Below, piece after piece: positions 1 to 64,000 of a stretch of 64,000 nucleotides of DNA (positions within the stretch are counted from its first letter, which is position 1; every line of letters starts with the position of its first letter). The position numbers and the translations under genes were made by a program. The notes under the pieces were generated by a model. That model had not been told where the DNA came from. It made no database searches and was given only the letters and a program-made list of their open reading frames with translations. This DNA comes from Imbricaverruca yamaguchii (lineage: Eukaryota > Arthropoda > Thecostraca > Neoverrucidae), in contig JAOTOL010001633.1 in assembly GCA_034440575.1 (NCBI GenBank), positions 2,513,001-2,577,000 of the forward strand, written 5' to 3'.

Positions 1-321
1 GCTTCCTCCGTCAGAATCCCCGCCGTGGGGTGGCTTACAGAGGTCCCGCCCAAGAACAAATTCACTCGGGCCTGATCGGAGCTACCCCCCTGAGTCCTCA
101 ATTGACTCTCCTTCAAGACAGGGCGCTGGGACTAATTTTTAAACCGCGTCCCTTTTTTTCTCTAGCAACAATGACGTCCACACGTAGCTATCTGGTTCAT
201 GTTCTTCTTTTCTTATTAACTCACCAAGCTGTCGCTGGGTTTGTGATATCCACTATCCATTGTGTATAACTGTATCTTTATGACCACGCTCATGTTTTAC
301 TGTATTAACTTACTGACATCG
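1..321. other. no gene seen; possibly upstream part of LINE
   Basis: No coding region is recognised here. It lies directly before the endonuclease reading frame of the LINE that follows and may be that element's 5' UTR or the end of its first ORF, but nothing in the sequence proves it. The element may therefore begin outside the window. Confidence 0.4.
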
Positions 322-1878
322 TAGTTTTACAGTGGAACTGTAGGGGAATCAAATACAGCTTTAATGACCTTCAGCATCTCGTAAGTTCCAGGACGCCGTC
401 GGTTTTATGCATTCAGGAAACGAAACTGGCTCCAGGTGCTCCGTTTCAACTTAAAAATTACACTGTTTTACGAAAAGATGTACCGTCTAGCACTGTGTCA
501 CATAGCGGTGTGCTCATTGCTGTGCACAACTCTGTCCCATTCACACATGTACTTCTCTCTTCAAATATTCAGTGCATTGCTGCTCGTGTAGTAATAAACC
601 ACCGTACCGTTTCCATATGCAGCATATACCTACCACCGGGCAGACTGCTTCCACTTTCCGATCTTTCTCAAACTGTATCTCAACTCACACCTCCGGTGAT
701 GGTGTGGCGATTCTAATGCGCACCACACTCTTTGGGGCTCAGCCACGATTGCTAGCCGTGGACGTGCAATGACACGTTTTATAAGCGATTTCCCTTTATG
801 TATTCTTAACACGGGAACACCAACACGTATTACATTAACGACTGGACAGACGCCCGTGCTGGACCTTTCTTTCCGTAGTCCTGAAATTGCATCTGTCTTG
901 GAATGGTCGGTGGATAGTGATCCGTATAACAGCGACCACATTCCTGTTTACTTTCATTTCGTTAATCGAGTTACGGTTGGCCGAAGACCTTCAAAGTGGC
1001 TATTTTACCGAGCTGACTGGGAAGCTTTCCAAGCTGACCTTGAAAGCACCCTCCGTGGCCACTCCGATGAACACTCCATCACCGTGGAAACATTCACTTC
1101 GGCAACCGTGCAGAGTGCCCATCGGCACATCCCTCGATCATTGGGAAGGTCAACTCGAGCACCAGTCCCATGGTGGTCCGATGAGTGTCTGGCTATCCGT
1201 GCTAGGAAGAGGGCATTCCGTACATTTAATAATAATAGCTGCACGTACAATTTAATAGCTTTTCGCAAAGCACGAGCACTCGCGCGACGCATTTTTGCCG
1301 AGGCAAAACGAGACTCGAAGAAAGTCTATGTAAGCACGTTAAATCGTTCCACGGATTCTACTGTATGGTTCCGCATAAAGCGTTTCTCTGGGAAACACGC
1401 CCCAGTTCCTCTCCCTGTCTTGCACATGGCAGGACAGGACATCATCGACCCGGAAGAAGTGGCTGACAAGATAGGATGTACTTTGTCCGCACGCTCGGAA
1501 AACACAAATAACGAACAATTTTTTAGACACAAGGATCGGCGCGAGGCACGTCCTCTTGATTGTTCCACCACAGACGTCCTCCAGTACAACGTACCATTCT
1601 CCATTTCCGAATTAATCGCAGCAATCGGCACACTCAAGAGCGTGGCAGAGGGTCCCGACACTATGCATAAGGATATTATAAAACGTCTACCAGCTGTTGC
1701 TTTAGAAACACTTTTGGAAGCCCTAAACGCAATGTGGGCATCGGGCACATTTCCACCTTCGTGGCGGGAGGCAATTGTAGTGCCCATACGTAAACCAAAT
1801 AAATCCGGCAATGATCCACTACGTTACCGTCCCATCTCACTGAGTTGCTCTCTGTGTAAACTGTTCGAAAAATTGTGA
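322..1878 (+). pseudogene. LINE endonuclease domain and start of RT (frameshifted)
   Basis: The frame opens with an endonuclease start block (QWNCRGIKY near 330), followed by a CIQETKL block near 412. A frame change near 700 separates this from a GDSNAHHTLWGS block (from about 707) and the SDHIPV block near 931, both typical of the exonuclease-endonuclease-phosphatase fold. The segment then runs through a basic connector into the first RT motif, YRPISLSCSLCKLFEK, and ends at a stop at 1876-1878. The next reading frame picks up at once in a different phase, so a one-base change probably broke one ORF. Non-functional as it stands. Confidence 0.85.
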
Positions 1879-3047
1879 ATGTCCGATTGATGTGGTTTTT
1901 AGAACGCAGCAATGCCCTTGCTGTGATACAGAGTGGATTCCGGAAGCACCGTAGCACAATTGACCACATTTTAACACTCGACTCCGTTGTGCGCTCTGGT
2001 TTTATGAAACGCCACCACACAGCGGTAATATTTTTTTACATCGAAGGCGCATATGACACGGCGTGGCGTCACGGTACCCTGATGAAGCTACACAATATGG
2101 GGATGAGAGGTCCCATGGGTGTCTTCTTGTCCAATTTTCTATCTTCCAGAACGTTTCGCGTTAGAATAGGAAACTCCCTATCTGGCACATTTTCACAAGT
2201 TAACCGCAGAGTCCCGCAGGGGAGCATACTGAGCGTAGCATTGTTTGCAATTTCAATCGATGACGTGGGTACCTTGCGGCCGACTTCCGTAGGGGGAGCG
2301 TTTTTCGTGGATGATTTCGCCATATGGTCCTCTTCACGCTCTGTGCACACGGTTGAGAGACAACTCCAGATGGCTGTTCGGAAGGTGCAGGATTGGTGCA
2401 ACAAAACCGGTTTCGTTATGTCCACATCGAAAAACACCGCTATCCACTTCTGCCGCAAACGCTCCTGTACTGACCCCGTGATTATACTCAATGGACGCCA
2501 TATACCATTCAAGCCAGCTGCCAAGTTTCTGGGTATGTGGATGGACCGCCGACTGACATACACCACCCACATCAACAATCTTGCACAGAAATGTGCAAAG
2601 CGACTGCAGGTAATGCGAACAGTTTCTAGATGTTCGTACGGGGCAGATCGGTCTACCTTGCTTCTTATGTATCAATCGCTCGTGCGTTCTAAAATTGACT
2701 ATGGATGTTTCATTTATGACGGAGCGTGTGCCACAACTAAGCGTCGCCTTGATGTGATACACAATGCAGCTCTTCGCATCGCTACTGGAGCCTTTCGCAC
2801 TTCACCAGATGCTAGTGTAATGGTAGAAGTTCACGAGCCACATCTTGCGCAACGCCGAGGGCAAGAGGTGTTCAATTATTGGGCGCTAGATACGCATGTA
2901 ATGTCGCACAAAACCGGAACCATCCTGCCTATCGGTCGATATTTTCAGGGACATCTAGAGCACGTCACAAGGCTCAGCGTAGATTACCGTTTTCCACTCG
3001 TATGTCCTCGATTCTTCGAGAATTTTATATCCGGCCGCGTTCCATAG
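1875..3047 (+). pseudogene. LINE reverse transcriptase domain, motif A mutated
   Basis: It continues the RT: a GFRKHRSTIDH block, motif A region IEGAYDTAW, motif B RVPQGSILS, motif C FFVDDFAIW, then the thumb and a long connector. Motif C keeps both aspartates. Motif A normally reads F-D-I before EGAYD; here the aspartate codon is TAC (Tyr), at about 2037-2039. That residue binds catalytic metal in RTs, so the copy should be dead even without the frameshifts. The ORF ends in the connector before the RNase H domain. Confidence 0.85.
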
Positions 3048-3049
3048 CA

Positions 3050-4021
3050 CGTGTAATCACACCGAGCATTTCCCCTTGGCGTGCTGTCCCAGTGAAAACT
3101 GACGTGACTTTGACCTGCTCAAAGAAAGGACAGGTAAACCCGGTGGAACTCCGCATGTTAGCATTGGAAAAGATACATGAATATTACGACTTTTCGCGCA
3201 TTTACACAGACGGCTCAAAGTCGGTCTGGTGTCGGGTGTGCTTACGTAAGTCGACAAGGTGTCCGATCTTTTTGTTTACCGATGCAAACCTCGATTTTTA
3301 CTGCCGAACTGTATGCCATTCTACAAGCCCTCTATTTTATACAAAAAGACTGGTCCACAAAGTACGTAATTTTCACAGACTCTGAGCAGTCTCCAGGCAC
3401 TGAACATCTTTAACCAGGATAACCAACTTGTTCGGAGGATTATGAAAGTAGCAAAATCCTTGGATGACATCGGAATAATTTTAGTGTTCTGCTTGATTCC
3501 TAGCCATGTTGGACTCGCCGGAAACAAAGCTGCTGACAACCGCCAAGCACGCCATTAGCAATGGCCGTTTGGTCCATCTACGGCTCCCTCCAAGGGATAT
3601 ATACCCTACTATATTGTCAAGTATACAGTCAGAATGGCAACGATCCTGGAATTTGAAGTGTAGTAAGCTCAGGGGTTTAAAACCGACACTAGGAAAATGG
3701 CTGTCCTCTCACCGAACCAAACGCCTGGAAGAAGTAATACTCTGCCGATTGAGAATAGGCCATACCTTTGCAACACATAGTTATATGCTGGCCGTTGATG
3801 ACCGACCTCTATGTCCGCGCTATTCTAACCCGTTTACCGTGTACCATGTTTTAGTTGACTGTACACTGCTAGATCCTCTACGACGCCAGATTTTAGGACG
3901 GTTGAATACCGACTCTTCTTTGCGTATGCTTATAGGGAACGACTCTGAGGCCGTGGCGTCTGGGAATATTTTCATGTTCATTCGACAAGCTCGCCTTGAC
4001 GTCATATACCCTCACCCATGA
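3050..4021 (+). pseudogene. LINE RNase H domain and C-terminal tail (frameshifted)
   Basis: RNase H signature residues are spread over three frames: YTDGSKS near 3202, TAELYAILQAL near 3296, a FTDSEQS block near 3374, and PSHVGLAGNKAAD near 3500. The frame changes just after the first block and again near 3390. The last frame, to the stop at 4019-4021, has a tail with a LCRLRIGHT block and a C-x-H-x-C-like end (YHVLVDC), usual for the C-terminus of RNase H-bearing LINEs. Confidence 0.8.
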
Positions 4022-4071
4022 AGATGGGTAGCAAGCTATGATAGCAACATCGTACATTGATTACAATTCAG

Positions 4072-4112
4072 TTATGGGCGCAAAATGACCCTAGATGTCG
4101 ACGCGCCCATAA
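4072..4112. repeat. inverted repeat, 10-bp perfect stem, 21-nt loop
   Basis: The arms TTATGGGCGC (4072-4081) and GCGCCCATAA (4103-4112) are perfect reverse complements. The hairpin falls about 50 bases after the last LINE stop codon, so it may be part of the element's 3' UTR, where structured RNA can be recognised by the element's own RT. That role is inference. Confidence 0.6.
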
Positions 4113-6154
4113 GCTCCAATTCACCACCACCTCCAATATTGTTTGACAATCCGTGACGTCACAACTACTCAGCCCCATAGGTGCTCCAGCGAAACTTCCG
4201 TGCTTTCACACGATATCTCCTATCTTAAATACCATCGAAATTGGACAAAATGGGGTTCATTTGAAAGCTTGAAGAATCCTGTCCCCGAATACGAGCCGTA
4301 TTTTCCCTAACACTATGATTTTTCGCTTGGACCCACGCTGACCGCATTCATGTCAAACGCCGCAGGAATCGCGCGAAGCCACTAGTAGCAGTATAATGAG
4401 ACAGGCCAACTGAAAATCGCGGCCAGGTAGGAGGGGTATGACCAAGTAAGAGATAACTGTTGCAACATAATTCCTCCCCACTCGGTGCAGGAGCGTAAAC
4501 AAGGGTGAGGGTACTGGGGGCATGTGCCCCCATGGGAAGGTGGTACCAATCAGGCCAGGAATAGGCGCCAACATTATATTTAGGCTACTGGCGGAGGTAC
4601 CTATACTGATTGGAATAGCACGCCCTTATTACCCATGTGCAGATACGGAACCTGCAGCTGGTTTTCAGGATTGTTTTCCATTTTCCTTCATATACGTCTA
4701 GACCAGGCGTGTTCTTTTTGTATATTTTTGAAGGGCAAGTGGCCACTCAATGTTGGCTCCATCCACTAATAATTTAGGCTTTGAACATGGGGCACCATGG
4801 AAAATGCACTTCATCGATGTGGGGCGTCCCATTAACTTCGTGCATCTTGCACCGAAAGAATCAATAATGTGGATAACAACAAAAAATGTAATTATATATA
4901 TACATATGTATGTGTATATATAATAATAATAGTAATAATAATAATGATAATGTATATAATATATACTGGTTTAATAATAATGTATAGCCATTTCGGGTTA
5001 CGAAATGGAAATATATGAAAACCTCAATGATATATTATATATGAAAACTTCCCGGCAATTTCGGAGGCATTTGAAGACTAGGGAGGGGGTTGAAGTCCAC
5101 TGACATCGAAACGATGGTGATAGGCTTGGCACCTTGCAGCGCCAAATTAAGTTGTTCATACTCATCTTGATATAAAATAATAATGGGTACGTATGAAAAA
5201 TACTGGTCGAAATCCGGCGATTTTTTCTGCCTTACCTCATGGGTGCCACGGACCGCCCATGGTGGTATGTATGTACACATACGTATAGCATGCGTCCCAT
5301 TGCTGCCAGCAAGAAAATGTCAGCCTCAGCGACGCAACTTTCAAAAACCCATCTGTGCATTGCTGATGTCTTACTGATGAAAACGTAAATATATCTGAAG
5401 TTCCTCAGAATTAATAGTTTATCTACGTTTTTTTGCTCCATCCATGCTTCGCATCACGACGTAGTCTTTCGAGCCACACAATGCTAACTGATTGAAGGGG
5501 CTGGCCTGTCTCTCTTATCGTTTACAGAGTGACACCCAATCCACCTGTGGGGGAGACTACCTTCGGCGTTAAGCAGACGACTTTTGTTGACCATGCAGAG
5601 GGCAGTTCCGAATAATCATGCGGTACTTTGTTTTGACAGGGAATGAATGGCACAGAGCGAGGATCTGCGGTTGTCGCCTGTAGTCTGTGAACCATTGAAA
5701 CACTTCACCTACTGAAGCATCTTCTCATAGCTGAAAAAGGGTGGGAAAGAGGGGCATATCGTGAGCGAGAGAGATGGGAGAGGGATGAATTAACCCGCCG
5801 CCCCGTCTCCTGTTAGATTCTCACCCCGTCTGGGGGGTTGATAGGAACCCCCCTCTAGTATCAAAACTAAGGGTTGCACGAAAACGAAAGATTCGTCATC
5901 GGAAAGCGCTCGACGAGAAGGGTCCGACACCACCACCAAAAAAAAATCCCCCTTAAAGTGACGTGAAAGTGACGTTTTTGCAGTGACGTGACAGCATGTT
6001 TTTGGCTCTGGGAGATAATGTTGGGGATATTTGAACAAAATAAATCGGAATGAGAAAAGGACAGCGAAATCGACCAGCTCCATACAAATTTTTGGCCACG
6101 CAAAAATCAAAGTCTTCGTTGTGAAATTTCAAATTTTTTAGTTCAAATGCCGAT

Positions 6155-6182
6155 GCGCCCTAAAGCCCTAATAACTAACTAA
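6155..6182. repeat. short dispersed repeat, copy 1
   Basis: A 28-base string starting GCGCCCTAAAGCCC and ending AATAACTAACTAA recurs at 56728-56755 with two mismatches. The shared block is too long to be chance in 64 kb and is probably the conserved end of a larger mobile element whose remainder has diverged. Confidence 0.55.
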
Positions 6183-6409
6183 CTTGAGTTTTCAAGTTTT
6201 CTTTAATTTTCCTTTTTTAATGGATTAAGCGGACAGAAAAACGTTGTTTGAAGTTAACTTGTCATAATGTGTTTACTGCTTACTTTAGCCAAAATAATTG
6301 ATTTGAACTCTAATAGGCAATTATGCAAAACTAATAAGTAATCATAAACGGAAAAAATGAAAAATTCCTCTCACACGTTTTGTTGCATCACTAAAGGTAA
6401 GCAAACGAC

Positions 6410-6657
6410 GAAAGTTTCACTAAAATATCGCATCAGTTAAAGCGTGACAACTGGGTGGACGTTTTTGGAGGTGACCTCACTTGACCTAAACTAACTCATC
6501 GACCCTAGATGACCTGAATTCAAAAGTTTGACACAACATGCCAAATTGATGTGGGAAAGGGTATGCCAAATTTCTGTGCAATGCTCCGCGCCGTTCTTTC
6601 ACTATCCGCGTAGTCTTGAGGGGGCGGTTGAAGACCTCCCGAGACGGCGCGGGTTAA
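6410..6657. repeat. dispersed repeat family, copy 1 (ends CCGAGACGG...GGGTTAAG)
   Basis: The segment ends in CCGAGACGGCGCGGGTTAAG and contains a block around TGACCTGAATTCAAAAG (near 6511). A second divergent copy at 37260-37727 has the same two blocks in the same order (TGACCTGAGGTCAAAAT near 37586 and CCGAGACGGGTCGGGTTAAG at the end). The end motif alone recurs at 31260-31279. It carries no coding capacity and looks like an old non-autonomous element. Confidence 0.5.
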
Positions 6658-8869
6658 GGTGGCTTTCAGCTTTGTTGTTTTTGGAGCGTTTCACGTAAAA
6701 TGTAGGTAGTGAAGTAAAATTAAGTAGTCTTATTGTAACATGCATTTAAAAAGTTATGCTGAGGTTCAACCGTATCAAGTCTTGCCGGCATAGCGGGAAA
6801 TGTTAACTTAGGGCCACTAAACATCAGAACATTTGCGTCGTGAGGACAGCGTACTACTGACGAGTACGCATGCATTTGCGTACATCGTATGTGTACACGC
6901 TTTATAGGGTGAAATACAAGACAATTTCTAAGGGTTCACGAAGCTGGTCAGGTTCTTTTCTCGTATCATCTTCAGCCAGTGTTCTGCGTTCCCCATCACG
7001 CCAGATTGGATAACCTACCATACCCCAGGAGCCAGAGAATGTCAGCAGCACAAGTCACGGTAGGTCGACAGTAGATACATACATGAGATATCGGCGGCGT
7101 CACCATGCCTGTGGCAACGGGAGTGGCAAGCGGAAGCGGTGGCGGCGGTCGGCTACGGCGTGGACAGTCAGCATTTACTGCCATGGAATAAGGCCACGGA
7201 AGATGAACAGGTTGAAAACATGCCTTTTTAAACTAGCATACAAGCTCAATGTACACCCAGTATTCTACTCACGTAACCATTTATATGGGTGTTGTTTTGT
7301 CGCGTGATTTTACGCATTATGGATGTACATATTTTGTAGTGTGAGCCTAGGTCATGAAATGACACGTTAGGAAACGCAAATAGTTGAAGAGAACCACTTT
7401 TCGCAACCTCTCAAAACAATCAGAGGCAATAACTCAAAATCCGCAGGTCGGATAAAACTACTATTTGCACAAGCGGAATCGCAGCACCTGACCAGGCTGA
7501 TGGCCAGTGTTATCGAACTCGGGGAGATGTGGATGCCATTTCAGCCATTTTCACTGGTCGATCTATCGTGGAATGTCCCAGCTGATAGACCAGTTGCCTT
7601 GATCATGAGCCACGAAATCCTTGGTTAAAAGCACGAATTTGTTGTTAGATCATGACCAGATGGACTCAGTTGCAATCCGTTGATTAGCTGTCGTACATGC
7701 ACGGCATTTTGCTACTTTCCCACACTTCTACTTTCTGACTCTTACCATTCCGCCTTCCGCCATTCCCACCTTTCGACCGTTCAACCTTCCCACCTTTCCA
7801 CTTTCCCCGACGTAGGATACTGTCGAGGCCCTACCTTTGCCATGGTGGGATATTGTTCAGGGCCCTGGAACATTTTGCTACCTTCCCACCTTCGTCTGGG
7901 TAAGATATTGCTAAGAAAACCGAAATCCGTGGATTTTCTTAATGGGGAAGGTGGGCACCATCCAAATCCGTTTTCCTCCCTAGAGCAAATCCTAGACACG
8001 CCACTGCTTCCTGTTACATTACGAAATTTCCATACCATAGCAACACCACCCATAAAAACCATGACGCAACGAAGGGTTTCACTTATGATGGGCGCTGCGG
8101 CGCTTGTGATCACGTGCTGGGTACGAGTACATCTTTGTTCGTAGACTAGTTTAACAGTTAACAGGAGATCAAGGTCGCATGCAGACAATGCTAGAACCAA
8201 AGGATATCGATTCAGGTTGGACAATAGCATCAGCTGCTGGGGTGTCGTTTAGCTGCATATATGACGCGCCTGACGATTGTGATCGATATCAGTTTTAATT
8301 TTTTTATATGTATGCGCAGAAATTCCAATTGCAGTGCAGTACTTTAGTGACAATAACGAAATATTTTTCTTTTCGTGAAGGCGCCTTCGAAATTCATCTA
8401 CAATAATCGGTGAGTGTGCTTCAGGTACATTTACCGGGTGAAGATAATATAGGGCGCACGTGCTGCCACGCCAGCCAAGCTCCAGTGGGAGAGATTTGAT
8501 ATGTGAAGTAAATACAGTTGCGTTGTATAGAGCTGCGTTTCACGAAAGCTATTCTTTGTATTGTCGCAACAATTCTGCACTGTAATTGGTGAACTTGACT
8601 CGTGCACATTAAACAACTGATACAGATCATGATCTAAACATGCGTCATATATGTAGTCTATCGACACCAATGCAACTAATTGCTATTGCCCAGGGCTGGT
8701 CATAACAATTCTCTTTCATATAGAAAGCCTATGAAATAGGCTGGAACCAGTCCTCAACCTACATATCCTAAAGTATAAATGAGGTTATTAAATTAATCGG
8801 GCCTTAGCGATATGACAAGGGAATAGGACATAGCAATAATCGACCCCAATGCTGTGCCCTCGACACAAT

Positions 8870-9140
8870 CTCCGTGATTATCCACACAGAAAACGCAAAC
8901 GGCCGCCGGCGGGAAAGAACGTGCGCACCGCGCCGTCTGCGGCCTTCGCACGCGCCGACGGCAGCAGACGTCCTGATCTTGCCGCCGGCGGGGGGCGGGG
9001 CTCTGCGTTTGGAGAGAGCTGGCAGCGCACAGGCCGGCTGGCTGGAACCAGTGCCGGCTGAAACGACGCGGAGGTGTGTCGTCAGCCGAGATCGAGGCCT
9101 GTCCGTCCTCATCTGTCCTGCTGGCACGCCGGTGAGTGCC
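8870..9140 (+). promoter_or_regulatory. GC- and CpG-rich segment, possible promoter with a donor-like site
   Basis: This is an abrupt GC-rich, CpG-rich island in otherwise plain sequence. It contains a perfect GC box (GGGGCGGGGC, 8992-9001) and, downstream, a strong donor-like sequence CCG|GTGAGTG at about 9130. It could be a promoter with a non-coding first exon. The next plus-strand gene starts 13 kb away behind two large satellite arrays, and linking them is speculation. A minus-strand or unrelated transcript is equally possible. Confidence 0.25.
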
Positions 9141-9746
9141 TCTGTCATAGCGGGCTGAACGGTGCTGGTGTCGAACAGGCCATTGCGCTGTGAGCCGCGC
9201 TCGGCTAGACTGCGGCGCGCTGACTGCAGATCGTTCCTTGCTGTGATTTGTAAGTGCACAGCGGGTCGCATCGGCAGAATGTGGCCAAAAGTAAATGGGA
9301 TCGCTTTGCTCTTCTCGTTGGTTCATGTTGTGTGGAAGAGGAAGGGCGTCGTTTCTTCTTGAACACAAACTTGGAAAATAATTTAATTATGGGAGCCGCC
9401 CACTTGCCTGCGTACAGGTGGCTTACACTTTCACTATGACGAACTCTATTTTGTTAATAGTCCTGTTGTATTTTTACTGCACATGGTAAGTTATCGAGTG
9501 TAACTACAGCTGATTCGATGACATGTACATCCCAGTTTTCACGAGAACGATTCCACATATTGTACCTTAAGTGTGAGTTGGGTATTTTGGCCAGATTTGT
9601 GCACCATGTTGTGAAGTGTGGGCCCGTAGTACATGTGCTCCGGGTATACAGTGGCCATGGCGTTATGTCGGTCCGGTGTGGCTCAGCTGTGATTAACAAC
9701 ACCTGACCGCTCAACAGTCGACCGTGACTGGGTGTACACTGCACCA

Positions 9747-9868
9747 TTCTGTGGCTGACAGGGACTGATACAAACATTTTCACGGCCTTCTGTGGCTGAC
9801 AGGGACTGATCCAGACATTTTCACGGCCTTCTGTGGCTGACAGGGACTGATACAAACATTTTCACGGG
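9747..9868. repeat. 41-bp tandem repeat, 3 copies
   Basis: Units starting TTCTGTGGCTGACAGG begin at 9747, 9788 and 9829 and are nearly identical; each ends in a CATTTTCACGG block. No exon or known element overlaps it. Confidence 0.9.
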
Positions 9869-10255
9869 CGGAGCACTTCTTGTCCTCGTCGTACTCATCG
9901 TCCGAGTGGTCTGGGTCGTTCGAAATGTCACAGGAATCTTGGAGAACGCAGATCAAGGCTCGTGTTTCTTCTTTATTCTGGCAGTATCGACTCAAGTAAT
10001 TCTTGGAGACTTTACCTACGCGTTCTATTTGCGACACCTAATACCGTTCAAGGTCAAACCCTCTGTGTGGCTTATTCACCGCGCGTTGTTTTGCCGCCAC
10101 GTTCAGCGGCGAAACAGACGGGGCTTGATCACGCACAGCACGCGAACCTGACAAAATGCAGCAGTGACCTTCAGACCAGAGACGCGCCGCTCAACTCTGA
10201 GGAAGCCCTGGCCTCGGGATTGGGCCTCTTCATCACTCACACCTCCGGAGTAACC

Positions 10256-10354
10256 CATCTGTCGCTACTCTTCGCTCGCAACCAATCGGCGTGAAATATT
10301 GGCGACGCTACAAGACTCAACGGTCGAGGTGTCGTAAAACCAATAACCACGAAT
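10256..10354 (+). mobile_element. SINE fragment (same family as the 24656-24817 element)
   Basis: The block from TCTGTCGCTACTCTTCGC through CCAATCGGCGTGAAATATT to GTCGTAAAACCAATAACCAC matches, in the other orientation, the body and tail of the SINE at 24656-24817. The tRNA-like head is missing or too diverged to see, so this is a 5'-truncated or older copy. Confidence 0.75.
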
Positions 10355-11130
10355 GTATCATAGGCATTTGAGGCACTGACGTATGATGAATGATCTGCCA
10401 GGCTATCTTTCTCATACTGCCAGCGCGGATATCCTTCGACGTCGACCATGTTTGGTGGGGCACAGTCAGTTCTGAAAAAGCGTCGTTGATGAGCAAATAC
10501 AGAGAATATGCTGACGAGGTCGCAGCGCTGCAGAAGCTGCCGCTCGCCCGGTGTTGCACTCGTGACGTTATGGTCACGACTTGGCCGGCTGCCCGACCGG
10601 TGCATCAGGTGATGCGCTGTTACACGGGCTCCCGTATCTATACATCCTGTCTAGGCATCCGGGCTGGTCTGAATTCGACAGTACTCGGATGTGCGGACTG
10701 ATCGTGCGCTAGTTGGTGGCTGGCTACATGGAGGAGATGTTCGACATTTCTCGGACGACTGCGGTGATGTAACGTAACTCCGTCCCCACGCCGGTTCGGT
10801 CCGATCATTTGGAACCCATGTATGGTCACCACTCTGCCATTGCTAGTCCGATCATTTTGTACCAAAGTATGGTCACCAGTCTGCCATTGATGAACGATGG
10901 CTTCTGCCAAGTTTTGCTTAGTACTGCCTTGTGTTTGCTGGACGATGCGGTAAAACTTTCGAAGTGGCATGGCGGTTGTAGTGACACGGTTGCCAGAGCA
11001 CCTCGGTGCAGGGGAGCGCGCAGTGCTGTGGTGCACCATATGTTGGTCGCCGTCTGCGTTGGTCGGCAGCCGCACCATCTGGGCCAGCTTAAGTCGGGCA
11101 CACCGGCTGTGCCGCTGTTCTCGCACACTC

Positions 11131-13828
11131 GTACAGTCGTAAAGTCGTACAGTCGTACAGTCGTACAGTCGTACAGTCGTACAGTCGTACAGTCGTACAG
11201 TCGTACAGTCGTACAGTCGTACAGTCGTACAGTCGTACAGTCGTACAGTCGTACAGTCGTACAGTCGTACAGTCGTACAGTCGTACAGTCGTACAGTCGT
11301 ACAGTCGTACAGTCGTACAGTCGTACAGTCGTACAGTCGTACAGTCGTACAGTCGTACAGTCGTACAGTCGTACAGTCGTACAGTCGTACAGTCGTACAG
11401 TCGTACAGTCGTACAGTCGTACAGTCGTACAGTCGTACAGTCGTACAGTCGTACAGTCGTACAGTCGTACAGTCGTACAGTCGTACAGTCGTACAGTCGT
11501 ACAGTCGTACAGTCGTACAGTCGTACAGTCGTACAGTCGTACAGTCGTACAGTCGTACAGTCGTACAGTCGTACAGTCGTACAGTCGTACAGTCGTACAG
11601 TCGTACAGTCGTACAGTCGTACAGTCGTACAGTCGTACAGTCGTACAGTCGTACAGTCGTACAGTCGTACAGTCGTACAGTCGTACAGTCGTACAGTCGT
11701 ACAGTCGTACAGTCGTACAGTCGTACAGTCGTACAGTCGTACAGTCGTACAGTCGTACAGTCGTACAGTCGTACAGTCGTACAGTCGCACAGTCGTACAG
11801 TCGTACAGTCGTACAGTCGTACAGTCGTCGTCGTACAGTCGTACAGTCGTACAGTCGTACAGTCGTACAGTCGTACAGTCGTACAGTCGTACAGTCGTAC
11901 AGTCGTACAGTCGTACAGTCGTACAGTCGTACAGTCGTACAGTCGTACAGTCGTACAGTCGTACAGTCGTACAGTCGTACAGTCGTACAGTCGTACAGTC
12001 GTACAGTCGTACAGTCGTACAGTCGTACAGTCGCACAGTCGTACAGTCGTACAGTCGTACAGTCGTACAGTCGTACAGTCGTACAGTCGTACAGTCGTAC
12101 AGTCGTACAGTCGTACAGTCGACGTGCACAGTCGTACAGTCGTCAGTCGACAGTCGTACAGTCGACGTAGTGCATGGTGGTGCGTACTGTGTGTCGGTGT
12201 GTGTAATGAGTCGTGTCGTACAGTCGTAGTCGTCAGTGGACGTCGTGTTGCGTGACAGTCGTACATCGTACAGTCGTACAGTCCACGTCGTAGTCGTACA
12301 GTCGTACAGTCGTACAGTCGTACAGTCGTACAGTCGTACAGTCGTACTCGTCAGTCGTACAGTCGTACAGTCGTACGTCGTACAGTCGTACAGTCGACAG
12401 TCGTACAGTCGCAGTCGTACAGTCGTACAGTCGTACAGTCGTAGTCGTACAGTGCAGTCGACAGTCGTACAGTCGTACAGTCGTACAGTCGACAGTCGTA
12501 CAGTCGTACAGTCGTCAGTCCAGTCGTACAGTCGTACAGTCGTACAGTCGTACAGTCGTACAGTCGTCAGTCGTACAGTCGTACAGTCGTACAGTCGACA
12601 GCGACAGTCGTACAGTCGTACAGTCGTACAGTCGTACAGTCGTACAGTCGTACAGTCGTACAGTCGTACAGTCGTACAGTCGTACAGTCGTAAGTGCGTG
12701 TCGTCGGTGACAGTCGACAGTCGTACAGTCGTACAGTCGTACAGTCGTACAGTCGACGTCGTACAGTCGTACAGTCGACAGTCGTACAGTCGCACAGTCG
12801 TACAGTCGCACAGTCGTACAGTCGTACAGTCGTACAGTCGTACAGTCGTACAGTCGCCAGTCGTACAGTCGTACAGTCGTACAGTCGTACAGTCGTACAG
12901 TCGTACAGTCGTACAGTCGTACAGTCGTACAGTCGTACAGTCGTACAGTCGTACAGTCGTACAGTCGTACATCGTAAGTCGTACAGTCGTACAGTCGTAC
13001 AGTCGTACAGTCGTACAGTCGTACAGTCGTACAGTCGTACAGTCGTACAGTCGCACAGTCGTACAGTCGTACAGTCGTACAGTCGCACAGTCGTACAGTC
13101 GTACAGTCGTACATGTCGTACAGTCGTACAGTCGTACAGTCGCACAGTCGTACAGTCGTACAGTCGTACAGTCGCACAGTCGTACGCACAGTCGTACAGT
13201 CGTGACAGCAGTGTACAGTCGTACAGTCTCGTCGTACAGTCGTACAGTCGACAGTCGTACAGTCGTACAGTCGTACAGTCGTACAGTCGTACAGTCGTAC
13301 AGTCCGTACAGTCGTACAGTCGTACAGTCGTACAGTCGTACAGTCGAGCCAGTCGTAAGTCAGTCGTACAGTCGTACAGTCGTACAGTCGTACAGTCGTA
13401 CAGTCGTACAGTCGTACAGTCGTACAGTCGTACAGTCGTACAGTCGTACAGTCGTCAGTCACAGTCGCACAGTCGTACAGTCGCACAGTCGTACAGTCGC
13501 ACAGTCGACAGTCGACAGTCGACAGTCGTACAGTCGGTGTGACAGTCGTACAGTCGTACAGTCGTACAGTCGTACAGTCGTACAGTCGTACAGTCGTACA
13601 GTCGTACAGTCGTACAGTCGTACAGTCGTACAGTCGTACAGTCGTACAGTCGTACAGTCGTACAGTCGTACAGTCGCACAGTCGTACAGTCGTACAGTCG
13701 TACAGTCGTACAGTCGTACAGTCGTACAGTCGTACAGTCGTACAGTCGTACAGTCGTACAGTCGTACAGTCGTACAGTCGTACAGTCGTACAGTCGCACA
13801 GTCACACAGTCGCACAGTCGTACAGTCA
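11131..13828. repeat. 8-bp satellite array (GTACAGTC)n, about 2.7 kb
   Basis: The unit GTACAGTC is repeated in tandem. From 11131 to about 12120 the array is almost perfect, with rare CAC variants and one GTCGTC slip. From about 12120 to 13540 it is full of small insertions and deletions, including a scrambled stretch at 12120-12290; it is regular again to 13828. With an 8-bp unit, long open frames arise in several frames on both strands (peptides of 8-residue repeats); these are by-products and not genes. The disorder in the middle may be real mutation or poor assembly. Confidence 0.97.
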
Positions 13829-13987
13829 GATGGCAGCCGCACGCGGTCAGCTTTGCTTGCGTACCTTGCATTCGTGCGTGGTGTCTCAGCACAGGGCCTT
13901 TGGCAAATGGCATGTAATCGAAACTTTCACGCTGATGAGCGGATGCCGCACGGCTGTAAGTCTGTGTGCTCCCATCGCTGTGACAAT
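13829..13987. other. spacer between two satellite arrays
   Basis: This is about 160 bases of unique sequence between the 8-bp and 13-bp arrays. Its last bases, GTGACAATGTGCCGTGGTA, recur at the far end of the 13-bp array (17819-17837). Confidence 0.7.
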
Positions 13988-16900
13988 GTGCCGTGGTAAC
14001 GTGCCGTGGTAACGTGCCGTGGGAACATGCCGTGGTAACATGCCGTGGTAACGTGCCGTGGTAACGTGCCGTGGTAACGTGCCGTGGTAACGTGCCGTGG
14101 TAACGTGCCGTGGTAACGTGCCGTGGTAACGTGCCGTGGTAACGTGCCGTGGTAACGTGCCGTGGTAACGTGCCGTGGTAACGTGCCGTGGTAACGTGCC
14201 GTGGTAACGTGCCGTGGTAACGTGCCGTGGTAACGTGTCGTGGTAGCGTGCCGTGGTAACGTGCCGTGGTAACGTGCCGTGGTAACGTGCCGTGGTAACG
14301 TGCCGTGGTAACGTGCCGTGGGAACATGCCGTGGTAACGTGCCGTGGTAACGTGCCGTGGTAACGTGCCGTGGTAACGTGCCGTGGTAACGTGCCGTGGT
14401 AACGTGCCGTGGTAACGTGCCGTGGTAACGTGCCGTGGTAACGTGCCGTGGTAACGTGCCGTGGTAACGTGCCGTGGTAACGTGCCGTGGTAACGTGCCG
14501 TGGTAACGTGCCGTGGTAACGTGCCGTGGTAACGTGCCGTGGTAACGTGCCGTGGTAACGTGCCGTGGTAACGTGCCGTGGTAACGTGCCGTGGTAACGT
14601 GCCGTGGTAGCGTGCCGTGGTAACGTGCCGTGGTAACGTGCCGTGCCGTGGTATCGTGCCGTGGTAACGTGCCGTGGTAACGTGCCGTGGTAACGTGCCG
14701 TGGTAACGTGCCGTGGTATCGTGCCGTGCCGTGGTAACGTGCCGTGGTAACGTGCCGTGGTAACGTGCCGTGGTAACGTGCCGTGGTAAGCGTGCCGTGG
14801 TAACGTGCCGTGGTAACGTGCCGTGGTAACGTGCCGTGGTAACGTGCCGTGGTAACGTGCCGTGGTAACGTGCCGTGGTAACGTGCCGTGGTAACGTGCC
14901 GTGGACGCCGTGGTAACGTGCCGTGGTAACGTGCCGTGGTAACGTGCCGTGGTAGACGTGCCGTGGTAACGTGCCGTGCCGTGGTAACGTGCCGTGGTAA
15001 CGTGCCGTGGTAACGTGCCGTGGTAACGTGCCGTGGTAACGTGCCGTGGTAGCGTGCCGTGGTAACGTGCCGTGGTAACGTGCCGTGGTAACGTGCCGTG
15101 GTAACGTGCCGTGGTAACGTGCCGTGGTAACGTGCCGTGGTAACGTGCCGTGGTAACGTGCCGTGGTAACGTGCCGTGGTAACGTGCCGTGGTATCGTGC
15201 CGTGGTAACGTGCGGGACGTGCCGTGGTAACGTGCCGTGGTAACGTGCCGTGGTAACGTGCCGTGGTAACGTGCCGTGGTAACGTGCCGTGGTAACGTGC
15301 CGTGGTAACGTGCCGTGGTAACGTGCCGTGGTAACGTGCCGTGGTAACGTGCCGTGGTAACGTGCCGTGGTAACGTGCCGTGGTAACGTGCACGTGCCGT
15401 GGTAACGTGCCGTGGTAACGTGCGTGCCGTGGTAACGTGCCGTGGTAACGTGCCGTGGTAACGTGCCGTGGTAACGTGCCGTGGTAACGTGCCGAACGTG
15501 GTAACGTGCCGTGGTAACGTGCCGTGGTAACGTGCCGTGGTAACGTGCCGTGGTAACGTGCCGTGGTAACGTGCCGTGGTAACGTGCCGTGGTAACGTGC
15601 CGTGGTAACGTGCCGGGTAACGTGCCGTGGTAACGTGCCGTGGTAACGTGCCGTGGTAACGTGCCGTGGTAACGTGCGTGCCGTGGTAACGTGCCGTGGT
15701 AACGTGCCGTGGTAACGTGCCGTGGTAACGTGCCGTGGTAACGTGCCGTGGTAACGTGCCGTGGTAAGCGTGCCGTGGTAACGTGCGTGCCGTGGTAACG
15801 TGCCGTGGTAACGTGCCGTGGTAACGTGCCGTGGTAACGTGCCGTGGAACGTAGCCGTGGTAACGTGCCGTGGTAACGTGCCGTGGTAACGTGCCGTGGT
15901 AACGTGCCGTGGTAACGTGCCGTGGTAACGTGCCGTGGTAACGTGCCGTGGTAACGTGCCGTGGTAACGTGCCGTGCCGGTAACGTGCCGTGGTAACGTG
16001 CCGTGGTAACGTGCCGTGGTAACGTGCCGTGCCGTGGTAACGTGCCGTGGTAACGTGCCGTGGTAACGTGCCGTGGTAGCGTGCCGTGGTAATCGTGCCG
16101 TGGTAACGTGCCGTGGTAACGTGCCGTGGTAACGTGCCGTGGTAACGTGCCGTGGTAACGTGCCGTGGTAACGTGCCGTGGTAACGTGCCGTGGTATCGT
16201 GCCGTGGTAACGTGCCGTGGTAACGTGCCGTGGTAACGTGCCGTGGTAACGTGCCGTGGTAACATGCCGTGGGAACATGCCGTGGTAACGTGCCGTGGTA
16301 ACGTGCCGTGGTAACGTGCCGTGGTAACGTGCCGTGGTAACGTGCCGTGGTAACGTGCCGTGGTATCGTGCCGTGGTAACGTGCCGTGGTAACGTGCCGT
16401 GGTAACGTGCCGTGGTAACGTGCCGTGGTAACGTGCCGTGGTAACGTGCCGTGGTAACGTGCCGTGGTAACGTGCCGTGGTAACGTGCCGTGGTAACGTG
16501 CCGTGGTAACGTGCCGTGGTAACGTGCCGTGGTAACGTGCCGTGGTAACGTGTGGTAACGTGCCGTGGTAACGTGCCGTGGTAACGTGCCGTGGTAACGT
16601 GCCGTGGTAACGTGCCGTGGTAACGTGCCGTGGTAACGTGCCGTGGTAACGTGCCGTGCCGTGGTAACGTGCCGTGGTAACGTGCCGTGGTAACGTGCCG
16701 TGGTAACGTGCCGTGGTAACGTGCCGTGGTAACGTGCCGTGGTAACGTGTCGTGGTAACGTGCCGTGGTGACGTGCCGTGGTAGCGTGCCGTGGTAACTT
16801 CTCGTGACAATGTGCCGTGGTAGCGTGCCCTGGTAACGTGCCGTGGTAACGTGCCGTGGTAACGTGCCGTGGTAGCGTGCCGTGGTAACGTGCCGTGGTA

Positions 16901-17848
16901 ACGTGCCGTGGTAACGTGCCGTGGTAACGTGCCGTGGTAACGTGCCGTGGTGGTAACGTGCCGCGTGCCGTGGTAACGTGCCGTGCCGTGGTAACGTGCC
17001 GTGGTAACGTGCCGTGGTAACGTGCCGTGGTAACGTGCCGTGGTAACGTGCCGTGGTGCGTGCCGTGGTAACGTGCCGTGGTAACGTGCCGTGGTAACGT
17101 GCCGTGGTAACGTGCCGTGGTAACGTGCCGTGGTAACGTGCCGTGGTAACGTGCCGTGGTAACGTGCCGTGGTAACGTGCCGTGGTAACGTGCCGTGGTA
17201 ACGTGCCGTGGTAACGTGCCGTGGTAACGTGCCGTGGTAACGTGCCGTGGTAACGTGCCGTGGTAACGTGCCGTGGTAACGTGCCGTGGTAACGTGCCGT
17301 GGTAACGTGCCGTGGTAACGTGCCGTGGTAACGTGCCGTGGTAACGTGCCGTGGTAACGTGCCGTGGTAACGTGCCGTGGTAACGTGCCGTGGTAACGTG
17401 CCGTGGTAACGTGCCGTGGTAACGTGCCGTGGTAACGTGCCGTGGTAACGTGCCGTGGTAACGTGCCGTGGTAACGTGCCGTGGTAACGTGCCGTGGTAA
17501 CGTGCCGTGGTAACGTGCCGTGGTATCGTGCCGTGGTAACGTGCCGTGGTAACGTGCCGTGGTAACGTGCCGTGGTAGCGTGCCGTGGTAACGTGCCGTG
17601 GTAACGTGCCGTGGTAACGTGCCGTGGTAACGTGCCGTGGTAACGTGCCGTGGTATCGTGCCGTGGTAACGTGCCGTGGTAACGTGCCGTGGTAACGTGC
17701 CGTGGTAACGTGCCGTGGTAACGTGCCGTGGTAACGTGCCGTGGTAACGTGTCGTGGTAACGTGCCGTGGTGACGTGCCGTGGTAGCGTGCCGTGGTAGC
17801 GTGCCGTGGTAACTTCTCGTGACAATGTGCCGTGGTAGCGTACCGTGA
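13988..17848. repeat. 13-bp minisatellite array (GTGCCGTGGTAAC)n, about 3.9 kb
   Basis: About 300 units of GTGCCGTGGTAAC, with recurring variants (GTGCCGTGGTAGC, ...TATC, and ATGCCGTGGGAAC). Partial units and slips cluster between about 14640 and 16560. A variant string (GTGTCGTGG, TGACGTGCC, TAGC, then AACTTCTCGTGACAATG) occurs near 16747-16830 and again near 17749-17837, which shows a roughly 1-kb higher-order duplication. The very long minus-strand frames of repeated RYHGTLPRHVTTA-type peptides are by-products of the unit. Confidence 0.97.
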
Positions 17849-18994
17849 CACTTTTCGTAGCGACGCAGGGCCGCTCAAAGCCGAGACCGGCTCCTGTCTT
17901 GCCGCGTTGTGTGCCGCCGCACCTGCCCCACCAAAGTACCGACCAATTCGTGGCACAAACACATGCTCTTGGATATTATTTGTTTGTTTACGATAAATGG
18001 TGTTTTTATCTTTTTGCATACCAGTTCATGTCATTCTCGCGTCTGATCTGATCGTGACGCCAATCGTACATGCTCGGCAAATGTTCTGTTCACAATCGTA
18101 AAATTGGTGCTGGTAAGCAACAGGGTCACCACCGCCGGGATTCCTGGGTTCCGAACCCAATCCGAAATTCGTTCGATGGGATTCGATATATCAACTTGAA
18201 ATTTGTGACACTTAAGGATACCTCCCTCCATTCATGTTTAAAAGTTGATACACACGACATGTATGAGTTGCACGCCATAGCTTGGCTGGCATTGCTCAAT
18301 CCTTTAGCTTGGCTGCAATAATTTAGCCGTTTAACTTGGTTGGCATAACTCAACCCTTTATCTTAGTTCTGTCGACAATATCGAATAATCTACCTTGATC
18401 TATGGTCGTCAAAAGCGCTTGCAGTGCTTTTTGTAAGCACACAAGATGCACACAGAAAACCATTAGTATGATCAGTATTCGGTTGTGGTGCAAAGTCCAG
18501 CCGTACCCCGACGGCCACAGCTTAAAATTTACCTTAAAATCCTCAAAACCTCAACCTTAAAAATCCCCCTGCACCCATCGATTGGAACCATTTGGAAACT
18601 ATAGGTGGTCACTCCCTTGTCAAGTACGAGAAAAAAGATGTGGATGGAGGATGAAATGGACAGGGAGGTAGAAGCAGAGACAGATATTGACATAAAAAGT
18701 GGAGAGAGACAGAGAGGAGCGAGAGGAGCGAGAGAAATTGAACAGAGCAGCGACGTAATAATCTCCACTGTCGACGAATGCATAATTGGCACATGCCCTC
18801 CAGGAATGCAGATATGAGTCTGCGGTGTCCTTGATAACGTCGCCACGCCAGGCCCGGGGCAGGGCGCGTTTGACGACCCGGGCAGCCGACCGGGACAGGA
18901 CGCGATGGGCTCGCTTTTTCCTCAGCGTTCCTTCACGCTCAGTTGGTCGCCATGATTGTCTCGGAAGGATCCCTGCTGACAGCTGAGGGTAGGG

Positions 18995-18995
<1 letters not shown>
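17849..18995. other. no gene recognised; weak degenerate repeat
   Basis: There is no coding exon I can support. Near 18270-18370 there is a degenerate tandem motif (CTTTAGCTTGGCTGCA and relatives, about 30 bp, three copies). Near 18695-18735 there is a purine-rich GAGA-like run. Confidence 0.5.
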
Positions 18996-19280
<285 letters not shown>

Positions 19281-22200
19281 GTTTAATGTATCTAGATGTA
19301 TACATGCATATCGGTGAAGTCGATCGGCGTGTTTTGGGCATAACCTGAGAGTAGATGGAGGCGAACTATGCCTGAAATGGGCAGAAAGCGCGACACGTCC
19401 GCTGCGATTCCATTGCACGACCCGATGCACAGCCGTGCGCCGCACACTCTAGCAGCAGCCGGAGCCAGGCCACCCCTGAGCACTGTCAGATGAGCGACGG
19501 CGCCGCGCTGCATGCACCTGGCATACAACCACTGGCAGTACCGGGGGTGGGGGAGTGCGAGAAGTTACCAATGAGACGTCCTTTTCATGCAGGATCAGAT
19601 TGGTTAATGTTAAGTATATCCAAATACATGAGTGCAGAGGAGGTATGTTGAATAGTTATAGGGGCCGATGATGAATGCTAATAGTATGCTTTCACACATT
19701 CCTCTTTCTGAGAAAGTTTTTTTTCCTATGTTTTCCGTGTTGTTTACCCTTCTTAGTCACTTAGCTAAGCTAAGTCTAAACTGTCACTTATAGTTATGCG
19801 GAGCCCATGCACCTTTCTTGGACTTTTCTCGCATCCCCATTCCGCTCGAGCTGGCAAGTTGGTCGTGGGACGGTTATGCTATCGAACCTGTCATCTGAAC
19901 ACGTCTTGGACAGGTGCTGCTTAGTGACTTGTGGCCTACAGCAAGTATGTTTTTTCTTCTTACCCTTGGATTCGTAAGCAACTCAAATTCAGTCTAAATA
20001 TTTTAGCATCGGCGAAGGTGGGTAAGTGCGAGATAGCGCGATGATCAGAGAAGGCGGTCAAGTACGAGATAACGGGGTTTTCGCTTCAACCAAAATGGAG
20101 TATGGCAAAAAGTGCGTTCTTTGACACACAGTCCACATTTATTTTGCTTAATGTTTTCCACACTGTCCACTTCTTCAAACCCTTAACCATATAATTGATC
20201 ACATGTAGGAACTCGCATTCAAAGATGGTTCACAAATCAAAAATCGATTTCATCCGGAAATCTGTTCAAGTATTTCTTTTGCAACAAATAGTATCTTCTC
20301 GCCTCCACATCATTTGAAAAGCATTTCTGGTCATGTTACTAACGTTTTTTGTTGTTGTTGTAACGCGTGGCGCGTTAAACATACACATACATTTGTGACG
20401 GATTTGTCCTTGTCCATACATTTGTGACGGATTTGTCCATACATTTGTCCTTCCTGCCTCCGCGCTAATGGCGGCGGCTTCTTCCTGCTGCACACCAGAA
20501 AGACGGGGACGCATTTAGGAATGTTTACGGGGGAGGGGGCACATGTTTTCGGCGGAGAGCCTCCGGAGAAAACAGTTCGTCGAGTGGGGTGGTTTCACTC
20601 GAGCATACCGAAGAAGCAGAGGCAGCCAAATATACAGCTTTTTCACACTAAATTGGCACCTTTTTCTCTGAAAAAAACCGTCTTTTGGCTGAAAAATGCG
20701 TTGAGCGGGGTGAGGTGCACACGAGCTTCCCTGAAAGGACGACTTTCCCCAAACTGAGGAGCTTCACTATTCTATGTTGGGGTTGGGGCATATCCCCGCA
20801 GTGCACCTCTTCCCCTGTATCTGCTCCGGCGGAGGACCGCTGAATAAAAACTATGAAAACATCCCACTTTGGAGCAGAATGAAAACTGCTTTTTGCTCAA
20901 AATAGGTCGTGGGTATTTTTCCTCGTCAGAATACACAGCGGAAGCGGCAACCAAGCCCGGAATACTCTATCTCCATTTCCGCTTCCGACGCTTATGCCGA
21001 CGACCCGCTCCACTTTCAGGAATATCGGCCCGCCAGCCACCCTTGTTTTTTCTTTTTTGCTAACCGTGCCCACCCCTACCAGTTCACGTTGGAGAACGTG
21101 CCGGGACAAACGTAATTCCCGTACTTTTTCGAGTGGGGTTCTGTTCCGACTCGACTTCCGGTGACATCCATTTAGGCAACTGGCTTCGAACCTGCTGTTG
21201 TTGACTTGGAGCTACAATGGGCTTAAGGACCACCGATATTTGCATTACTAATGCGACCGATAGCGGCATCCGGCCAGAAAAAATGGTTTCGTTTGTTTCT
21301 CCTCGGCTGCACGGATGTGAACACAAGGGCGGGTCCAGGGATGTAAAACGGACGAGCAGCCTAGATTCAGAAGTTCCGTTTGAATATATATATATATAAT
21401 GATATGATGTAATCATGTAACGATATAATGATATAATAATACGGAGTTCGAGGGTCGAATTGTCTCTCAACAAAATTGCAAGATTGTCAATGTTGAAGTG
21501 TATGTCTGACACGCGAATGCGTGCTGCCTAACAGGGAACTTTGGTTCGGGGGGTGGGTGGCTATCCAACACACCGGAGACCCTCAAAGCACACCAGATAC
21601 CGTCAAAACACACCGGGGCCGAAAAGACAGCATGAGGGCCACAAAAACAACTTTGGACGCGTAAGAAAAACACATTGGGGCCTTCGAAAGTGCACCGGTC
21701 CCTCAAGAACGCCATGGATCCACACAAAGGCAGCAAAGACCTAAAAAAACATCGGGCCGCAAAAGCGTGCCCGGCCTCCGACACATGCGATTGATCCCAA
21801 CCACACACCAGTAAACGGTTGGAAGCCAATTTGGGAGCATTTTTAAATAATTAGATGAGGTGCATCAAATGCCAACGGGGTATCCATATTTGATTCCCAC
21901 CAGCAACCGCGACAGGAAGAGAAATTCCTGTAGAATTTAATTAATTCAATTGTTGTCAGGGAACCCCCAAGCAAAATATTCCCTGACGTAAAATTTGGCA
22001 CAAGAGTATCTGTGGCAGCAATTAGCAAGACGAAAGAAGCCTAGCGGAAACCGCATTGGCGACCGGACACTATGAACCGAAATGCATACAATGGGTAGAT
22101 GTTTACAACTTAAGTGACTTGCACAGAGGGTCGTTTCAACAATCTGAGCTGACCTATCAAGGAATTCGAAAGCAAAAATTGAACAGGGAAGAGGGTGAAA

Positions 22201-22426
22201 ATTCCATGACTTGGAAAAGATTGTAGTAGATAGGCCAATTCACGGGAAATTTAAGTCAGTCACCAATTATTTTGATTAAAAAATACAATGGGCCCTTTAC
22301 ACAAATACAACGGAAGAAACCCAGGAACCTTTTTAAGGAAGGCAGGTGGCTAATCCGCTTGCCCCTCCCCTCTAACGCAAATCCTAGGTACAATACTGAC
22401 CTGACCGGACTTGACCTGATCTGCAG
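19281..22426. other. intergenic stretch, no gene recognised
   Basis: No exon is recognised. It includes a GC-richer segment at 19380-19560, a dispersed repeat at 20525-20760, a short TA/ATGATA tract at 21384-21440, and a degenerate ACACCGGGGCC-type repeat at 21570-21720. The promoter of the GH63-like gene may lie here or further up, since an acceptor-like site precedes its start codon. Confidence 0.5.
20525..20760. repeat. dispersed repeat family, copy related to 55430-55570
   Basis: Shared landmarks with 55430-55570 in the same order are GCACATGTTTTC / GCACATTTTC, a GGCGGAGAGCC-like block, GTCGAGTGGGGT / GCTGAGTGGGT, and CGAGCTTCCCTGAAAGGAC / CGAGCTTTTCTGAAAGGAC. The copies are diverged, so the boundaries are approximate. 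There is no coding capacity. Confidence 0.45.
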
Positions 22427-22440
22427 GTGACGCAGAAACG
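22425..22440 (+). promoter_or_regulatory. acceptor-like site and start context upstream of ATG
   Basis: CTGCAG ends at 22426, 14 bases before the ATG, and could be the 3' splice site of an upstream non-coding exon. The ATG context (ACG before, GG after) has A at -3 and G at +4, a good start context. No in-frame upstream ATG is needed to match the family's N-terminus. Confidence 0.4.
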
Positions 22441-22574
22441 ATGGAGGAATCGACGGAGGAGCGCCGACTGGCCGAGGACCGCACCAGGACGGCCAACTGG
22501 AAGCGCTGGGGACCCTATCTGAGCGAGCGCCAGTGGGGCACCGTGCGGGAGGACTACAGCGCTGATGGTGGCTG
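22441..22574 (+). CDS. exon 1 of GH63-like hydrolase (residues 1-45)
   Basis: It encodes the start Met, a charged N-terminus and the family's hallmark block [19 protein letters not shown]. It ends in phase 2 at CTG|GTCAGT. Other GT choices (at 22567 or 22569) do not give the WDYF frame of exon 2. The last 40 or so bases plus the donor are repeated downstream. Confidence 0.85.
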
Positions 22575-25500
22575 GTCAGTGGCTGATCAGTGGCTGGTCA
22601 GTGGGGTACCGTGTGGGAGGACTACAGCGCCGATGGTGGCTGGTCAGTGGCTGATCAGTGGGGTACCGTGTGGGAGGACTACAGGGCTGATGGTGGCTGG
22701 TCAGTGGCTAGGAGGACTACAGTGGGGATGGTGCTATGGCTTCAGTGGCGGGAGGACTACAGCGCCGATGGTGGCTGGTCAGTGGCTGATCAGTTGCTGG
22801 TCAGTGGGGCACCATGTGGCAGGAATACAGCGCCGATGGTGGCTGGTCAGTGGGGCACCATGTGGCAGGAATACAGCGCCGATGGTGGCTGGTCAGTGAC
22901 TGGTCAGTGGTTGGTCAGTGGCTGGACAGAGACTGGCCAGTGGCTGGCCATTGTCTGCTCCACGTATCGCAATCACCTTACACGCTGGGAAAATAATTAC
23001 TTCATGCTGGGCAAAAACTTTGCACCGTTGTGACGGTCCTACCATTCACTATAGGCCGGACCACTCTAGATTCAGCAGACAAAACCTTGTTCGGCTCAGA
23101 GCGCCGGAGGCTGGCAACAGACGATCGCCAGCAACAAAGGCTAGCAACAGACGATCGCCAGCAACAGAGGCTAGCAACAGACGATCGCCAGCAACAGAGG
23201 CTAGCAACAGGCGATCGCCGTGCCCCGCTGCCCTGGACTATGCTGGCTGTGCTACCTGCTCACGTCACCGGCAGATCAGTCAGCTGCCTCGAGTGTTCTC
23301 TCGGAGCAGCCCCGTCACATCCCCTGGCGCCTGACTAAGTGTGTTATTTTCTATATCTTCTATTCCAGTGCTTTGCGTGGGTGTCCGCTATGCGTGAACA
23401 TTGAGCACCCGTCGGACGGCGCTGTCAGTCCTTCGTTTTTTTTAGCAGTCCCCCCAGTTGGGACTACTTCAGCCCCGATCAATTCTCTCATACGCGATCC
23501 ATGCCGCATCCTCTGATCTAACCATGTCCCCCAGCTGGGACGAATTCAGCCATAATCATCCCTCAAACGGCGACCCTGCCGCACCCTCTGACCTGACCGC
23601 GGCCCCCCAGCTGGGACTACCCAGCCACGATCATCCCTCAAACGGCGACCCCTGCCGCACCCTCTGACCTGACCGCGTCCCCACCCCAGATGGAACTACC
23701 CCAGCCACGATCATCCCTCAAACGGCGACCCCTGCCGCACCCTCTGACCTGACCGCGTCCCCCAGCTGGGACTACCCAGCATAAGATCATCCCTCAGACG
23801 GCGACCCTGCCGCACCCTCTGACCTGACCGCGTCCCCACCCCAGATGGAACTACCCCAGCCACGATCATCCCTCAGACGGCGACCCCTGCCGCACCCTCT
23901 GACCTGACCGCGGCCCCCCAGCTGGGACTACCCAGCCACGATCATCCCTCAGACGGCGACCCCTGCCGCACCCTCTGACCTGAACCGCGGCCCCCAGCTG
24001 GGACTACCCAGCCACGATCATCCCTCAGACGGCCACCCCTGCCGCACCCTCTGACCTGACCGCGGCCCCCAGCTGGGACTACCCAGCCATGATCATCCCT
24101 CAAACGGCGACCCCTGCCGCACCCTCTGACCTGACCGCGTCCCCACCCCAGATGGAACTACCCCAGCAACGATCATCCCTCAGACGGCCACCCCTGCCGC
24201 ACCCACTGACCCGACCGCGGCCCCCAGCTGGGACTACTTCAGTCACGACCATGCCCGCTCGAGGGCGTACCGCTGGGGCGAGGACGGTCTGCTCGGCATC
24301 ACGGACCGCCAGTGCCGACTCTGCTTCGCGCTGGCGCTCTGGAACGGCCGTGACCCGATCCTGAAGGAGCGTCTGTTCGGCCTCACCGGGCCAGAGGTCA
24401 GTGGGCGCGTGCGCCGCAGCCGTGATAGCGGAGATCCAGCAGCGCTTGGGAACGACGCAGCAGCGCATATCCAGCAGCACATATCCAGCAGCACATATCC
24501 AGCAGAGCTGACCCAGCAGCGCTGACCCAGCAGCGCTGACCCAGCAGCGCTGACCCAGCTGAGCTAACACAGCAGCGGTGGAAAACAGCCAGACTTTGTC
24601 CCCTACAGACACGCAACTCCTGCATCTGTCTCTGTTTGGGACCTACTTATGGGTGGTGGTGGTTATTGGTTTTACGACACGTCGACCATTGAGTCGTGTA
24701 GCGTCGCCAATCTCTCACGCCGATTGGCCGCGGGCGAAGAATAACGACAGGTGAGACTCGAACCCACAATCTTGCTGCTGTGAGACGGGCAACTTACCCC
24801 AAGACTACTCGTCTCCGCCTACTTATGGGTGTCAGTAGCATGAACACGTTCGTTTCTGGGTTTTGTACTGGAACTCGGCGCTACCTCGTGGAGGGCCCGA
24901 GTTAAGTGTTCGAACCGCACTCGAAGTTTAAGTTTGCTTGACTCTTTTATTCTTACATATGCTGTAAGTCTGATTGCAAAACTTGTAAGCCTATTTTCTT
25001 CTTCGTCTGTTTTTCATCTGCTGCTTACTGTGCTGATTGGGTGACGTTTTACTTAGTGATAGAACAGTAATCGCTGTTCCTGTTCATCAATACCTACGTC
25101 CCTTTTGCACTGACCAGAGTAAAGGTGTTCCTCACGCACTTGTGCACCAGTGAGCGACCTTTTTACCTGTGACACCCAGTTGCGTCGTCTTCGCCTTTAT
25201 GTGATCGAATTCCAGGATTGAATATCGATTCGCCGAGGAAACTGCGATGGATGGGTATATTGCGCAAGGCGTTGGCGGCGACTCAAGCATCTTAAGATGC
25301 AAATGGCTTCACATTTCGTAGCGAATTCGACGAGATGTGCGTAGTGAACACGAACATCAGAACCAACTGCGTGTATTGATAAATTGCACGTCAACATTTT
25401 ATTTTACATCAGCCAATAATGAATTCCTCAAGTGATTGTGTCCGTGGAAACATTTCGCCGGCAGGGCAACCACGGAGAGGACTGTAAGGAGTGCTACTAC

Positions 25501-28500
25501 TATCTGGACTCAACGCCGACGCACTCGTACATGCGCGCGCTGTACAAGTATCCGCAGACGGCGTACCCGTACGAGGAGCTGGCGCGGGAGGGTCGAGAGC
25601 GTGGCTTCGACAGACCGGAGCACGAGCTGGAGGACACAGGCGCGTGCATGGCCCCACGGCGTGGTGCTGTGTCGTGGTGTGGTGTGGCGTGGCGTGTGTG
25701 GGTACAGGAACAGGGAGCCGGCATGGTCGTGCTTCCCTCAACGTCTGGGCGCCTTAATAACCGTCGCGTTTCATGGATATAATTGACTTAGAAGTGATCG
25801 GAATAGCGTCTCAAGGCACTATTCACGAAGTGCCTAAAATAGTGTCGACACTTAATCTCACCTAACGATCCAGAAAATAGAAGTCAGATATTATTCGCGA
25901 CCTTGGGACGTGCAAAACGCTAGCTGACGTGGCATATTGCTAGCTTTCTGCGATTGGAAATGCTCTAGGAGCAGCAACATCCTGTACTGGCGAAGAGGGA
26001 GAAATATCTCAGCTCGCCATCTGTTTGGGTCCGAGCTTGAAGGGTGCGAAATCGATGTCAATCAGCCTGGACATGTCACAAAGGATCGTCTGAGGCCTGT
26101 GACCTGAACTGGCATGGCCCGGCAATAAGCGTTACAACACAAGTTCGGCAATGAATGATCGCAGGTCTGTGCAGAGTTCCATTGCATTCTATTGATCCAT
26201 TTCTAAAATATTCTGAATAAGAAAAGAACTTCCCTACCCACCAACGCGAGAAGCCGAAGTTCTCGCTGTTTAAGAAAAAGTAACGTGAACACTGCATCAG
26301 CTTAAAAAAAATCATGCCTCAGAATGTCATGCTATAGCCATCAGAGACGGTCACAAATATGATAATTTTTGCCAATCACACGATAGTATGATTCGTGGAA
26401 AATGTCCCAGTAAGGATTTTGTTTCTCATTTCCCCGTTGCAGCCTGGCCGGCGCATCACCAGAACTTGATCCCTGCAACAACGTTAGTCTATGGTGACTG
26501 ATCACTCTGCGCCACGACTGTCTCTCTGAGACCGCAGTGGCGCAGCGTCCGATTCTTCTGGCCTCACCGTCAATGTAAAGTGATCTGACTTCTTTCAACC
26601 CTGTGTATTGAGTACTAATAAGTTGCATCAACAAGATAATCGTCAGAAACCTGGCATCAGAGAGTACTGTCCCTTGTCGCAATCGCTCCACTGCGCCTGA
26701 GCCTTACCTCCGGCCTGGGAGAAGCGTCGTGTCATGAGGCGACAACGTTCTGCAATGCTGACAGGTGCGTTCAAAGACAACCGCTACTGGGATGTGTCAG
26801 CCGAGTACGCCAAGTCCAGTCCGAACAACATGCTAATTCGGATCACCGTCTCCAACCGGGGTCCCGAGGACAGCACCATCCACGTCATCCCCACACTCTG
26901 GTGAGTGTCCCGCGTGCTGTTGGTGGGTGTCTTCTCCAACCGGGGTCCCGAAGACAGCACCATCCACGTCATCCCCACACTCTGGTGAGTGTCCCGCGTG
27001 CTGTTGGTGGGTGTCTTCTCCAACCGGGGTCCCGAAGACAGCACCATCCACGTCATCCCCACACTCTGGTGAGTGTCCCGCGTGCTGTTGGTGGGTGTCT
27101 TCTCCAACCGGGGTCCCGAGGACAGCACCATCCACGTCATCCCCACACTCTGGTGAGTGTCCCGCGTGCTGTTGGTGGGTGTCTTCTCCAACCGGGGTCC
27201 CGAAGGATAGCACCATCCACGTCATCCCCACACTCTGGTGAGTGTCCCGCGTGCTGTTGGTGGGTGTCTTCTCCAACCGGGGTCCGAGGATAGCACCATC
27301 CACGTCATCCCCACACTCTGGCGAGTGTCCCGCGTGCTGTTGGTGGGTGTCTTCTCCAGCAGGGGTCCCGAGGAGCAGCACTATCCACGTCATCCCCACA
27401 CTCTGGTGAGTGTCCCGCGTGCTGTTGGTGGGTGTCTTCTCCAACCGGGGTCCCGAAGACAGCACCATCCACGTCATCCCCACACTCTGGCGAGCGTTCC
27501 AAGTGCTGGTGGTGGGTGTCCCCTCCAGCAGGTGTCTGAATAGCAGCGCTACCTACGCCATCCCCACACTCTGGCGAGCGTTCCAAGTGCTGGTGGTGGG
27601 TGTCCCCTCCAGCAGGTGTCTGAATAGCAGCGCTACCTACGCCATCGTTCCTCCACGCCAGAGAGAGCACCGGAGCGGCGCGGTTCTGCTGAGATTGACA
27701 GGTGGCCTGAATACACCGCGGGACTGCCGCCCGCGGCCACACTTTCTGCGTACAAAATGAGCGGAGAGGCAGAGTGTGGATATTAGAGCACGACCCGCAT
27801 AATTACGAGGCTCGTCATGGCAGTGAAATGAGGACACTGTGTGACCGCAGGAGCCACAGGAACGGCTCGACCGCACCAATACGATGGCCACCAATCATTG
27901 CCCGATACAGGATCAGTGCTCTGAGTAGCTATCGCAGACGGACTGACTAGTCGTGAAAGGAAGCAGTGTCCGGAACTAATGTAACAAGGAACGGTACGTG
28001 AAAGTGCTTTATGAGGATAAGGCATACACACTTGCACATATTTCCTCTCTAGGAGCATCATACAGATCTCATGTGGAGCAGTCAGAAAACATAAATCATT
28101 TTATCTGTATATTGGAACGCATGCACGAGCGCACGAATGCACGTACGCACGCACGCACGTACGCAAGCACATCACACCAATCACACATCAGCCACACACT
28201 AGCAACGCCAACCACACACTACACCAACCACACACTACACCAACCACACACGACACCAACTACACCAAGCACACACCACACCAATCACACACTAACTACA
28301 CCACCCACACCACACCAACCAAACACTAGGACACACCAGCCACACCACCCATACACACTAGCCACCCACCACACGAACCAAACACCAACCACGCCATCCA
28401 CACCAACAACACACCAACCACACACCACACCAATTGCACACCGCACCACACCAATTACACACCGCACCGCACCACCCACACCACTTATCCACACCACCCA

Positions 28501-31500
28501 CACCAACCACACTACTTATCCACACCACCCACACCAACCACACTACTTATCCACACCACCCACACCAACCACACTACTTATCCACACCACCCACACCAAC
28601 CACACTACTTATCCACACCACCCACACCAACCACACTACTTATCCACACCACCCACACCAACCACACTACTTATCCACACCACCCACACCAACCACACTA
28701 CTTATCCACACCACCCACACCAACCACACTACTTATCCACACCACCCACACCAACCACACTACTTATCCACACCACCCACACCAACCACACCACTTATCC
28801 ACACCACCCACACCAACCACACTACTTATCCACACCACCCACACCAACCACACTACTTATCCACACCACCCACACCAACCACACTACTTATCCACACCAC
28901 CCACACCAACCACACACTTTCCCCCACACCAACCACACTACTTATCCACACCACCCACACCAACCACACTACTTATCCACACCACCCACACCAACTACAC
29001 TACTTATCCACATCACCCACACCAACCACACTACTTATCCACACCACCCACACCAACCACACATCAACCACATCACCTACACCATCCACATCAATCACAC
29101 CTCTTACCTACACCAACATCCACCAATACCAACCACCCACAGAACCCACACCAACCACTCATACCACCGGCCTTCGCCAACCACCTACACCAACTACTCA
29201 CAGTCCCACACCACCACCTACACCTTCCACCCACAGCCATCTTAAATTAATGATTTCCTCCTTTGGATCCGCCACTGCCATGTGGCACACCATTGACATA
29301 TAATGTTGCGGAAAACTGTGGAAGTCGAAGTGACATACAGGCGCACTGACATAAGCATGTTAGCAAATAAGGAAGGTAGTAGGAGTAGTTGAATTCCAAA
29401 TTATATTCACCTGAACAATCACAATATTCAGCTGCACGTTCTCTTCCTCATCTTCCCCAATACAAGTATGAGCCTGACGCTTCTTGGTGCCACATGTAAT
29501 CGCGCTTATAAATGCGTGGATAAGTTGCCGTCGACTCCACCACTGACCCACCACTGTCGCTCATGTCCTCGTGCGCCGGCGCAGGTATCGCAACACGTGG
29601 TCGTGGGGCTGCACCCACGAGGGGTGCACGGCAAAGCCGCTCATGTCCTCGTGCGCCGGCGCAGGTATCGCAACACGTGGTCGTGGGGCTGCACCCACGA
29701 GGGGTGCACGGCAAAGCCGCTCATGTCGCGCCAGGCCGGCGGCGAGGTGCGCTGCACGCACGAGTCGCTCGGCCCGTACCGCTGGTGCGTCGGCAAGCAC
29801 GACGGCACCGCACCCGAGCTGCTGTTCGCCGAGAACGAGACCAACTTCAGCCGGCTATACGACGGCGACAACCGTACCAAGTTCGTCAAGGACTCGTTCC
29901 ACGACTACGTCGTCAACGGTGAGATACTCGGCCGATGGCTAGGTGCTTGGCTGGCGGCTGGACACTGGGCACCAAGATAGTGTCAGTGCAATTCATGGGT
30001 CGACGCCCACCTCATGAGCCTGCCCTGAGTGTTGCCAGGGTGCAAAGTATGCGATTGCAGTGCGAGCAATGAGACGCAGACACTGTGTAGGTTAATTCAC
30101 TTGCATACGGTCCGGACCATACTTGCACTCAATGTTGCAGTTATGCTGCAATTTGTTTGATCGTCATCATTGAAGTTTCGTTTGGTCCCCATTAATAACT
30201 GTAAGTTGATGTGACCGTTATGTACTGTGAATGGCCATGCGGTTTGCTGCATCACCGTCACTGAGTCTCGGCTTCCTATCCGATTATGCTCGTTCTTCCG
30301 TGGATTTTCTAGGATGCATCCTCGCCCTTGATTGTCGTTGGCCTAAAAGTGGCCAGTCCATGGATGCTTTTGATTCTTTTTTTAATTGAATACTAAAAAT
30401 TGTGTCTACTTACCAGGAGTGAAAGACTGCGTCAATCCGAAAGGCCGCGGAACAAAGGTGGGAGCGCACTACATTCTACACGTCAAGGCCGGAGGGAGCG
30501 TCACAATCGACTCTCGTCTGTACCAGGTGAGATGCTGCATTGACTCACGTCTGGATCAGGTGAGATGCTATACTTGACTCGCGTCTGTATCAGGTGGGAT
30601 GCTATACGTGACTCTGGTTTGTAGCAGGTGAGATGGTACAATTGACTCTCGTCAGCATCAGGTGAGATGCTGCACTTGCGTCGCGTATGCATCAGGTGAT
30701 ACACTTGACTCGTGTTCGTATCAGGTCAAATGCTAAACGTGACTCTGGTTTGTATCAGGTGAGATGCTACACTTGACTCCCGTTAGCACCAGGTTAGATG
30801 CTACACTTGACTCGAGTCTATCAGCCGAGATGTCACAGTTAACTCATGTGTGCGTAGGTTGAGGCGTCACGCTTGACTCGCGTCTCTGCATCAGGTGATA
30901 ATTCACCCGTGAACCACGTTTGTCTCAGGGGCCTCGTCTTACGATGCGTGTGTATGTTTGGTAAGCGCATGCAACCAGTGGCTTTCTTTGTGGAAGGGCA
31001 TCTATACGCAATCATGGCGGTGGACTGAACTGTGCTGCCAGGTCGGCGACACCACGACCGTCGGCGTCGTGCTTCTCCGCCACCAGAGTCCGGTCACACT
31101 GAGCTGGCACGTGCCAATTTGTGAACAACGTGGTGATTGTAGTACCATCGGACATCGTGCTGAATCGATACCGCACTGTTGGACAACGTACTGAAGTGAC
31201 ATTGCACTACCGAGCACGAGCTGAGCGCAGAACTCAAGGGGTCTGAAATGACCACCTCTCCGAGACGAGGCGGGCTAAGGACCAGACTGCGTCGAATTAC
31301 CGCACTTGTGGTGATGCGGCTACATGTCTGCAATAATGCATTCTTCATACATGATTACTGGCGCATATGTGCGGATCATTGGCGTATCACCTGAGTATCA
31401 CTAGTGCACCACTGGTGTGTCACTGGTGTGTCACTGGTATGTCACCAGTCTACCACACGCCGTCTGACCTAGTCTGACACGCGGTGCTCGCTTTACAGGA

Positions 31501-34500
31501 GGACGAGGCGGTGACGCCGGCCCTGGGTGACGCATTCTCCGAGCTGTTCGCGCGGCGAAAAGCCGAGGCGGACGCGTTCTTCGGCCGCGTGATCCCGGCG
31601 CAGCTCGGCGCCGAGGAGACGAACGTGGCGCGCCAGGGGCTGGCCAGCCTGCTGTGGACCAAGCAGTTCTACCACTACGTCGTCAAGGACTGGCTGGACG
31701 GCGACGCCGACCAGCCGCCGCCGCCGCGCGAGCGGCTGACGGGCCGCAACTGCGACTGGGGCCACCTGTTCAACCGCGACATCATCTCCATGCCCGACAA
31801 GTGGGAGTACCCCTGGGTGAGCGGTAGCTCGTGAGCGGTAGCTCGTGAGCGGTAGCTCGCGAGCGGGCTTACGCGCCGCCGGTGGGCAGGGACTGTCGAG
31901 TGTCGTGTGGCGACTGGCCGCCACTGGACAGGACCCACAGTCGGCACCTGTCTGTCTGTGTGGCGACTGGCCGCCACTGGACAGGACCCACAGTCGGCAC
32001 CTGTCTGTCTGTGTGGCGACTGGCCGTCATCGGACAGGACCCACAGTCGGCATCTGTCTGTCTGTGTGGCGACTGGCCGCCACTGGACAGGACCCACAGT
32101 CGGCACCTGTCTGTCTGTGTGGCGACTGGTCGTCACTGGACAGGACCCACAGTCGGCACCTGTCTGTGTGGCGACTGGCCGTCACTGGACAGGACCCACA
32201 GTCGGCACCTGTCTGTCTGTGTGGCGACTGGCCGCCACTGGACAGGACCCACAGTCGGCACCTGTCTGTCTGTGTGGCGACTGGCCGCCACTGGACAGGA
32301 CCCACAGTCGGCACCTGTCTGTCTGTGTGGCGACTGGCCGTCACTGGACAGGACCCATAATCGGCGCCTGCCTGTCTGTGTGGCGACTGGCCGTCACTGG
32401 ACAGGACCCACAGTCGGCACCTGTCTGTCTGTGTGGCGACTGGCCGTCACTGGACAGGACCCATAATCGGCGCCTGTCTGTCTGTGTGGCGACTGGCCGT
32501 CACTGGACAACCCATAATGGCGCCTGTTGTTTTGGCGACTGGCCGTACCGGACAGGACCCAAGTGCATTGTTGTTGTGTGGTACCCGCCACTACAATAAA
32601 GGCACCTGTGTTACTGGCCGTTACTAAAATGACTGTTTTCACTGGCCGTTACTGACAGGACCCACAGTCGGCACCTGTCTGTCTGTGTGGCGACTGGCCG
32701 TCACTGGACAGGACCCATAGTCGGCACCTGTCTGTCTGTGTGGCGACTGGCCGTCACTGGACAGGACCCATAATCGGCGCCTGTCTGTCTGTGTGGCGAC
32801 TGGCCGTCACCGGACAGGACCCACAGTCAGCATCTGTCTGTCTGTGTGGTGACTGGCCGCCACTGGACAGGATCAACAGTCAGCACCTGTGTCTGGCGAC
32901 TGGCCGTTACTGGACAGGACCCACAGTCGGCACCTGTCTGTGTGGCGACTGGCCGTTACTGGACAGGACCCACAGTCGGCACCTGTCTGTCTGTGTGGCG
33001 ACTGCCGCCACTGGACAGGACCCACAGTCGGCACCTGTCTTCTGTGTGGCGACTGCCGCCACTGGACAGGACCCACAATCGGCACCTGTTGTCTTGCGAC
33101 TGGCCGCCACTGGACAGGACCCACAGTGGCACCTGTTGTTGTGTGGCGACTGGCCACTGGACAGGACCCACAGTGCACCTGTTTGTTGTGTGGCGACTGG
33201 CCGCCACTGGACAGGACCCACAGTCGGCACCTGTCTGTCTGTGTGGCGACTGGCCGCCACTGGACAGGACCCACAGTCGGCACCTGTCTGTCTGTGTGGC
33301 GACTGGCCGCCACTGGACAGGACCCACAGTCGGCACCTGTTGTCTGTGTGGCGACTGGCCGCCACTGGACAGGACCCACAGTGGCACCTGTCTGTTTTCA
33401 TGGCCGTTTAAACCCAAGTCACCTTTTTTTACTCCACAACCATACTTTTTTTATTAAAATTTTTTTTATTTTTATTAAAATATTATAATATTTTTTAAGT
33501 TTTTTTTTAAAAATTTTTTTATATAAGTATTTTTTAAAAATTGTGTGCACTCGTCACTGGACAGACCCACAGTGGCACCGTTTCTGTGTGGCGACTGGCC
33601 GCCACTGGACAGACCCACAGTCGGCACCTGCTGTCTTGTGGCGACTGGCCGCCACTGGACAGGACCCACAGTGCACCTGTCTGTCTGTGTGGCGACTGCC
33701 GTTACTGGACAGGACCACAGTGGCACCTGTTGTTGTGTGGCGACTGGCCGCCACTGGACAGGACCCCAGTGGCACCTGTCTGTCTGTGTGGCGACTGACC
33801 GCCACTGGACAGGACCCAACCCACAGTGGCACCTGTTGTTGTGTGGTGACTGGCCGTCACTGGACAGGACTACAGTGGCACTTGTGTTGCGACTGGCCGT
33901 CACTGGACAGGACCCACAGTGGCACCTGTTGTTGTGTGGTGACTGGCCGTCACTGGACAGACTCACAGTGGCACTTGTGTCTGGCGACTGGCCGTCACTG
34001 GACAGGACCCACAGTGGCACCTGTTGTTGTGTGGCGACTGGCCGTCACTGGACAGGACCCACAGTGGCACCTGTTGTGTGGCGACTGGCCGCCACTGGAC
34101 AGGACCCAAGTGGCACCTGTTGTTGTGTGGCGACTGGCCGTCACTGGACAGGACCCACAGTGGCACCTTCTGTTGTGTGGCGACTGGCCGCCACTGGACA
34201 GACCCACAGTGGCACCTGTCTGTTGTGTGGCGACTGACCGTCACTGGACAGGACTCACAGTCGGCACTTGTGTCTGGCGACTGGCCGTCACTGGACAGGA
34301 CCCACAGTCGGCACCTGTCTGTCTGTGTGGCGACTGGCCGTCACTGGACAGGACCCACAGTCGGCACCTGTCTGTGTGGCGACTGGCCGCCACTGGACAG
34401 GACCCAAGTCGGCACCTGTTGTGTGGCGACTGGCCGTCACTGGACAGGACCCACAGTCGGCACCTGTCTGTCTGTGTGGCGACTGGCCGCCACTGGACAG

Positions 34501-37500
34501 GACCCACAGTCGGCACCTGTCTGTCTGTGTGGCGACTGGCCGCCACTGGACAGGACCCACAGTCGGCACCTGTCTGTCTGTGTGGCGACTGGCCGCCACT
34601 GGACAGGACCCACAGTCGGCGCCTGTCTGTCTGTGTGGCGACTGGCCGCCACTGGACAGGACCCACAGTCGGCACCTGTCTGTGTGGCGACTGGCCGTCA
34701 CCGGACAGGACCCACAGTCGGCACCTGTCTGTCTGTGTGGCGACTGGCCGTCACTGGACAGGACCCACAGTCGGCACCTGTCTGTGTGGCGACTGGCCGT
34801 CACTGGACAGGACCCACAGTCGGCACCTGTCTGTCTGTGTGGCGACTGGCCGCCACTGGACAGGATCCACAGTCGACACCTGTCTGTGTGGCGACTGGCC
34901 GTTACTGGACAGGACCCACAGTCGGCACCAGTCTGTGTGGCGACTGGCCGCCACTGGACAGGACCCACAGTCGGCACCTGTCTGTCTGTGTGGCGACTGG
35001 CCGTCACTGGACAATACCCACAGTCGGCACTTGTGTCTGGCGACTGGCCGTCACTGGACAGGACCCACAGTCGGCACCTGTCTGTCTGTGTGCACTGAGT
35101 GAAGACGGCGTGTTCAGTGAGGCACAACTGGGACCAATTACGGCAGTTGGAGTTTGTAGTGCTTGTCCGTAACCCCCCCCCCCACAATCATGCAGCCTGC
35201 ACTGACCAGCCTGCGAACAATTAAGTACCAATCTAGTGACAAGTTCACAGGCCGAATCTAACAGATTCGAGAGCTTTTTGCACGCCATAAATTATGCTAG
35301 TTTAGGCTCGAGATGGGTTCACCACGGGTCCTTGCTCTGTGAGAATCGTCAGGTAGATTGGGCTTCCACATCCCGACAGCATCAGATGCCATCCGCTGGG
35401 GCACCGAGTCCGAGTTAATATCTTTCATTATAGTGTGACGGCAGATCGCGTCATCTATTTCAGCGATCCTAGGCACCCCTAGAATACCAAGTTGCTGGCT
35501 GTGCTCGAAAGATGACCAATTCCGCATTTTTTTCCATTTCCTGGGAGCAGTGTTCCCAGCGAACATGGCCATTTGTCATGCGTTATCCTACTAGGGTCAG
35601 TTTTGAACGCCCGACCTATAAACCCTATGCTGTGTCCAAACCTCCGGAAGCGCACGGCTACCGAGCGTGTTGTAGCCGCGTGCACCGGACGGTGCAGCTA
35701 TGATTGTATCGGAAACACGGTTTCTGTTCACGCGATATTTGGTCAATCGTCGTGGACGCTGTGTGCCGGACGGTGTAGGCATGACTGAACACGGCTGCTG
35801 TTGACGCGCGTCTTCGTCAGTCATGCTGGCGCTGTGTACCCGGCGGTGTAGCTGATGCTGCCGATGGGCTTTCGGTATCAGACACATCGGTTTTCAGTAT
35901 GCATCGTGGGATCTGGCCTTCCACATGGTCCCGTTCGCGCTGGTGGATCTGGACTTTGCCAAGGAGCAGCTGCTGCTGTTCCTCAGAGAGTGGTACATGC
36001 ACCCGAACGGTCAGATACCGGGTGAGTGTGTGCGACAGAACAGCCCAGGGTGGGTGTCTTCATTAATACCCACCCACCATTATGACGTCAAACATGTGCG
36101 CGAAGCTGGCGGCAACTACCACTGGAAGGCAATCCAGTTTGGAACAGCCCTATAGCTTATCCCGCGAACTCATACCTGTCGATTGGGAAGTCAATCATGA
36201 TGTGACATGACTTACGATAGGACAGTGCCTTTGTAGCCTTAATATATTCTTTGTTTGAATTGGGTTGTACGACGGTGATATTAAAGAGCGCTGTGTACGC
36301 CACCACAGAACGCAATATCACGAGCGCTCCTGCATGTTTCAGCATACGAGTTTGCGTTTGACGACGTGAACCCTCCGGTACACGCGTGGGCCGTGCGCAA
36401 GGTGTTCAAGGCGACCGGGCCGCCGAAGAAGCGCGACACACAGTTCCTGGCGAGATGCTTTCAAAAGCTAATGTTGAACTTCACCTGGTGAGTACGGGCC
36501 CATGGGTGTGTCGAGCAGCTGATGTTGAATTTCACCTGGTGAGCACGGCCCCACGGGTGTGTAGAGGAGCTAATGTTGAACTTCACCTGGTGAGCACGGG
36601 CCCATGGGTGTGTCAAGCAGCTGATGTTGAACTTCACCTGGTGAGCACGGACCCATGTGTGTAGAGGAGCTGATGTTGAACTTCACCTGGTGAGCACGGG
36701 CCCACGGGTGTGTCGAGGAGCTAATGGAACTTCACCTGGTGAGCACGGACCCATGGGTGTGTCGAGGAGCTAATGTTGAACTTCACCTGGTGAGTACGGG
36801 CCTACTGATGTGTCGAGCAGCTGATGTTGAACTTCACCTGGTGAGCACGGGCCCACGGGTGTGTCGAGCAGTGGATGCCCTGGCACCGATTGCGCTGGTT
36901 GGTCGTCTTGGTCTTCCCTATGAGGCGATCACACCCGGTCTTGAAATCAGGGGAAGTTCTCGAAGACCCCTGTCCAGCTTCCAAACTTAACATTGTAGGA
37001 GGACGAGCTGGTATCATTGGAAAGCCCTTCACGAGTAGTATTTGAAAATGACGTTACTTTGGATTTTAGATACTTTGAAAATCAAAATGGTGGTTTTCGA
37101 GGAAAAACCGTAGGTTCAAAAACATTTTATAGCTGCATAGTGGGGTAATTTTGGTGGTGAAATGGAACTTTTTAACTACTTAAGCAATCAATACTCGGAA
37201 TTAATATAAAAAACAGGAGTATCTAAATAGGCTTAGCTCACATTTCGCACTTTATCGTCACCCGACCTCAGGTCATTTGACGGAGACCAAGTAAATTGGA
37301 TCCGAAAGTTATCCCGATGCTTCTGCACGCATACCAAAATAAAAATGCTATCGGAAGAGCACGCAAATTACAAAAAAAAATAACCAAGATGGGCACGATT
37401 GGTCGTGTCTCAGGTAACCGACCTGGCTTCAGACAAAATCACAGATACGTTTTTGAGGTACTGCCCAATTGCACACATCTAGTGAGCTTCATTTCAATAT

Positions 37501-40500
37501 ATCTTCGTGTATATAAGTTATCAATCATGAAACATTTTTGGAGTTGTTCCTCCTCCGACCTGAGCCAGATCGATGTCCTTATATGACCTGAGGTCAAAAT
37601 TGTCCCGCAAATGCACAAATGATGAAGGAAAATATACTGGAAATTGTATGGCGTAGTGCGCCGCCATTTTTTGTTATCGTGGACAACCTTAAGGGGGGGC
37701 ATAGCATCCGAGACGGGTCGGGTTAAGCAGTGGCATTTTAGTTGTGGTCGGCGAAGTTCCTGGACGGTGACGGTCGGGGAAGTTCCTGGACGGTGACGGT
37801 CGGCGAAGTTCCTGGACGGTGACGGTCGGGGAAGTTCCTGGACGGTGACGGTCGGGGAAGTTCCTGGACGGTGACGGTCGGGGAAGTTCCTGGACGGTGA
37901 TGGCAGGAGAAGTTCCTGAGCTGTGTTGGTCCGGGGAGTTCCTGGGCTGTGACGGTCCGAGGAGTTCCTGAACTAAGATGCGGCTGCTTCAGGAGTGATA
38001 TTGCTGATGACAGAGCCATATCGTAATGTAGTGGCTAGGCTAAGGTAGTTAATTGTGAACGATGTCATGCTCCTTGCTGGAGGGCCTAAGGCATTTAATA
38101 TAGTATGTGGGATACGAGGTTTCCTTTCGCCCCTTTGGCATATTTAGTGGTGGCAAACGCAGTTCTACAAATAGCTCATCACCAGCTGGGGTCCCATGTA
38201 CCACACGAATGCTTTACATTACAGCTGCTTATGACCAGCTAAAGTCTGAGCGCCGTGATATTCTGATGGAATGAGTGGGTCGTTGTTAACTAAGAAGGTG
38301 AGCAGTTAGCAACTCAATGCTATCTCAGGTCAGCAGTCAATTCACCGCACTCAAGGCCATCCATGTTAACCTTTGTGCTTGTTGTGTCGTCAGGTGGGTG
38401 AACAGGAAGGACCCGAGCGGCAAGAACATCTTCTCGGGTGGTTTTCTGGGTCTGGACAACATCGGTATCTTTGACCGCTCCAAGCCACTGCCTATCGCAG
38501 GCCAACTGGAGCAGGTGATGACCGCTAGGCTGTCAGATGGTGGTCAGATGGTGTTCAGATGGTGGTCAGATGGTGGCCAGATGGTGCCCAGATGTTGAAC
38601 AGATGTTAGCCAAATGGTGGGCAGATGTTTGTCATATGGTGACCAGATGATGGTCAGATGGTGGCAAGATCTTCGCCAGATGGCGGCCATTAGGTGGCCA
38701 GATGATAATGAGATGATGACCAAATTTTAATCAATAAGCGACAAGGGTCTCGTTGGAGCTTTCGCTGAGATTGACGACCGCATTTTTGAACACTCTGGTC
38801 GTCTTATTTTGTTGTCGATGGTAGTTTGTAAGGATTGCGTTATTGGGCATCACCAAAGTGACTGAATGGTCATGTCTGGAGCCAAAGACCAAGTTTGCTG
38901 GTGAGTTTGTAACTCAAAACCCTTCATCGTAGCTTATCGACTGCCAGCTTATTTACTACAGAGAAAACAATGTACGCAATGTAATACTACGAATAGATTA
39001 CATAACATAATAATTTATGTAACATTATGGAATCCAATTATTGATAATTAGTGATTGCTTTTCGAGTTTATTGAAACGGGGATCGTTTGCCAACTCGTTT
39101 GCTTGCTTCGCTTGCAATTTGCTTCGTTCTCTCGCTATCAACTGGCAGCTAAGGGGAAGACTGATTTGCTCGCCGCTGATTTCCCAAGCATATGTGACGA
39201 ATAGGGAACTTGATATGGATAACAAGCATATGAGATCGAGGGCTTGGGTAGCACGTTAGTGGTACGGTATTACCTGCCACATGAGTTACCTCCGGACCAG
39301 AGAGGGCTGGGGCAGCATGTGAGTGGTACGGTATTACCTGCCACACTGATTACCTCCAGAGCGGAGAGGGCTTCGGCAGCATGTGAGTGGTACGGTATTA
39401 CCTGCCACACGGGTTACCTCAAGAGCGGAGAGGGCTCGTGTAGCACTTGAATGGTACGGTATTACCTGCCACATGGGTTACCTCCGGACCGGAGAGGGCT
39501 TGGGCAGCATGTAAGTGGTAGGGTATTACCTGCCACACTGTTACCTCCAGAGCGGAGAGGGATCGGGTAGCACGTGAGTGGTAAGGTATTACCTGCCACA
39601 CTGTTACCTCCAGAGCGGAGAGGGCTTGGGTAGCACGTGAGTGGTACGGTATTACCTGCCACACGGGTTACCTCCGGACCGGAAAGGGCTCGGTGGCGCT
39701 GTACTGTTCCTTCTCTGAAGGTGGTCCCTTGCAGGCGGACGGCACAGCCTGGATGGCCTTCTACTGTGTGGCGATGCTGGACATCGCGCTAGAGCTGGCC
39801 GAGGTCGACCCCACCTACGAGGACATGGCCTCCAAGTTTTTCGAGCACTTCATCCACATCATGGACGCCATCAACAGTGCAGGACAGGGCGAAGGTGGGT
39901 CACAACTTCGTCCATTTACCACTTGTGCGCGTGGCAGCACTGTCGTATGATTGACACAGCAACGCATTACCGAAATAAACTGAGGTCGGTTCAGTCCTTA
40001 CGATATTGGCACTTCTCGCATCGAAAGTCTGAATGTGCTTATATTTGGGAATACAGCAATCTTTTTGTGTGGCCGAATGCTTTTGAACTGCTAATGCGAT
40101 GTACCTGCTGAGAGGTAATTTTTATCCTTTCAGTCCTGTTTGCGCGTTCTTGCGATCGTATTGATAACGTCCTGTTCCTCCTTATCCGGTAAGTTCGGTG
40201 TTCCATGCACTTAACTTTTCTTGTGGTCTGAAGCCAAGTCCGGATCGGTTTAAGTCTAAGTCGTCAGCTGGCGTTCGTCGGTGTCCTTCTTCCCTAGATG
40301 ATGGTCCTGTCCAAGATGCCATGGACCCCTTTTCCCTGCAGGCCTGTAGGATGGGCAGGGCGCTTCTACTTCGACTTCATCAGAAGTGATGGCGTCCACC
40401 TTTTCCCTGCAGGCCTGTGGGACGAGCAGGACGGCTTCTACTACGACTTCATCAGAACCGATGCCGGCTGCTCGATCCCGCTGCGGGTGCGCTCGATGGT

Positions 40501-43500
40501 CGGCCTGATCCCCCTGTTCGCGTGCCTGGTGCTCGAGGGTGGTCGGGTCAAGAAGCTCACCGGCTTCTGGAAGCGCACTCAGTGGTTCATGACCAACCGG
40601 AAGGACCTCTTTGGCAGGGTACGTCGTGGTCAGTGGTACCAGTTAGGGAACCCGCAGTTCGTATCCTTTTTATATTGAAATATCAACAATCTGATCACTG
40701 CGTGGAAAAATAATCACTGGGAAGTGCCTGATGTCAATATGCAGACAAAGCATGGAAGTCCATCCCCTTATTCTCATGTGGCCTAGATTTATTGATGCAC
40801 TCATGTTTTATGTTTACTCGCGTCATTTCTCTCTTGTGCAAACATTTACCGGTACGCGTCATTTCGCCTTTACCTTCAAGACATCCACGTAGTTACTATT
40901 CCAATGCAAGATGAGAGGTATTCAAAGTTCCACTGTCTTGGTCTTCAATATTAATACCTTTTTTTGGGGGAGAGGGGCACTAAACATGGCGATAACTGCT
41001 AGCCACCATGGACTGGGGGTGCATTCCATAGTGTTCCATGTTAAAAGTTGGAAATATCCATCCTTTGTCTGAAATAGTCCACGCGGAGTCCTTAGAACCT
41101 GAAATTGACTTAGCGAGTTCTTGCATTACACGGTGACGTTGATTGTCCGAGTCTCAAAACCGGTGATGACGGTGATCAGCTGGCCTGCCGATTGGCTGCC
41201 AGGTGGCGTACATGACGTCATCCAAAGACAACCTGGATAACTTTCTGCTGGGAATCCCCACGGAGAATCAGCTGGTGCGCGTGCTGCGCTATCTGCTGGA
41301 CGAGGAGGAGTTCCTCAGTCCGTACGGCATCCGCTCGCTGTCGAAGAAGCACAAGGTGAGGCTACTCTGGAATCTACCGTCGTCCTGTATATGATGAGCT
41401 CCGGATTCGTGTTGAAAAGAGTGGCCACAGAACGTGCTCAAGATCTATTTTCCATCAGGAATACATTTCTGGCAACAACGGAACGGCTGGCGTCCCAACA
41501 GCACCTATATGTGGAGAGTTAGCATTGAGCCACTGACTGCATGCAAAACATCAGTCGTATTTTTACCAACTTTCATCCAAAGATTTCCACTGAGACACCC
41601 ACATTTTGTGCTCGAAGAAACTTGTTGCGGTGATTTTCCGTACCGGTGGCCGTGTCGGGTCGTTCGGTCGCCGGTGACGTGAGTACACCACGCCATGTGA
41701 CCTGCGTGTCCCTGGGTTTGAACAGCCGGTCGACTCAGACGATAACGTGGCACCGAGTGGTCAGGTGACAATGTGGTACCGAGTGACCAGGTGACAACGT
41801 GGTGCCGTGTGGTCACGTGACGACGTGGTATCAATTGGTCCGAGTGCTGCCGTTGGCGTCAACTGCTGCCGTTGGCGTCAACTGCTGCCGTTGGCATGAG
41901 CTGCTGCCGTTAGCGTCAACTGTTGCCGTTGGCGTCAACTGCTGTCGTTGGTGTCAACTGCTTCCGTTGGTGTCAACTGCTTCCGTTGATGTCAACTGCT
42001 TCCGTTTGTGTCAACTGCCGCTGTTGGCGTCAACTGCTGCCGTTGGTGTCAACTGCTGCCGTTGGTGTCAACTGCTTCCGTTTGTGTCAACTGCTTCCGT
42101 TGGTGTCAACTGCTTCCGTTGCCGCAGGACCACCCGTTCGTGGTGCAGCTGAACAACGAGCAGTACTCGGTGCCATACGTGGCCGGCGAGTCCAACACAC
42201 ACCTGTTCGGCGGCAACTCCAACTGGCGCGGTCCCATCTGGCTGTGCGTCAACTTCCTGCTCATCGAGGCCCTAGACCGGTGAGACACAGAGTACTGCAC
42301 AACCTAGTCAGCTGTATGGATTCGGTGCTGAGGCGGGCCTTGCAAGGCTTTCGAGGCCCTAGACCGGTGCAACACTGCACTGCAACCCTCAGTCAGCTAT
42401 GCAAAGGCGGTACCAAGCCCGGCATTGGAAATGTGTTGCGAAGTGCATCGAGGGTGCGCTGGGCGATCCATGTGCGGCAGTTAGAGATACTTCGATTTGT
42501 GTGTGATGCCTTCGTTTAGGGTTAGCGTATTCATTTTGGGCTGCTTTGAAAACATTAGAGGTGGTTGAGCACCACGAAACAATATAGGTAGCTATATGCG
42601 TGGAGAATGAAGCGTTGTAGGTACTGTAGCTGGAGAACACACCCTGACTCCTGCAACAAAGCTTTCAAAACAAATTGCGCGGTTAAGCCCAATATGCAAC
42701 GCCCAATATGCAACGCCAACTTTTTATCCTCCATGTGGCCTGCTATACAGTTGTATCATTTAATTACATCTAATCATTTAATTACAGTTACAGTCACGCA
42801 ACTTTACTGCTGATTATCCGCCTATGATTATCCACCACTAAAGTAGTAGTCACTAAGATAGCTCGGAATGTTTAGCATGTACCATAGCGAGCGATATTAA
42901 TGCTGTCTTAAGACTTATTAAATATGACGATATGAAGGTGGCCAATTGGCTGCGATAATGCGTTCTCAAGGCTCCAAAAATCCCCTGGCGTTCGATACGT
43001 ATGCACTCTAGGGCTTCATGTGTGTCAATGTTTCACATGCAAGCGAATCCCAGTGCAGCACTGTAGCACGGGTGGCTGACAGTTCCCCTGCTTGAGACGC
43101 GACTGTGTGCCGTCAGGTACTACTTCTTCTACGGGAAGCGGTTGACCGTGGAGTGTCCGGTGGGCTCGGGGAAGCAGATGACGTTGCGCCAGGTGGCCTG
43201 CGAACTGGCATCACGCCTCATCAAACTGTTCGTCCCGGACGCCCACGGCAAGAGGCCGTGTCATGGTGAGTGCTGACATTGAGCGCGCGATCCAGACGGA
43301 AACTGCGCCGTCTTCACGAGGGACAGGCTCCTGGGTCAAGCCAAGTGATGTTACATTAACTCATTGGACCTTACATTTACGTCGAAAGGGCACAGAGAAC
43401 CACGCGATATAAGAATTAACCTAACCATCATTCCCCATTTTTCATCCGAACCCCAAAAACAAAACTGAAATTATTACGCCAAAACGCTTGCAGACCAATA

Positions 43501-46500
43501 CAGCAAGACAATATCGCCGGGAACCCAAACCTCCAAGACCAACTCAAAGCGGAAGGCCAAACAAAACTAGCTGCGGTAATCCTCCCCACATCTCCGGTTG
43601 CAAAGAGTAGCCGAGGAACTGCATGACGATTTCAACAATATCATAGCAAAGGCTCACAAATCACAAGCGACTACCATCGTCAGCGCCAGCGACTATCACC
43701 TGAATGGAAGGACAAGCATTAGAGGCCACACCGACGTCAACAAATTCAATGCGATCAGTGAAAATATAATGGACCAATTCCGAACAAAAGAAGCAAAGAC
43801 ATGGAAACAAGCGAACGACCTGATCAGCGCCGGCAGCAAGCGCAGCAAAACACGAAATTAGACATATTTAGACAATTACACAATACATTCACAAGTCAAG
43901 TCACAAGCTCACTCGCAAAGCATTCCATACACATCCAACGGGACCCGACCCAACAGTAGCAGTCGGGTCAGTCCGCGACCGTGACCTTGACCTCTCAACC
44001 CGTCGGTCAGATAGCCAGCTAAATTACGAGCTAGTTTGAAGCCGTCCTTTCCCTCACAAGTCTTCTGCAGTGGGTATTTTAGTGGGTCTCGCATGCAAGA
44101 CCCACTTCCTATCCTTGTTTTCCTTTGATGAACATGCGTGCTGTTAATTCAAACTCTTTCAAGTTATCTCCAAAAGTGCGTTCACTAAAGCATTCCTAAG
44201 TTATGCATACCAAATGCAGTTTTTCAGACAACATATATGCATACAGGTCACCATTTTTGTTCATAGAACTTCTGGCATTAGCATAAAACATGATGAACTA
44301 TTCCTTTCCTTGCTTGCGATATTTCTCACATCGGCTATATACCCATGATCCGTCTGGTTTCCCTGAACCCTACTCAGAACCTCCTCGTACATATTGCTGA
44401 GTAGTTCCACTCCTCTCGTACTCAGATGCAGCCCATCTAATGCAAATATTTCAGTCCCTCTAAAAAATCCCCCGCATAAATATAGGAAATTTTACCCATA
44501 CTCCTTGAAAATTTTGGTCACCCTGATGTTTAGTCCAATGGCCCTAGCATACCATTCTACACTTGTGATTACCCTCGGGGATGGATATTAGACTCCCTCC
44601 TACTTTCTCCTTACCTACCTATCGGAACCCTGTACTCTTATTGTTTCCTCAGCTTCATCTCTTCTTACAGCATTTACACCAACATGTTCAATTACTGTTG
44701 CACCTTCTGCACTTCCCCTCATCTCTCCTCCTAACATATCCCCTGCATCCTTTACTAGGGCCCCTGGGAAGCAGACTCGAGCCTTTCTACTCGAATTCTT
44801 ACTACAAAATGAACAATCAGTATATCTAAAGCTTGAGTCCCTTACAATTAAAACCTCTCTCTTGTTATCTTTGGCTACCTTTTCACTCCCACCTCCATCC
44901 CGACTACCATTACTTTTCCTCTCGTGCAATTCATCAAACCTACTATGTATTTCGAGACCAGTGTCCATCTTACTGAAAGCCATCCTAGTGCTCCTACGCC
45001 TAGTCACAGTTCACTCCCCTCTACTATATTGGTCTCCGCTACTATCACCATCACTTGCGCTCCTGGAATCCTGCTCCTGGCCGGCTTGACTATCATGACC
45101 CATAATGAGTCCCACCACTAAATACCTCAGACGTCCCATCTCCGTTGATAACATCTCTACCTTTCTACTCAAATTCTCGAATATCCCTCTACACTCACAC
45201 TTTACACAGCCACCTTTCATGCCTTTTAAACTGAGTTAGAAAGTAATTTAATTTGTGTTTTGTTCTCCTTTTTGCTATTCTTACTACTCACTAATATAGT
45301 TTTTTTTTCTCTCAAGATATCAGGCTATCTATCAACTAATGTAACTGGTCGGTGCACGAGCTAAATAAGTTAATGTAATTGACGCTTACTTGCTACAATG
45401 AGCAAAGCAACTATCCCACTTACGGAAACTAAGCCAAGACAACTTCTGCAATTTGGAAAACCAAAGGGAGCTAGCTATTCACTATAGCTTATCATGATAT
45501 ATCAGGTACCAGCGATTAACGGAAGCTGTTCGACATCAACAATATATCCATCTGAATTTATTAAACACCTAATCTAGTTTCACTCACACAAACGAAACAA
45601 CGAATCAGCGCTCTGCTTACAGAAGCAAAACTAAGTGAAGCCAAGCCTGCAGTTATCTTATTGATCCAATGACCTTACCAGCTACGAACTCAAACTAGTA
45701 AATATGCAACTCCTTAACTTTGACGTACACCGTAAAGTCGGTACTATTATAGAGACTGTTTGGCTGTGGCACAGCTTTTCGCCAGATAAATATTGCTCTC
45801 TAAAATAAATAATAATATAATCCAAATGAAGCCTAGATAACCTCTACAATCATGAAGACATAAAAACATAAAGACATAAAAGATTAGTGCAACTATGAGC
45901 CACATGGGCCCTTCTTGGCTGCACTCTGTACACTCAACCAGTTGCCCACCAAATTCGTCGATCAGCCCTCCCTGTAATACTGAAAAGCAAGCCCTCTATT
46001 CTTATAATGATTGTCTATGCTGTTTTTAAAGACGTTCAATGTGCTGCTACTTACAATGGTTTCTAGAAGCTGGTTCTAGTGTTCTACTACCCTGTTGGTG
46101 AAGAAAGACTGTCTTAGCCCTGTTCTGGTGTGGTTAACTTTAATTTTGAATTGATGACCTCTAATGGCATCATTTCTGTTAAATTCAAACATTTCCCAAA
46201 GTATCCCCTCTCCAGACCATGGACAAATTTAAAGACCTCGATGAGATCTCCTCTCAGCCTTCTATATATAAGTGAAAACATATTCATACTTCTTCAATCT
46301 GTCCTCATATGCCAGGTTGCTTATGCCATTAACCATTTTTGTAGCCCTCTTTTGTACTCTCTCTAAAAGCCAATAATCTTTTTCATAGCTAGGAGACCAA
46401 GCTTGGATGCAGTATTCCAAATGTGGCCTGACATATGCACAGTAAAGCTCCCTGATGACTTCCACACTTCTGTATGATATATTCCTATTTATTTCCCCAA

Positions 46501-49500
46501 GCACTCTGAGTGCCTTCTTCCTGGCTTCCTTGGTCTGTTCTGATGCCCCCAATTTTGTGTTTAGAATAACACCTAAATCCTTCTCCTGTTGAGTCACTGA
46601 TAGCACTTGGCCACCCATCAAGTATGGAGCCTTCATATGCTGCTTACCTACATGCATGGTTTTGCACTTATCAAAATTAAATTTCATTTGCCATTCTTCG
46701 GACCACTTCACAAGTTCGTCTAAGTCTCTTTACAGCGAGATATGCTCATTTTGACCTGTTATTGCCCTAAAAACTTGCCGATCATCCGCAAATTTCAAAA
46801 CCTTACTGCTTATGCCACTTTTAATGTTACTTACAAATATAACGAACAGTAGTGGCCCCAGTACTGACAACTGGGGGACTCCACTAAAAACATTTTGCCA
46901 TGATGACTTTGTACCATTTAGCATCACTATTTGTTGTCTATCTGAAAGCCACAACTCTATCCATTTTAAGATGCTACCTGCAATACCATGGGCCTGAAGC
47001 TGTATCATTAACCGTGTATCGGGCACCTTGTCAAAGGCCTTACTAAAGTCAAGATGTGCTACATCAACCTGATTTCCCTGATCAGATTGTTCTGTGGCGA
47101 AGTTAAAAAAGTCCAAGAGATTTGTGAGGCATGATCACCCTTTCCTAAACCCATGTTGAGTATCTTGAATCAATCTGTTTCTTTCCATATAACTAACTAT
47201 TCTATCCTTGATAATTTATGCGAGCACCTTGCAGACTAGGGATGTGAGACTTACTGGCCTATAGTTTTCAACTTTCCCTCTTACAATCACAATAGTTGGC
47301 ACACAATAATCTAACTGATCTCGTATGGCTAGTTTGTTCTAGTTCAAGCAAGCCCTAAGTCAAAAGCCTAGGTTCAACTAGGATAACAAGATGTATGCAC
47401 TGAAGTTTAAATCAACTATCACGCTTACATTATGCGTACGTGGTGCTAAGTAGGGATGAGTGCAGTTCAAAATTATTCAGGTGCCACTCGATCCACGCAT
47501 GTGTAACGTGAGATCCGGTGAATAGGGCTCGATAGGTATTACACAGGATGTTGGTTGATATTTAAGATGTGGTAAGACATAAAGACATAAAGACATAAAA
47601 GATTAGTGCAACTATGAGCCACATGGGCCCTTCTTGGTTGCACTCTGCACACTGAACCAGTTGTCCCCCAATCTGTCAATCACCCCTCCCTGTAATAGTG
47701 AAAAGCAAGCCCTCTATTCTTATAATGGTTGTCTATACTGTTTTTAAAGATGTTCAATGTGCTGCTACTGACAATGTTTTCTGGCTGCTGGTTCCAGTGT
47801 TCTACTACCCTGTTGCTGAAGACAGTCTGCCTTAACCTTGTTCTGCTGTGGTTAACTTTAATTTTGAATTTATGACCTCTAATTGCATCATTTCTGCTCA
47901 ATTCAAACATTTCCCCAAGATATCCCCTCTCCAGACCATGGACAAATTTAAAGACCTCAATGAGATCTCCTCTCAGCCTTCTATATCTAAGTGAAAACAT
48001 ATTCAATTTCTTCAATCTTTCCTCATATGCCAGGTTGCTTATGCCATTAACCATTTTTGTAGCCCTCTTTTGCACTCTCTCTAAAAGCCAACAATCTTTT
48101 TCATAGCTAGGAGATCAAGCTTGGATGCAGTATTCCAAATGTGGCCTGACATATGCACAGTAAAGCTTCCTGATGACTTCCTCACTTCTGTATGATACAT
48201 TCCTATTTATTGCCCCGAGCATTCTCAATGCCTTCTTCCTGGCTTCCTTGGTCTGTTCTGATGCCCCCAATTTTGTGTTTAGAATAACACCTAAATCCTT
48301 CTCCTGTTGAGTCACTGATAGCACTTGGCCACCCATCAAGTATGGAGCCTTCATATGCTGCTTACCTACATGCATGATTTTGCACTTATCAATATTAAAT
48401 TTCATTTACCATTCTTCGGACCACTTCACAAGTTTGCCTAAGTCTTTTTGCAGCGAGATATGCTCATCTTGACCTGTTATTGTCCTAAAGACCTTCAAAT
48501 CATCCGCAAATTTGAAAACTTTACTGCTTAGGCCACTTTCAACGTTATTTACAAATGTAATGAACAGTAGTGACCACAGTACTGACCCCTGGGGGACTCC
48601 ACTAAGAACATTTTGCCATGATGACTTTGTACCATCTAGCATCACTCTTTGATGTCTATCTGAAAGCCACAACACTATCCATTTTAAGATGCTACCTGCA
48701 ATACCATGGGACTGAAGCTGTGTAACGTAGCTCAGGATTCATCATGCTTCTGGACCGCCTGAAAGGAATGCTGTCTGACTAACCCGATGACCGTAATCAA
48801 AATGTTGTGGCTATGTGTACCGGCTTGCATCCATTGTAGATAGGTTAGGAACGCCAGAATGTGCCTTCAGCACGTGGCCGGCATATGAGCACCTGTGAAT
48901 CACCATTGGCGGCCATGGTATTAGTTAGACAGCTGAGTATATTTTTGTCCAGGCTTATAGTAGATTCCCGTTACAGGCTTTACCCAGATAGGCCCATGCG
49001 AGTCTTCGGACCAACGTGACTTAGGTCAGAACACTATGACTTTATATATTACCCCACCGAATCCCCAATATCCTGTCCAATACCCACATATATCCCATGT
49101 TTGCTGGGAAGAGAGGGATTAGCATGTATCTGTATCGTTAATTTTATGGTGGATTTTAATGCTAGTTGAATGAATTTTATGCTTTTTCTTGGTAAAATGG
49201 CTACGTTTGTAGATAAAAGTACTCACATTTGAGTTGTATATATCTCGAAAAGTTGTCACTTCCCAAACGAATGAATACGAAATGCATTCAAATCACCCCG
49301 GAAAGCACCAGCAGAACATGTTTGACCACACCTTGGCATAGGGACATTCGGGTTATGGGTACCAATGGTCCCGGGTTCGACTCTAGCGCCACTCAGGACA
49401 TTTCCCAATCCCGCGGCCCACCGGCGAAACAGTGTGGGTGGCGCCATTAGCCGTGAATGTGCATAAAGTGTGTCGTGAACCAACCAATTAACAAACAAGC

Positions 49501-52500
49501 ATAGGGACATTCTTCTATCTATTTACCTCCTTAATGGATTCCTCGATCAACCCTTTGACTTGTTGCAGGAGATCGGAATTTACATGCTCATGTTGTTTTG
49601 GAGATGTCGCGCACTTCCTCTTGGATTCCATTGGTTTGGACGTTTCTCCTAACGATCTCCGCCGTTTCTCTTCTGGACGAGGCGCTATTTGTGGTTGCGC
49701 CCCGTCGGCAGCCTCCTCGACGTCACCAAGTGCACACTCGGACGCACACTCCTGGCTGGTATCCGGCATAACGGTATCCGTATCCTGTATACGGTACGGC
49801 ATCCGGCAACACTTTGAGCGGCACATCACTCGCAGCGATTCGCGTGACGCTGTCTATGCGCTGCGCCGCCACGCCGCCTGCTGTGGGCTCAGGCTGATGC
49901 TGCCCTTACACTGCGCCGCCACACCGCCTGCTGTGGGCTCAGGCTGACGCTGCCCTTACACTGCGCCACCCCACCCCCTGGGGCTCAGGCTGACGCTGCC
50001 CTTACACTGCGCCGCCACACCGCCTGCTGTGGGCTCAGGCTGACGCTGCCCTTACACTGCGCCGCCACACCTCCTGCTGGGGGCTCAGGCTGACGCTGCC
50101 CTTACACTGCGCCGCCACACCTCCTGCTGGGGGCTCAGGGTGACGCTGCCCTTACACTGCGCCGCCACACCGCCTGCTGTGGGCTGCTCAGCCTGACGCT
50201 GCCCTTACACTGCGCCGCCACACCGCCTGCTGTGGGCTCAGGCTGACGCTGCCCTTACACTGCGCCGCCACACCGCCTGCTGTGGGCTCAGGCTGACGCT
50301 GCCCTTACACTGCGCCGCCACGCCGCCTGCTGTGGGCTGCTCAGGCTGACGCTGCCCTTACACTGCGCCGCCACACCGCCTGCTGTGGGCTCAGGCTGAC
50401 GCTGCCCTTACACTGCGCCGCCACACCGCCTGCTGTGGGCTCAGGCTGACATTGCGGGCCCGGCCGCGGATCGCACCCCACAGATGAGCCACACGATATC
50501 GGCGCGGGTCAGGTCAGACCTGGCCTCCAGACAGACGCTTCTGTGACCGCTCACCGCCGCAGTCAGGGACCGACTGGCAGATCGAGCATGTAGCGGTGCC
50601 CCCTCCTCTGCCGTGAGCAGCACGGGTCACGTGGATTACATGTACGGTGGGAGGGGGAGAGTTTGGCGTGTCCTGAAGACGTTCACATCATAGGTGCTTA
50701 TTGGACAGGAAGCCAGTCCAATGTCGGCGGGATTTTCGACTGGTTCTTGCTGCATATACCGGTGTTCCAATCGATCGTAAGGCGATTCACCAGCGGACAT
50801 GCAATGCCCGTCTTTTGACCGGGTTTCGGGGCATCTTTGCCGGGCTCCAGTGTGGCGTGGTCGGAGCAGACTTGCCAGACCCTGGCCTCCCAACATTATG
50901 AGCATCTGCCACCTATTGTGCACATGGATTAGTATCCGTTTGAAGTTGGTATGCCGGTATAAGAGGCGCCTACAGGGACGCTACCGGCCAAGGGTAAGCT
51001 TCAACAGCACAGCGAAGTCGAATCTGAATGTATATCAGTATATCAGCCAAAGGCAGGTACATTTGTTCTAACGTTTATACACAATGCACAGCCAAGCGCC
51101 TACAGGCGTGCATGCAGAACTGACGTGATTTCGGACGCCATACTTTCAACAAATTGCACTATTACGGCCAGAAATAGAAAGCACCATATCTGTCTCTTTC
51201 CGAGATGGAACTCGAAACTACAGAAAAAGAACACGAGCTAGCGGAACGCTTCACCCCTGCACCATCGGAACGGGAGGTGAACACCTACCTCGACGGAGGT
51301 GTAGCGAACGTTGCCCACGTGCCCAGATATCGTCGTGTACCCCTTTCTTTAAACACCAGTTGAGGACCTGAGATAATGAGTGCGTGAGTGCGTGAGTGAG
51401 TGAGTGCGTGAGTGAATGAGTACTTCAGCGGGGTCGTGGTGGCTCAGGCGGTATGGTAATTAACTGATCGCAAGATCGTGGGTTCAGATTACTATAGGAT
51501 TACAGAATCCACTCGCGACCAGACGGACGCAACCAGAACAGAACGCTGTTTAGAGTTGACCTACAGCGAAAGAACCGCCACAAACCACTTTCTTGGAGGA
51601 GGGAGTGACACTACACTTCATTAATATTGGGATAAAGTTGGTAAAAATCAAAATTAAAGTAACACATTTGACGCCGAGAACACGAACTTAGAACCATAAA
51701 CATTGCCCCCCTCCAAACCACAAAAAGTTGATCCGGCTTGAAAGGTGTGACGGTCTTGCCAGAGCGGGCTGCTCAGGTGAATTTCCGTACCAGTGGAGCC
51801 ATAAGGAGGCGTTGGGCGAACGAAGGGAGGATGCCGGGTGGCCGGCGGGATGTCCTGCTGCAGGCACAGGATCAGGCACCATGCCGTTCTGGACAACATG
51901 TGAACCAGCCGCAACTACGCTCTCTCGACAGCCGCCAGGATGTGGATCCAACCGCGTCCAACTCTCCTCAATCCGTGAACACCTGGATCCAACCGCGCCC
52001 AACTCTTGCACAAGTGTGCCAATTGCAGACGAAAGCAAAGTTTATCTCGTTAGTTCGGCACGGCGCAGTAACAGTTTGACCAATTGCTGCATATTCTGAA
52101 GAAGAACTCAAGTGTGGAAACAATGCGTTTAGCTTCGCACACGTGAATGTAAAAACAATCCTAATTCACTCGCAATTGACCGTATTGGTTCTTCGACGTC
52201 GGGCTCATCTGCTACTGCACGTTCCTCAAGCTTCACGGAGAGCGTGTCGAGTTGACATCAGTGCCACGTCACAGCCATCCCGGTCAGTGTGCACAGTGTG
52301 CAACCTTTCAGCACGAGGACGGCCTGTGACTGACACTGGCATACCGGGCGGCGAGGTCACGTGGTGACGACGGTCAACAGAGGTCACGAGCATCAGCGGA
52401 CGTGGCTGGGTGCAGGACGGACGGCAGGTGTCGGCTGGGGTGCGATGTATGTTGGAAGCTGCCCGCGCGGGGACTGAGGCTGCGATCCCGTTTTTTTACA

Positions 52501-53560
52501 AAGTTTTTTTTAGCGACTTACATCGCAATACTTCGGGAGAAATATTGCGATGTAAGTTGCTAAACATCACAATGATCAAGGAGGTCCAACGCTGAGTGTG
52601 GACATTATACATTGAAATGCTACATTGCAGCGTGACACGCTGTTGAAAGTTACAAGGAAGCCGAAATGTTGTCGCAAATCTTATTCTCAACAAAAATTGG
52701 AGCATTTAACACGCGCCCTGGAGGCCCTCTGAAAATTACGCGCACTGAAGGGGAGGGGGCGGATTAAAGGGTGTCAGTACCGCCATACGGCAGGGCACAG
52801 ATAATTGGGGTGCCGACACCACCCCGTCACGGGGCACAACTACAGTGTGTGCCGACACCATCATATCACAGACACATAGGTGGAGCCGGTCAGCACGCGC
52901 TGACCGGCTGGCCCAACACAAAGAGACATAGCCGTGCCACCACCCGACCCAGTCCGTCCACAACTGGGCACCGTTAGGCGATTACCTCGCCAGTGCACGC
53001 TTGATGGTGTGCTCGACGGTAACGGTGTGTGGGTGTGTGTGACGGTGTGCGCCACACATACACACACACACACACAGGTGGAGTTTCCTGTGCTTTTGAG
53101 GGGCCTGGGCCCACTACCTTTGCCTCGGCCCCACCAACTGCTTGCGTTCTTAACATGGAACCAAATAAGGTGGACCTCACCAACCAAATTGGCACCACTC
53201 ATGCTCTCCATGTATTGGGGGCACCAATAATTGTCAAACCTCTCCACCGATGCACGCACGGTGCCAGCAGCCGATCGTGCTGGCGACGGAGCGGTGGCGG
53301 CGTTGCGTGCGCGAGCTGTGTAGATACTCGGCCGTGGCCACGCCCCTGCACGATTATCACAACGCCGACGCGGACCCTCTCAAACGCACTCCCCAGCTGA
53401 ATGTCGACAAACTCACCGCATGTACAGCCGGGGGTACAATGGGTCGCATAGAACGGTGCATTGTCGGCGGTGCAGGTGCTGATCCACGCCACGGCTGAGA
53501 GCCGTCGCCAGCCCGGACCGGCCTGTGTCGGCCCTCACGGGCTGAGGCCCTACGGGTGCG

Positions 53561-53596
<36 letters not shown>

Positions 53597-56500
53597 CCCC
53601 TGGGGATGCCCGGCCATCGAGGTCGCCCTGGGGACGAGATGCCCCTTCTGCCGGGCTGCGGCCGTTGCAACAGGGCTTGTTGATCGCAGTGGGCCGGCCA
53701 GCAACGGCACCAAGTGCGGAGCAGCCGAATGTGCTTGTAAGGCGGGCAAAGCAAAGCCGGCCACTCACAGAGTCTCGGGTCGTAGCGGGCCGAAACTTGG
53801 CACGGCCACGCCGGAAGAGTTCAGCTTTCGTGGACAGCTGTCAAAATCGCCGCCCACTACCCGGAAGCGCGCCGTTTTGCGACTTTCCTTATTGATAATG
53901 CTCTCGACGGGGGAACACGGCGGCTGGGCGGGCTCGTGGCGGCGAGACGCTGCAGCCCCGCTGCCGGAAACTTCTGCACCGCGCAGGCACAGAGTCCTCG
54001 CGGCGGCTGGCCGATTCTCGGCGGCCGGCCGTGGCCGTCGCGGACGCAGGTCAGCCGCCGATCTACAGGTACAAGCACATCTGCACACGGCGCTCGACGG
54101 GCGCCAGGAGCGCGCCGCCGTCGGCCGCTGGCGTACTTTCACGTCGGTGGCGAGGTTATAAAGCGCGGCCGGCCGCCGCCGCGCGTACACACAGCGTAAG
54201 GCAGCCGAGGGGTGCGCACGGTGCTGCACGTGAACCGATATCGCCGCCTCGCCCGTGATGACCGACTCAGCCGCCGCCGCCACGCCGGCCAAGAAGGGCA
54301 GGAAGCCCAAGGACGGCGCCAAGAAGAAGGCGGCCAAGCCGAGTCACCCGCCCACGCTGGAGATGGTGACCAAGGCGATCGCCGCCGAGAAGGACCCCAA
54401 GGGCGTGTCCGTGATGGCCATCAAGAAGTACATCCAGGCCCAGTACAAGGTGGCGCCCACCATGCTGAAGCACATGCTGCGGCGGGCGTTCGACGCCGGC
54501 CTGGCAGCGGGTCAGCTGACCAGACCCAAGGGCCAAGCCGACTCGCACCTGCTGGCCGGTCGATACAGACTGGCCGGCAAGGAAAAGAAAGTGGCCGCCG
54601 GCAAGCCTAAGGCAAAGTCTCCGAAGAAGCCGGCCAAGAAATCTCCTAAGAAGCCGGCAGCCAAGAAGCCAGCGGCCAAGAAGCCGGCGGCGAAGAAGCC
54701 AGTGGCCAAGAAGCCGGCGGCGAAGAAGAAGACGCCCAAGAAGGCCGCGAAGAAATCCCCCAAGAAGGCCACTGCGAAGAAGGCAGCCAAATAAGTGTTG
54801 TGGTGTGCGATGTGGCCTGCAGTGCATCATATTGTACATACGCGTCTGTCTTATACGTCATCGTCATCCATATTGGACAACTGTTTTGCTTTACCTCGGG
54901 TGTCTGGACGCCCGCCGCCGTCTGTGGGCTCGTGGCGTGGGCAGCGCGCGCGCGCGTTTTAAGACCCGTACGACCGTGCCTGGTGAGAAGAGAGCCGGTC
55001 GCGACTGGATCGATCTCACCAGATTAAACACGCGCCGCCGTGTTACACAATACATGTCATCCTTGTAACGAGCGACTTTGGCGTCCGGTTCGGAAGCCCG
55101 GCCAACAGTGCTTGAACGTGAAGGCTTCGGGACAACATTTGATGGTTCAATGCAGGAGCAGAGCTAGACATTTTCACGGGGAGAGTCGCACAATCCTATG
55201 AGATTCGCACATGCACTGCGGCATGTGTCCTCAATGGAACGTGGATCCATTCGTGAAGGCTGAAACGCACCCAGATCTTTTTTTTAGCTAGAGGCGTTCC
55301 TCTGGGAGGAAAAAGCGCAGTATTATCGTGTGCACCCCATCTAATTTGTCAATCATAGGCGCTCCTCCAGGTATTGTCGCAGTGAAGCCCCTCCAGACAA
55401 ACTGCCCCCATGACAATTCCTGTATTCGCTCCTGTCAGAAGTGCACATTTTCACGGAGAGGCGCCTTTGGCGGAAAATTCGCTGAGTGGGTGCGGGTTGG
55501 GGTTGAGGGGACAGGGTGACCCGAGCTTTTCTGAAAGGACACCTTTTCATGGGGAGGCACATTCTCCCAGCATACTCTCCCTCCCCCGCTGTATGTGCTG
55601 TTTCAATGCAATATCAATGACCGTGGGTGCGTTCTTTCACATTCCGTCCACGGATTCCGCGGACTGTGATGCCACGTTCTTTGTTCATCCTCTCGAGATC
55701 CGCGCATAGTTTCTGTCGATTGCTCGAGGAACCCATGGCCCGTCATAAGCTGTCCATGTCCTGTGTGGTTTCGTGGAAGACGGCTATGATGATGCTGAAG
55801 ACGAAGAAGATAGCTACGAGCTACGCTCATGAGACATGTGGATCAGAGCACGATAAGTCTGAGAAGTTCGCAGGCAATTCTGTGAAGGCAAGGCGGCTGG
55901 ACCGAGGTGTACCGAAGGGCCTGCATAGGTGTTTATGCCATCGACGATGAGGTATTGGGTTTTCCGAGCTAAGTTCGGAAGTTTACAAATAGAGTCAGAA
56001 ATGACTCACGCAATGCATATATGACGTACAGGGACTTGCCAGAACGCTCAACGGCTGGGGCCCACGGAACATGCAACGTCGCATACAGTGGAATCCGAAT
56101 AATAATTGTGACAGTGAATACACTCCATGAGTCCAGTCGCCAACAGCCACAGGGAAATGTCTATGTTTATGCTAGCGTGGCCAAACATTCCAGCAGATTT
56201 TCAAAGGCGACACATATCATTAGTAGTGGAGCCAGTAGGTTAATTAAGTGGCAATATTCGAAATGGGTCAGTCTTTTAAAGTAGCGGGCATAAGTCCTCT
56301 GCAAATATAATAAAATCTACGAACAGCAAAATATTTCAGATGGCTTAATATGAAAGTTGTTTTACCCGCTCTGTCCTGTAACTACTTTTCATCAATATTC
56401 AGCTCATCCCAGTCGAAAAAAGAGCTCAAGGTTAAAATCAGGCACTGTAAAGGATGAAGTATCAAATTAGGCAGCGAAGCAGCACATCTGATGCGCAGAA

Positions 56501-57529
56501 GCAGAGCGTGGAACCGTACCGACCAGATAAATGGTCAATTTATATATTTATTTATCATATTCATGCGTGTATTTGTGCGGAGACATGTGCGCATGTGAGT
56601 GCGTGCAATTTCTGTATGGTAGCATAGGAGTACATTAATAACTACAGGCACCATAAGCAACAATCTACCAATTGTCATTATTAATTTAAATCGTTTAATT
56701 GGGCGCGAATGATCAATTCTTGTCGAAGCGCCCTAAAGCCCAAATAACTAACCAAATCGCATAATTCAATATATTGATAAGCAATAGAAAAATAAGAAGT
56801 AAAAGAAATAGCTCAAGTACATGCGTCATATGAACGACTAAGTCAAGTACATTTCAATTAAAAAGTGAGAGTAAACGCCCACCATACAAGTCGTACAAAC
56901 CAGCGCAGGTAGCTACTCTCCTCGCGGCAGCTGAACATGCTGCAACCTACAGCTAGGTAAAACATTTAAGGATCACACTAGACGAACGATAATTCTAGGA
57001 TTGTCTAGATTCCTTCGAGGAACCAAATGACCTTAATTTTTTTAACAGCGAAACGTACGATGTGGCCAAAATTATTGACCCAGTTACCCACCCAGTGCCA
57101 TAGCTCACAACCGACCCTGTGACTCGGCTGTGACACTCAGCTGACCCTGTGACCCGGATGTGACACATAGCAGCTTACCCTGTGAGCCTCTCAGTACTGT
57201 GATCCTCAGCTGACCCCATGGCCCTCTCCTTACCGTGATCCTCTCAGTACCTGACCCTCAGCTCACCATGTGACCCTCTCAATGATATGACCCTCAGCTA
57301 ACCCTGCGACCCTGTTACCCCGTGACCCGCAGGAGACTCTGCACAGTACGCCTCGGACCCCTTCTGGCGCGATCTGGTGCTGTTCTACGAGTACTTTGAC
57401 GGCGACACGGGCCGCGGCTGCGGCGCCTCCCACCAGACCGGCTGGACGGCCCTGGTCGTCAACTGCCTCATGATGAAGCTGGGCATGCGGCACGGCGGCC
57501 TTGCCTGGAGGTACGACTCGCAGAAGTGA
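22441..57529 (+). CDS. GH63-clan glycoside hydrolase (YMR196W / bacterial glucosidase-like), 16 coding exons
   Basis: Coding exons: 22441-22574, 24228-24396, 25465-25639, 26765-26900, 29665-29918, 30417-30526, 31499-31816, 35898-36021, 36343-36487, 38394-38514, 39735-39894, 40413-40618, 41203-41355, 42128-42279, 43117-43265, 57333-57529. They total 2703 nt and encode 900 residues plus stop, with matching phases at every junction. The family is GH63-like (alpha/alpha)6-barrel glucosidases; yeast YMR196W and many bacterial proteins have the same order of blocks. There is no signal peptide or membrane segment, so a cytosolic enzyme is likely. By analogy with GH63, the candidate catalytic acid is Asp437 in YASWDLAFH and the candidate base is Glu855 in [11 protein letters not shown]. 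The true substrate is unknown; relatives include alpha-glucosidases and glucosyl- or mannosylglycerate hydrolases. Introns 1-14 are packed with minisatellites, several made of exon edges. Intron 15 spans 14 kb and contains histone H1. Intron 3 needs a GC donor. Confidence 0.92.
22575..22962. repeat. intron 1 minisatellite made of exon 1 tail plus donor
   Basis: Six or so copies of the exon 1 end (ACCGTG...GAGGACTACAGCGC, then GATGGTGGCTG|GTCAGTGG) follow the real exon, spaced about 47 to 74 bases apart. The last two copies are 47 bases apart and read CAGGAATACAGC instead of GAGGACTACAGC. Each keeps the donor-like CTGGTCAGTGG. Confidence 0.9.
23109..23222. repeat. 30-bp tandem repeat, 4 copies, intron 1
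   Basis: Units run GGCTAGCAACAGACGATCGC then CAGCAACAGA. They lie in intron 1 and are unrelated to the exons. The 30-base period keeps frames open, but there is no sign of coding use. Confidence 0.9.
23445..24227. repeat. intron 1 minisatellite made of exon 2 acceptor plus exon head, about 10 copies
   Basis: A unit of about 75 bases repeats up to the true exon 2. Each unit carries CCCCCAG followed by CTGGGACTAC and a CAGCCACGATCATCC stretch that matches, with decay, the start of exon 2 (CTGGGACTACTTCAGTCACG...). The first copy (near 23450) still reads GGGACTACTTCAG as the exon does. The array therefore presents about ten decoy 3' splice sites. Confidence 0.9.
24228..24396 (+). CDS. exon 2 of GH63-like hydrolase (residues 45-101)
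   Basis: Encodes [20 protein letters not shown] and [20 protein letters not shown], both strong family blocks. It starts after CCCCCAG in phase 2 and ends at GAG|GTCAGT in phase 0. Confidence 0.93.
24397..25464. other. intron 2
   Basis: It contains short CAGCAGCGCTGACC-type repeats (24470-24560) and a SINE at 24656-24817. The rest, 24832-25464, shows nothing recognisable. Confidence 0.8.
24656..24817 (-). mobile_element. tRNA-derived SINE with 14-bp target-site duplication
   Basis: The insert is flanked by perfect copies of CCTACTTATGGGTG (24642-24655 and 24818-24831). Read on the minus strand, it begins with a tRNA-like head: an A-box-like TAGTCTTGGGGTAAG and a B box GGTTCGAGTCTC about 30 bases later. 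The body follows (CGGCCAATCGGCGTGAGAGA) and it ends GTCGTAAAACCAATAACC. A second copy of body and tail is at 10256-10354. The element is mobilised by a LINE in trans; the partner is unknown. Confidence 0.88.
25465..25639 (+). CDS. exon 3 of GH63-like hydrolase (residues 102-160)
   Basis: Encodes [20 protein letters not shown] and [17 protein letters not shown], then HELEDTG. It starts after CGGCAG in phase 0. To keep the frame into exon 4 ([11 protein letters not shown]), the exon must end at ACAG with a GC donor (CAG|GCGCGT); no GT gives the right phase. Confidence 0.88.
25640..26764. other. intron 3 (apparent GC-AG intron)
   Basis: About 1.1 kb without any recognised element or open frame of note. 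It begins GCGCGT and ends CTGACAG. Confidence 0.75.
26765..26900 (+). CDS. exon 4 of GH63-like hydrolase (residues 160-205)
   Basis: Encodes [17 protein letters not shown] and [18 protein letters not shown]. The acceptor is GACAG; the donor is CTCTG|GTGAGT in phase 2. Its last 54 or so bases are the seed of the 84-bp array that follows. Confidence 0.93.
26848..27655. repeat. 84-bp minisatellite made of exon 4 tail plus donor, about 9 copies
   Basis: The unit contains about 54 bases of exon 4 (from TCTCCAACCGGGGTCCCGA to ACACTCTG) plus about 30 bases of intron (GTGAGTGTCCCGCGTGCTG and so on). Junction copies start near 26897, 26981, 27065, 27149, 27233, 27317, 27402, 27486 and 27571. Three of the later ones read GCGAG instead of GTGAG. 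The final two copies have drifted (GTGTCTGAATAGCAGC). At 84 bases (28 codons) the period preserves frame, but every junction reads TGG TGA if not spliced. Confidence 0.95.
28170..29245. repeat. ACACCAACC-rich array with 31-bp core unit
   Basis: The core at about 28480-29060 is a 31-bp unit (ACACTACTTATCCACACCAC, then CCACACCAACC) in about 18 copies. The flanks are degenerate ACACCAACCACAC repeats. The C-rich/A-rich strand bias is strong (almost no G on the plus strand). Long Thr/His/Pro-rich open frames here are by-products of the unit. Confidence 0.95.
29561..29664. repeat. upstream duplicate of exon 5 head with its acceptor
   Basis: An 80-bp unit is present as a decoy at 29585 and again at the real exon start, 29665. 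The decoy has the same acceptor (GCGCAG|GTATCGC) and about 60 bases of exon 5. Use of the upstream site would add 80 bases and shift the frame. Confidence 0.9.
29665..29918 (+). CDS. exon 5 of GH63-like hydrolase (residues 205-290)
   Basis: Encodes [18 protein letters not shown], then [20 protein letters not shown] and [11 protein letters not shown]. The acceptor is GGCGCAG, the donor AACG|GTGAGA, phase 1. The frame after residue MS (SRQAGGEV...) shows that the second of the two duplicated acceptors is the real one. Confidence 0.92.
30417..30526 (+). CDS. exon 6 of GH63-like hydrolase (residues 290-326)
   Basis: Encodes [19 protein letters not shown] and [10 protein letters not shown]. It starts after TTACCAG and ends CAG|GTGAGA, phase 0. 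The end is the seed of the repeat that follows. Confidence 0.92.
30505..30930. repeat. minisatellite (about 34 bp) made of exon 6 tail plus donor, about 11 copies
   Basis: Copies of GACTC(T/A)CGTCTGTA(C/T)CAG|GTGAGATGCT follow exon 6. Donor-like cores fall near 30524, 30557, 30590, 30626, 30657, 30691, 30722, 30757, 30789, 30822 and 30890. Some keep GTGAG, others have decayed to GTCAAA, GTTAGA or GCCGAG. Confidence 0.9.
30931..31498. other. intron 6, distal part
   Basis: No exon is seen. It contains the end motif of a dispersed repeat (31260-31279) and a short TCACTGGTGTG repeat near 31390-31450. Confidence 0.6.
31499..31816 (+). CDS. exon 7 of GH63-like hydrolase (residues 327-432)
   Basis: Encodes a helical stretch ([15 protein letters not shown]), then [17 protein letters not shown] and [19 protein letters not shown], ending in WEYPW. 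The acceptor is TTTACAG and the donor TGG|GTGAGC, phase 0. Coding GC is high. Confidence 0.94.
31817..31862. repeat. 14-bp triplicate starting exactly at the exon 7 donor
   Basis: GTGAGCGGTAGCTC is repeated three times beginning with the donor dinucleotide itself, so three identical GTGAGC donors stand in a row at 14-base spacing. Confidence 0.9.
31900..35095. repeat. 53-bp minisatellite filling intron 7, about 3.2 kb
   Basis: The unit is GTGGCGACTGGCCGCCACTG, then GACAGGACCCACAGTCGGCA and a CCTGTCTGTCTGT end; a 49-bp form lacks one TGTC. Roughly 60 copies. Units at 31900-32490 and 34260-35095 are clean. Units between about 32500 and 34260 are riddled with one- to four-base deletions, and an AT homopolymer-rich piece sits at 33420-33540. 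The repeat shows no match to exons. Multiple long frames are by-products. Confidence 0.96.
33406..33545. other. AT-rich low-complexity insert within the 53-bp array
   Basis: About 120 bases made almost wholly of T and A runs interrupt the array. Flanking units are also damaged. It may be a real insertion or a poorly resolved assembly patch. Confidence 0.6.
35096..35897. other. intron 7, distal part
   Basis: It includes a 12-base C run near 35167-35184 and, at about 35675-35870, three degenerate copies of a block around GACGGTGTAGGCATGA / GGCGGTGTAGCTGATG. No exon is seen before 35898. Confidence 0.6.
35898..36021 (+). CDS. exon 8 of GH63-like hydrolase, holds the WD catalytic motif (residues 433-474)
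   Basis: Encodes [20 protein letters not shown] and [16 protein letters not shown]. In GH63 enzymes the Asp of a WD motif at this place is the general acid; here it is Asp437. It starts after TTTTCAG and ends CCGG|GTGAGT in phase 1. Confidence 0.94.
36343..36487 (+). CDS. exon 9 of GH63-like hydrolase (residues 474-522)
   Basis: Encodes [20 protein letters not shown], then [18 protein letters not shown]. The acceptor is GTTTCAG; the donor is ACCTG|GTGAGT, phase 2. The LMLNFTW end seeds the next array. Confidence 0.94.
36466..36880. repeat. 51-bp minisatellite made of exon 9 tail plus donor, 8 copies
   Basis: The unit GCTAATGTTGAACTTCACCT, then G|GTGAGTACGGGCCCATGGG and TGTGTCGAGCA. Eight junctions lie near 36483, 36534, 36585, 36635, 36686, 36734, 36786 and 36837. 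Nearly all keep a usable GGTGAGCACGG donor, unusually well conserved. The 51-base period keeps frame, but unspliced read-through meets TGA at once. Confidence 0.95.
37260..37727. repeat. dispersed repeat family, copy 2 (ends CCGAGACGGGTCGGGTTAAG)
   Basis: See the copy at 6410-6657: the same order of a TGACCTGAGGTCAAAAT block and the terminal CCGAGACGG...GGTTAAG block. It is AT-richer than the flanking introns, and a run of G (AAGGGGGGGC) precedes the end motif. Confidence 0.5.
37740..37975. repeat. 26-bp minisatellite, about 9 copies, intron 9
   Basis: The unit GAAGTTCCTGGACGGTGACG then GTCGGG. The first six or so copies are near identical; the last three drift (CTGAGCTGTGTTGGTCC and so on). 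No match to exons. Confidence 0.93.
38394..38514 (+). CDS. exon 10 of GH63-like hydrolase (residues 522-562)
   Basis: Encodes [20 protein letters not shown] and [20 protein letters not shown], a highly conserved family block. The acceptor is CGTCAG, phase 2; the donor GAGCAG|GTGATG, phase 0. Confidence 0.94.
38530..38720. repeat. CAGATGGTGGT repeat just after exon 10
   Basis: A degenerate 11-12 base motif (CAGATGGTGGT / CAGATGGTGGC) repeats for about 190 bases starting 15 bases after the donor. It does not copy exon sequence. Confidence 0.85.
38721..39240. other. intron 10, middle part
   Basis: No exon or known element is recognised; it includes an AT-rich stretch at 38970-39050. Confidence 0.5.
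39240..39695. repeat. about 62-bp minisatellite, 7 copies, intron 10
   Basis: The unit GGGTTACCTCCGGACCGGAG, then AGGGCTTGGGCAGCATGTGA and GTGGTACGGTATTACCTGCC. Seven copies end about 40 bases before the exon 11 acceptor. Each contains GTGAGTGGTA, a donor-like string, but no exon sequence. Confidence 0.93.
39735..39894 (+). CDS. exon 11 of GH63-like hydrolase (residues 563-616)
   Basis: Encodes [20 protein letters not shown], then a helix-rich stretch ending [14 protein letters not shown]. The acceptor is TTGCAG; the donor GAAG|GTGGGT, phase 1. Confidence 0.94.
40330..40412. repeat. upstream decayed duplicate of exon 12 head with acceptor
   Basis: The first CCCTGCAG|GCCTGT acceptor lies at 40340-40341 and is followed by a 72-bp near copy of exon 12's start (CTTCTACTTCGACTTCATCAG). 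The copy reads CTG TAG where the true exon reads CTG TGG, so it is not coding. Confidence 0.9.
40413..40618 (+). CDS. exon 12 of GH63-like hydrolase (residues 616-684)
   Basis: Encodes [19 protein letters not shown] and [20 protein letters not shown], then [19 protein letters not shown]. The acceptor is CCTGCAG (second of two); the donor is AGG|GTACGT, phase 0. Confidence 0.94.
40619..41202. other. intron 12
   Basis: No repeat of note and no gene within it; one of the few introns in this gene without a minisatellite. Confidence 0.6.
41203..41355 (+). CDS. exon 13 of GH63-like hydrolase (residues 685-735)
   Basis: Encodes [20 protein letters not shown] and [17 protein letters not shown]. The SPYGIRSLS block is shared with other GH63 enzymes, including processing alpha-glucosidase I. 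The acceptor is CTGCCAG, the donor AAG|GTGAGG, both phase 0. Confidence 0.94.
41690..42127. repeat. two arrays in intron 13: about 31-bp GTGGTACCGAGTG type, then 19-bp GTCAACTGC type
   Basis: At about 41735-41830 a unit near 31 bases (ACGTGGCACCGAGTGGTCAGGTGAC) repeats three to four times. It is followed by about 15 copies of a 19-bp unit (GTCAACTGCTGCCGTTGGC / GTCAACTGCTTCCGTTGGT) running to the exon 14 acceptor. The last unit merges into TTGCCGCAG, so the array supplies the pyrimidine tract. Confidence 0.93.
42128..42279 (+). CDS. exon 14 of GH63-like hydrolase (residues 736-786)
   Basis: Encodes [17 protein letters not shown], then [19 protein letters not shown] and LLIEALDR. The NWRGPIW block is a GH63 hallmark. 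The acceptor is GCCGCAG; the donor CCG|GTGAGA, phase 2. Confidence 0.94.
42263..42420. repeat. duplicate of exon 14 tail plus donor
   Basis: TCGAGGCCCTAGACCGGTG recurs about 86 bases after the real junction. The donor there has decayed to GTGCAACA, and both are followed by a related AGTCAGCT(G/A)TATG-like block. Two copies only. Confidence 0.85.
42420..43116. other. intron 14, distal part
   Basis: No element or exon is recognised. Confidence 0.5.
43117..43265 (+). CDS. exon 15 of GH63-like hydrolase (residues 786-836)
   Basis: Encodes [19 protein letters not shown] and a helix [16 protein letters not shown]. The acceptor is CCGTCAG; the donor CATG|GTGAGT, phase 1. It pairs in phase with exon 16, 14 kb away. 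Confidence 0.93.
43598..43861 (+). other. unrecognised 87-codon open frame
   Basis: The frame is hydrophilic and rich in Lys, Asn and Ser, ending in a basic tail (RSKTRN). I know no match. Inside intron 15 among LINE debris, a retrotransposon ORF fragment is the likeliest source. Confidence 0.25.
44370..45220 (-). pseudogene. CR1-type LINE ORF1 fragment (esterase-like domain), broken
   Basis: Reading on the minus strand from 45220: a [20 protein letters not shown] block (knuckle plus coiled coil), then from about 44870 [13 protein letters not shown] and, to 44615, [18 protein letters not shown] and [16 protein letters not shown], a SGNH-esterase pattern of CR1 first ORFs. Other frames further on carry the [15 protein letters not shown] end (near 44420). 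There is at least one stop and several frame changes. No RT follows, so this is an isolated piece. Confidence 0.7.
45856..47290 (-). mobile_element. 5'-truncated CR1-type LINE, copy A
   Basis: The 3' end on the minus strand is an octamer-type tail (ACATAAAGACATAAA, 45858-45882 as read on plus). Going 5', it covers the C-terminal tail and RT ([15 protein letters not shown]) and stops near [14 protein letters not shown] at about 47285, where the sequence departs from the copy at 60-63.6 kb. Stops and frame changes break it; for example a stop follows the WSEEWQ/DLDELVK region and the FVS-NIKSG block is altered. Confidence 0.9.
46262..47116 (-). pseudogene. RT domain remnant of CR1 copy A
   Basis: Two open segments (47116-46730 and 46711-46262) carry RT motif [16 protein letters not shown], motif B changed from GVPQGSV to GVPQLSV, motif C FADDRQV, and the thumb ([18 protein letters not shown]). 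It is separated by a stop between the two segments. Non-functional. Confidence 0.88.
47300..47572. other. spacer between two CR1 copies
   Basis: No recognisable element; AT-balanced unique sequence of about 270 bases. Confidence 0.5.
47573..48722 (-). mobile_element. 5'-truncated CR1-type LINE, copy B
   Basis: Same orientation and 3' octamer tail (AGACATAAAGACATAAAG, 47577-47600 on plus) as copy A. It contains the thumb and tail of the RT and starts near the [13 protein letters not shown] point (48722), so it is more severely truncated. Reading frames are open in three pieces (48675-48406, 48405-48115, 48075-47680). It keeps FADDLKV but lacks the palm motif A. Confidence 0.9.
48723..49335. 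other. no gene or repeat recognised
   Basis: Part of intron 15; nothing supported on either strand. Confidence 0.5.
49350..49498 (+). mobile_element. 5'-truncated tRNA-derived SINE with 14-bp target-site duplication
   Basis: Perfect direct repeats GCATAGGGACATTC lie at 49336-49349 and 49499-49512. The insert begins GGGTTATGGGTACC, has a B box GGTTCGACTC near 49375, and ends CCAATTAACAAACAA. The A-box half of the tRNA head is missing. It is unrelated in sequence to the SINE at 24656-24817. Confidence 0.85.
49515..49829 (-). other. 104-codon open frame, possible retrotransposon ORF1 fragment
   Basis: Charged, with a [11 protein letters not shown] block and a C-terminal coiled-coil-like [17 protein letters not shown]. 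That pattern suits the N-terminal part of a LINE ORF1, but there is no diagnostic domain. Low confidence. Confidence 0.25.
49848..50452. repeat. 50-bp minisatellite, about 12 copies, intron 15
   Basis: The unit GCGCCGCCACACCGCCTGCT, then GTGGGCTCAGGCTGACGCTG and CCCTTACACT. Some units carry an extra TGCT or a shortened CCACCCCACCCCC form. It is not related to exons or to H1. Confidence 0.95.
50453..51422. other. no gene recognised
   Basis: Intron 15 sequence. A short GAGTGCGTGAGTGAGTG simple run occurs at 51380-51418. Confidence 0.5.
51423..51500 (+). mobile_element. tRNA-like head, probable SINE fragment
   Basis: TGGCTCAGGCGG (51440-51451) fits the A-box consensus and GGTTCAGATT (51481-51490) is a degenerate B box 30 bases on. 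Between them, GATCGCAAGATCG resembles an anticodon arm. It is not a true tRNA gene because no acceptor stem closes. The tail and target duplication are not identified. Confidence 0.45.
51501..53030. other. no gene recognised apart from the hairpin
   Basis: No exon is supported. The interval 52745-52870 has a loose repeat of CCGACACCA-type blocks. Confidence 0.5.
52509..52564. repeat. inverted repeat, about 22-bp stem, 12-nt loop
   Basis: Arms TTTAGCGACTTACATCGCAA (start 52509) and its partner ending TAAGTTGCTAAA (to 52564) pair with a single mismatch; the loop is CTTCGGGAGAAA. It has the size of a small RNA hairpin or of a miniature inverted-repeat element. No other copy is seen in the window. 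Confidence 0.75.
53031..53080. repeat. (GT)n/(AC)n microsatellite
   Basis: A TGTGTGGGTGTGTGTG run followed by about 22 bases of ACACACAC, able to fold back on itself. Confidence 0.85.
53081..54156. other. region upstream of histone H1; no gene, one (CA)n tract
   Basis: It contains a (CA)n microsatellite at 53559-53592. It becomes GC-rich from about 53880 towards the H1 promoter. Confidence 0.5.
54157..54162 (+). promoter_or_regulatory. TATA box of histone H1
   Basis: TATAAA lies 96 bases before the H1 start codon within a GC-rich region. A start of transcription about 30 bases on (near 54188) would give a 5' UTR near 70 bases, usual for histone genes. I do not see an H1-specific AAACACA box upstream. 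Confidence 0.75.
54258..54794 (+). CDS. histone H1 (linker histone), intronless
   Basis: 178 residues. The start is the ATG at 54258 (a GTG just before it is not used). Residues 1-27 form a short Ala/Lys tail. About 28-104 are the H15 winged-helix globular domain ([42 protein letters not shown]). From about 105 the tail is Lys/Pro/Ala, with three SPKK and one TPKK site and [10 protein letters not shown] repeats. It binds linker DNA at the nucleosome dyad. Oddities: the globular C-terminal wing, normally near GASGSFKL, reads [15 protein letters not shown], and I see no histone 3' stem-loop downstream. It lies inside intron 15 of the GH63-like gene on the same strand, with no other histone nearby, so it may be a replication-independent or divergent H1. 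Confidence 0.95.
   Translation: MTDSAAAATPAKKGRKPKDGAKKKAAKPSHPPTLEMVTKAIAAEKDPKGVSVMAIKKYIQAQYKVAPTMLKHMLRRAFDAGLAAGQLTRPKGQADSHLLAGRYRLAGKEKKVAAGKPKAKSPKKPAKKSPKKPAAKKPAAKKPAAKKPVAKKPAAKKKTPKKAAKKSPKKATAKKAAK
55430..55570. repeat. dispersed repeat family, copy related to 20525-20760
   Basis: Shared ordered landmarks include TGCACATTTTC, a GCTGAGTGGGTGCGG block and CGAGCTTTTCTGAAAGGACA. The ends are uncertain. Confidence 0.45.
56728..56755. repeat. short dispersed repeat, copy 2
   Basis: Matches 6155-6182 at 26 of 28 bases, in the same orientation. Confidence 0.55.
57083..57330. repeat. degenerate GACCCT/CAGCTGACC repeat before exon 16
   Basis: Variations of TGACCCTCAGCTGACCCTGTGACCC repeat up to the exon 16 acceptor, and provide the pyrimidine-rich stretch before it. 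Confidence 0.75.
57333..57529 (+). CDS. exon 16 of GH63-like hydrolase, candidate catalytic base and stop (residues 836-900)
   Basis: Encodes [15 protein letters not shown], then [20 protein letters not shown] and a helix [19 protein letters not shown], ending LAWRYDSQK and TGA (57527-57529). By analogy with the WEQYDxxTGxG motif of GH63 enzymes, Glu855 is the candidate base. The acceptor is CCCGCAG, phase 1, matching exon 15. Confidence 0.93.
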
Positions 57530-57765
57530 CTCGCAGGGATGGCCGGACGCTACACACAGTGGTGTCGCCTGGGGGTACGACTCGCAGAAGTGACTCGCAG
57601 GGATGGCCGGACGCTACACACAGTGGTGTCGCCTGGGGGTACGACTCGCAGAAGTGACTCGCAGGGATGGCCGGACGCTACACACAGTGGTGTCGCCTGG
57701 GGGTACGACTCACAGAAGTGACTCGCATTGATGGCCGGACGCCTCGCACAGCGATGTCGCCCGTC
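57500..57765. repeat. 64-bp minisatellite made of the last codons and stop
   Basis: The unit GCCTGGGGGTACGACTCGCA, then GAAGTGACTCGCAGGGATGG and CCGGACGCTACACACAGTGG, in three and a half copies. It starts with the last coding bases (GCCTGGAGGTACGACTCGCA + GAAGTGA), so each copy carries the end of the protein and its TGA. Confidence 0.95.
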
Positions 57766-58140
57766 GAGACCATCCATGAGGTGAAGAGCAGCGGTGTCTG
57801 CTGGATGCTCCAAACAGAAATATGGGGGCGGTTCCGATGTGGCGGCACATATCCTACAAACATAACGTCGCGCATTGACGCCTTGCATGAAAAGCAACCG
57901 TCTACATCGTCTCTTCGTCTATCCATGGAACTTGTTCACTCATTAACCCTCACCAAATGCTAACCGGTGCGGCGGCCGATTAACGTAAATGCAAACGTCG
58001 CGTGCGGCAAGCCAACCAGAATGGTCGCGCAATATCCGACATCTGTCGACGGCTAATGAGAAGCAAGGTGTGCTGCTCCGGTGACGGTGGCGGCATTGCA
58101 GATGAGTGCGACAATCATGTACTGCGACGAGTCGACCCAG
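57766..58140. other. no gene recognised
   Basis: The 3' UTR of the GH63-like gene should run through here; I see no clear AATAAA signal close to the stop. Confidence 0.4.
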
Positions 58141-58149
58141 GGTGTGACG

Positions 58150-58585
58150 CAATGGTACCGCGCAGATGTACCACCAGCCACGCATCTGACCACACTACAG
58201 CACCGCACAGATGTACCACCAGCCATACATCTGACCACACTACAGCACCGCACAGATGTTCCACCAGCCACGCATCAGACCGCACTACAGCACCGCACAG
58301 ATGTACCACCACCCACGCATCTGACCACACTACAGCACGGCACAGATGTACCATTAGCCACGCATCTGACCACACTACAGCACCGCACAGATGTACCACC
58401 AGCCATACATCTGACGACACTACAACACCACGCAGATGTACCACCAGCCACACATCTGACCACATCTACAAGCCCACGCAGATGCACCACCAGCCATACA
58501 TCTGACCACACTGCAACGCCGCGCACACGTACCACCAGCCACACATCTGGCCACACTACGACACCGCTCGGCACACCATTAACCG
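58150..58585. repeat. 45-bp minisatellite, about 9 copies
   Basis: The unit CAGATGTACCACCAGCCACG, then CATCTGACCACACTACAGCA and CCGCA. At 15 codons the period keeps frames open on both strands; these frames are by-products. Later copies drift. Confidence 0.93.
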
Positions 58586-60009
58586 CACATTTCACGTGAT
58601 GGTACCGGAGCATTTTCAGCAGGTTTGTCCACCGTTAGAGACTCGCAGAGTTATCTCACAATCCCAGACGGTGCGTTTAAGCGAGCGATGTTTCAAAGGT
58701 GTTGCCTTTTCTGTGCTGTTTACCGCACGCCCAGTGTGGAGACTCTAGAACTGGTGGTGTTCAAGCACATCGAGGCGGTACATCAGTACCGCCTACTGCT
58801 GCACCCCTCCCTCCACTCCCCTGCGCCCTAAATCACAGTGTGCAGCCAGGGATACAGCACAGCTGAGCGACATGTCCGCCGTCCACAACACACTAGACAA
58901 CCAATCGCGGAGACAGTGTGTACGTGCAGGTGGACTTCTTCGTCCACTTACGTGTTGCTCATGCTCCTCGCTTTCAACGATGGCGTCTGGTCAGAGTGGC
59001 ACTTCCTGTGTCCTTACTTGACACTTTAGCGACTTGGCCAACAATGAAACTTAGTCCAAGCATGTGTTGTGTTGTTGAAGATACGCGTTCGGTGAAATAG
59101 AGAGAACGTCTCTGGTGCTGGCTAATTACTTGGCGGGACAGACCAACAAGCCGAATCTTTCGGCATACTTAGCGCGGGAACTGATCGTCCAAGTACGACT
59201 ACTGTGGGTGTGCTTCTACATGCGATCCACTTTTAATGGTATCCATGTGTTTTTCTATCAGGTCTTCGGTGCAGTATGGTATAATGGTTCTGTCCCTTGA
59301 TGTTAACTGGTGACGTATTTTTGGACTGTTGTCTGAGCATTCATGCACGACTATTTTCAGCGCATTTATATGTCAGTGTGTGAACAATATACTTCCGACT
59401 CAGAATCAGTGTTTCGAATGTCACCACTGTCGAAGGAAGACCGGCACACGTCACGGCACTTTGAAAGAAAACCATAGAGATCACAAGGCTGCCAGGGCGC
59501 AGCCGGATTTTCTGAAGGTAACCCCGACAGAAAAAGCCGCTCAATGCAGTATAAACGCGACATTTTCTACTCTTTTGTACGGTGCAATTACAAGAATGTC
59601 TAATTATGGGAGGGGTAGCACTTAGCCCATTTGGCTGTACCTCTGACCAAGATGTTGCAACAGGGGTCGCGAATTGAGCCTGGAAATTTCCGCCGGCACC
59701 ACCAGCTGTAGTTGAGAGCCCAAATGTGACAACACGAAGCGAAAGGTGACATGTCAATGTCATTTCCATTTCCGTTCTGTACGAAAATCGACAGGCACGT
59801 GAATGTTAATTGGCATTGTGTGTCAGTACCAAGTCAACACTTGCTTTTGAAAGAAGCGGGATAAAGTCTCTACAGTGACCACAGAAACTTGGTAGGGGAG
59901 CGCGCTTTTATCGCACATTTTCCACGCAATGTCAATGAAATAATATCAAGCAACGCCAATGTTGGGGAACATGTCTCATATCTTACGTTCGTGGAATAGT
60001 ATCCTTCCC
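58586..60009. other. no gene recognised
   Basis: No supported exon, repeat or RNA gene. Confidence 0.5.
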
Positions 60010-60032
60010 GGTCTGAGGCTTGCAGCCTTTCC

Positions 60033-60499
60033 GTGCAAGTGTGGGGAGCATGCTTCGTGTCCCTGCCACCAGGATTCGCCACTGTGGGCACTGTGCGTAG
60101 GAAGGTGAAGGACCTGGTAACTGCGGTGGCACAGGTCACCAGTGATCACCAGTTTAACACAGTCATAGTGCATGTAGGGGTAAATAACATAGGTCATACT
60201 AGGAGCGAGGAGCTTCTGCGGGAATACAGGGCCCTTCTGGCCACCCTGAAGGGTACCAATAGAGTGCTTGTAACAGGAATTTTGCCTAGGGCTAGAGCCT
60301 CCCCTGAGTGGAGCTCTAGGGCACTGGCAGCTAACACCAGGGTAGGAAAGCTCTGCCAGGAGCTAGGTTTTATTTGTAGACGAGTGGAGCAGGTTTTATG
60401 CATCGTGGGACCTCTATCAGAAGGATGGCCTGCATTTTTCTGAGAAGGGGGTCCATGTGTTAGGCAAAGTATATGAGCATGTCCTTCAGGGAAACTAGG
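60033..60499 (+). pseudogene. CR1 ORF1, C-terminal esterase-like (SGNH) domain, frameshifted
   Basis: The frame has a VIVHVGVNNIGHTRSEELL block and LVTGILPRARASPEWSSRAL. It then shifts near 60370: the continuing family sequence VDEWSRFYASWDLYQKDGLH and FSEKGVHVLGKVYEHVLQGN is in another frame to a stop at 60497-60499. DGLHxS is the expected Asp/His pair of the SGNH fold. CR1 first ORFs often carry this domain; its role in the cycle is unclear. Confidence 0.8.
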
Positions 60500-60506
60500 A
60501 AATGGG

Positions 60507-63107
60507 GTGGGGAGGGATGAAATTGCATTGCCAACTCAGGAATATTCCAATAGTGTCAGCCAAGGCAATAGAACCTCAAAGTCTGCAAATAGGGACAGCA
60601 GCAACTCAAGGGGACAGAGTCATAGTTCATCTAGTGATAAAAGAACTCCTCAATATGAAAAAGCCAAAGGTGGTTATGGAGCATTTGTTAAGTGTATGAT
60701 GTTTAATGCTCAGAGTATCCGTTCCAAATTTGATGAGTTCAAGTGTTATGTTGCTGAGGAGGAACCGGATTTTGTTTGCATTACGGAGGCATGGGTCAGT
60801 GAAGGATATTTTGGAGATAACTTACAGGACTATGAGATCCAGGGATACAATATGTTTTCGTGCAATAGGGGTCCAGCAATGAAAGGGGGTGGTGTAATGC
60901 TCTATGTGAATAGCTTATTCAGTTCTCAAAAAGTAGCAGGTGGGGATAAAAATGTGTCTGTGGAGTCCATTTGGCTTGATGTCACTGTGGGAAAAGGCAA
61001 CAGCAATACTCTTAGGATAGGAGCTTTCTACCGATCAGGAACCCTGCCACATTCTCAGCAACTGGAGCTTGACAAGGTGATTTGTGAGGAAATCAGTAGA
61101 AACTTTAAGAGGAAGTGCCTTATTCTCGGTGACTTTAATCTAAAAGGTTATGAAAATGCTGGTGTTGGCTCCCCATCATGCAAAATGTTCAGGAAATGCC
61201 TTGAAGAGGACCTGTTCTTACACCAGTTTGTATCGGAACCTACCAGGCATGGTTCATTCTTGGACCTTGTATTCTCGGATTTAAGTGACTTGGTTCAAGA
61301 CTTGACTGTAGGCGAAACTCTGGGAAAAAGTGACCATAACATAGTTAGATTCAAGGCACATGTAGGGGAAACTATCAAGGATAATTTGGTAAAGGTTCCA
61401 AATTTCAACAAAGCAGACTTTAACGGCATGAGAGCGGCTTTAAGTGCCATCAGATGGGAAGAAGAATTCTCCAATTTAAATGCCTGTGAAATGTGGGAAA
61501 AGTTCAAATTTTACTTAAAGGAAACTCAGATTAGACATGTCCCCCAAAAGCAAAGACGCAAAAGAAGGGTAGGAAAGCCAGCATGGCTTACACCAGACGT
61601 GATAAAAGCAATTAGGGCTAAGAAAACTGCATTTAGAGTTTTTAAAGAAGCCTCAAATGTCATTAATCTAAAGGCGTATCGAAAAGCTAGAGACACTGTG
61701 AAGCAAAAAACCAGAGCAGCAAAGCGAGCAAAGGAACTGGATTTAGCTAGAAACTGTAATGGGGACAGTAAAAAGTTCTTTAGTTTCTACAAGCTGAGTA
61801 AAGTTTCTAACACAATTGGTCCACTGGAAGTAAACGGGACTACATTGGGTGAGGATAGTGAGATGGTTGAGGAGCTGAGCAAGCAGTTCAAATCAGTGTT
61901 TACATTGGAAGATATGACCAATCTGCCGACCGTACACCATAGTTCAGATACATGGGATCTGACAAATGATGTTGATTTCATTGGTAGTGATGTTGTTTAC
62001 AATCATATCAGGAAAATAAAGCCAAATAAGGCAGCAGGACCTGATGATATTTATGCTAGGGTGTTGCGGGAAACTGAAAAGGAACTGGCATTTCCACTTA
62101 GTATAATATTTTGTAGATCAGTTTCACATAATGAAATTCCAACCGATTGGAAAAGGGCAAATGTAGTTCCTATTTTCAAGAAAGGAGAAAGAGGGAAAGT
62201 TGAAAACTATAGGCCAATAAGTCTCACATCCCTAGTCTGCAAGGTACTCGAATCAATTATCAAGGATAGAATAGTTAGTTATCTGGAAGGTAGCAGATTG
62301 ATTCAAGATACTCAACATGGATTTAGAAAAGGACGATCGTGTCTCACAAACCTCTTGGACTTTTTGAACTTCGCCACAGAACAATTTGATCAGGGAAATC
62401 AGGTTGATGTAGCATATCTTGACTTTAGTAAGGCCTTTGACAAGGTACCCCATAAACGGTTAATGATACAGCTTCAGTCCCATGGTATTGCAGGTAGCAT
62501 CTTAAAATGGATAGAGTTGTGGCTTTCAGATAGACAGCAAAGAGTGATGCTAAATGGTACAAAGTCATCATGGCAAAATGTTCTTAGTGGAGTCCCCCAG
62601 GGGTCAGTACTAGGGCCATTACTGTTCATTATATTTGTAAATAACATTGAAAGTGGCCTAAGCAGTAAAGTTTTGAAATTTGCAGATGATTTGAAGGTCT
62701 TTAGGGCAATAACAGGTCAGGATGAGCATATCTCGCTGCAAAAAGACTTAGACGAACTTGTGAAGTGGTCCGAAGAATGGCAAATGAAATTTAACTTTGA
62801 TAAGTGCAAAATCATGCATGTAGGTAAGCAGCATATGAAGGCTCCATACTTGATGGGTGGCCAAGTGCTATCAGTGACTCAACAGGAGAAGGATTTAGGT
62901 GTTATTCTAAACACAAAATTGGGGGCATCAGAACAGACCAAGGAAGCCAGGAAGAAGGCACTGAGAATGCTCGGGGCAATAAATAGGAATGTATCATACA
63001 GAAGTGAGGAAGTGATCAGGAAGCTTTACTGTGCATACGTCAGGCCACATTTGGAATACTGCATCCAAGCTTGGTCTCCTAGCTATGAAAAGATTGTTGG
63101 CTTTTAG
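60507..63107 (+). CDS. CR1 ORF2, endonuclease and reverse transcriptase, 3' end frameshifted
   Basis: From about residue 60: endonuclease blocks (MMFNAQSIRSKFDEFK, ITEAWVSEGYF, ILGDFNLKGYE, KSDHNIVRF). Then a basic connector and the [32 protein letters not shown], motif [14 protein letters not shown], motif [15 protein letters not shown], motif [11 protein letters not shown], thumb [13 protein letters not shown]. No RNase H. The frame runs out early at 63107 because one A is missing in a run compared with copies A and B ([10 protein letters not shown] becomes KIVGF, stop). The true tail lies in other frames to 63508. The start is uncertain; the reading frame opens at a GTG at 60507 and the first family match is later. 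Confidence 0.9.
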   Translation: MGRDEIALPTQEYSNSVSQGNRTSKSANRDSSNSRGQSHSSSSDKRTPQYEKAKGGYGAFVKCMMFNAQSIRSKFDEFKCYVAEEEPDFVCITEAWVSEGYFGDNLQDYEIQGYNMFSCNRGPAMKGGGVMLYVNSLFSSQKVAGGDKNVSVESIWLDVTVGKGNSNTLRIGAFYRSGTLPHSQQLELDKVICEEISRNFKRKCLILGDFNLKGYENAGVGSPSCKMFRKCLEEDLFLHQFVSEPTRHGSFLDLVFSDLSDLVQDLTVGETLGKSDHNIVRFKAHVGETIKDNLVKVPNFNKADFNGMRAALSAIRWEEEFSNLNACEMWEKFKFYLKETQIRHVPQKQRRKRRVGKPAWLTPDVIKAIRAKKTAFRVFKEASNVINLKAYRKARDTVKQKTRAAKRAKELDLARNCNGDSKKFFSFYKLSKVSNTIGPLEVNGTTLGEDSEMVEELSKQFKSVFTLEDMTNLPTVHHSSDTWDLTNDVDFIGSDVVYNHIRKIKPNKAAGPDDIYARVLRETEKELAFPLSIIFCRSVSHNEIPTDWKRANVVPIFKKGERGKVENYRPISLTSLVCKVLESIIKDRIVSYLEGSRLIQDTQHGFRKGRSCLTNLLDFLNFATEQFDQGNQVDVAYLDFSKAFDKVPHKRLMIQLQSHGIAGSILKWIELWLSDRQQRVMLNGTKSSWQNVLSGVPQGSVLGPLLFIIFVNNIESGLSSKVLKFADDLKVFRAITGQDEHISLQKDLDELVKWSEEWQMKFNFDKCKIMHVGKQHMKAPYLMGGQVLSVTQQEKDLGVILNTKLGASEQTKEARKKALRMLGAINRNVSYRSEEVIRKLYCAYVRPHLEYCIQAWSPSYEKIVGF

Positions 63108-63508
63108 AGAGAGTACAAAAGAGGGCTACAAAATGGTTAATGGCATAAGCAACCTGGCATATGAGGAAAGATTGAAGAAATTGAATATGTTTTCACTTAG
63201 ATATAGAAGGCTGAGAGGAGATCTCATCGAGGTCTTTAAATTTGTCAATGGTCTGGAGAGGGGGATACCTTGGGGAAATGTTTGAATTTAACAGAAATGA
63301 TGCAATTAGAGGTCATAAATTCAAAATTAAAATTAACCACAGCAGAACAAGGTTAAGGCAAACTTTCTTCACCAACAGGGTAGTGGAACACTGGAACCAG
63401 CTGCCAGAAAACATCGTCAGTAGCAGAACATTGAACATCTTTAAAAACAGCATAGACAATCATTATAAGAATAGAGGGCTTGCTTTTCAGTATTACAGGG
63501 AGGGCTGA
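63108..63508 (+). pseudogene. CR1 ORF2 C-terminal tail in shifted frames
   Basis: Two frames carry the tail: [20 protein letters not shown] and [20 protein letters not shown] (to about 63280), then [20 protein letters not shown] and the end [20 protein letters not shown] (stop 63506-63508). The shifts sit at runs of A and G, at about 63085, 63130 and 63270. Confidence 0.88.
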
Positions 63509-63625
63509 TTGGCAGATTTGGTGGGCAACTGGTTCAGTGTACAGAGTGCAACCAAGAAGGGCCCTTGTGGCTCAGAGTTGCACTGATCTTTTATGTCTTT
63601 ATGTCTTTATGTTTTAGGAAGCGAC

Positions 63626-64000
63626 TGCTTCAAACAGCGGCATCTAGTGAGCTTTCCGGAAATTTTAGTTCTGATTGTCTCGCTAAGATGAGACGTCATC
63701 AAAGTGAGACCTTGAGCTCAACGTGGTACGAGCCAGGAAGCCAAATCCAGAGCAAAGATAATTTTACTAATGGAAACAAGGCTGTATTTTTCACAAAGCC
63801 CTGGCTCGTACACATTACATGTTTGACCATGGTGTAAGAGAGGACACGAAAACTCGAAGGAACAAGATGACAAAATGATGCTGTCGAGCAGCGAAAAAAA
63901 GCATCGCCGCTTGTGGTGTTCGGGCCATGCTCGGGAATTGGAGCATGGATAAAGGCACGGTTTTGAAATTGGGGGTGGGGGTGGGGAAACACCAGGGACA
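63626..64000. other. no gene recognised
   Basis: Unique sequence after the CR1 tail to the end of the window. Confidence 0.5.

Follow-up and report, generated by a model that had tools for sequence, protein, structure and literature searches.

The barnacle gene for a predicted GH63/MGH1-like protein bears copies of its own exon edges in the adjoining non-coding DNA at nine of its 31 edges (30 splice junctions and the stop codon), and a tenth edge, the donor of exon 7, opens an array that consists of intron sequence only. The affected edges are the donors of exons 1, 4, 6, 9 and 14 as well as, in the intron-only form, of exon 7, the acceptors of exons 2, 5 and 12, and the stop-codon end of exon 16. 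In our view these copies are probably mirages (tandem duplications whose seed straddles an exon border), with borders favoured a few fold and with selection sparing the copies that lie on the non-coding side. The sequence-only reading of this DNA had counted about 10 of 31 boundaries as affected, and this was borne out.

The host gene and its repeated exon edges

The window, which is the whole stretch of 64,000 nucleotides that was analysed, is contained in a 767-Mb genome. The gene (YMR196W-like; coding span 22441..57529, + strand) was modelled from 16 exons, joined according to reading frame and splice sites. In the rebuilt model the spliced frame was stop-free, encoded 900 amino acids, had consistent phases and ended with a terminal stop. 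The best named relative was an “uncharacterized protein YMR196W-like” from a goose barnacle, Pollicipes pollicipes, with 86% identity (771 of 899 residues). This places the host most likely among the barnacles and, at such an identity, probably in another species than P. pollicipes. Because the alignment was gap-free over 899 amino acids, all 15 intron positions are supported. MGH1-like and GH63 C-terminal domains were found above threshold with Pfam (PF22422, 95.5 bits, cut-off 27; PF03200, 45.6 bits, cut-off 22.4), and by both profiles the predicted product is a GH63/MGH1-like glycoside hydrolase. A linker histone H1 reading frame (PF00538; window 54234-54791, +) was located within the 14-kb intron 15, on the same strand as the host gene.

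Copies of the exon edges were searched for with the exon-side 24 bases, taking the best copy within 2 kb; hits with 0-5 edits were followed by alignment across the junction. All arrays described here lie on the + strand. Among the donors, the tail of exon 1 with its donor (ggctg/gtcagt at 22574/22575) belongs to an array at 22531..22947 with nine more copies that contain GT; four of the nine are partial (6-7 edits in 28). The tail and donor of exon 4 (ctctg/gtgagt at 26900/26901) lie in an 84-bp array (26849..27611) with eight further copies, five of which have an intact GT, those of exon 6 (accag/gtgaga at 30526/30527) in a 34-bp array (30503..30819) with seven decoy GT sites, and those of exon 9 (acctg/gtgagt at 36487/36488) in a 51-bp array (36466..36871), also with seven decoy GT sites. 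The tail and donor of exon 14 are present in two copies 87 bp apart (42255..42400; real site 42279/42280, decoy 42366/42367). The 14-bp array of exon 7 (31817..31866) begins exactly with the donor GT and is intronic throughout, without exon sequence. Among the acceptors, the head of exon 2 (cccccag/ctggga at 24227/24228) is part of a 76-bp array (23450..24252) with 10 decoy AG sites, the acceptor and head of exon 5 of an 80-bp unit in 2.1 fully identical copies (29558..29727; real acceptor 29664/29665, decoy 29584/29585), and the acceptor and head of exon 12 occur twice, 71 bp apart (40318..40455; real 40412/40413, decoy 40341/40342). Finally, the last coding bases, the stop codon (57527-57529) and the 3' flank form a 64-bp array (57503..57761) with three further copies. 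The copies were always found on the non-coding side: downstream of donors, upstream of acceptors and beyond the stop. In the exon direction, even the best match at any of the 31 edges had at least 6 edits in 20.

As a control within the host gene, exon-interior 24-mers gave copies in 0 of 70 cases at up to 4 edits and in 3 of 70 at 5 edits, which is the level of exons 12 and 14. Since interiors also match at this level, the assignment of exons 12 and 14 rests on the alignment across the junction. A strict uniform test, which required a copy of the exon-side 20-mer with at most 3 edits in the 205 bp of adjoining non-coding DNA, was passed by 7 of the 31 edges; those of exons 2 and 12 missed it with 4 edits each. 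A 4-edit match of the exon 5 donor was dropped as chance, its target being in exon 7. The description of the affected boundaries as sitting in tandem arrays held for most edges but had to be corrected for exons 12 and 14, whose single extra copies were not reported as arrays by TRF; by a strict count, TRF arrays enclose no more than 7 of the 31 junctions. The range of unit lengths given earlier (14 to about 86 bp) was corrected to spacings of 14 to 87 bp.

Comparison of the edge arrays with each other by BLAST revealed no shared sequence at E 1e-2, which agrees with the earlier view of independent events instead of one spread repeat, and no match to the other fetched loci was obtained at 1e-4. 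Copy identity within the TRF arrays ranged from 75% (exon 6) to 100% (exon 5) and, because of this span of match levels, the events that formed the arrays probably differ in age. In the exon 5 duplication the same 10 bases (CGCTCATGTC) begin the 80-bp segment and follow it, as would be expected if it had arisen through a short direct repeat. The complete identity of this pair is also what an assembly artefact could produce; such an origin of the copies is nonetheless highly improbable, given the diverged copies of the other TRF edge arrays (75-97% matches) and the same structure on other contigs.

Further repeats were observed in the window. Two long adjacent arrays, an 8-bp unit TCGTACAG x 344 and a 13-bp unit GTGCCGTGGTAAC x 295, occupy positions 11121-17847. 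A 19-bp array (window 41845-42121) stops 6 bases before the acceptor of exon 14, the pyrimidine tract of which may be repeat-derived.

An origin of the host introns by tandem duplication of AGGT-containing pieces was examined by the in-register similarity of donor and acceptor ends, which averaged 7.8 of 24 over the 15 introns versus 7.95 in mismatched pairs and thus gave no hint of such an origin. Intron 3 stands alone with 13 of 24 in-register matches, by far the highest of the 15. It has a GC donor, the other 14 donors being GT, and carries the words ACAGGCGCGT and ACAGGTGCGT at its two ends (window 25636-25645 and 26761-26770).

Decoy splice sites

At eight edges, 41 decoys keep GT or AG, in agreement with the earlier remark that the decoy sites are often still good. 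If used, 39 of the 41 would lead to a premature stop and two to an in-frame open product. The predicted correct product needs the exon-proximal site at every affected junction, and this choice would fit exon definition for short exons in long introns. The spliceosome would thus have to skip the decoys in favour of the site next to the exon, for which exon definition would offer the easiest route. The gap-free alignment of the predicted 900-residue product with its barnacle ortholog would, indirectly, be in keeping with undisturbed splicing. The persistence of GT/AG in so many decoys could also mean that selection favours the copies, with duplicated splice sites or enhancers in the introns helping to define short exons among long introns. 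We regard this as very unlikely: nearly all of these decoys would truncate the protein if used, the copies drift (for example, GC replaces GT in 3 of the 8 exon 4 decoys), and the stop-codon array lacks any splice site.

Exon borders and array boundaries

Arrays cover 9794 of the 35325 bases of the host gene (28%). When they were shifted circularly along the gene, 8.4 junctions were overlapped on average versus 7 observed, and there was no excess; with so much of the gene made up of arrays, plain overlap does not rise above chance. The circular shift treats every expanded copy as a possible holder of the exon, whereas the real exon can lie only in the first copy, and a first-copy null was added. 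With it, 94 of 2500 random positions in the host introns (3.8%) compared with 7 of 31 edges (Fisher p=1.6e-4), a value inflated by the fact that the gene was picked for being striking. In the neighbourhood of the window the same null gave 75 of 4000 random positions. Array boundaries of the host gene numbered 7 in 1011 bp near edges versus 9 in 9659 bp farther off; over the GC-matched expectation, the near-edge excess was 7.1-fold (7 vs 0.99).

In order to assess the borders of other genes, profile matches to myosin, kinesin and dynein served as the source of exons, irrespective of repeats, yielding 57 exons with 114 edges from about 33 gene loci. Out of 251 profile matches listed (72 + 126 + 53), 199 rows were entered; omitted were the majority of the matches with internal stops, the matches in long single frames and a few others for which no reason was recorded. 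The 57 exons analysed out of 199 comprise 37 in stretches chosen by match strength or practical fit and 20 kinesin or dynein exons taken at random, and their edges are predictions from profile matches and a generic splice-site score with hand-written weights. By eye, mirages were recognized at 7 of the 114 edges. The strict test (at most 3 edits) was positive at 5 of 114 edges and in 0 of 538 interior segments (Fisher p=1.5e-4); against the first-copy null (75/4000) these 5 of 114 edges were not significant (p=0.07). Adding edges from the neighbourhood recognized by eye gave 6/128 (p=0.039), or 6/130 (p=0.041) in a recount with about 16 neighbourhood edges in place of 14, and this combined figure is soft. 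The neighbourhood genes came from a codon-bias search of 210 kb around the window, from which a fourth candidate gene was left out as too uncertain; one predicted exon acceptor among them is a mirage. Judging from their translations, these genes may be SH3BP5-, TMX2- and NOS1AP-like.

Mirages occur at either end of one kinesin exon (C1362:1420641-1421478), with a 74-bp unit at the acceptor and a 57-bp unit at the donor. The 12-mer GTCAGTGGCTGA opens the intron at two unrelated mirage donors, that of this kinesin exon and that of exon 1 of the GH63/MGH1-like gene (window 22575-22586), and it is absent from the 210 kb around the window. A 3-edit match of the myosin exon at C1272:99511 was dropped, as it lies 1.3 kb off where another myosin exon match is listed. 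Two dynein heavy-chain matches (C1340:1405036-1406250(-) and C1347:1730189-1731385(-)) each fall within one long open frame (4734 and 4283 codons, respectively), as do a myosin head (C1177:278919-280796(-)) in a 720-codon frame and a GH63 domain (C1170:404453-405916(+)) in a 686-codon frame, unlike the other dynein and myosin family matches, which are split into short pieces. These single-frame matches may be intronless genes, retrocopies or foreign contigs.

The position of the arrays relative to the borders was more telling than their overlap. Walking from each of the 114 edges into the intron, the first array spanned the edge in 6 cases, including the weak arrays at the C1272:103160 donor and the C1362:1419640 acceptor, which are not mirages by eye. 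It began at 0-49 bp in 13 cases, at 50-99 bp in 3, at 100-149 bp in 1 and at 150-200 bp in 1; at 90 edges there was no array within 200 bp, and random positions gave 3.4% per 50-bp class. Within 50 bp of an edge there were 14 array boundaries in 5061 bp, compared with 18 in 32961 bp at 50-500 bp (57 exons; rate ratio 5.1, p=2.4e-5), and the ratio was 5.2 to 8.2 over seven other edge definitions (raw profile ends included), cut-offs or subsets. The exon-edge overlap expected to exceed that of shuffled positions was thus at chance in its plain form in the host gene, whereas array boundaries were in excess at the borders of the sampled other genes. Since an array that grows gains copies without its edge coming nearer to the exon, the clustering most likely shows the sites of array birth.

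Array boundaries became commoner with higher flank GC, and the flanks of exons are GC-richer; in a 274-kb stretch, GC was 59% inside arrays and 48% outside. Against a GC-matched expectation, which was drawn from one 210-kb neighbourhood with the rates of extreme GC classes set by hand, the near zone showed a 2.7-fold excess (14 vs 5.1 expected, p=8.5e-4) and the deeper zone 0.74-fold, so that the near/far ratio fell from 5.1 raw to 3.7 after correction. The excess was 2.9-fold for acceptors (p=0.007) and 2.5-fold for donors (p=0.034), 3.0-fold for the 37 long-flank exons (p=0.002) and 2.2-fold for the 20 short-flank exons (4 vs 1.8 expected, p=0.11). GC content explains part of the border excess, and exon borders look like hotspots of array boundaries.

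Tandem pairs of the donor word CAGGTGAGT were also counted over the whole genome (548+1391 vs 234+284 for the word read backwards; raw pair counts). This count is suggestive but was rejected as proof, as long single arrays inflate it and nearly all listed places are on contig C66. A nearly continuous 3.8-kb array is found there (C66:21305-25140, -), mostly with 38-bp spacing, in which the listed units have the exact donor word.

These observations bear on whether borders are preferred at all. Minisatellites might be born anywhere and be purged from coding interiors, the host gene being an extreme draw without any border preference. The chance-level plain overlap, the marginal edge-copy excess in other genes and the dependence of array boundaries on GC speak for this explanation, but the five-fold clustering in the first 50 intron bases relative to deeper parts of the same introns and the excess remaining over the GC-matched expectation speak against it, and we consider it unlikely. 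It is similarly doubtful that a dedicated process at splice junctions (transcription-linked breaks, R-loops or nucleosome edges at exons) seeds the duplications. The border clustering in a sample blind to repeats and the many unrelated arrays in one gene would agree with such a process; acceptors, however, are affected about as much as donors, and the stop-codon border is affected as well, and both facts argue against a cause confined to the 5' splice site. The junction-specific cause first put forward (R-loops, breakage at the 5' splice site) has accordingly found no support so far. The border excess could stem from the border sequence (short direct repeats in the splice consensus, GC), from nucleosome edges or from transcription-linked damage; a cause in the border sequence itself may be compatible with the clustering.

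For the preferred reading, border-seeded mirages with selection, the steps would be as follows. Short local duplications would recur by slippage, microhomology joining or unequal exchange, a suggestion to which the single 10-bp end repeat contributes, and minisatellites are indeed frequent in the genome (0.52-0.59 arrays per kb where measured). Exon borders and the roughly 50 bp next to them would see births more often, GC accounting for one part of this and another reason for the rest. Duplications inside coding sequence would be removed by selection, as their absence suggests, while those spanning a border would survive, with the extra copies on the non-coding side and the original exon intact. 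More tentatively, and with somewhat less than even confidence, tandem duplication in the barnacle lineage may have its hotspots at exon borders throughout the genome, driven by a mutational process that is specific to borders and other than GC. Such a process would continually copy splice sites into introns, where new exons and introns could draw on them, and the mirages of amphioxus would be a second, independent instance.

Comparison with known systems

Repeated action of such duplication on the borders of one gene had been noted as not known, which does not hold: passages on amphioxus describe “mirages”, tandem repeats across exon-intron or intron-exon boundaries in Adh3, the globins BflGb6 and BflGb9, PGBD5 and troponin C, with units of 10-72 bp (Adh3) or 150-160 bp (globins), many of them with AG/GT (PMC3087553, PMC3902484). 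According to the same passages, splicing is reportedly undisturbed, repeat length is unstable and the repeats are proposed as a source of introns (PMC3087553, PMC3902484). Mirages in the amphioxus sense also vary in copy number, from allele to allele and somatically. The listings and passages returned by full-text literature searches placed boundary-spanning repeats in amphioxus only and none in arthropods; the words “minisatellite” and “tandem” do not occur in the Balanus improvisus genome paper (PMC8270832), nor “tandem repeat” and “satellite” in the Pollicipes genome paper (PMC8917513). The intronic minisatellites of earthworm metallothionein, as far as they are described in the passages seen, do not span boundaries (PMC12783039).

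With ordinary GC-rich minisatellites the barnacle arrays share unit lengths, diverged copies and GC content, but their units include a functional exon border. Proposals that introns are gained when AGGT-bearing pieces of exons duplicate in tandem (PMC4974935, PMC3443670; the idea is discussed in PMC3087553) likewise concern splice-competent sequence, but in the barnacle gene no new intron is seen to have been made, and donor and acceptor ends are on average dissimilar. The likeness to the amphioxus mirages extends to a repeat unit that spans the boundary, exon and intron parts being copied at eight splice junctions of the barnacle gene, and to the involvement of both exon ends (five donors and three acceptors, and both ends of one kinesin exon). 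The barnacle differs in belonging to another phylum (Arthropoda), in having 10 of 31 edges of one gene affected, the stop-codon border among them, and in that the clustering at borders was measured here in other genes. The structure is one already known from amphioxus, and the barnacle case is one of mirages in several genes of a crustacean. Together with the peak at borders, it would open to test, in any genome whose exons are annotated, whether exon borders are duplicated more often than the rest of the DNA. The decoys, of which up to ten intact ones lie beside the real site, are natural tests of spliceosome choice among sites that resemble each other, and new introns might arise from them.
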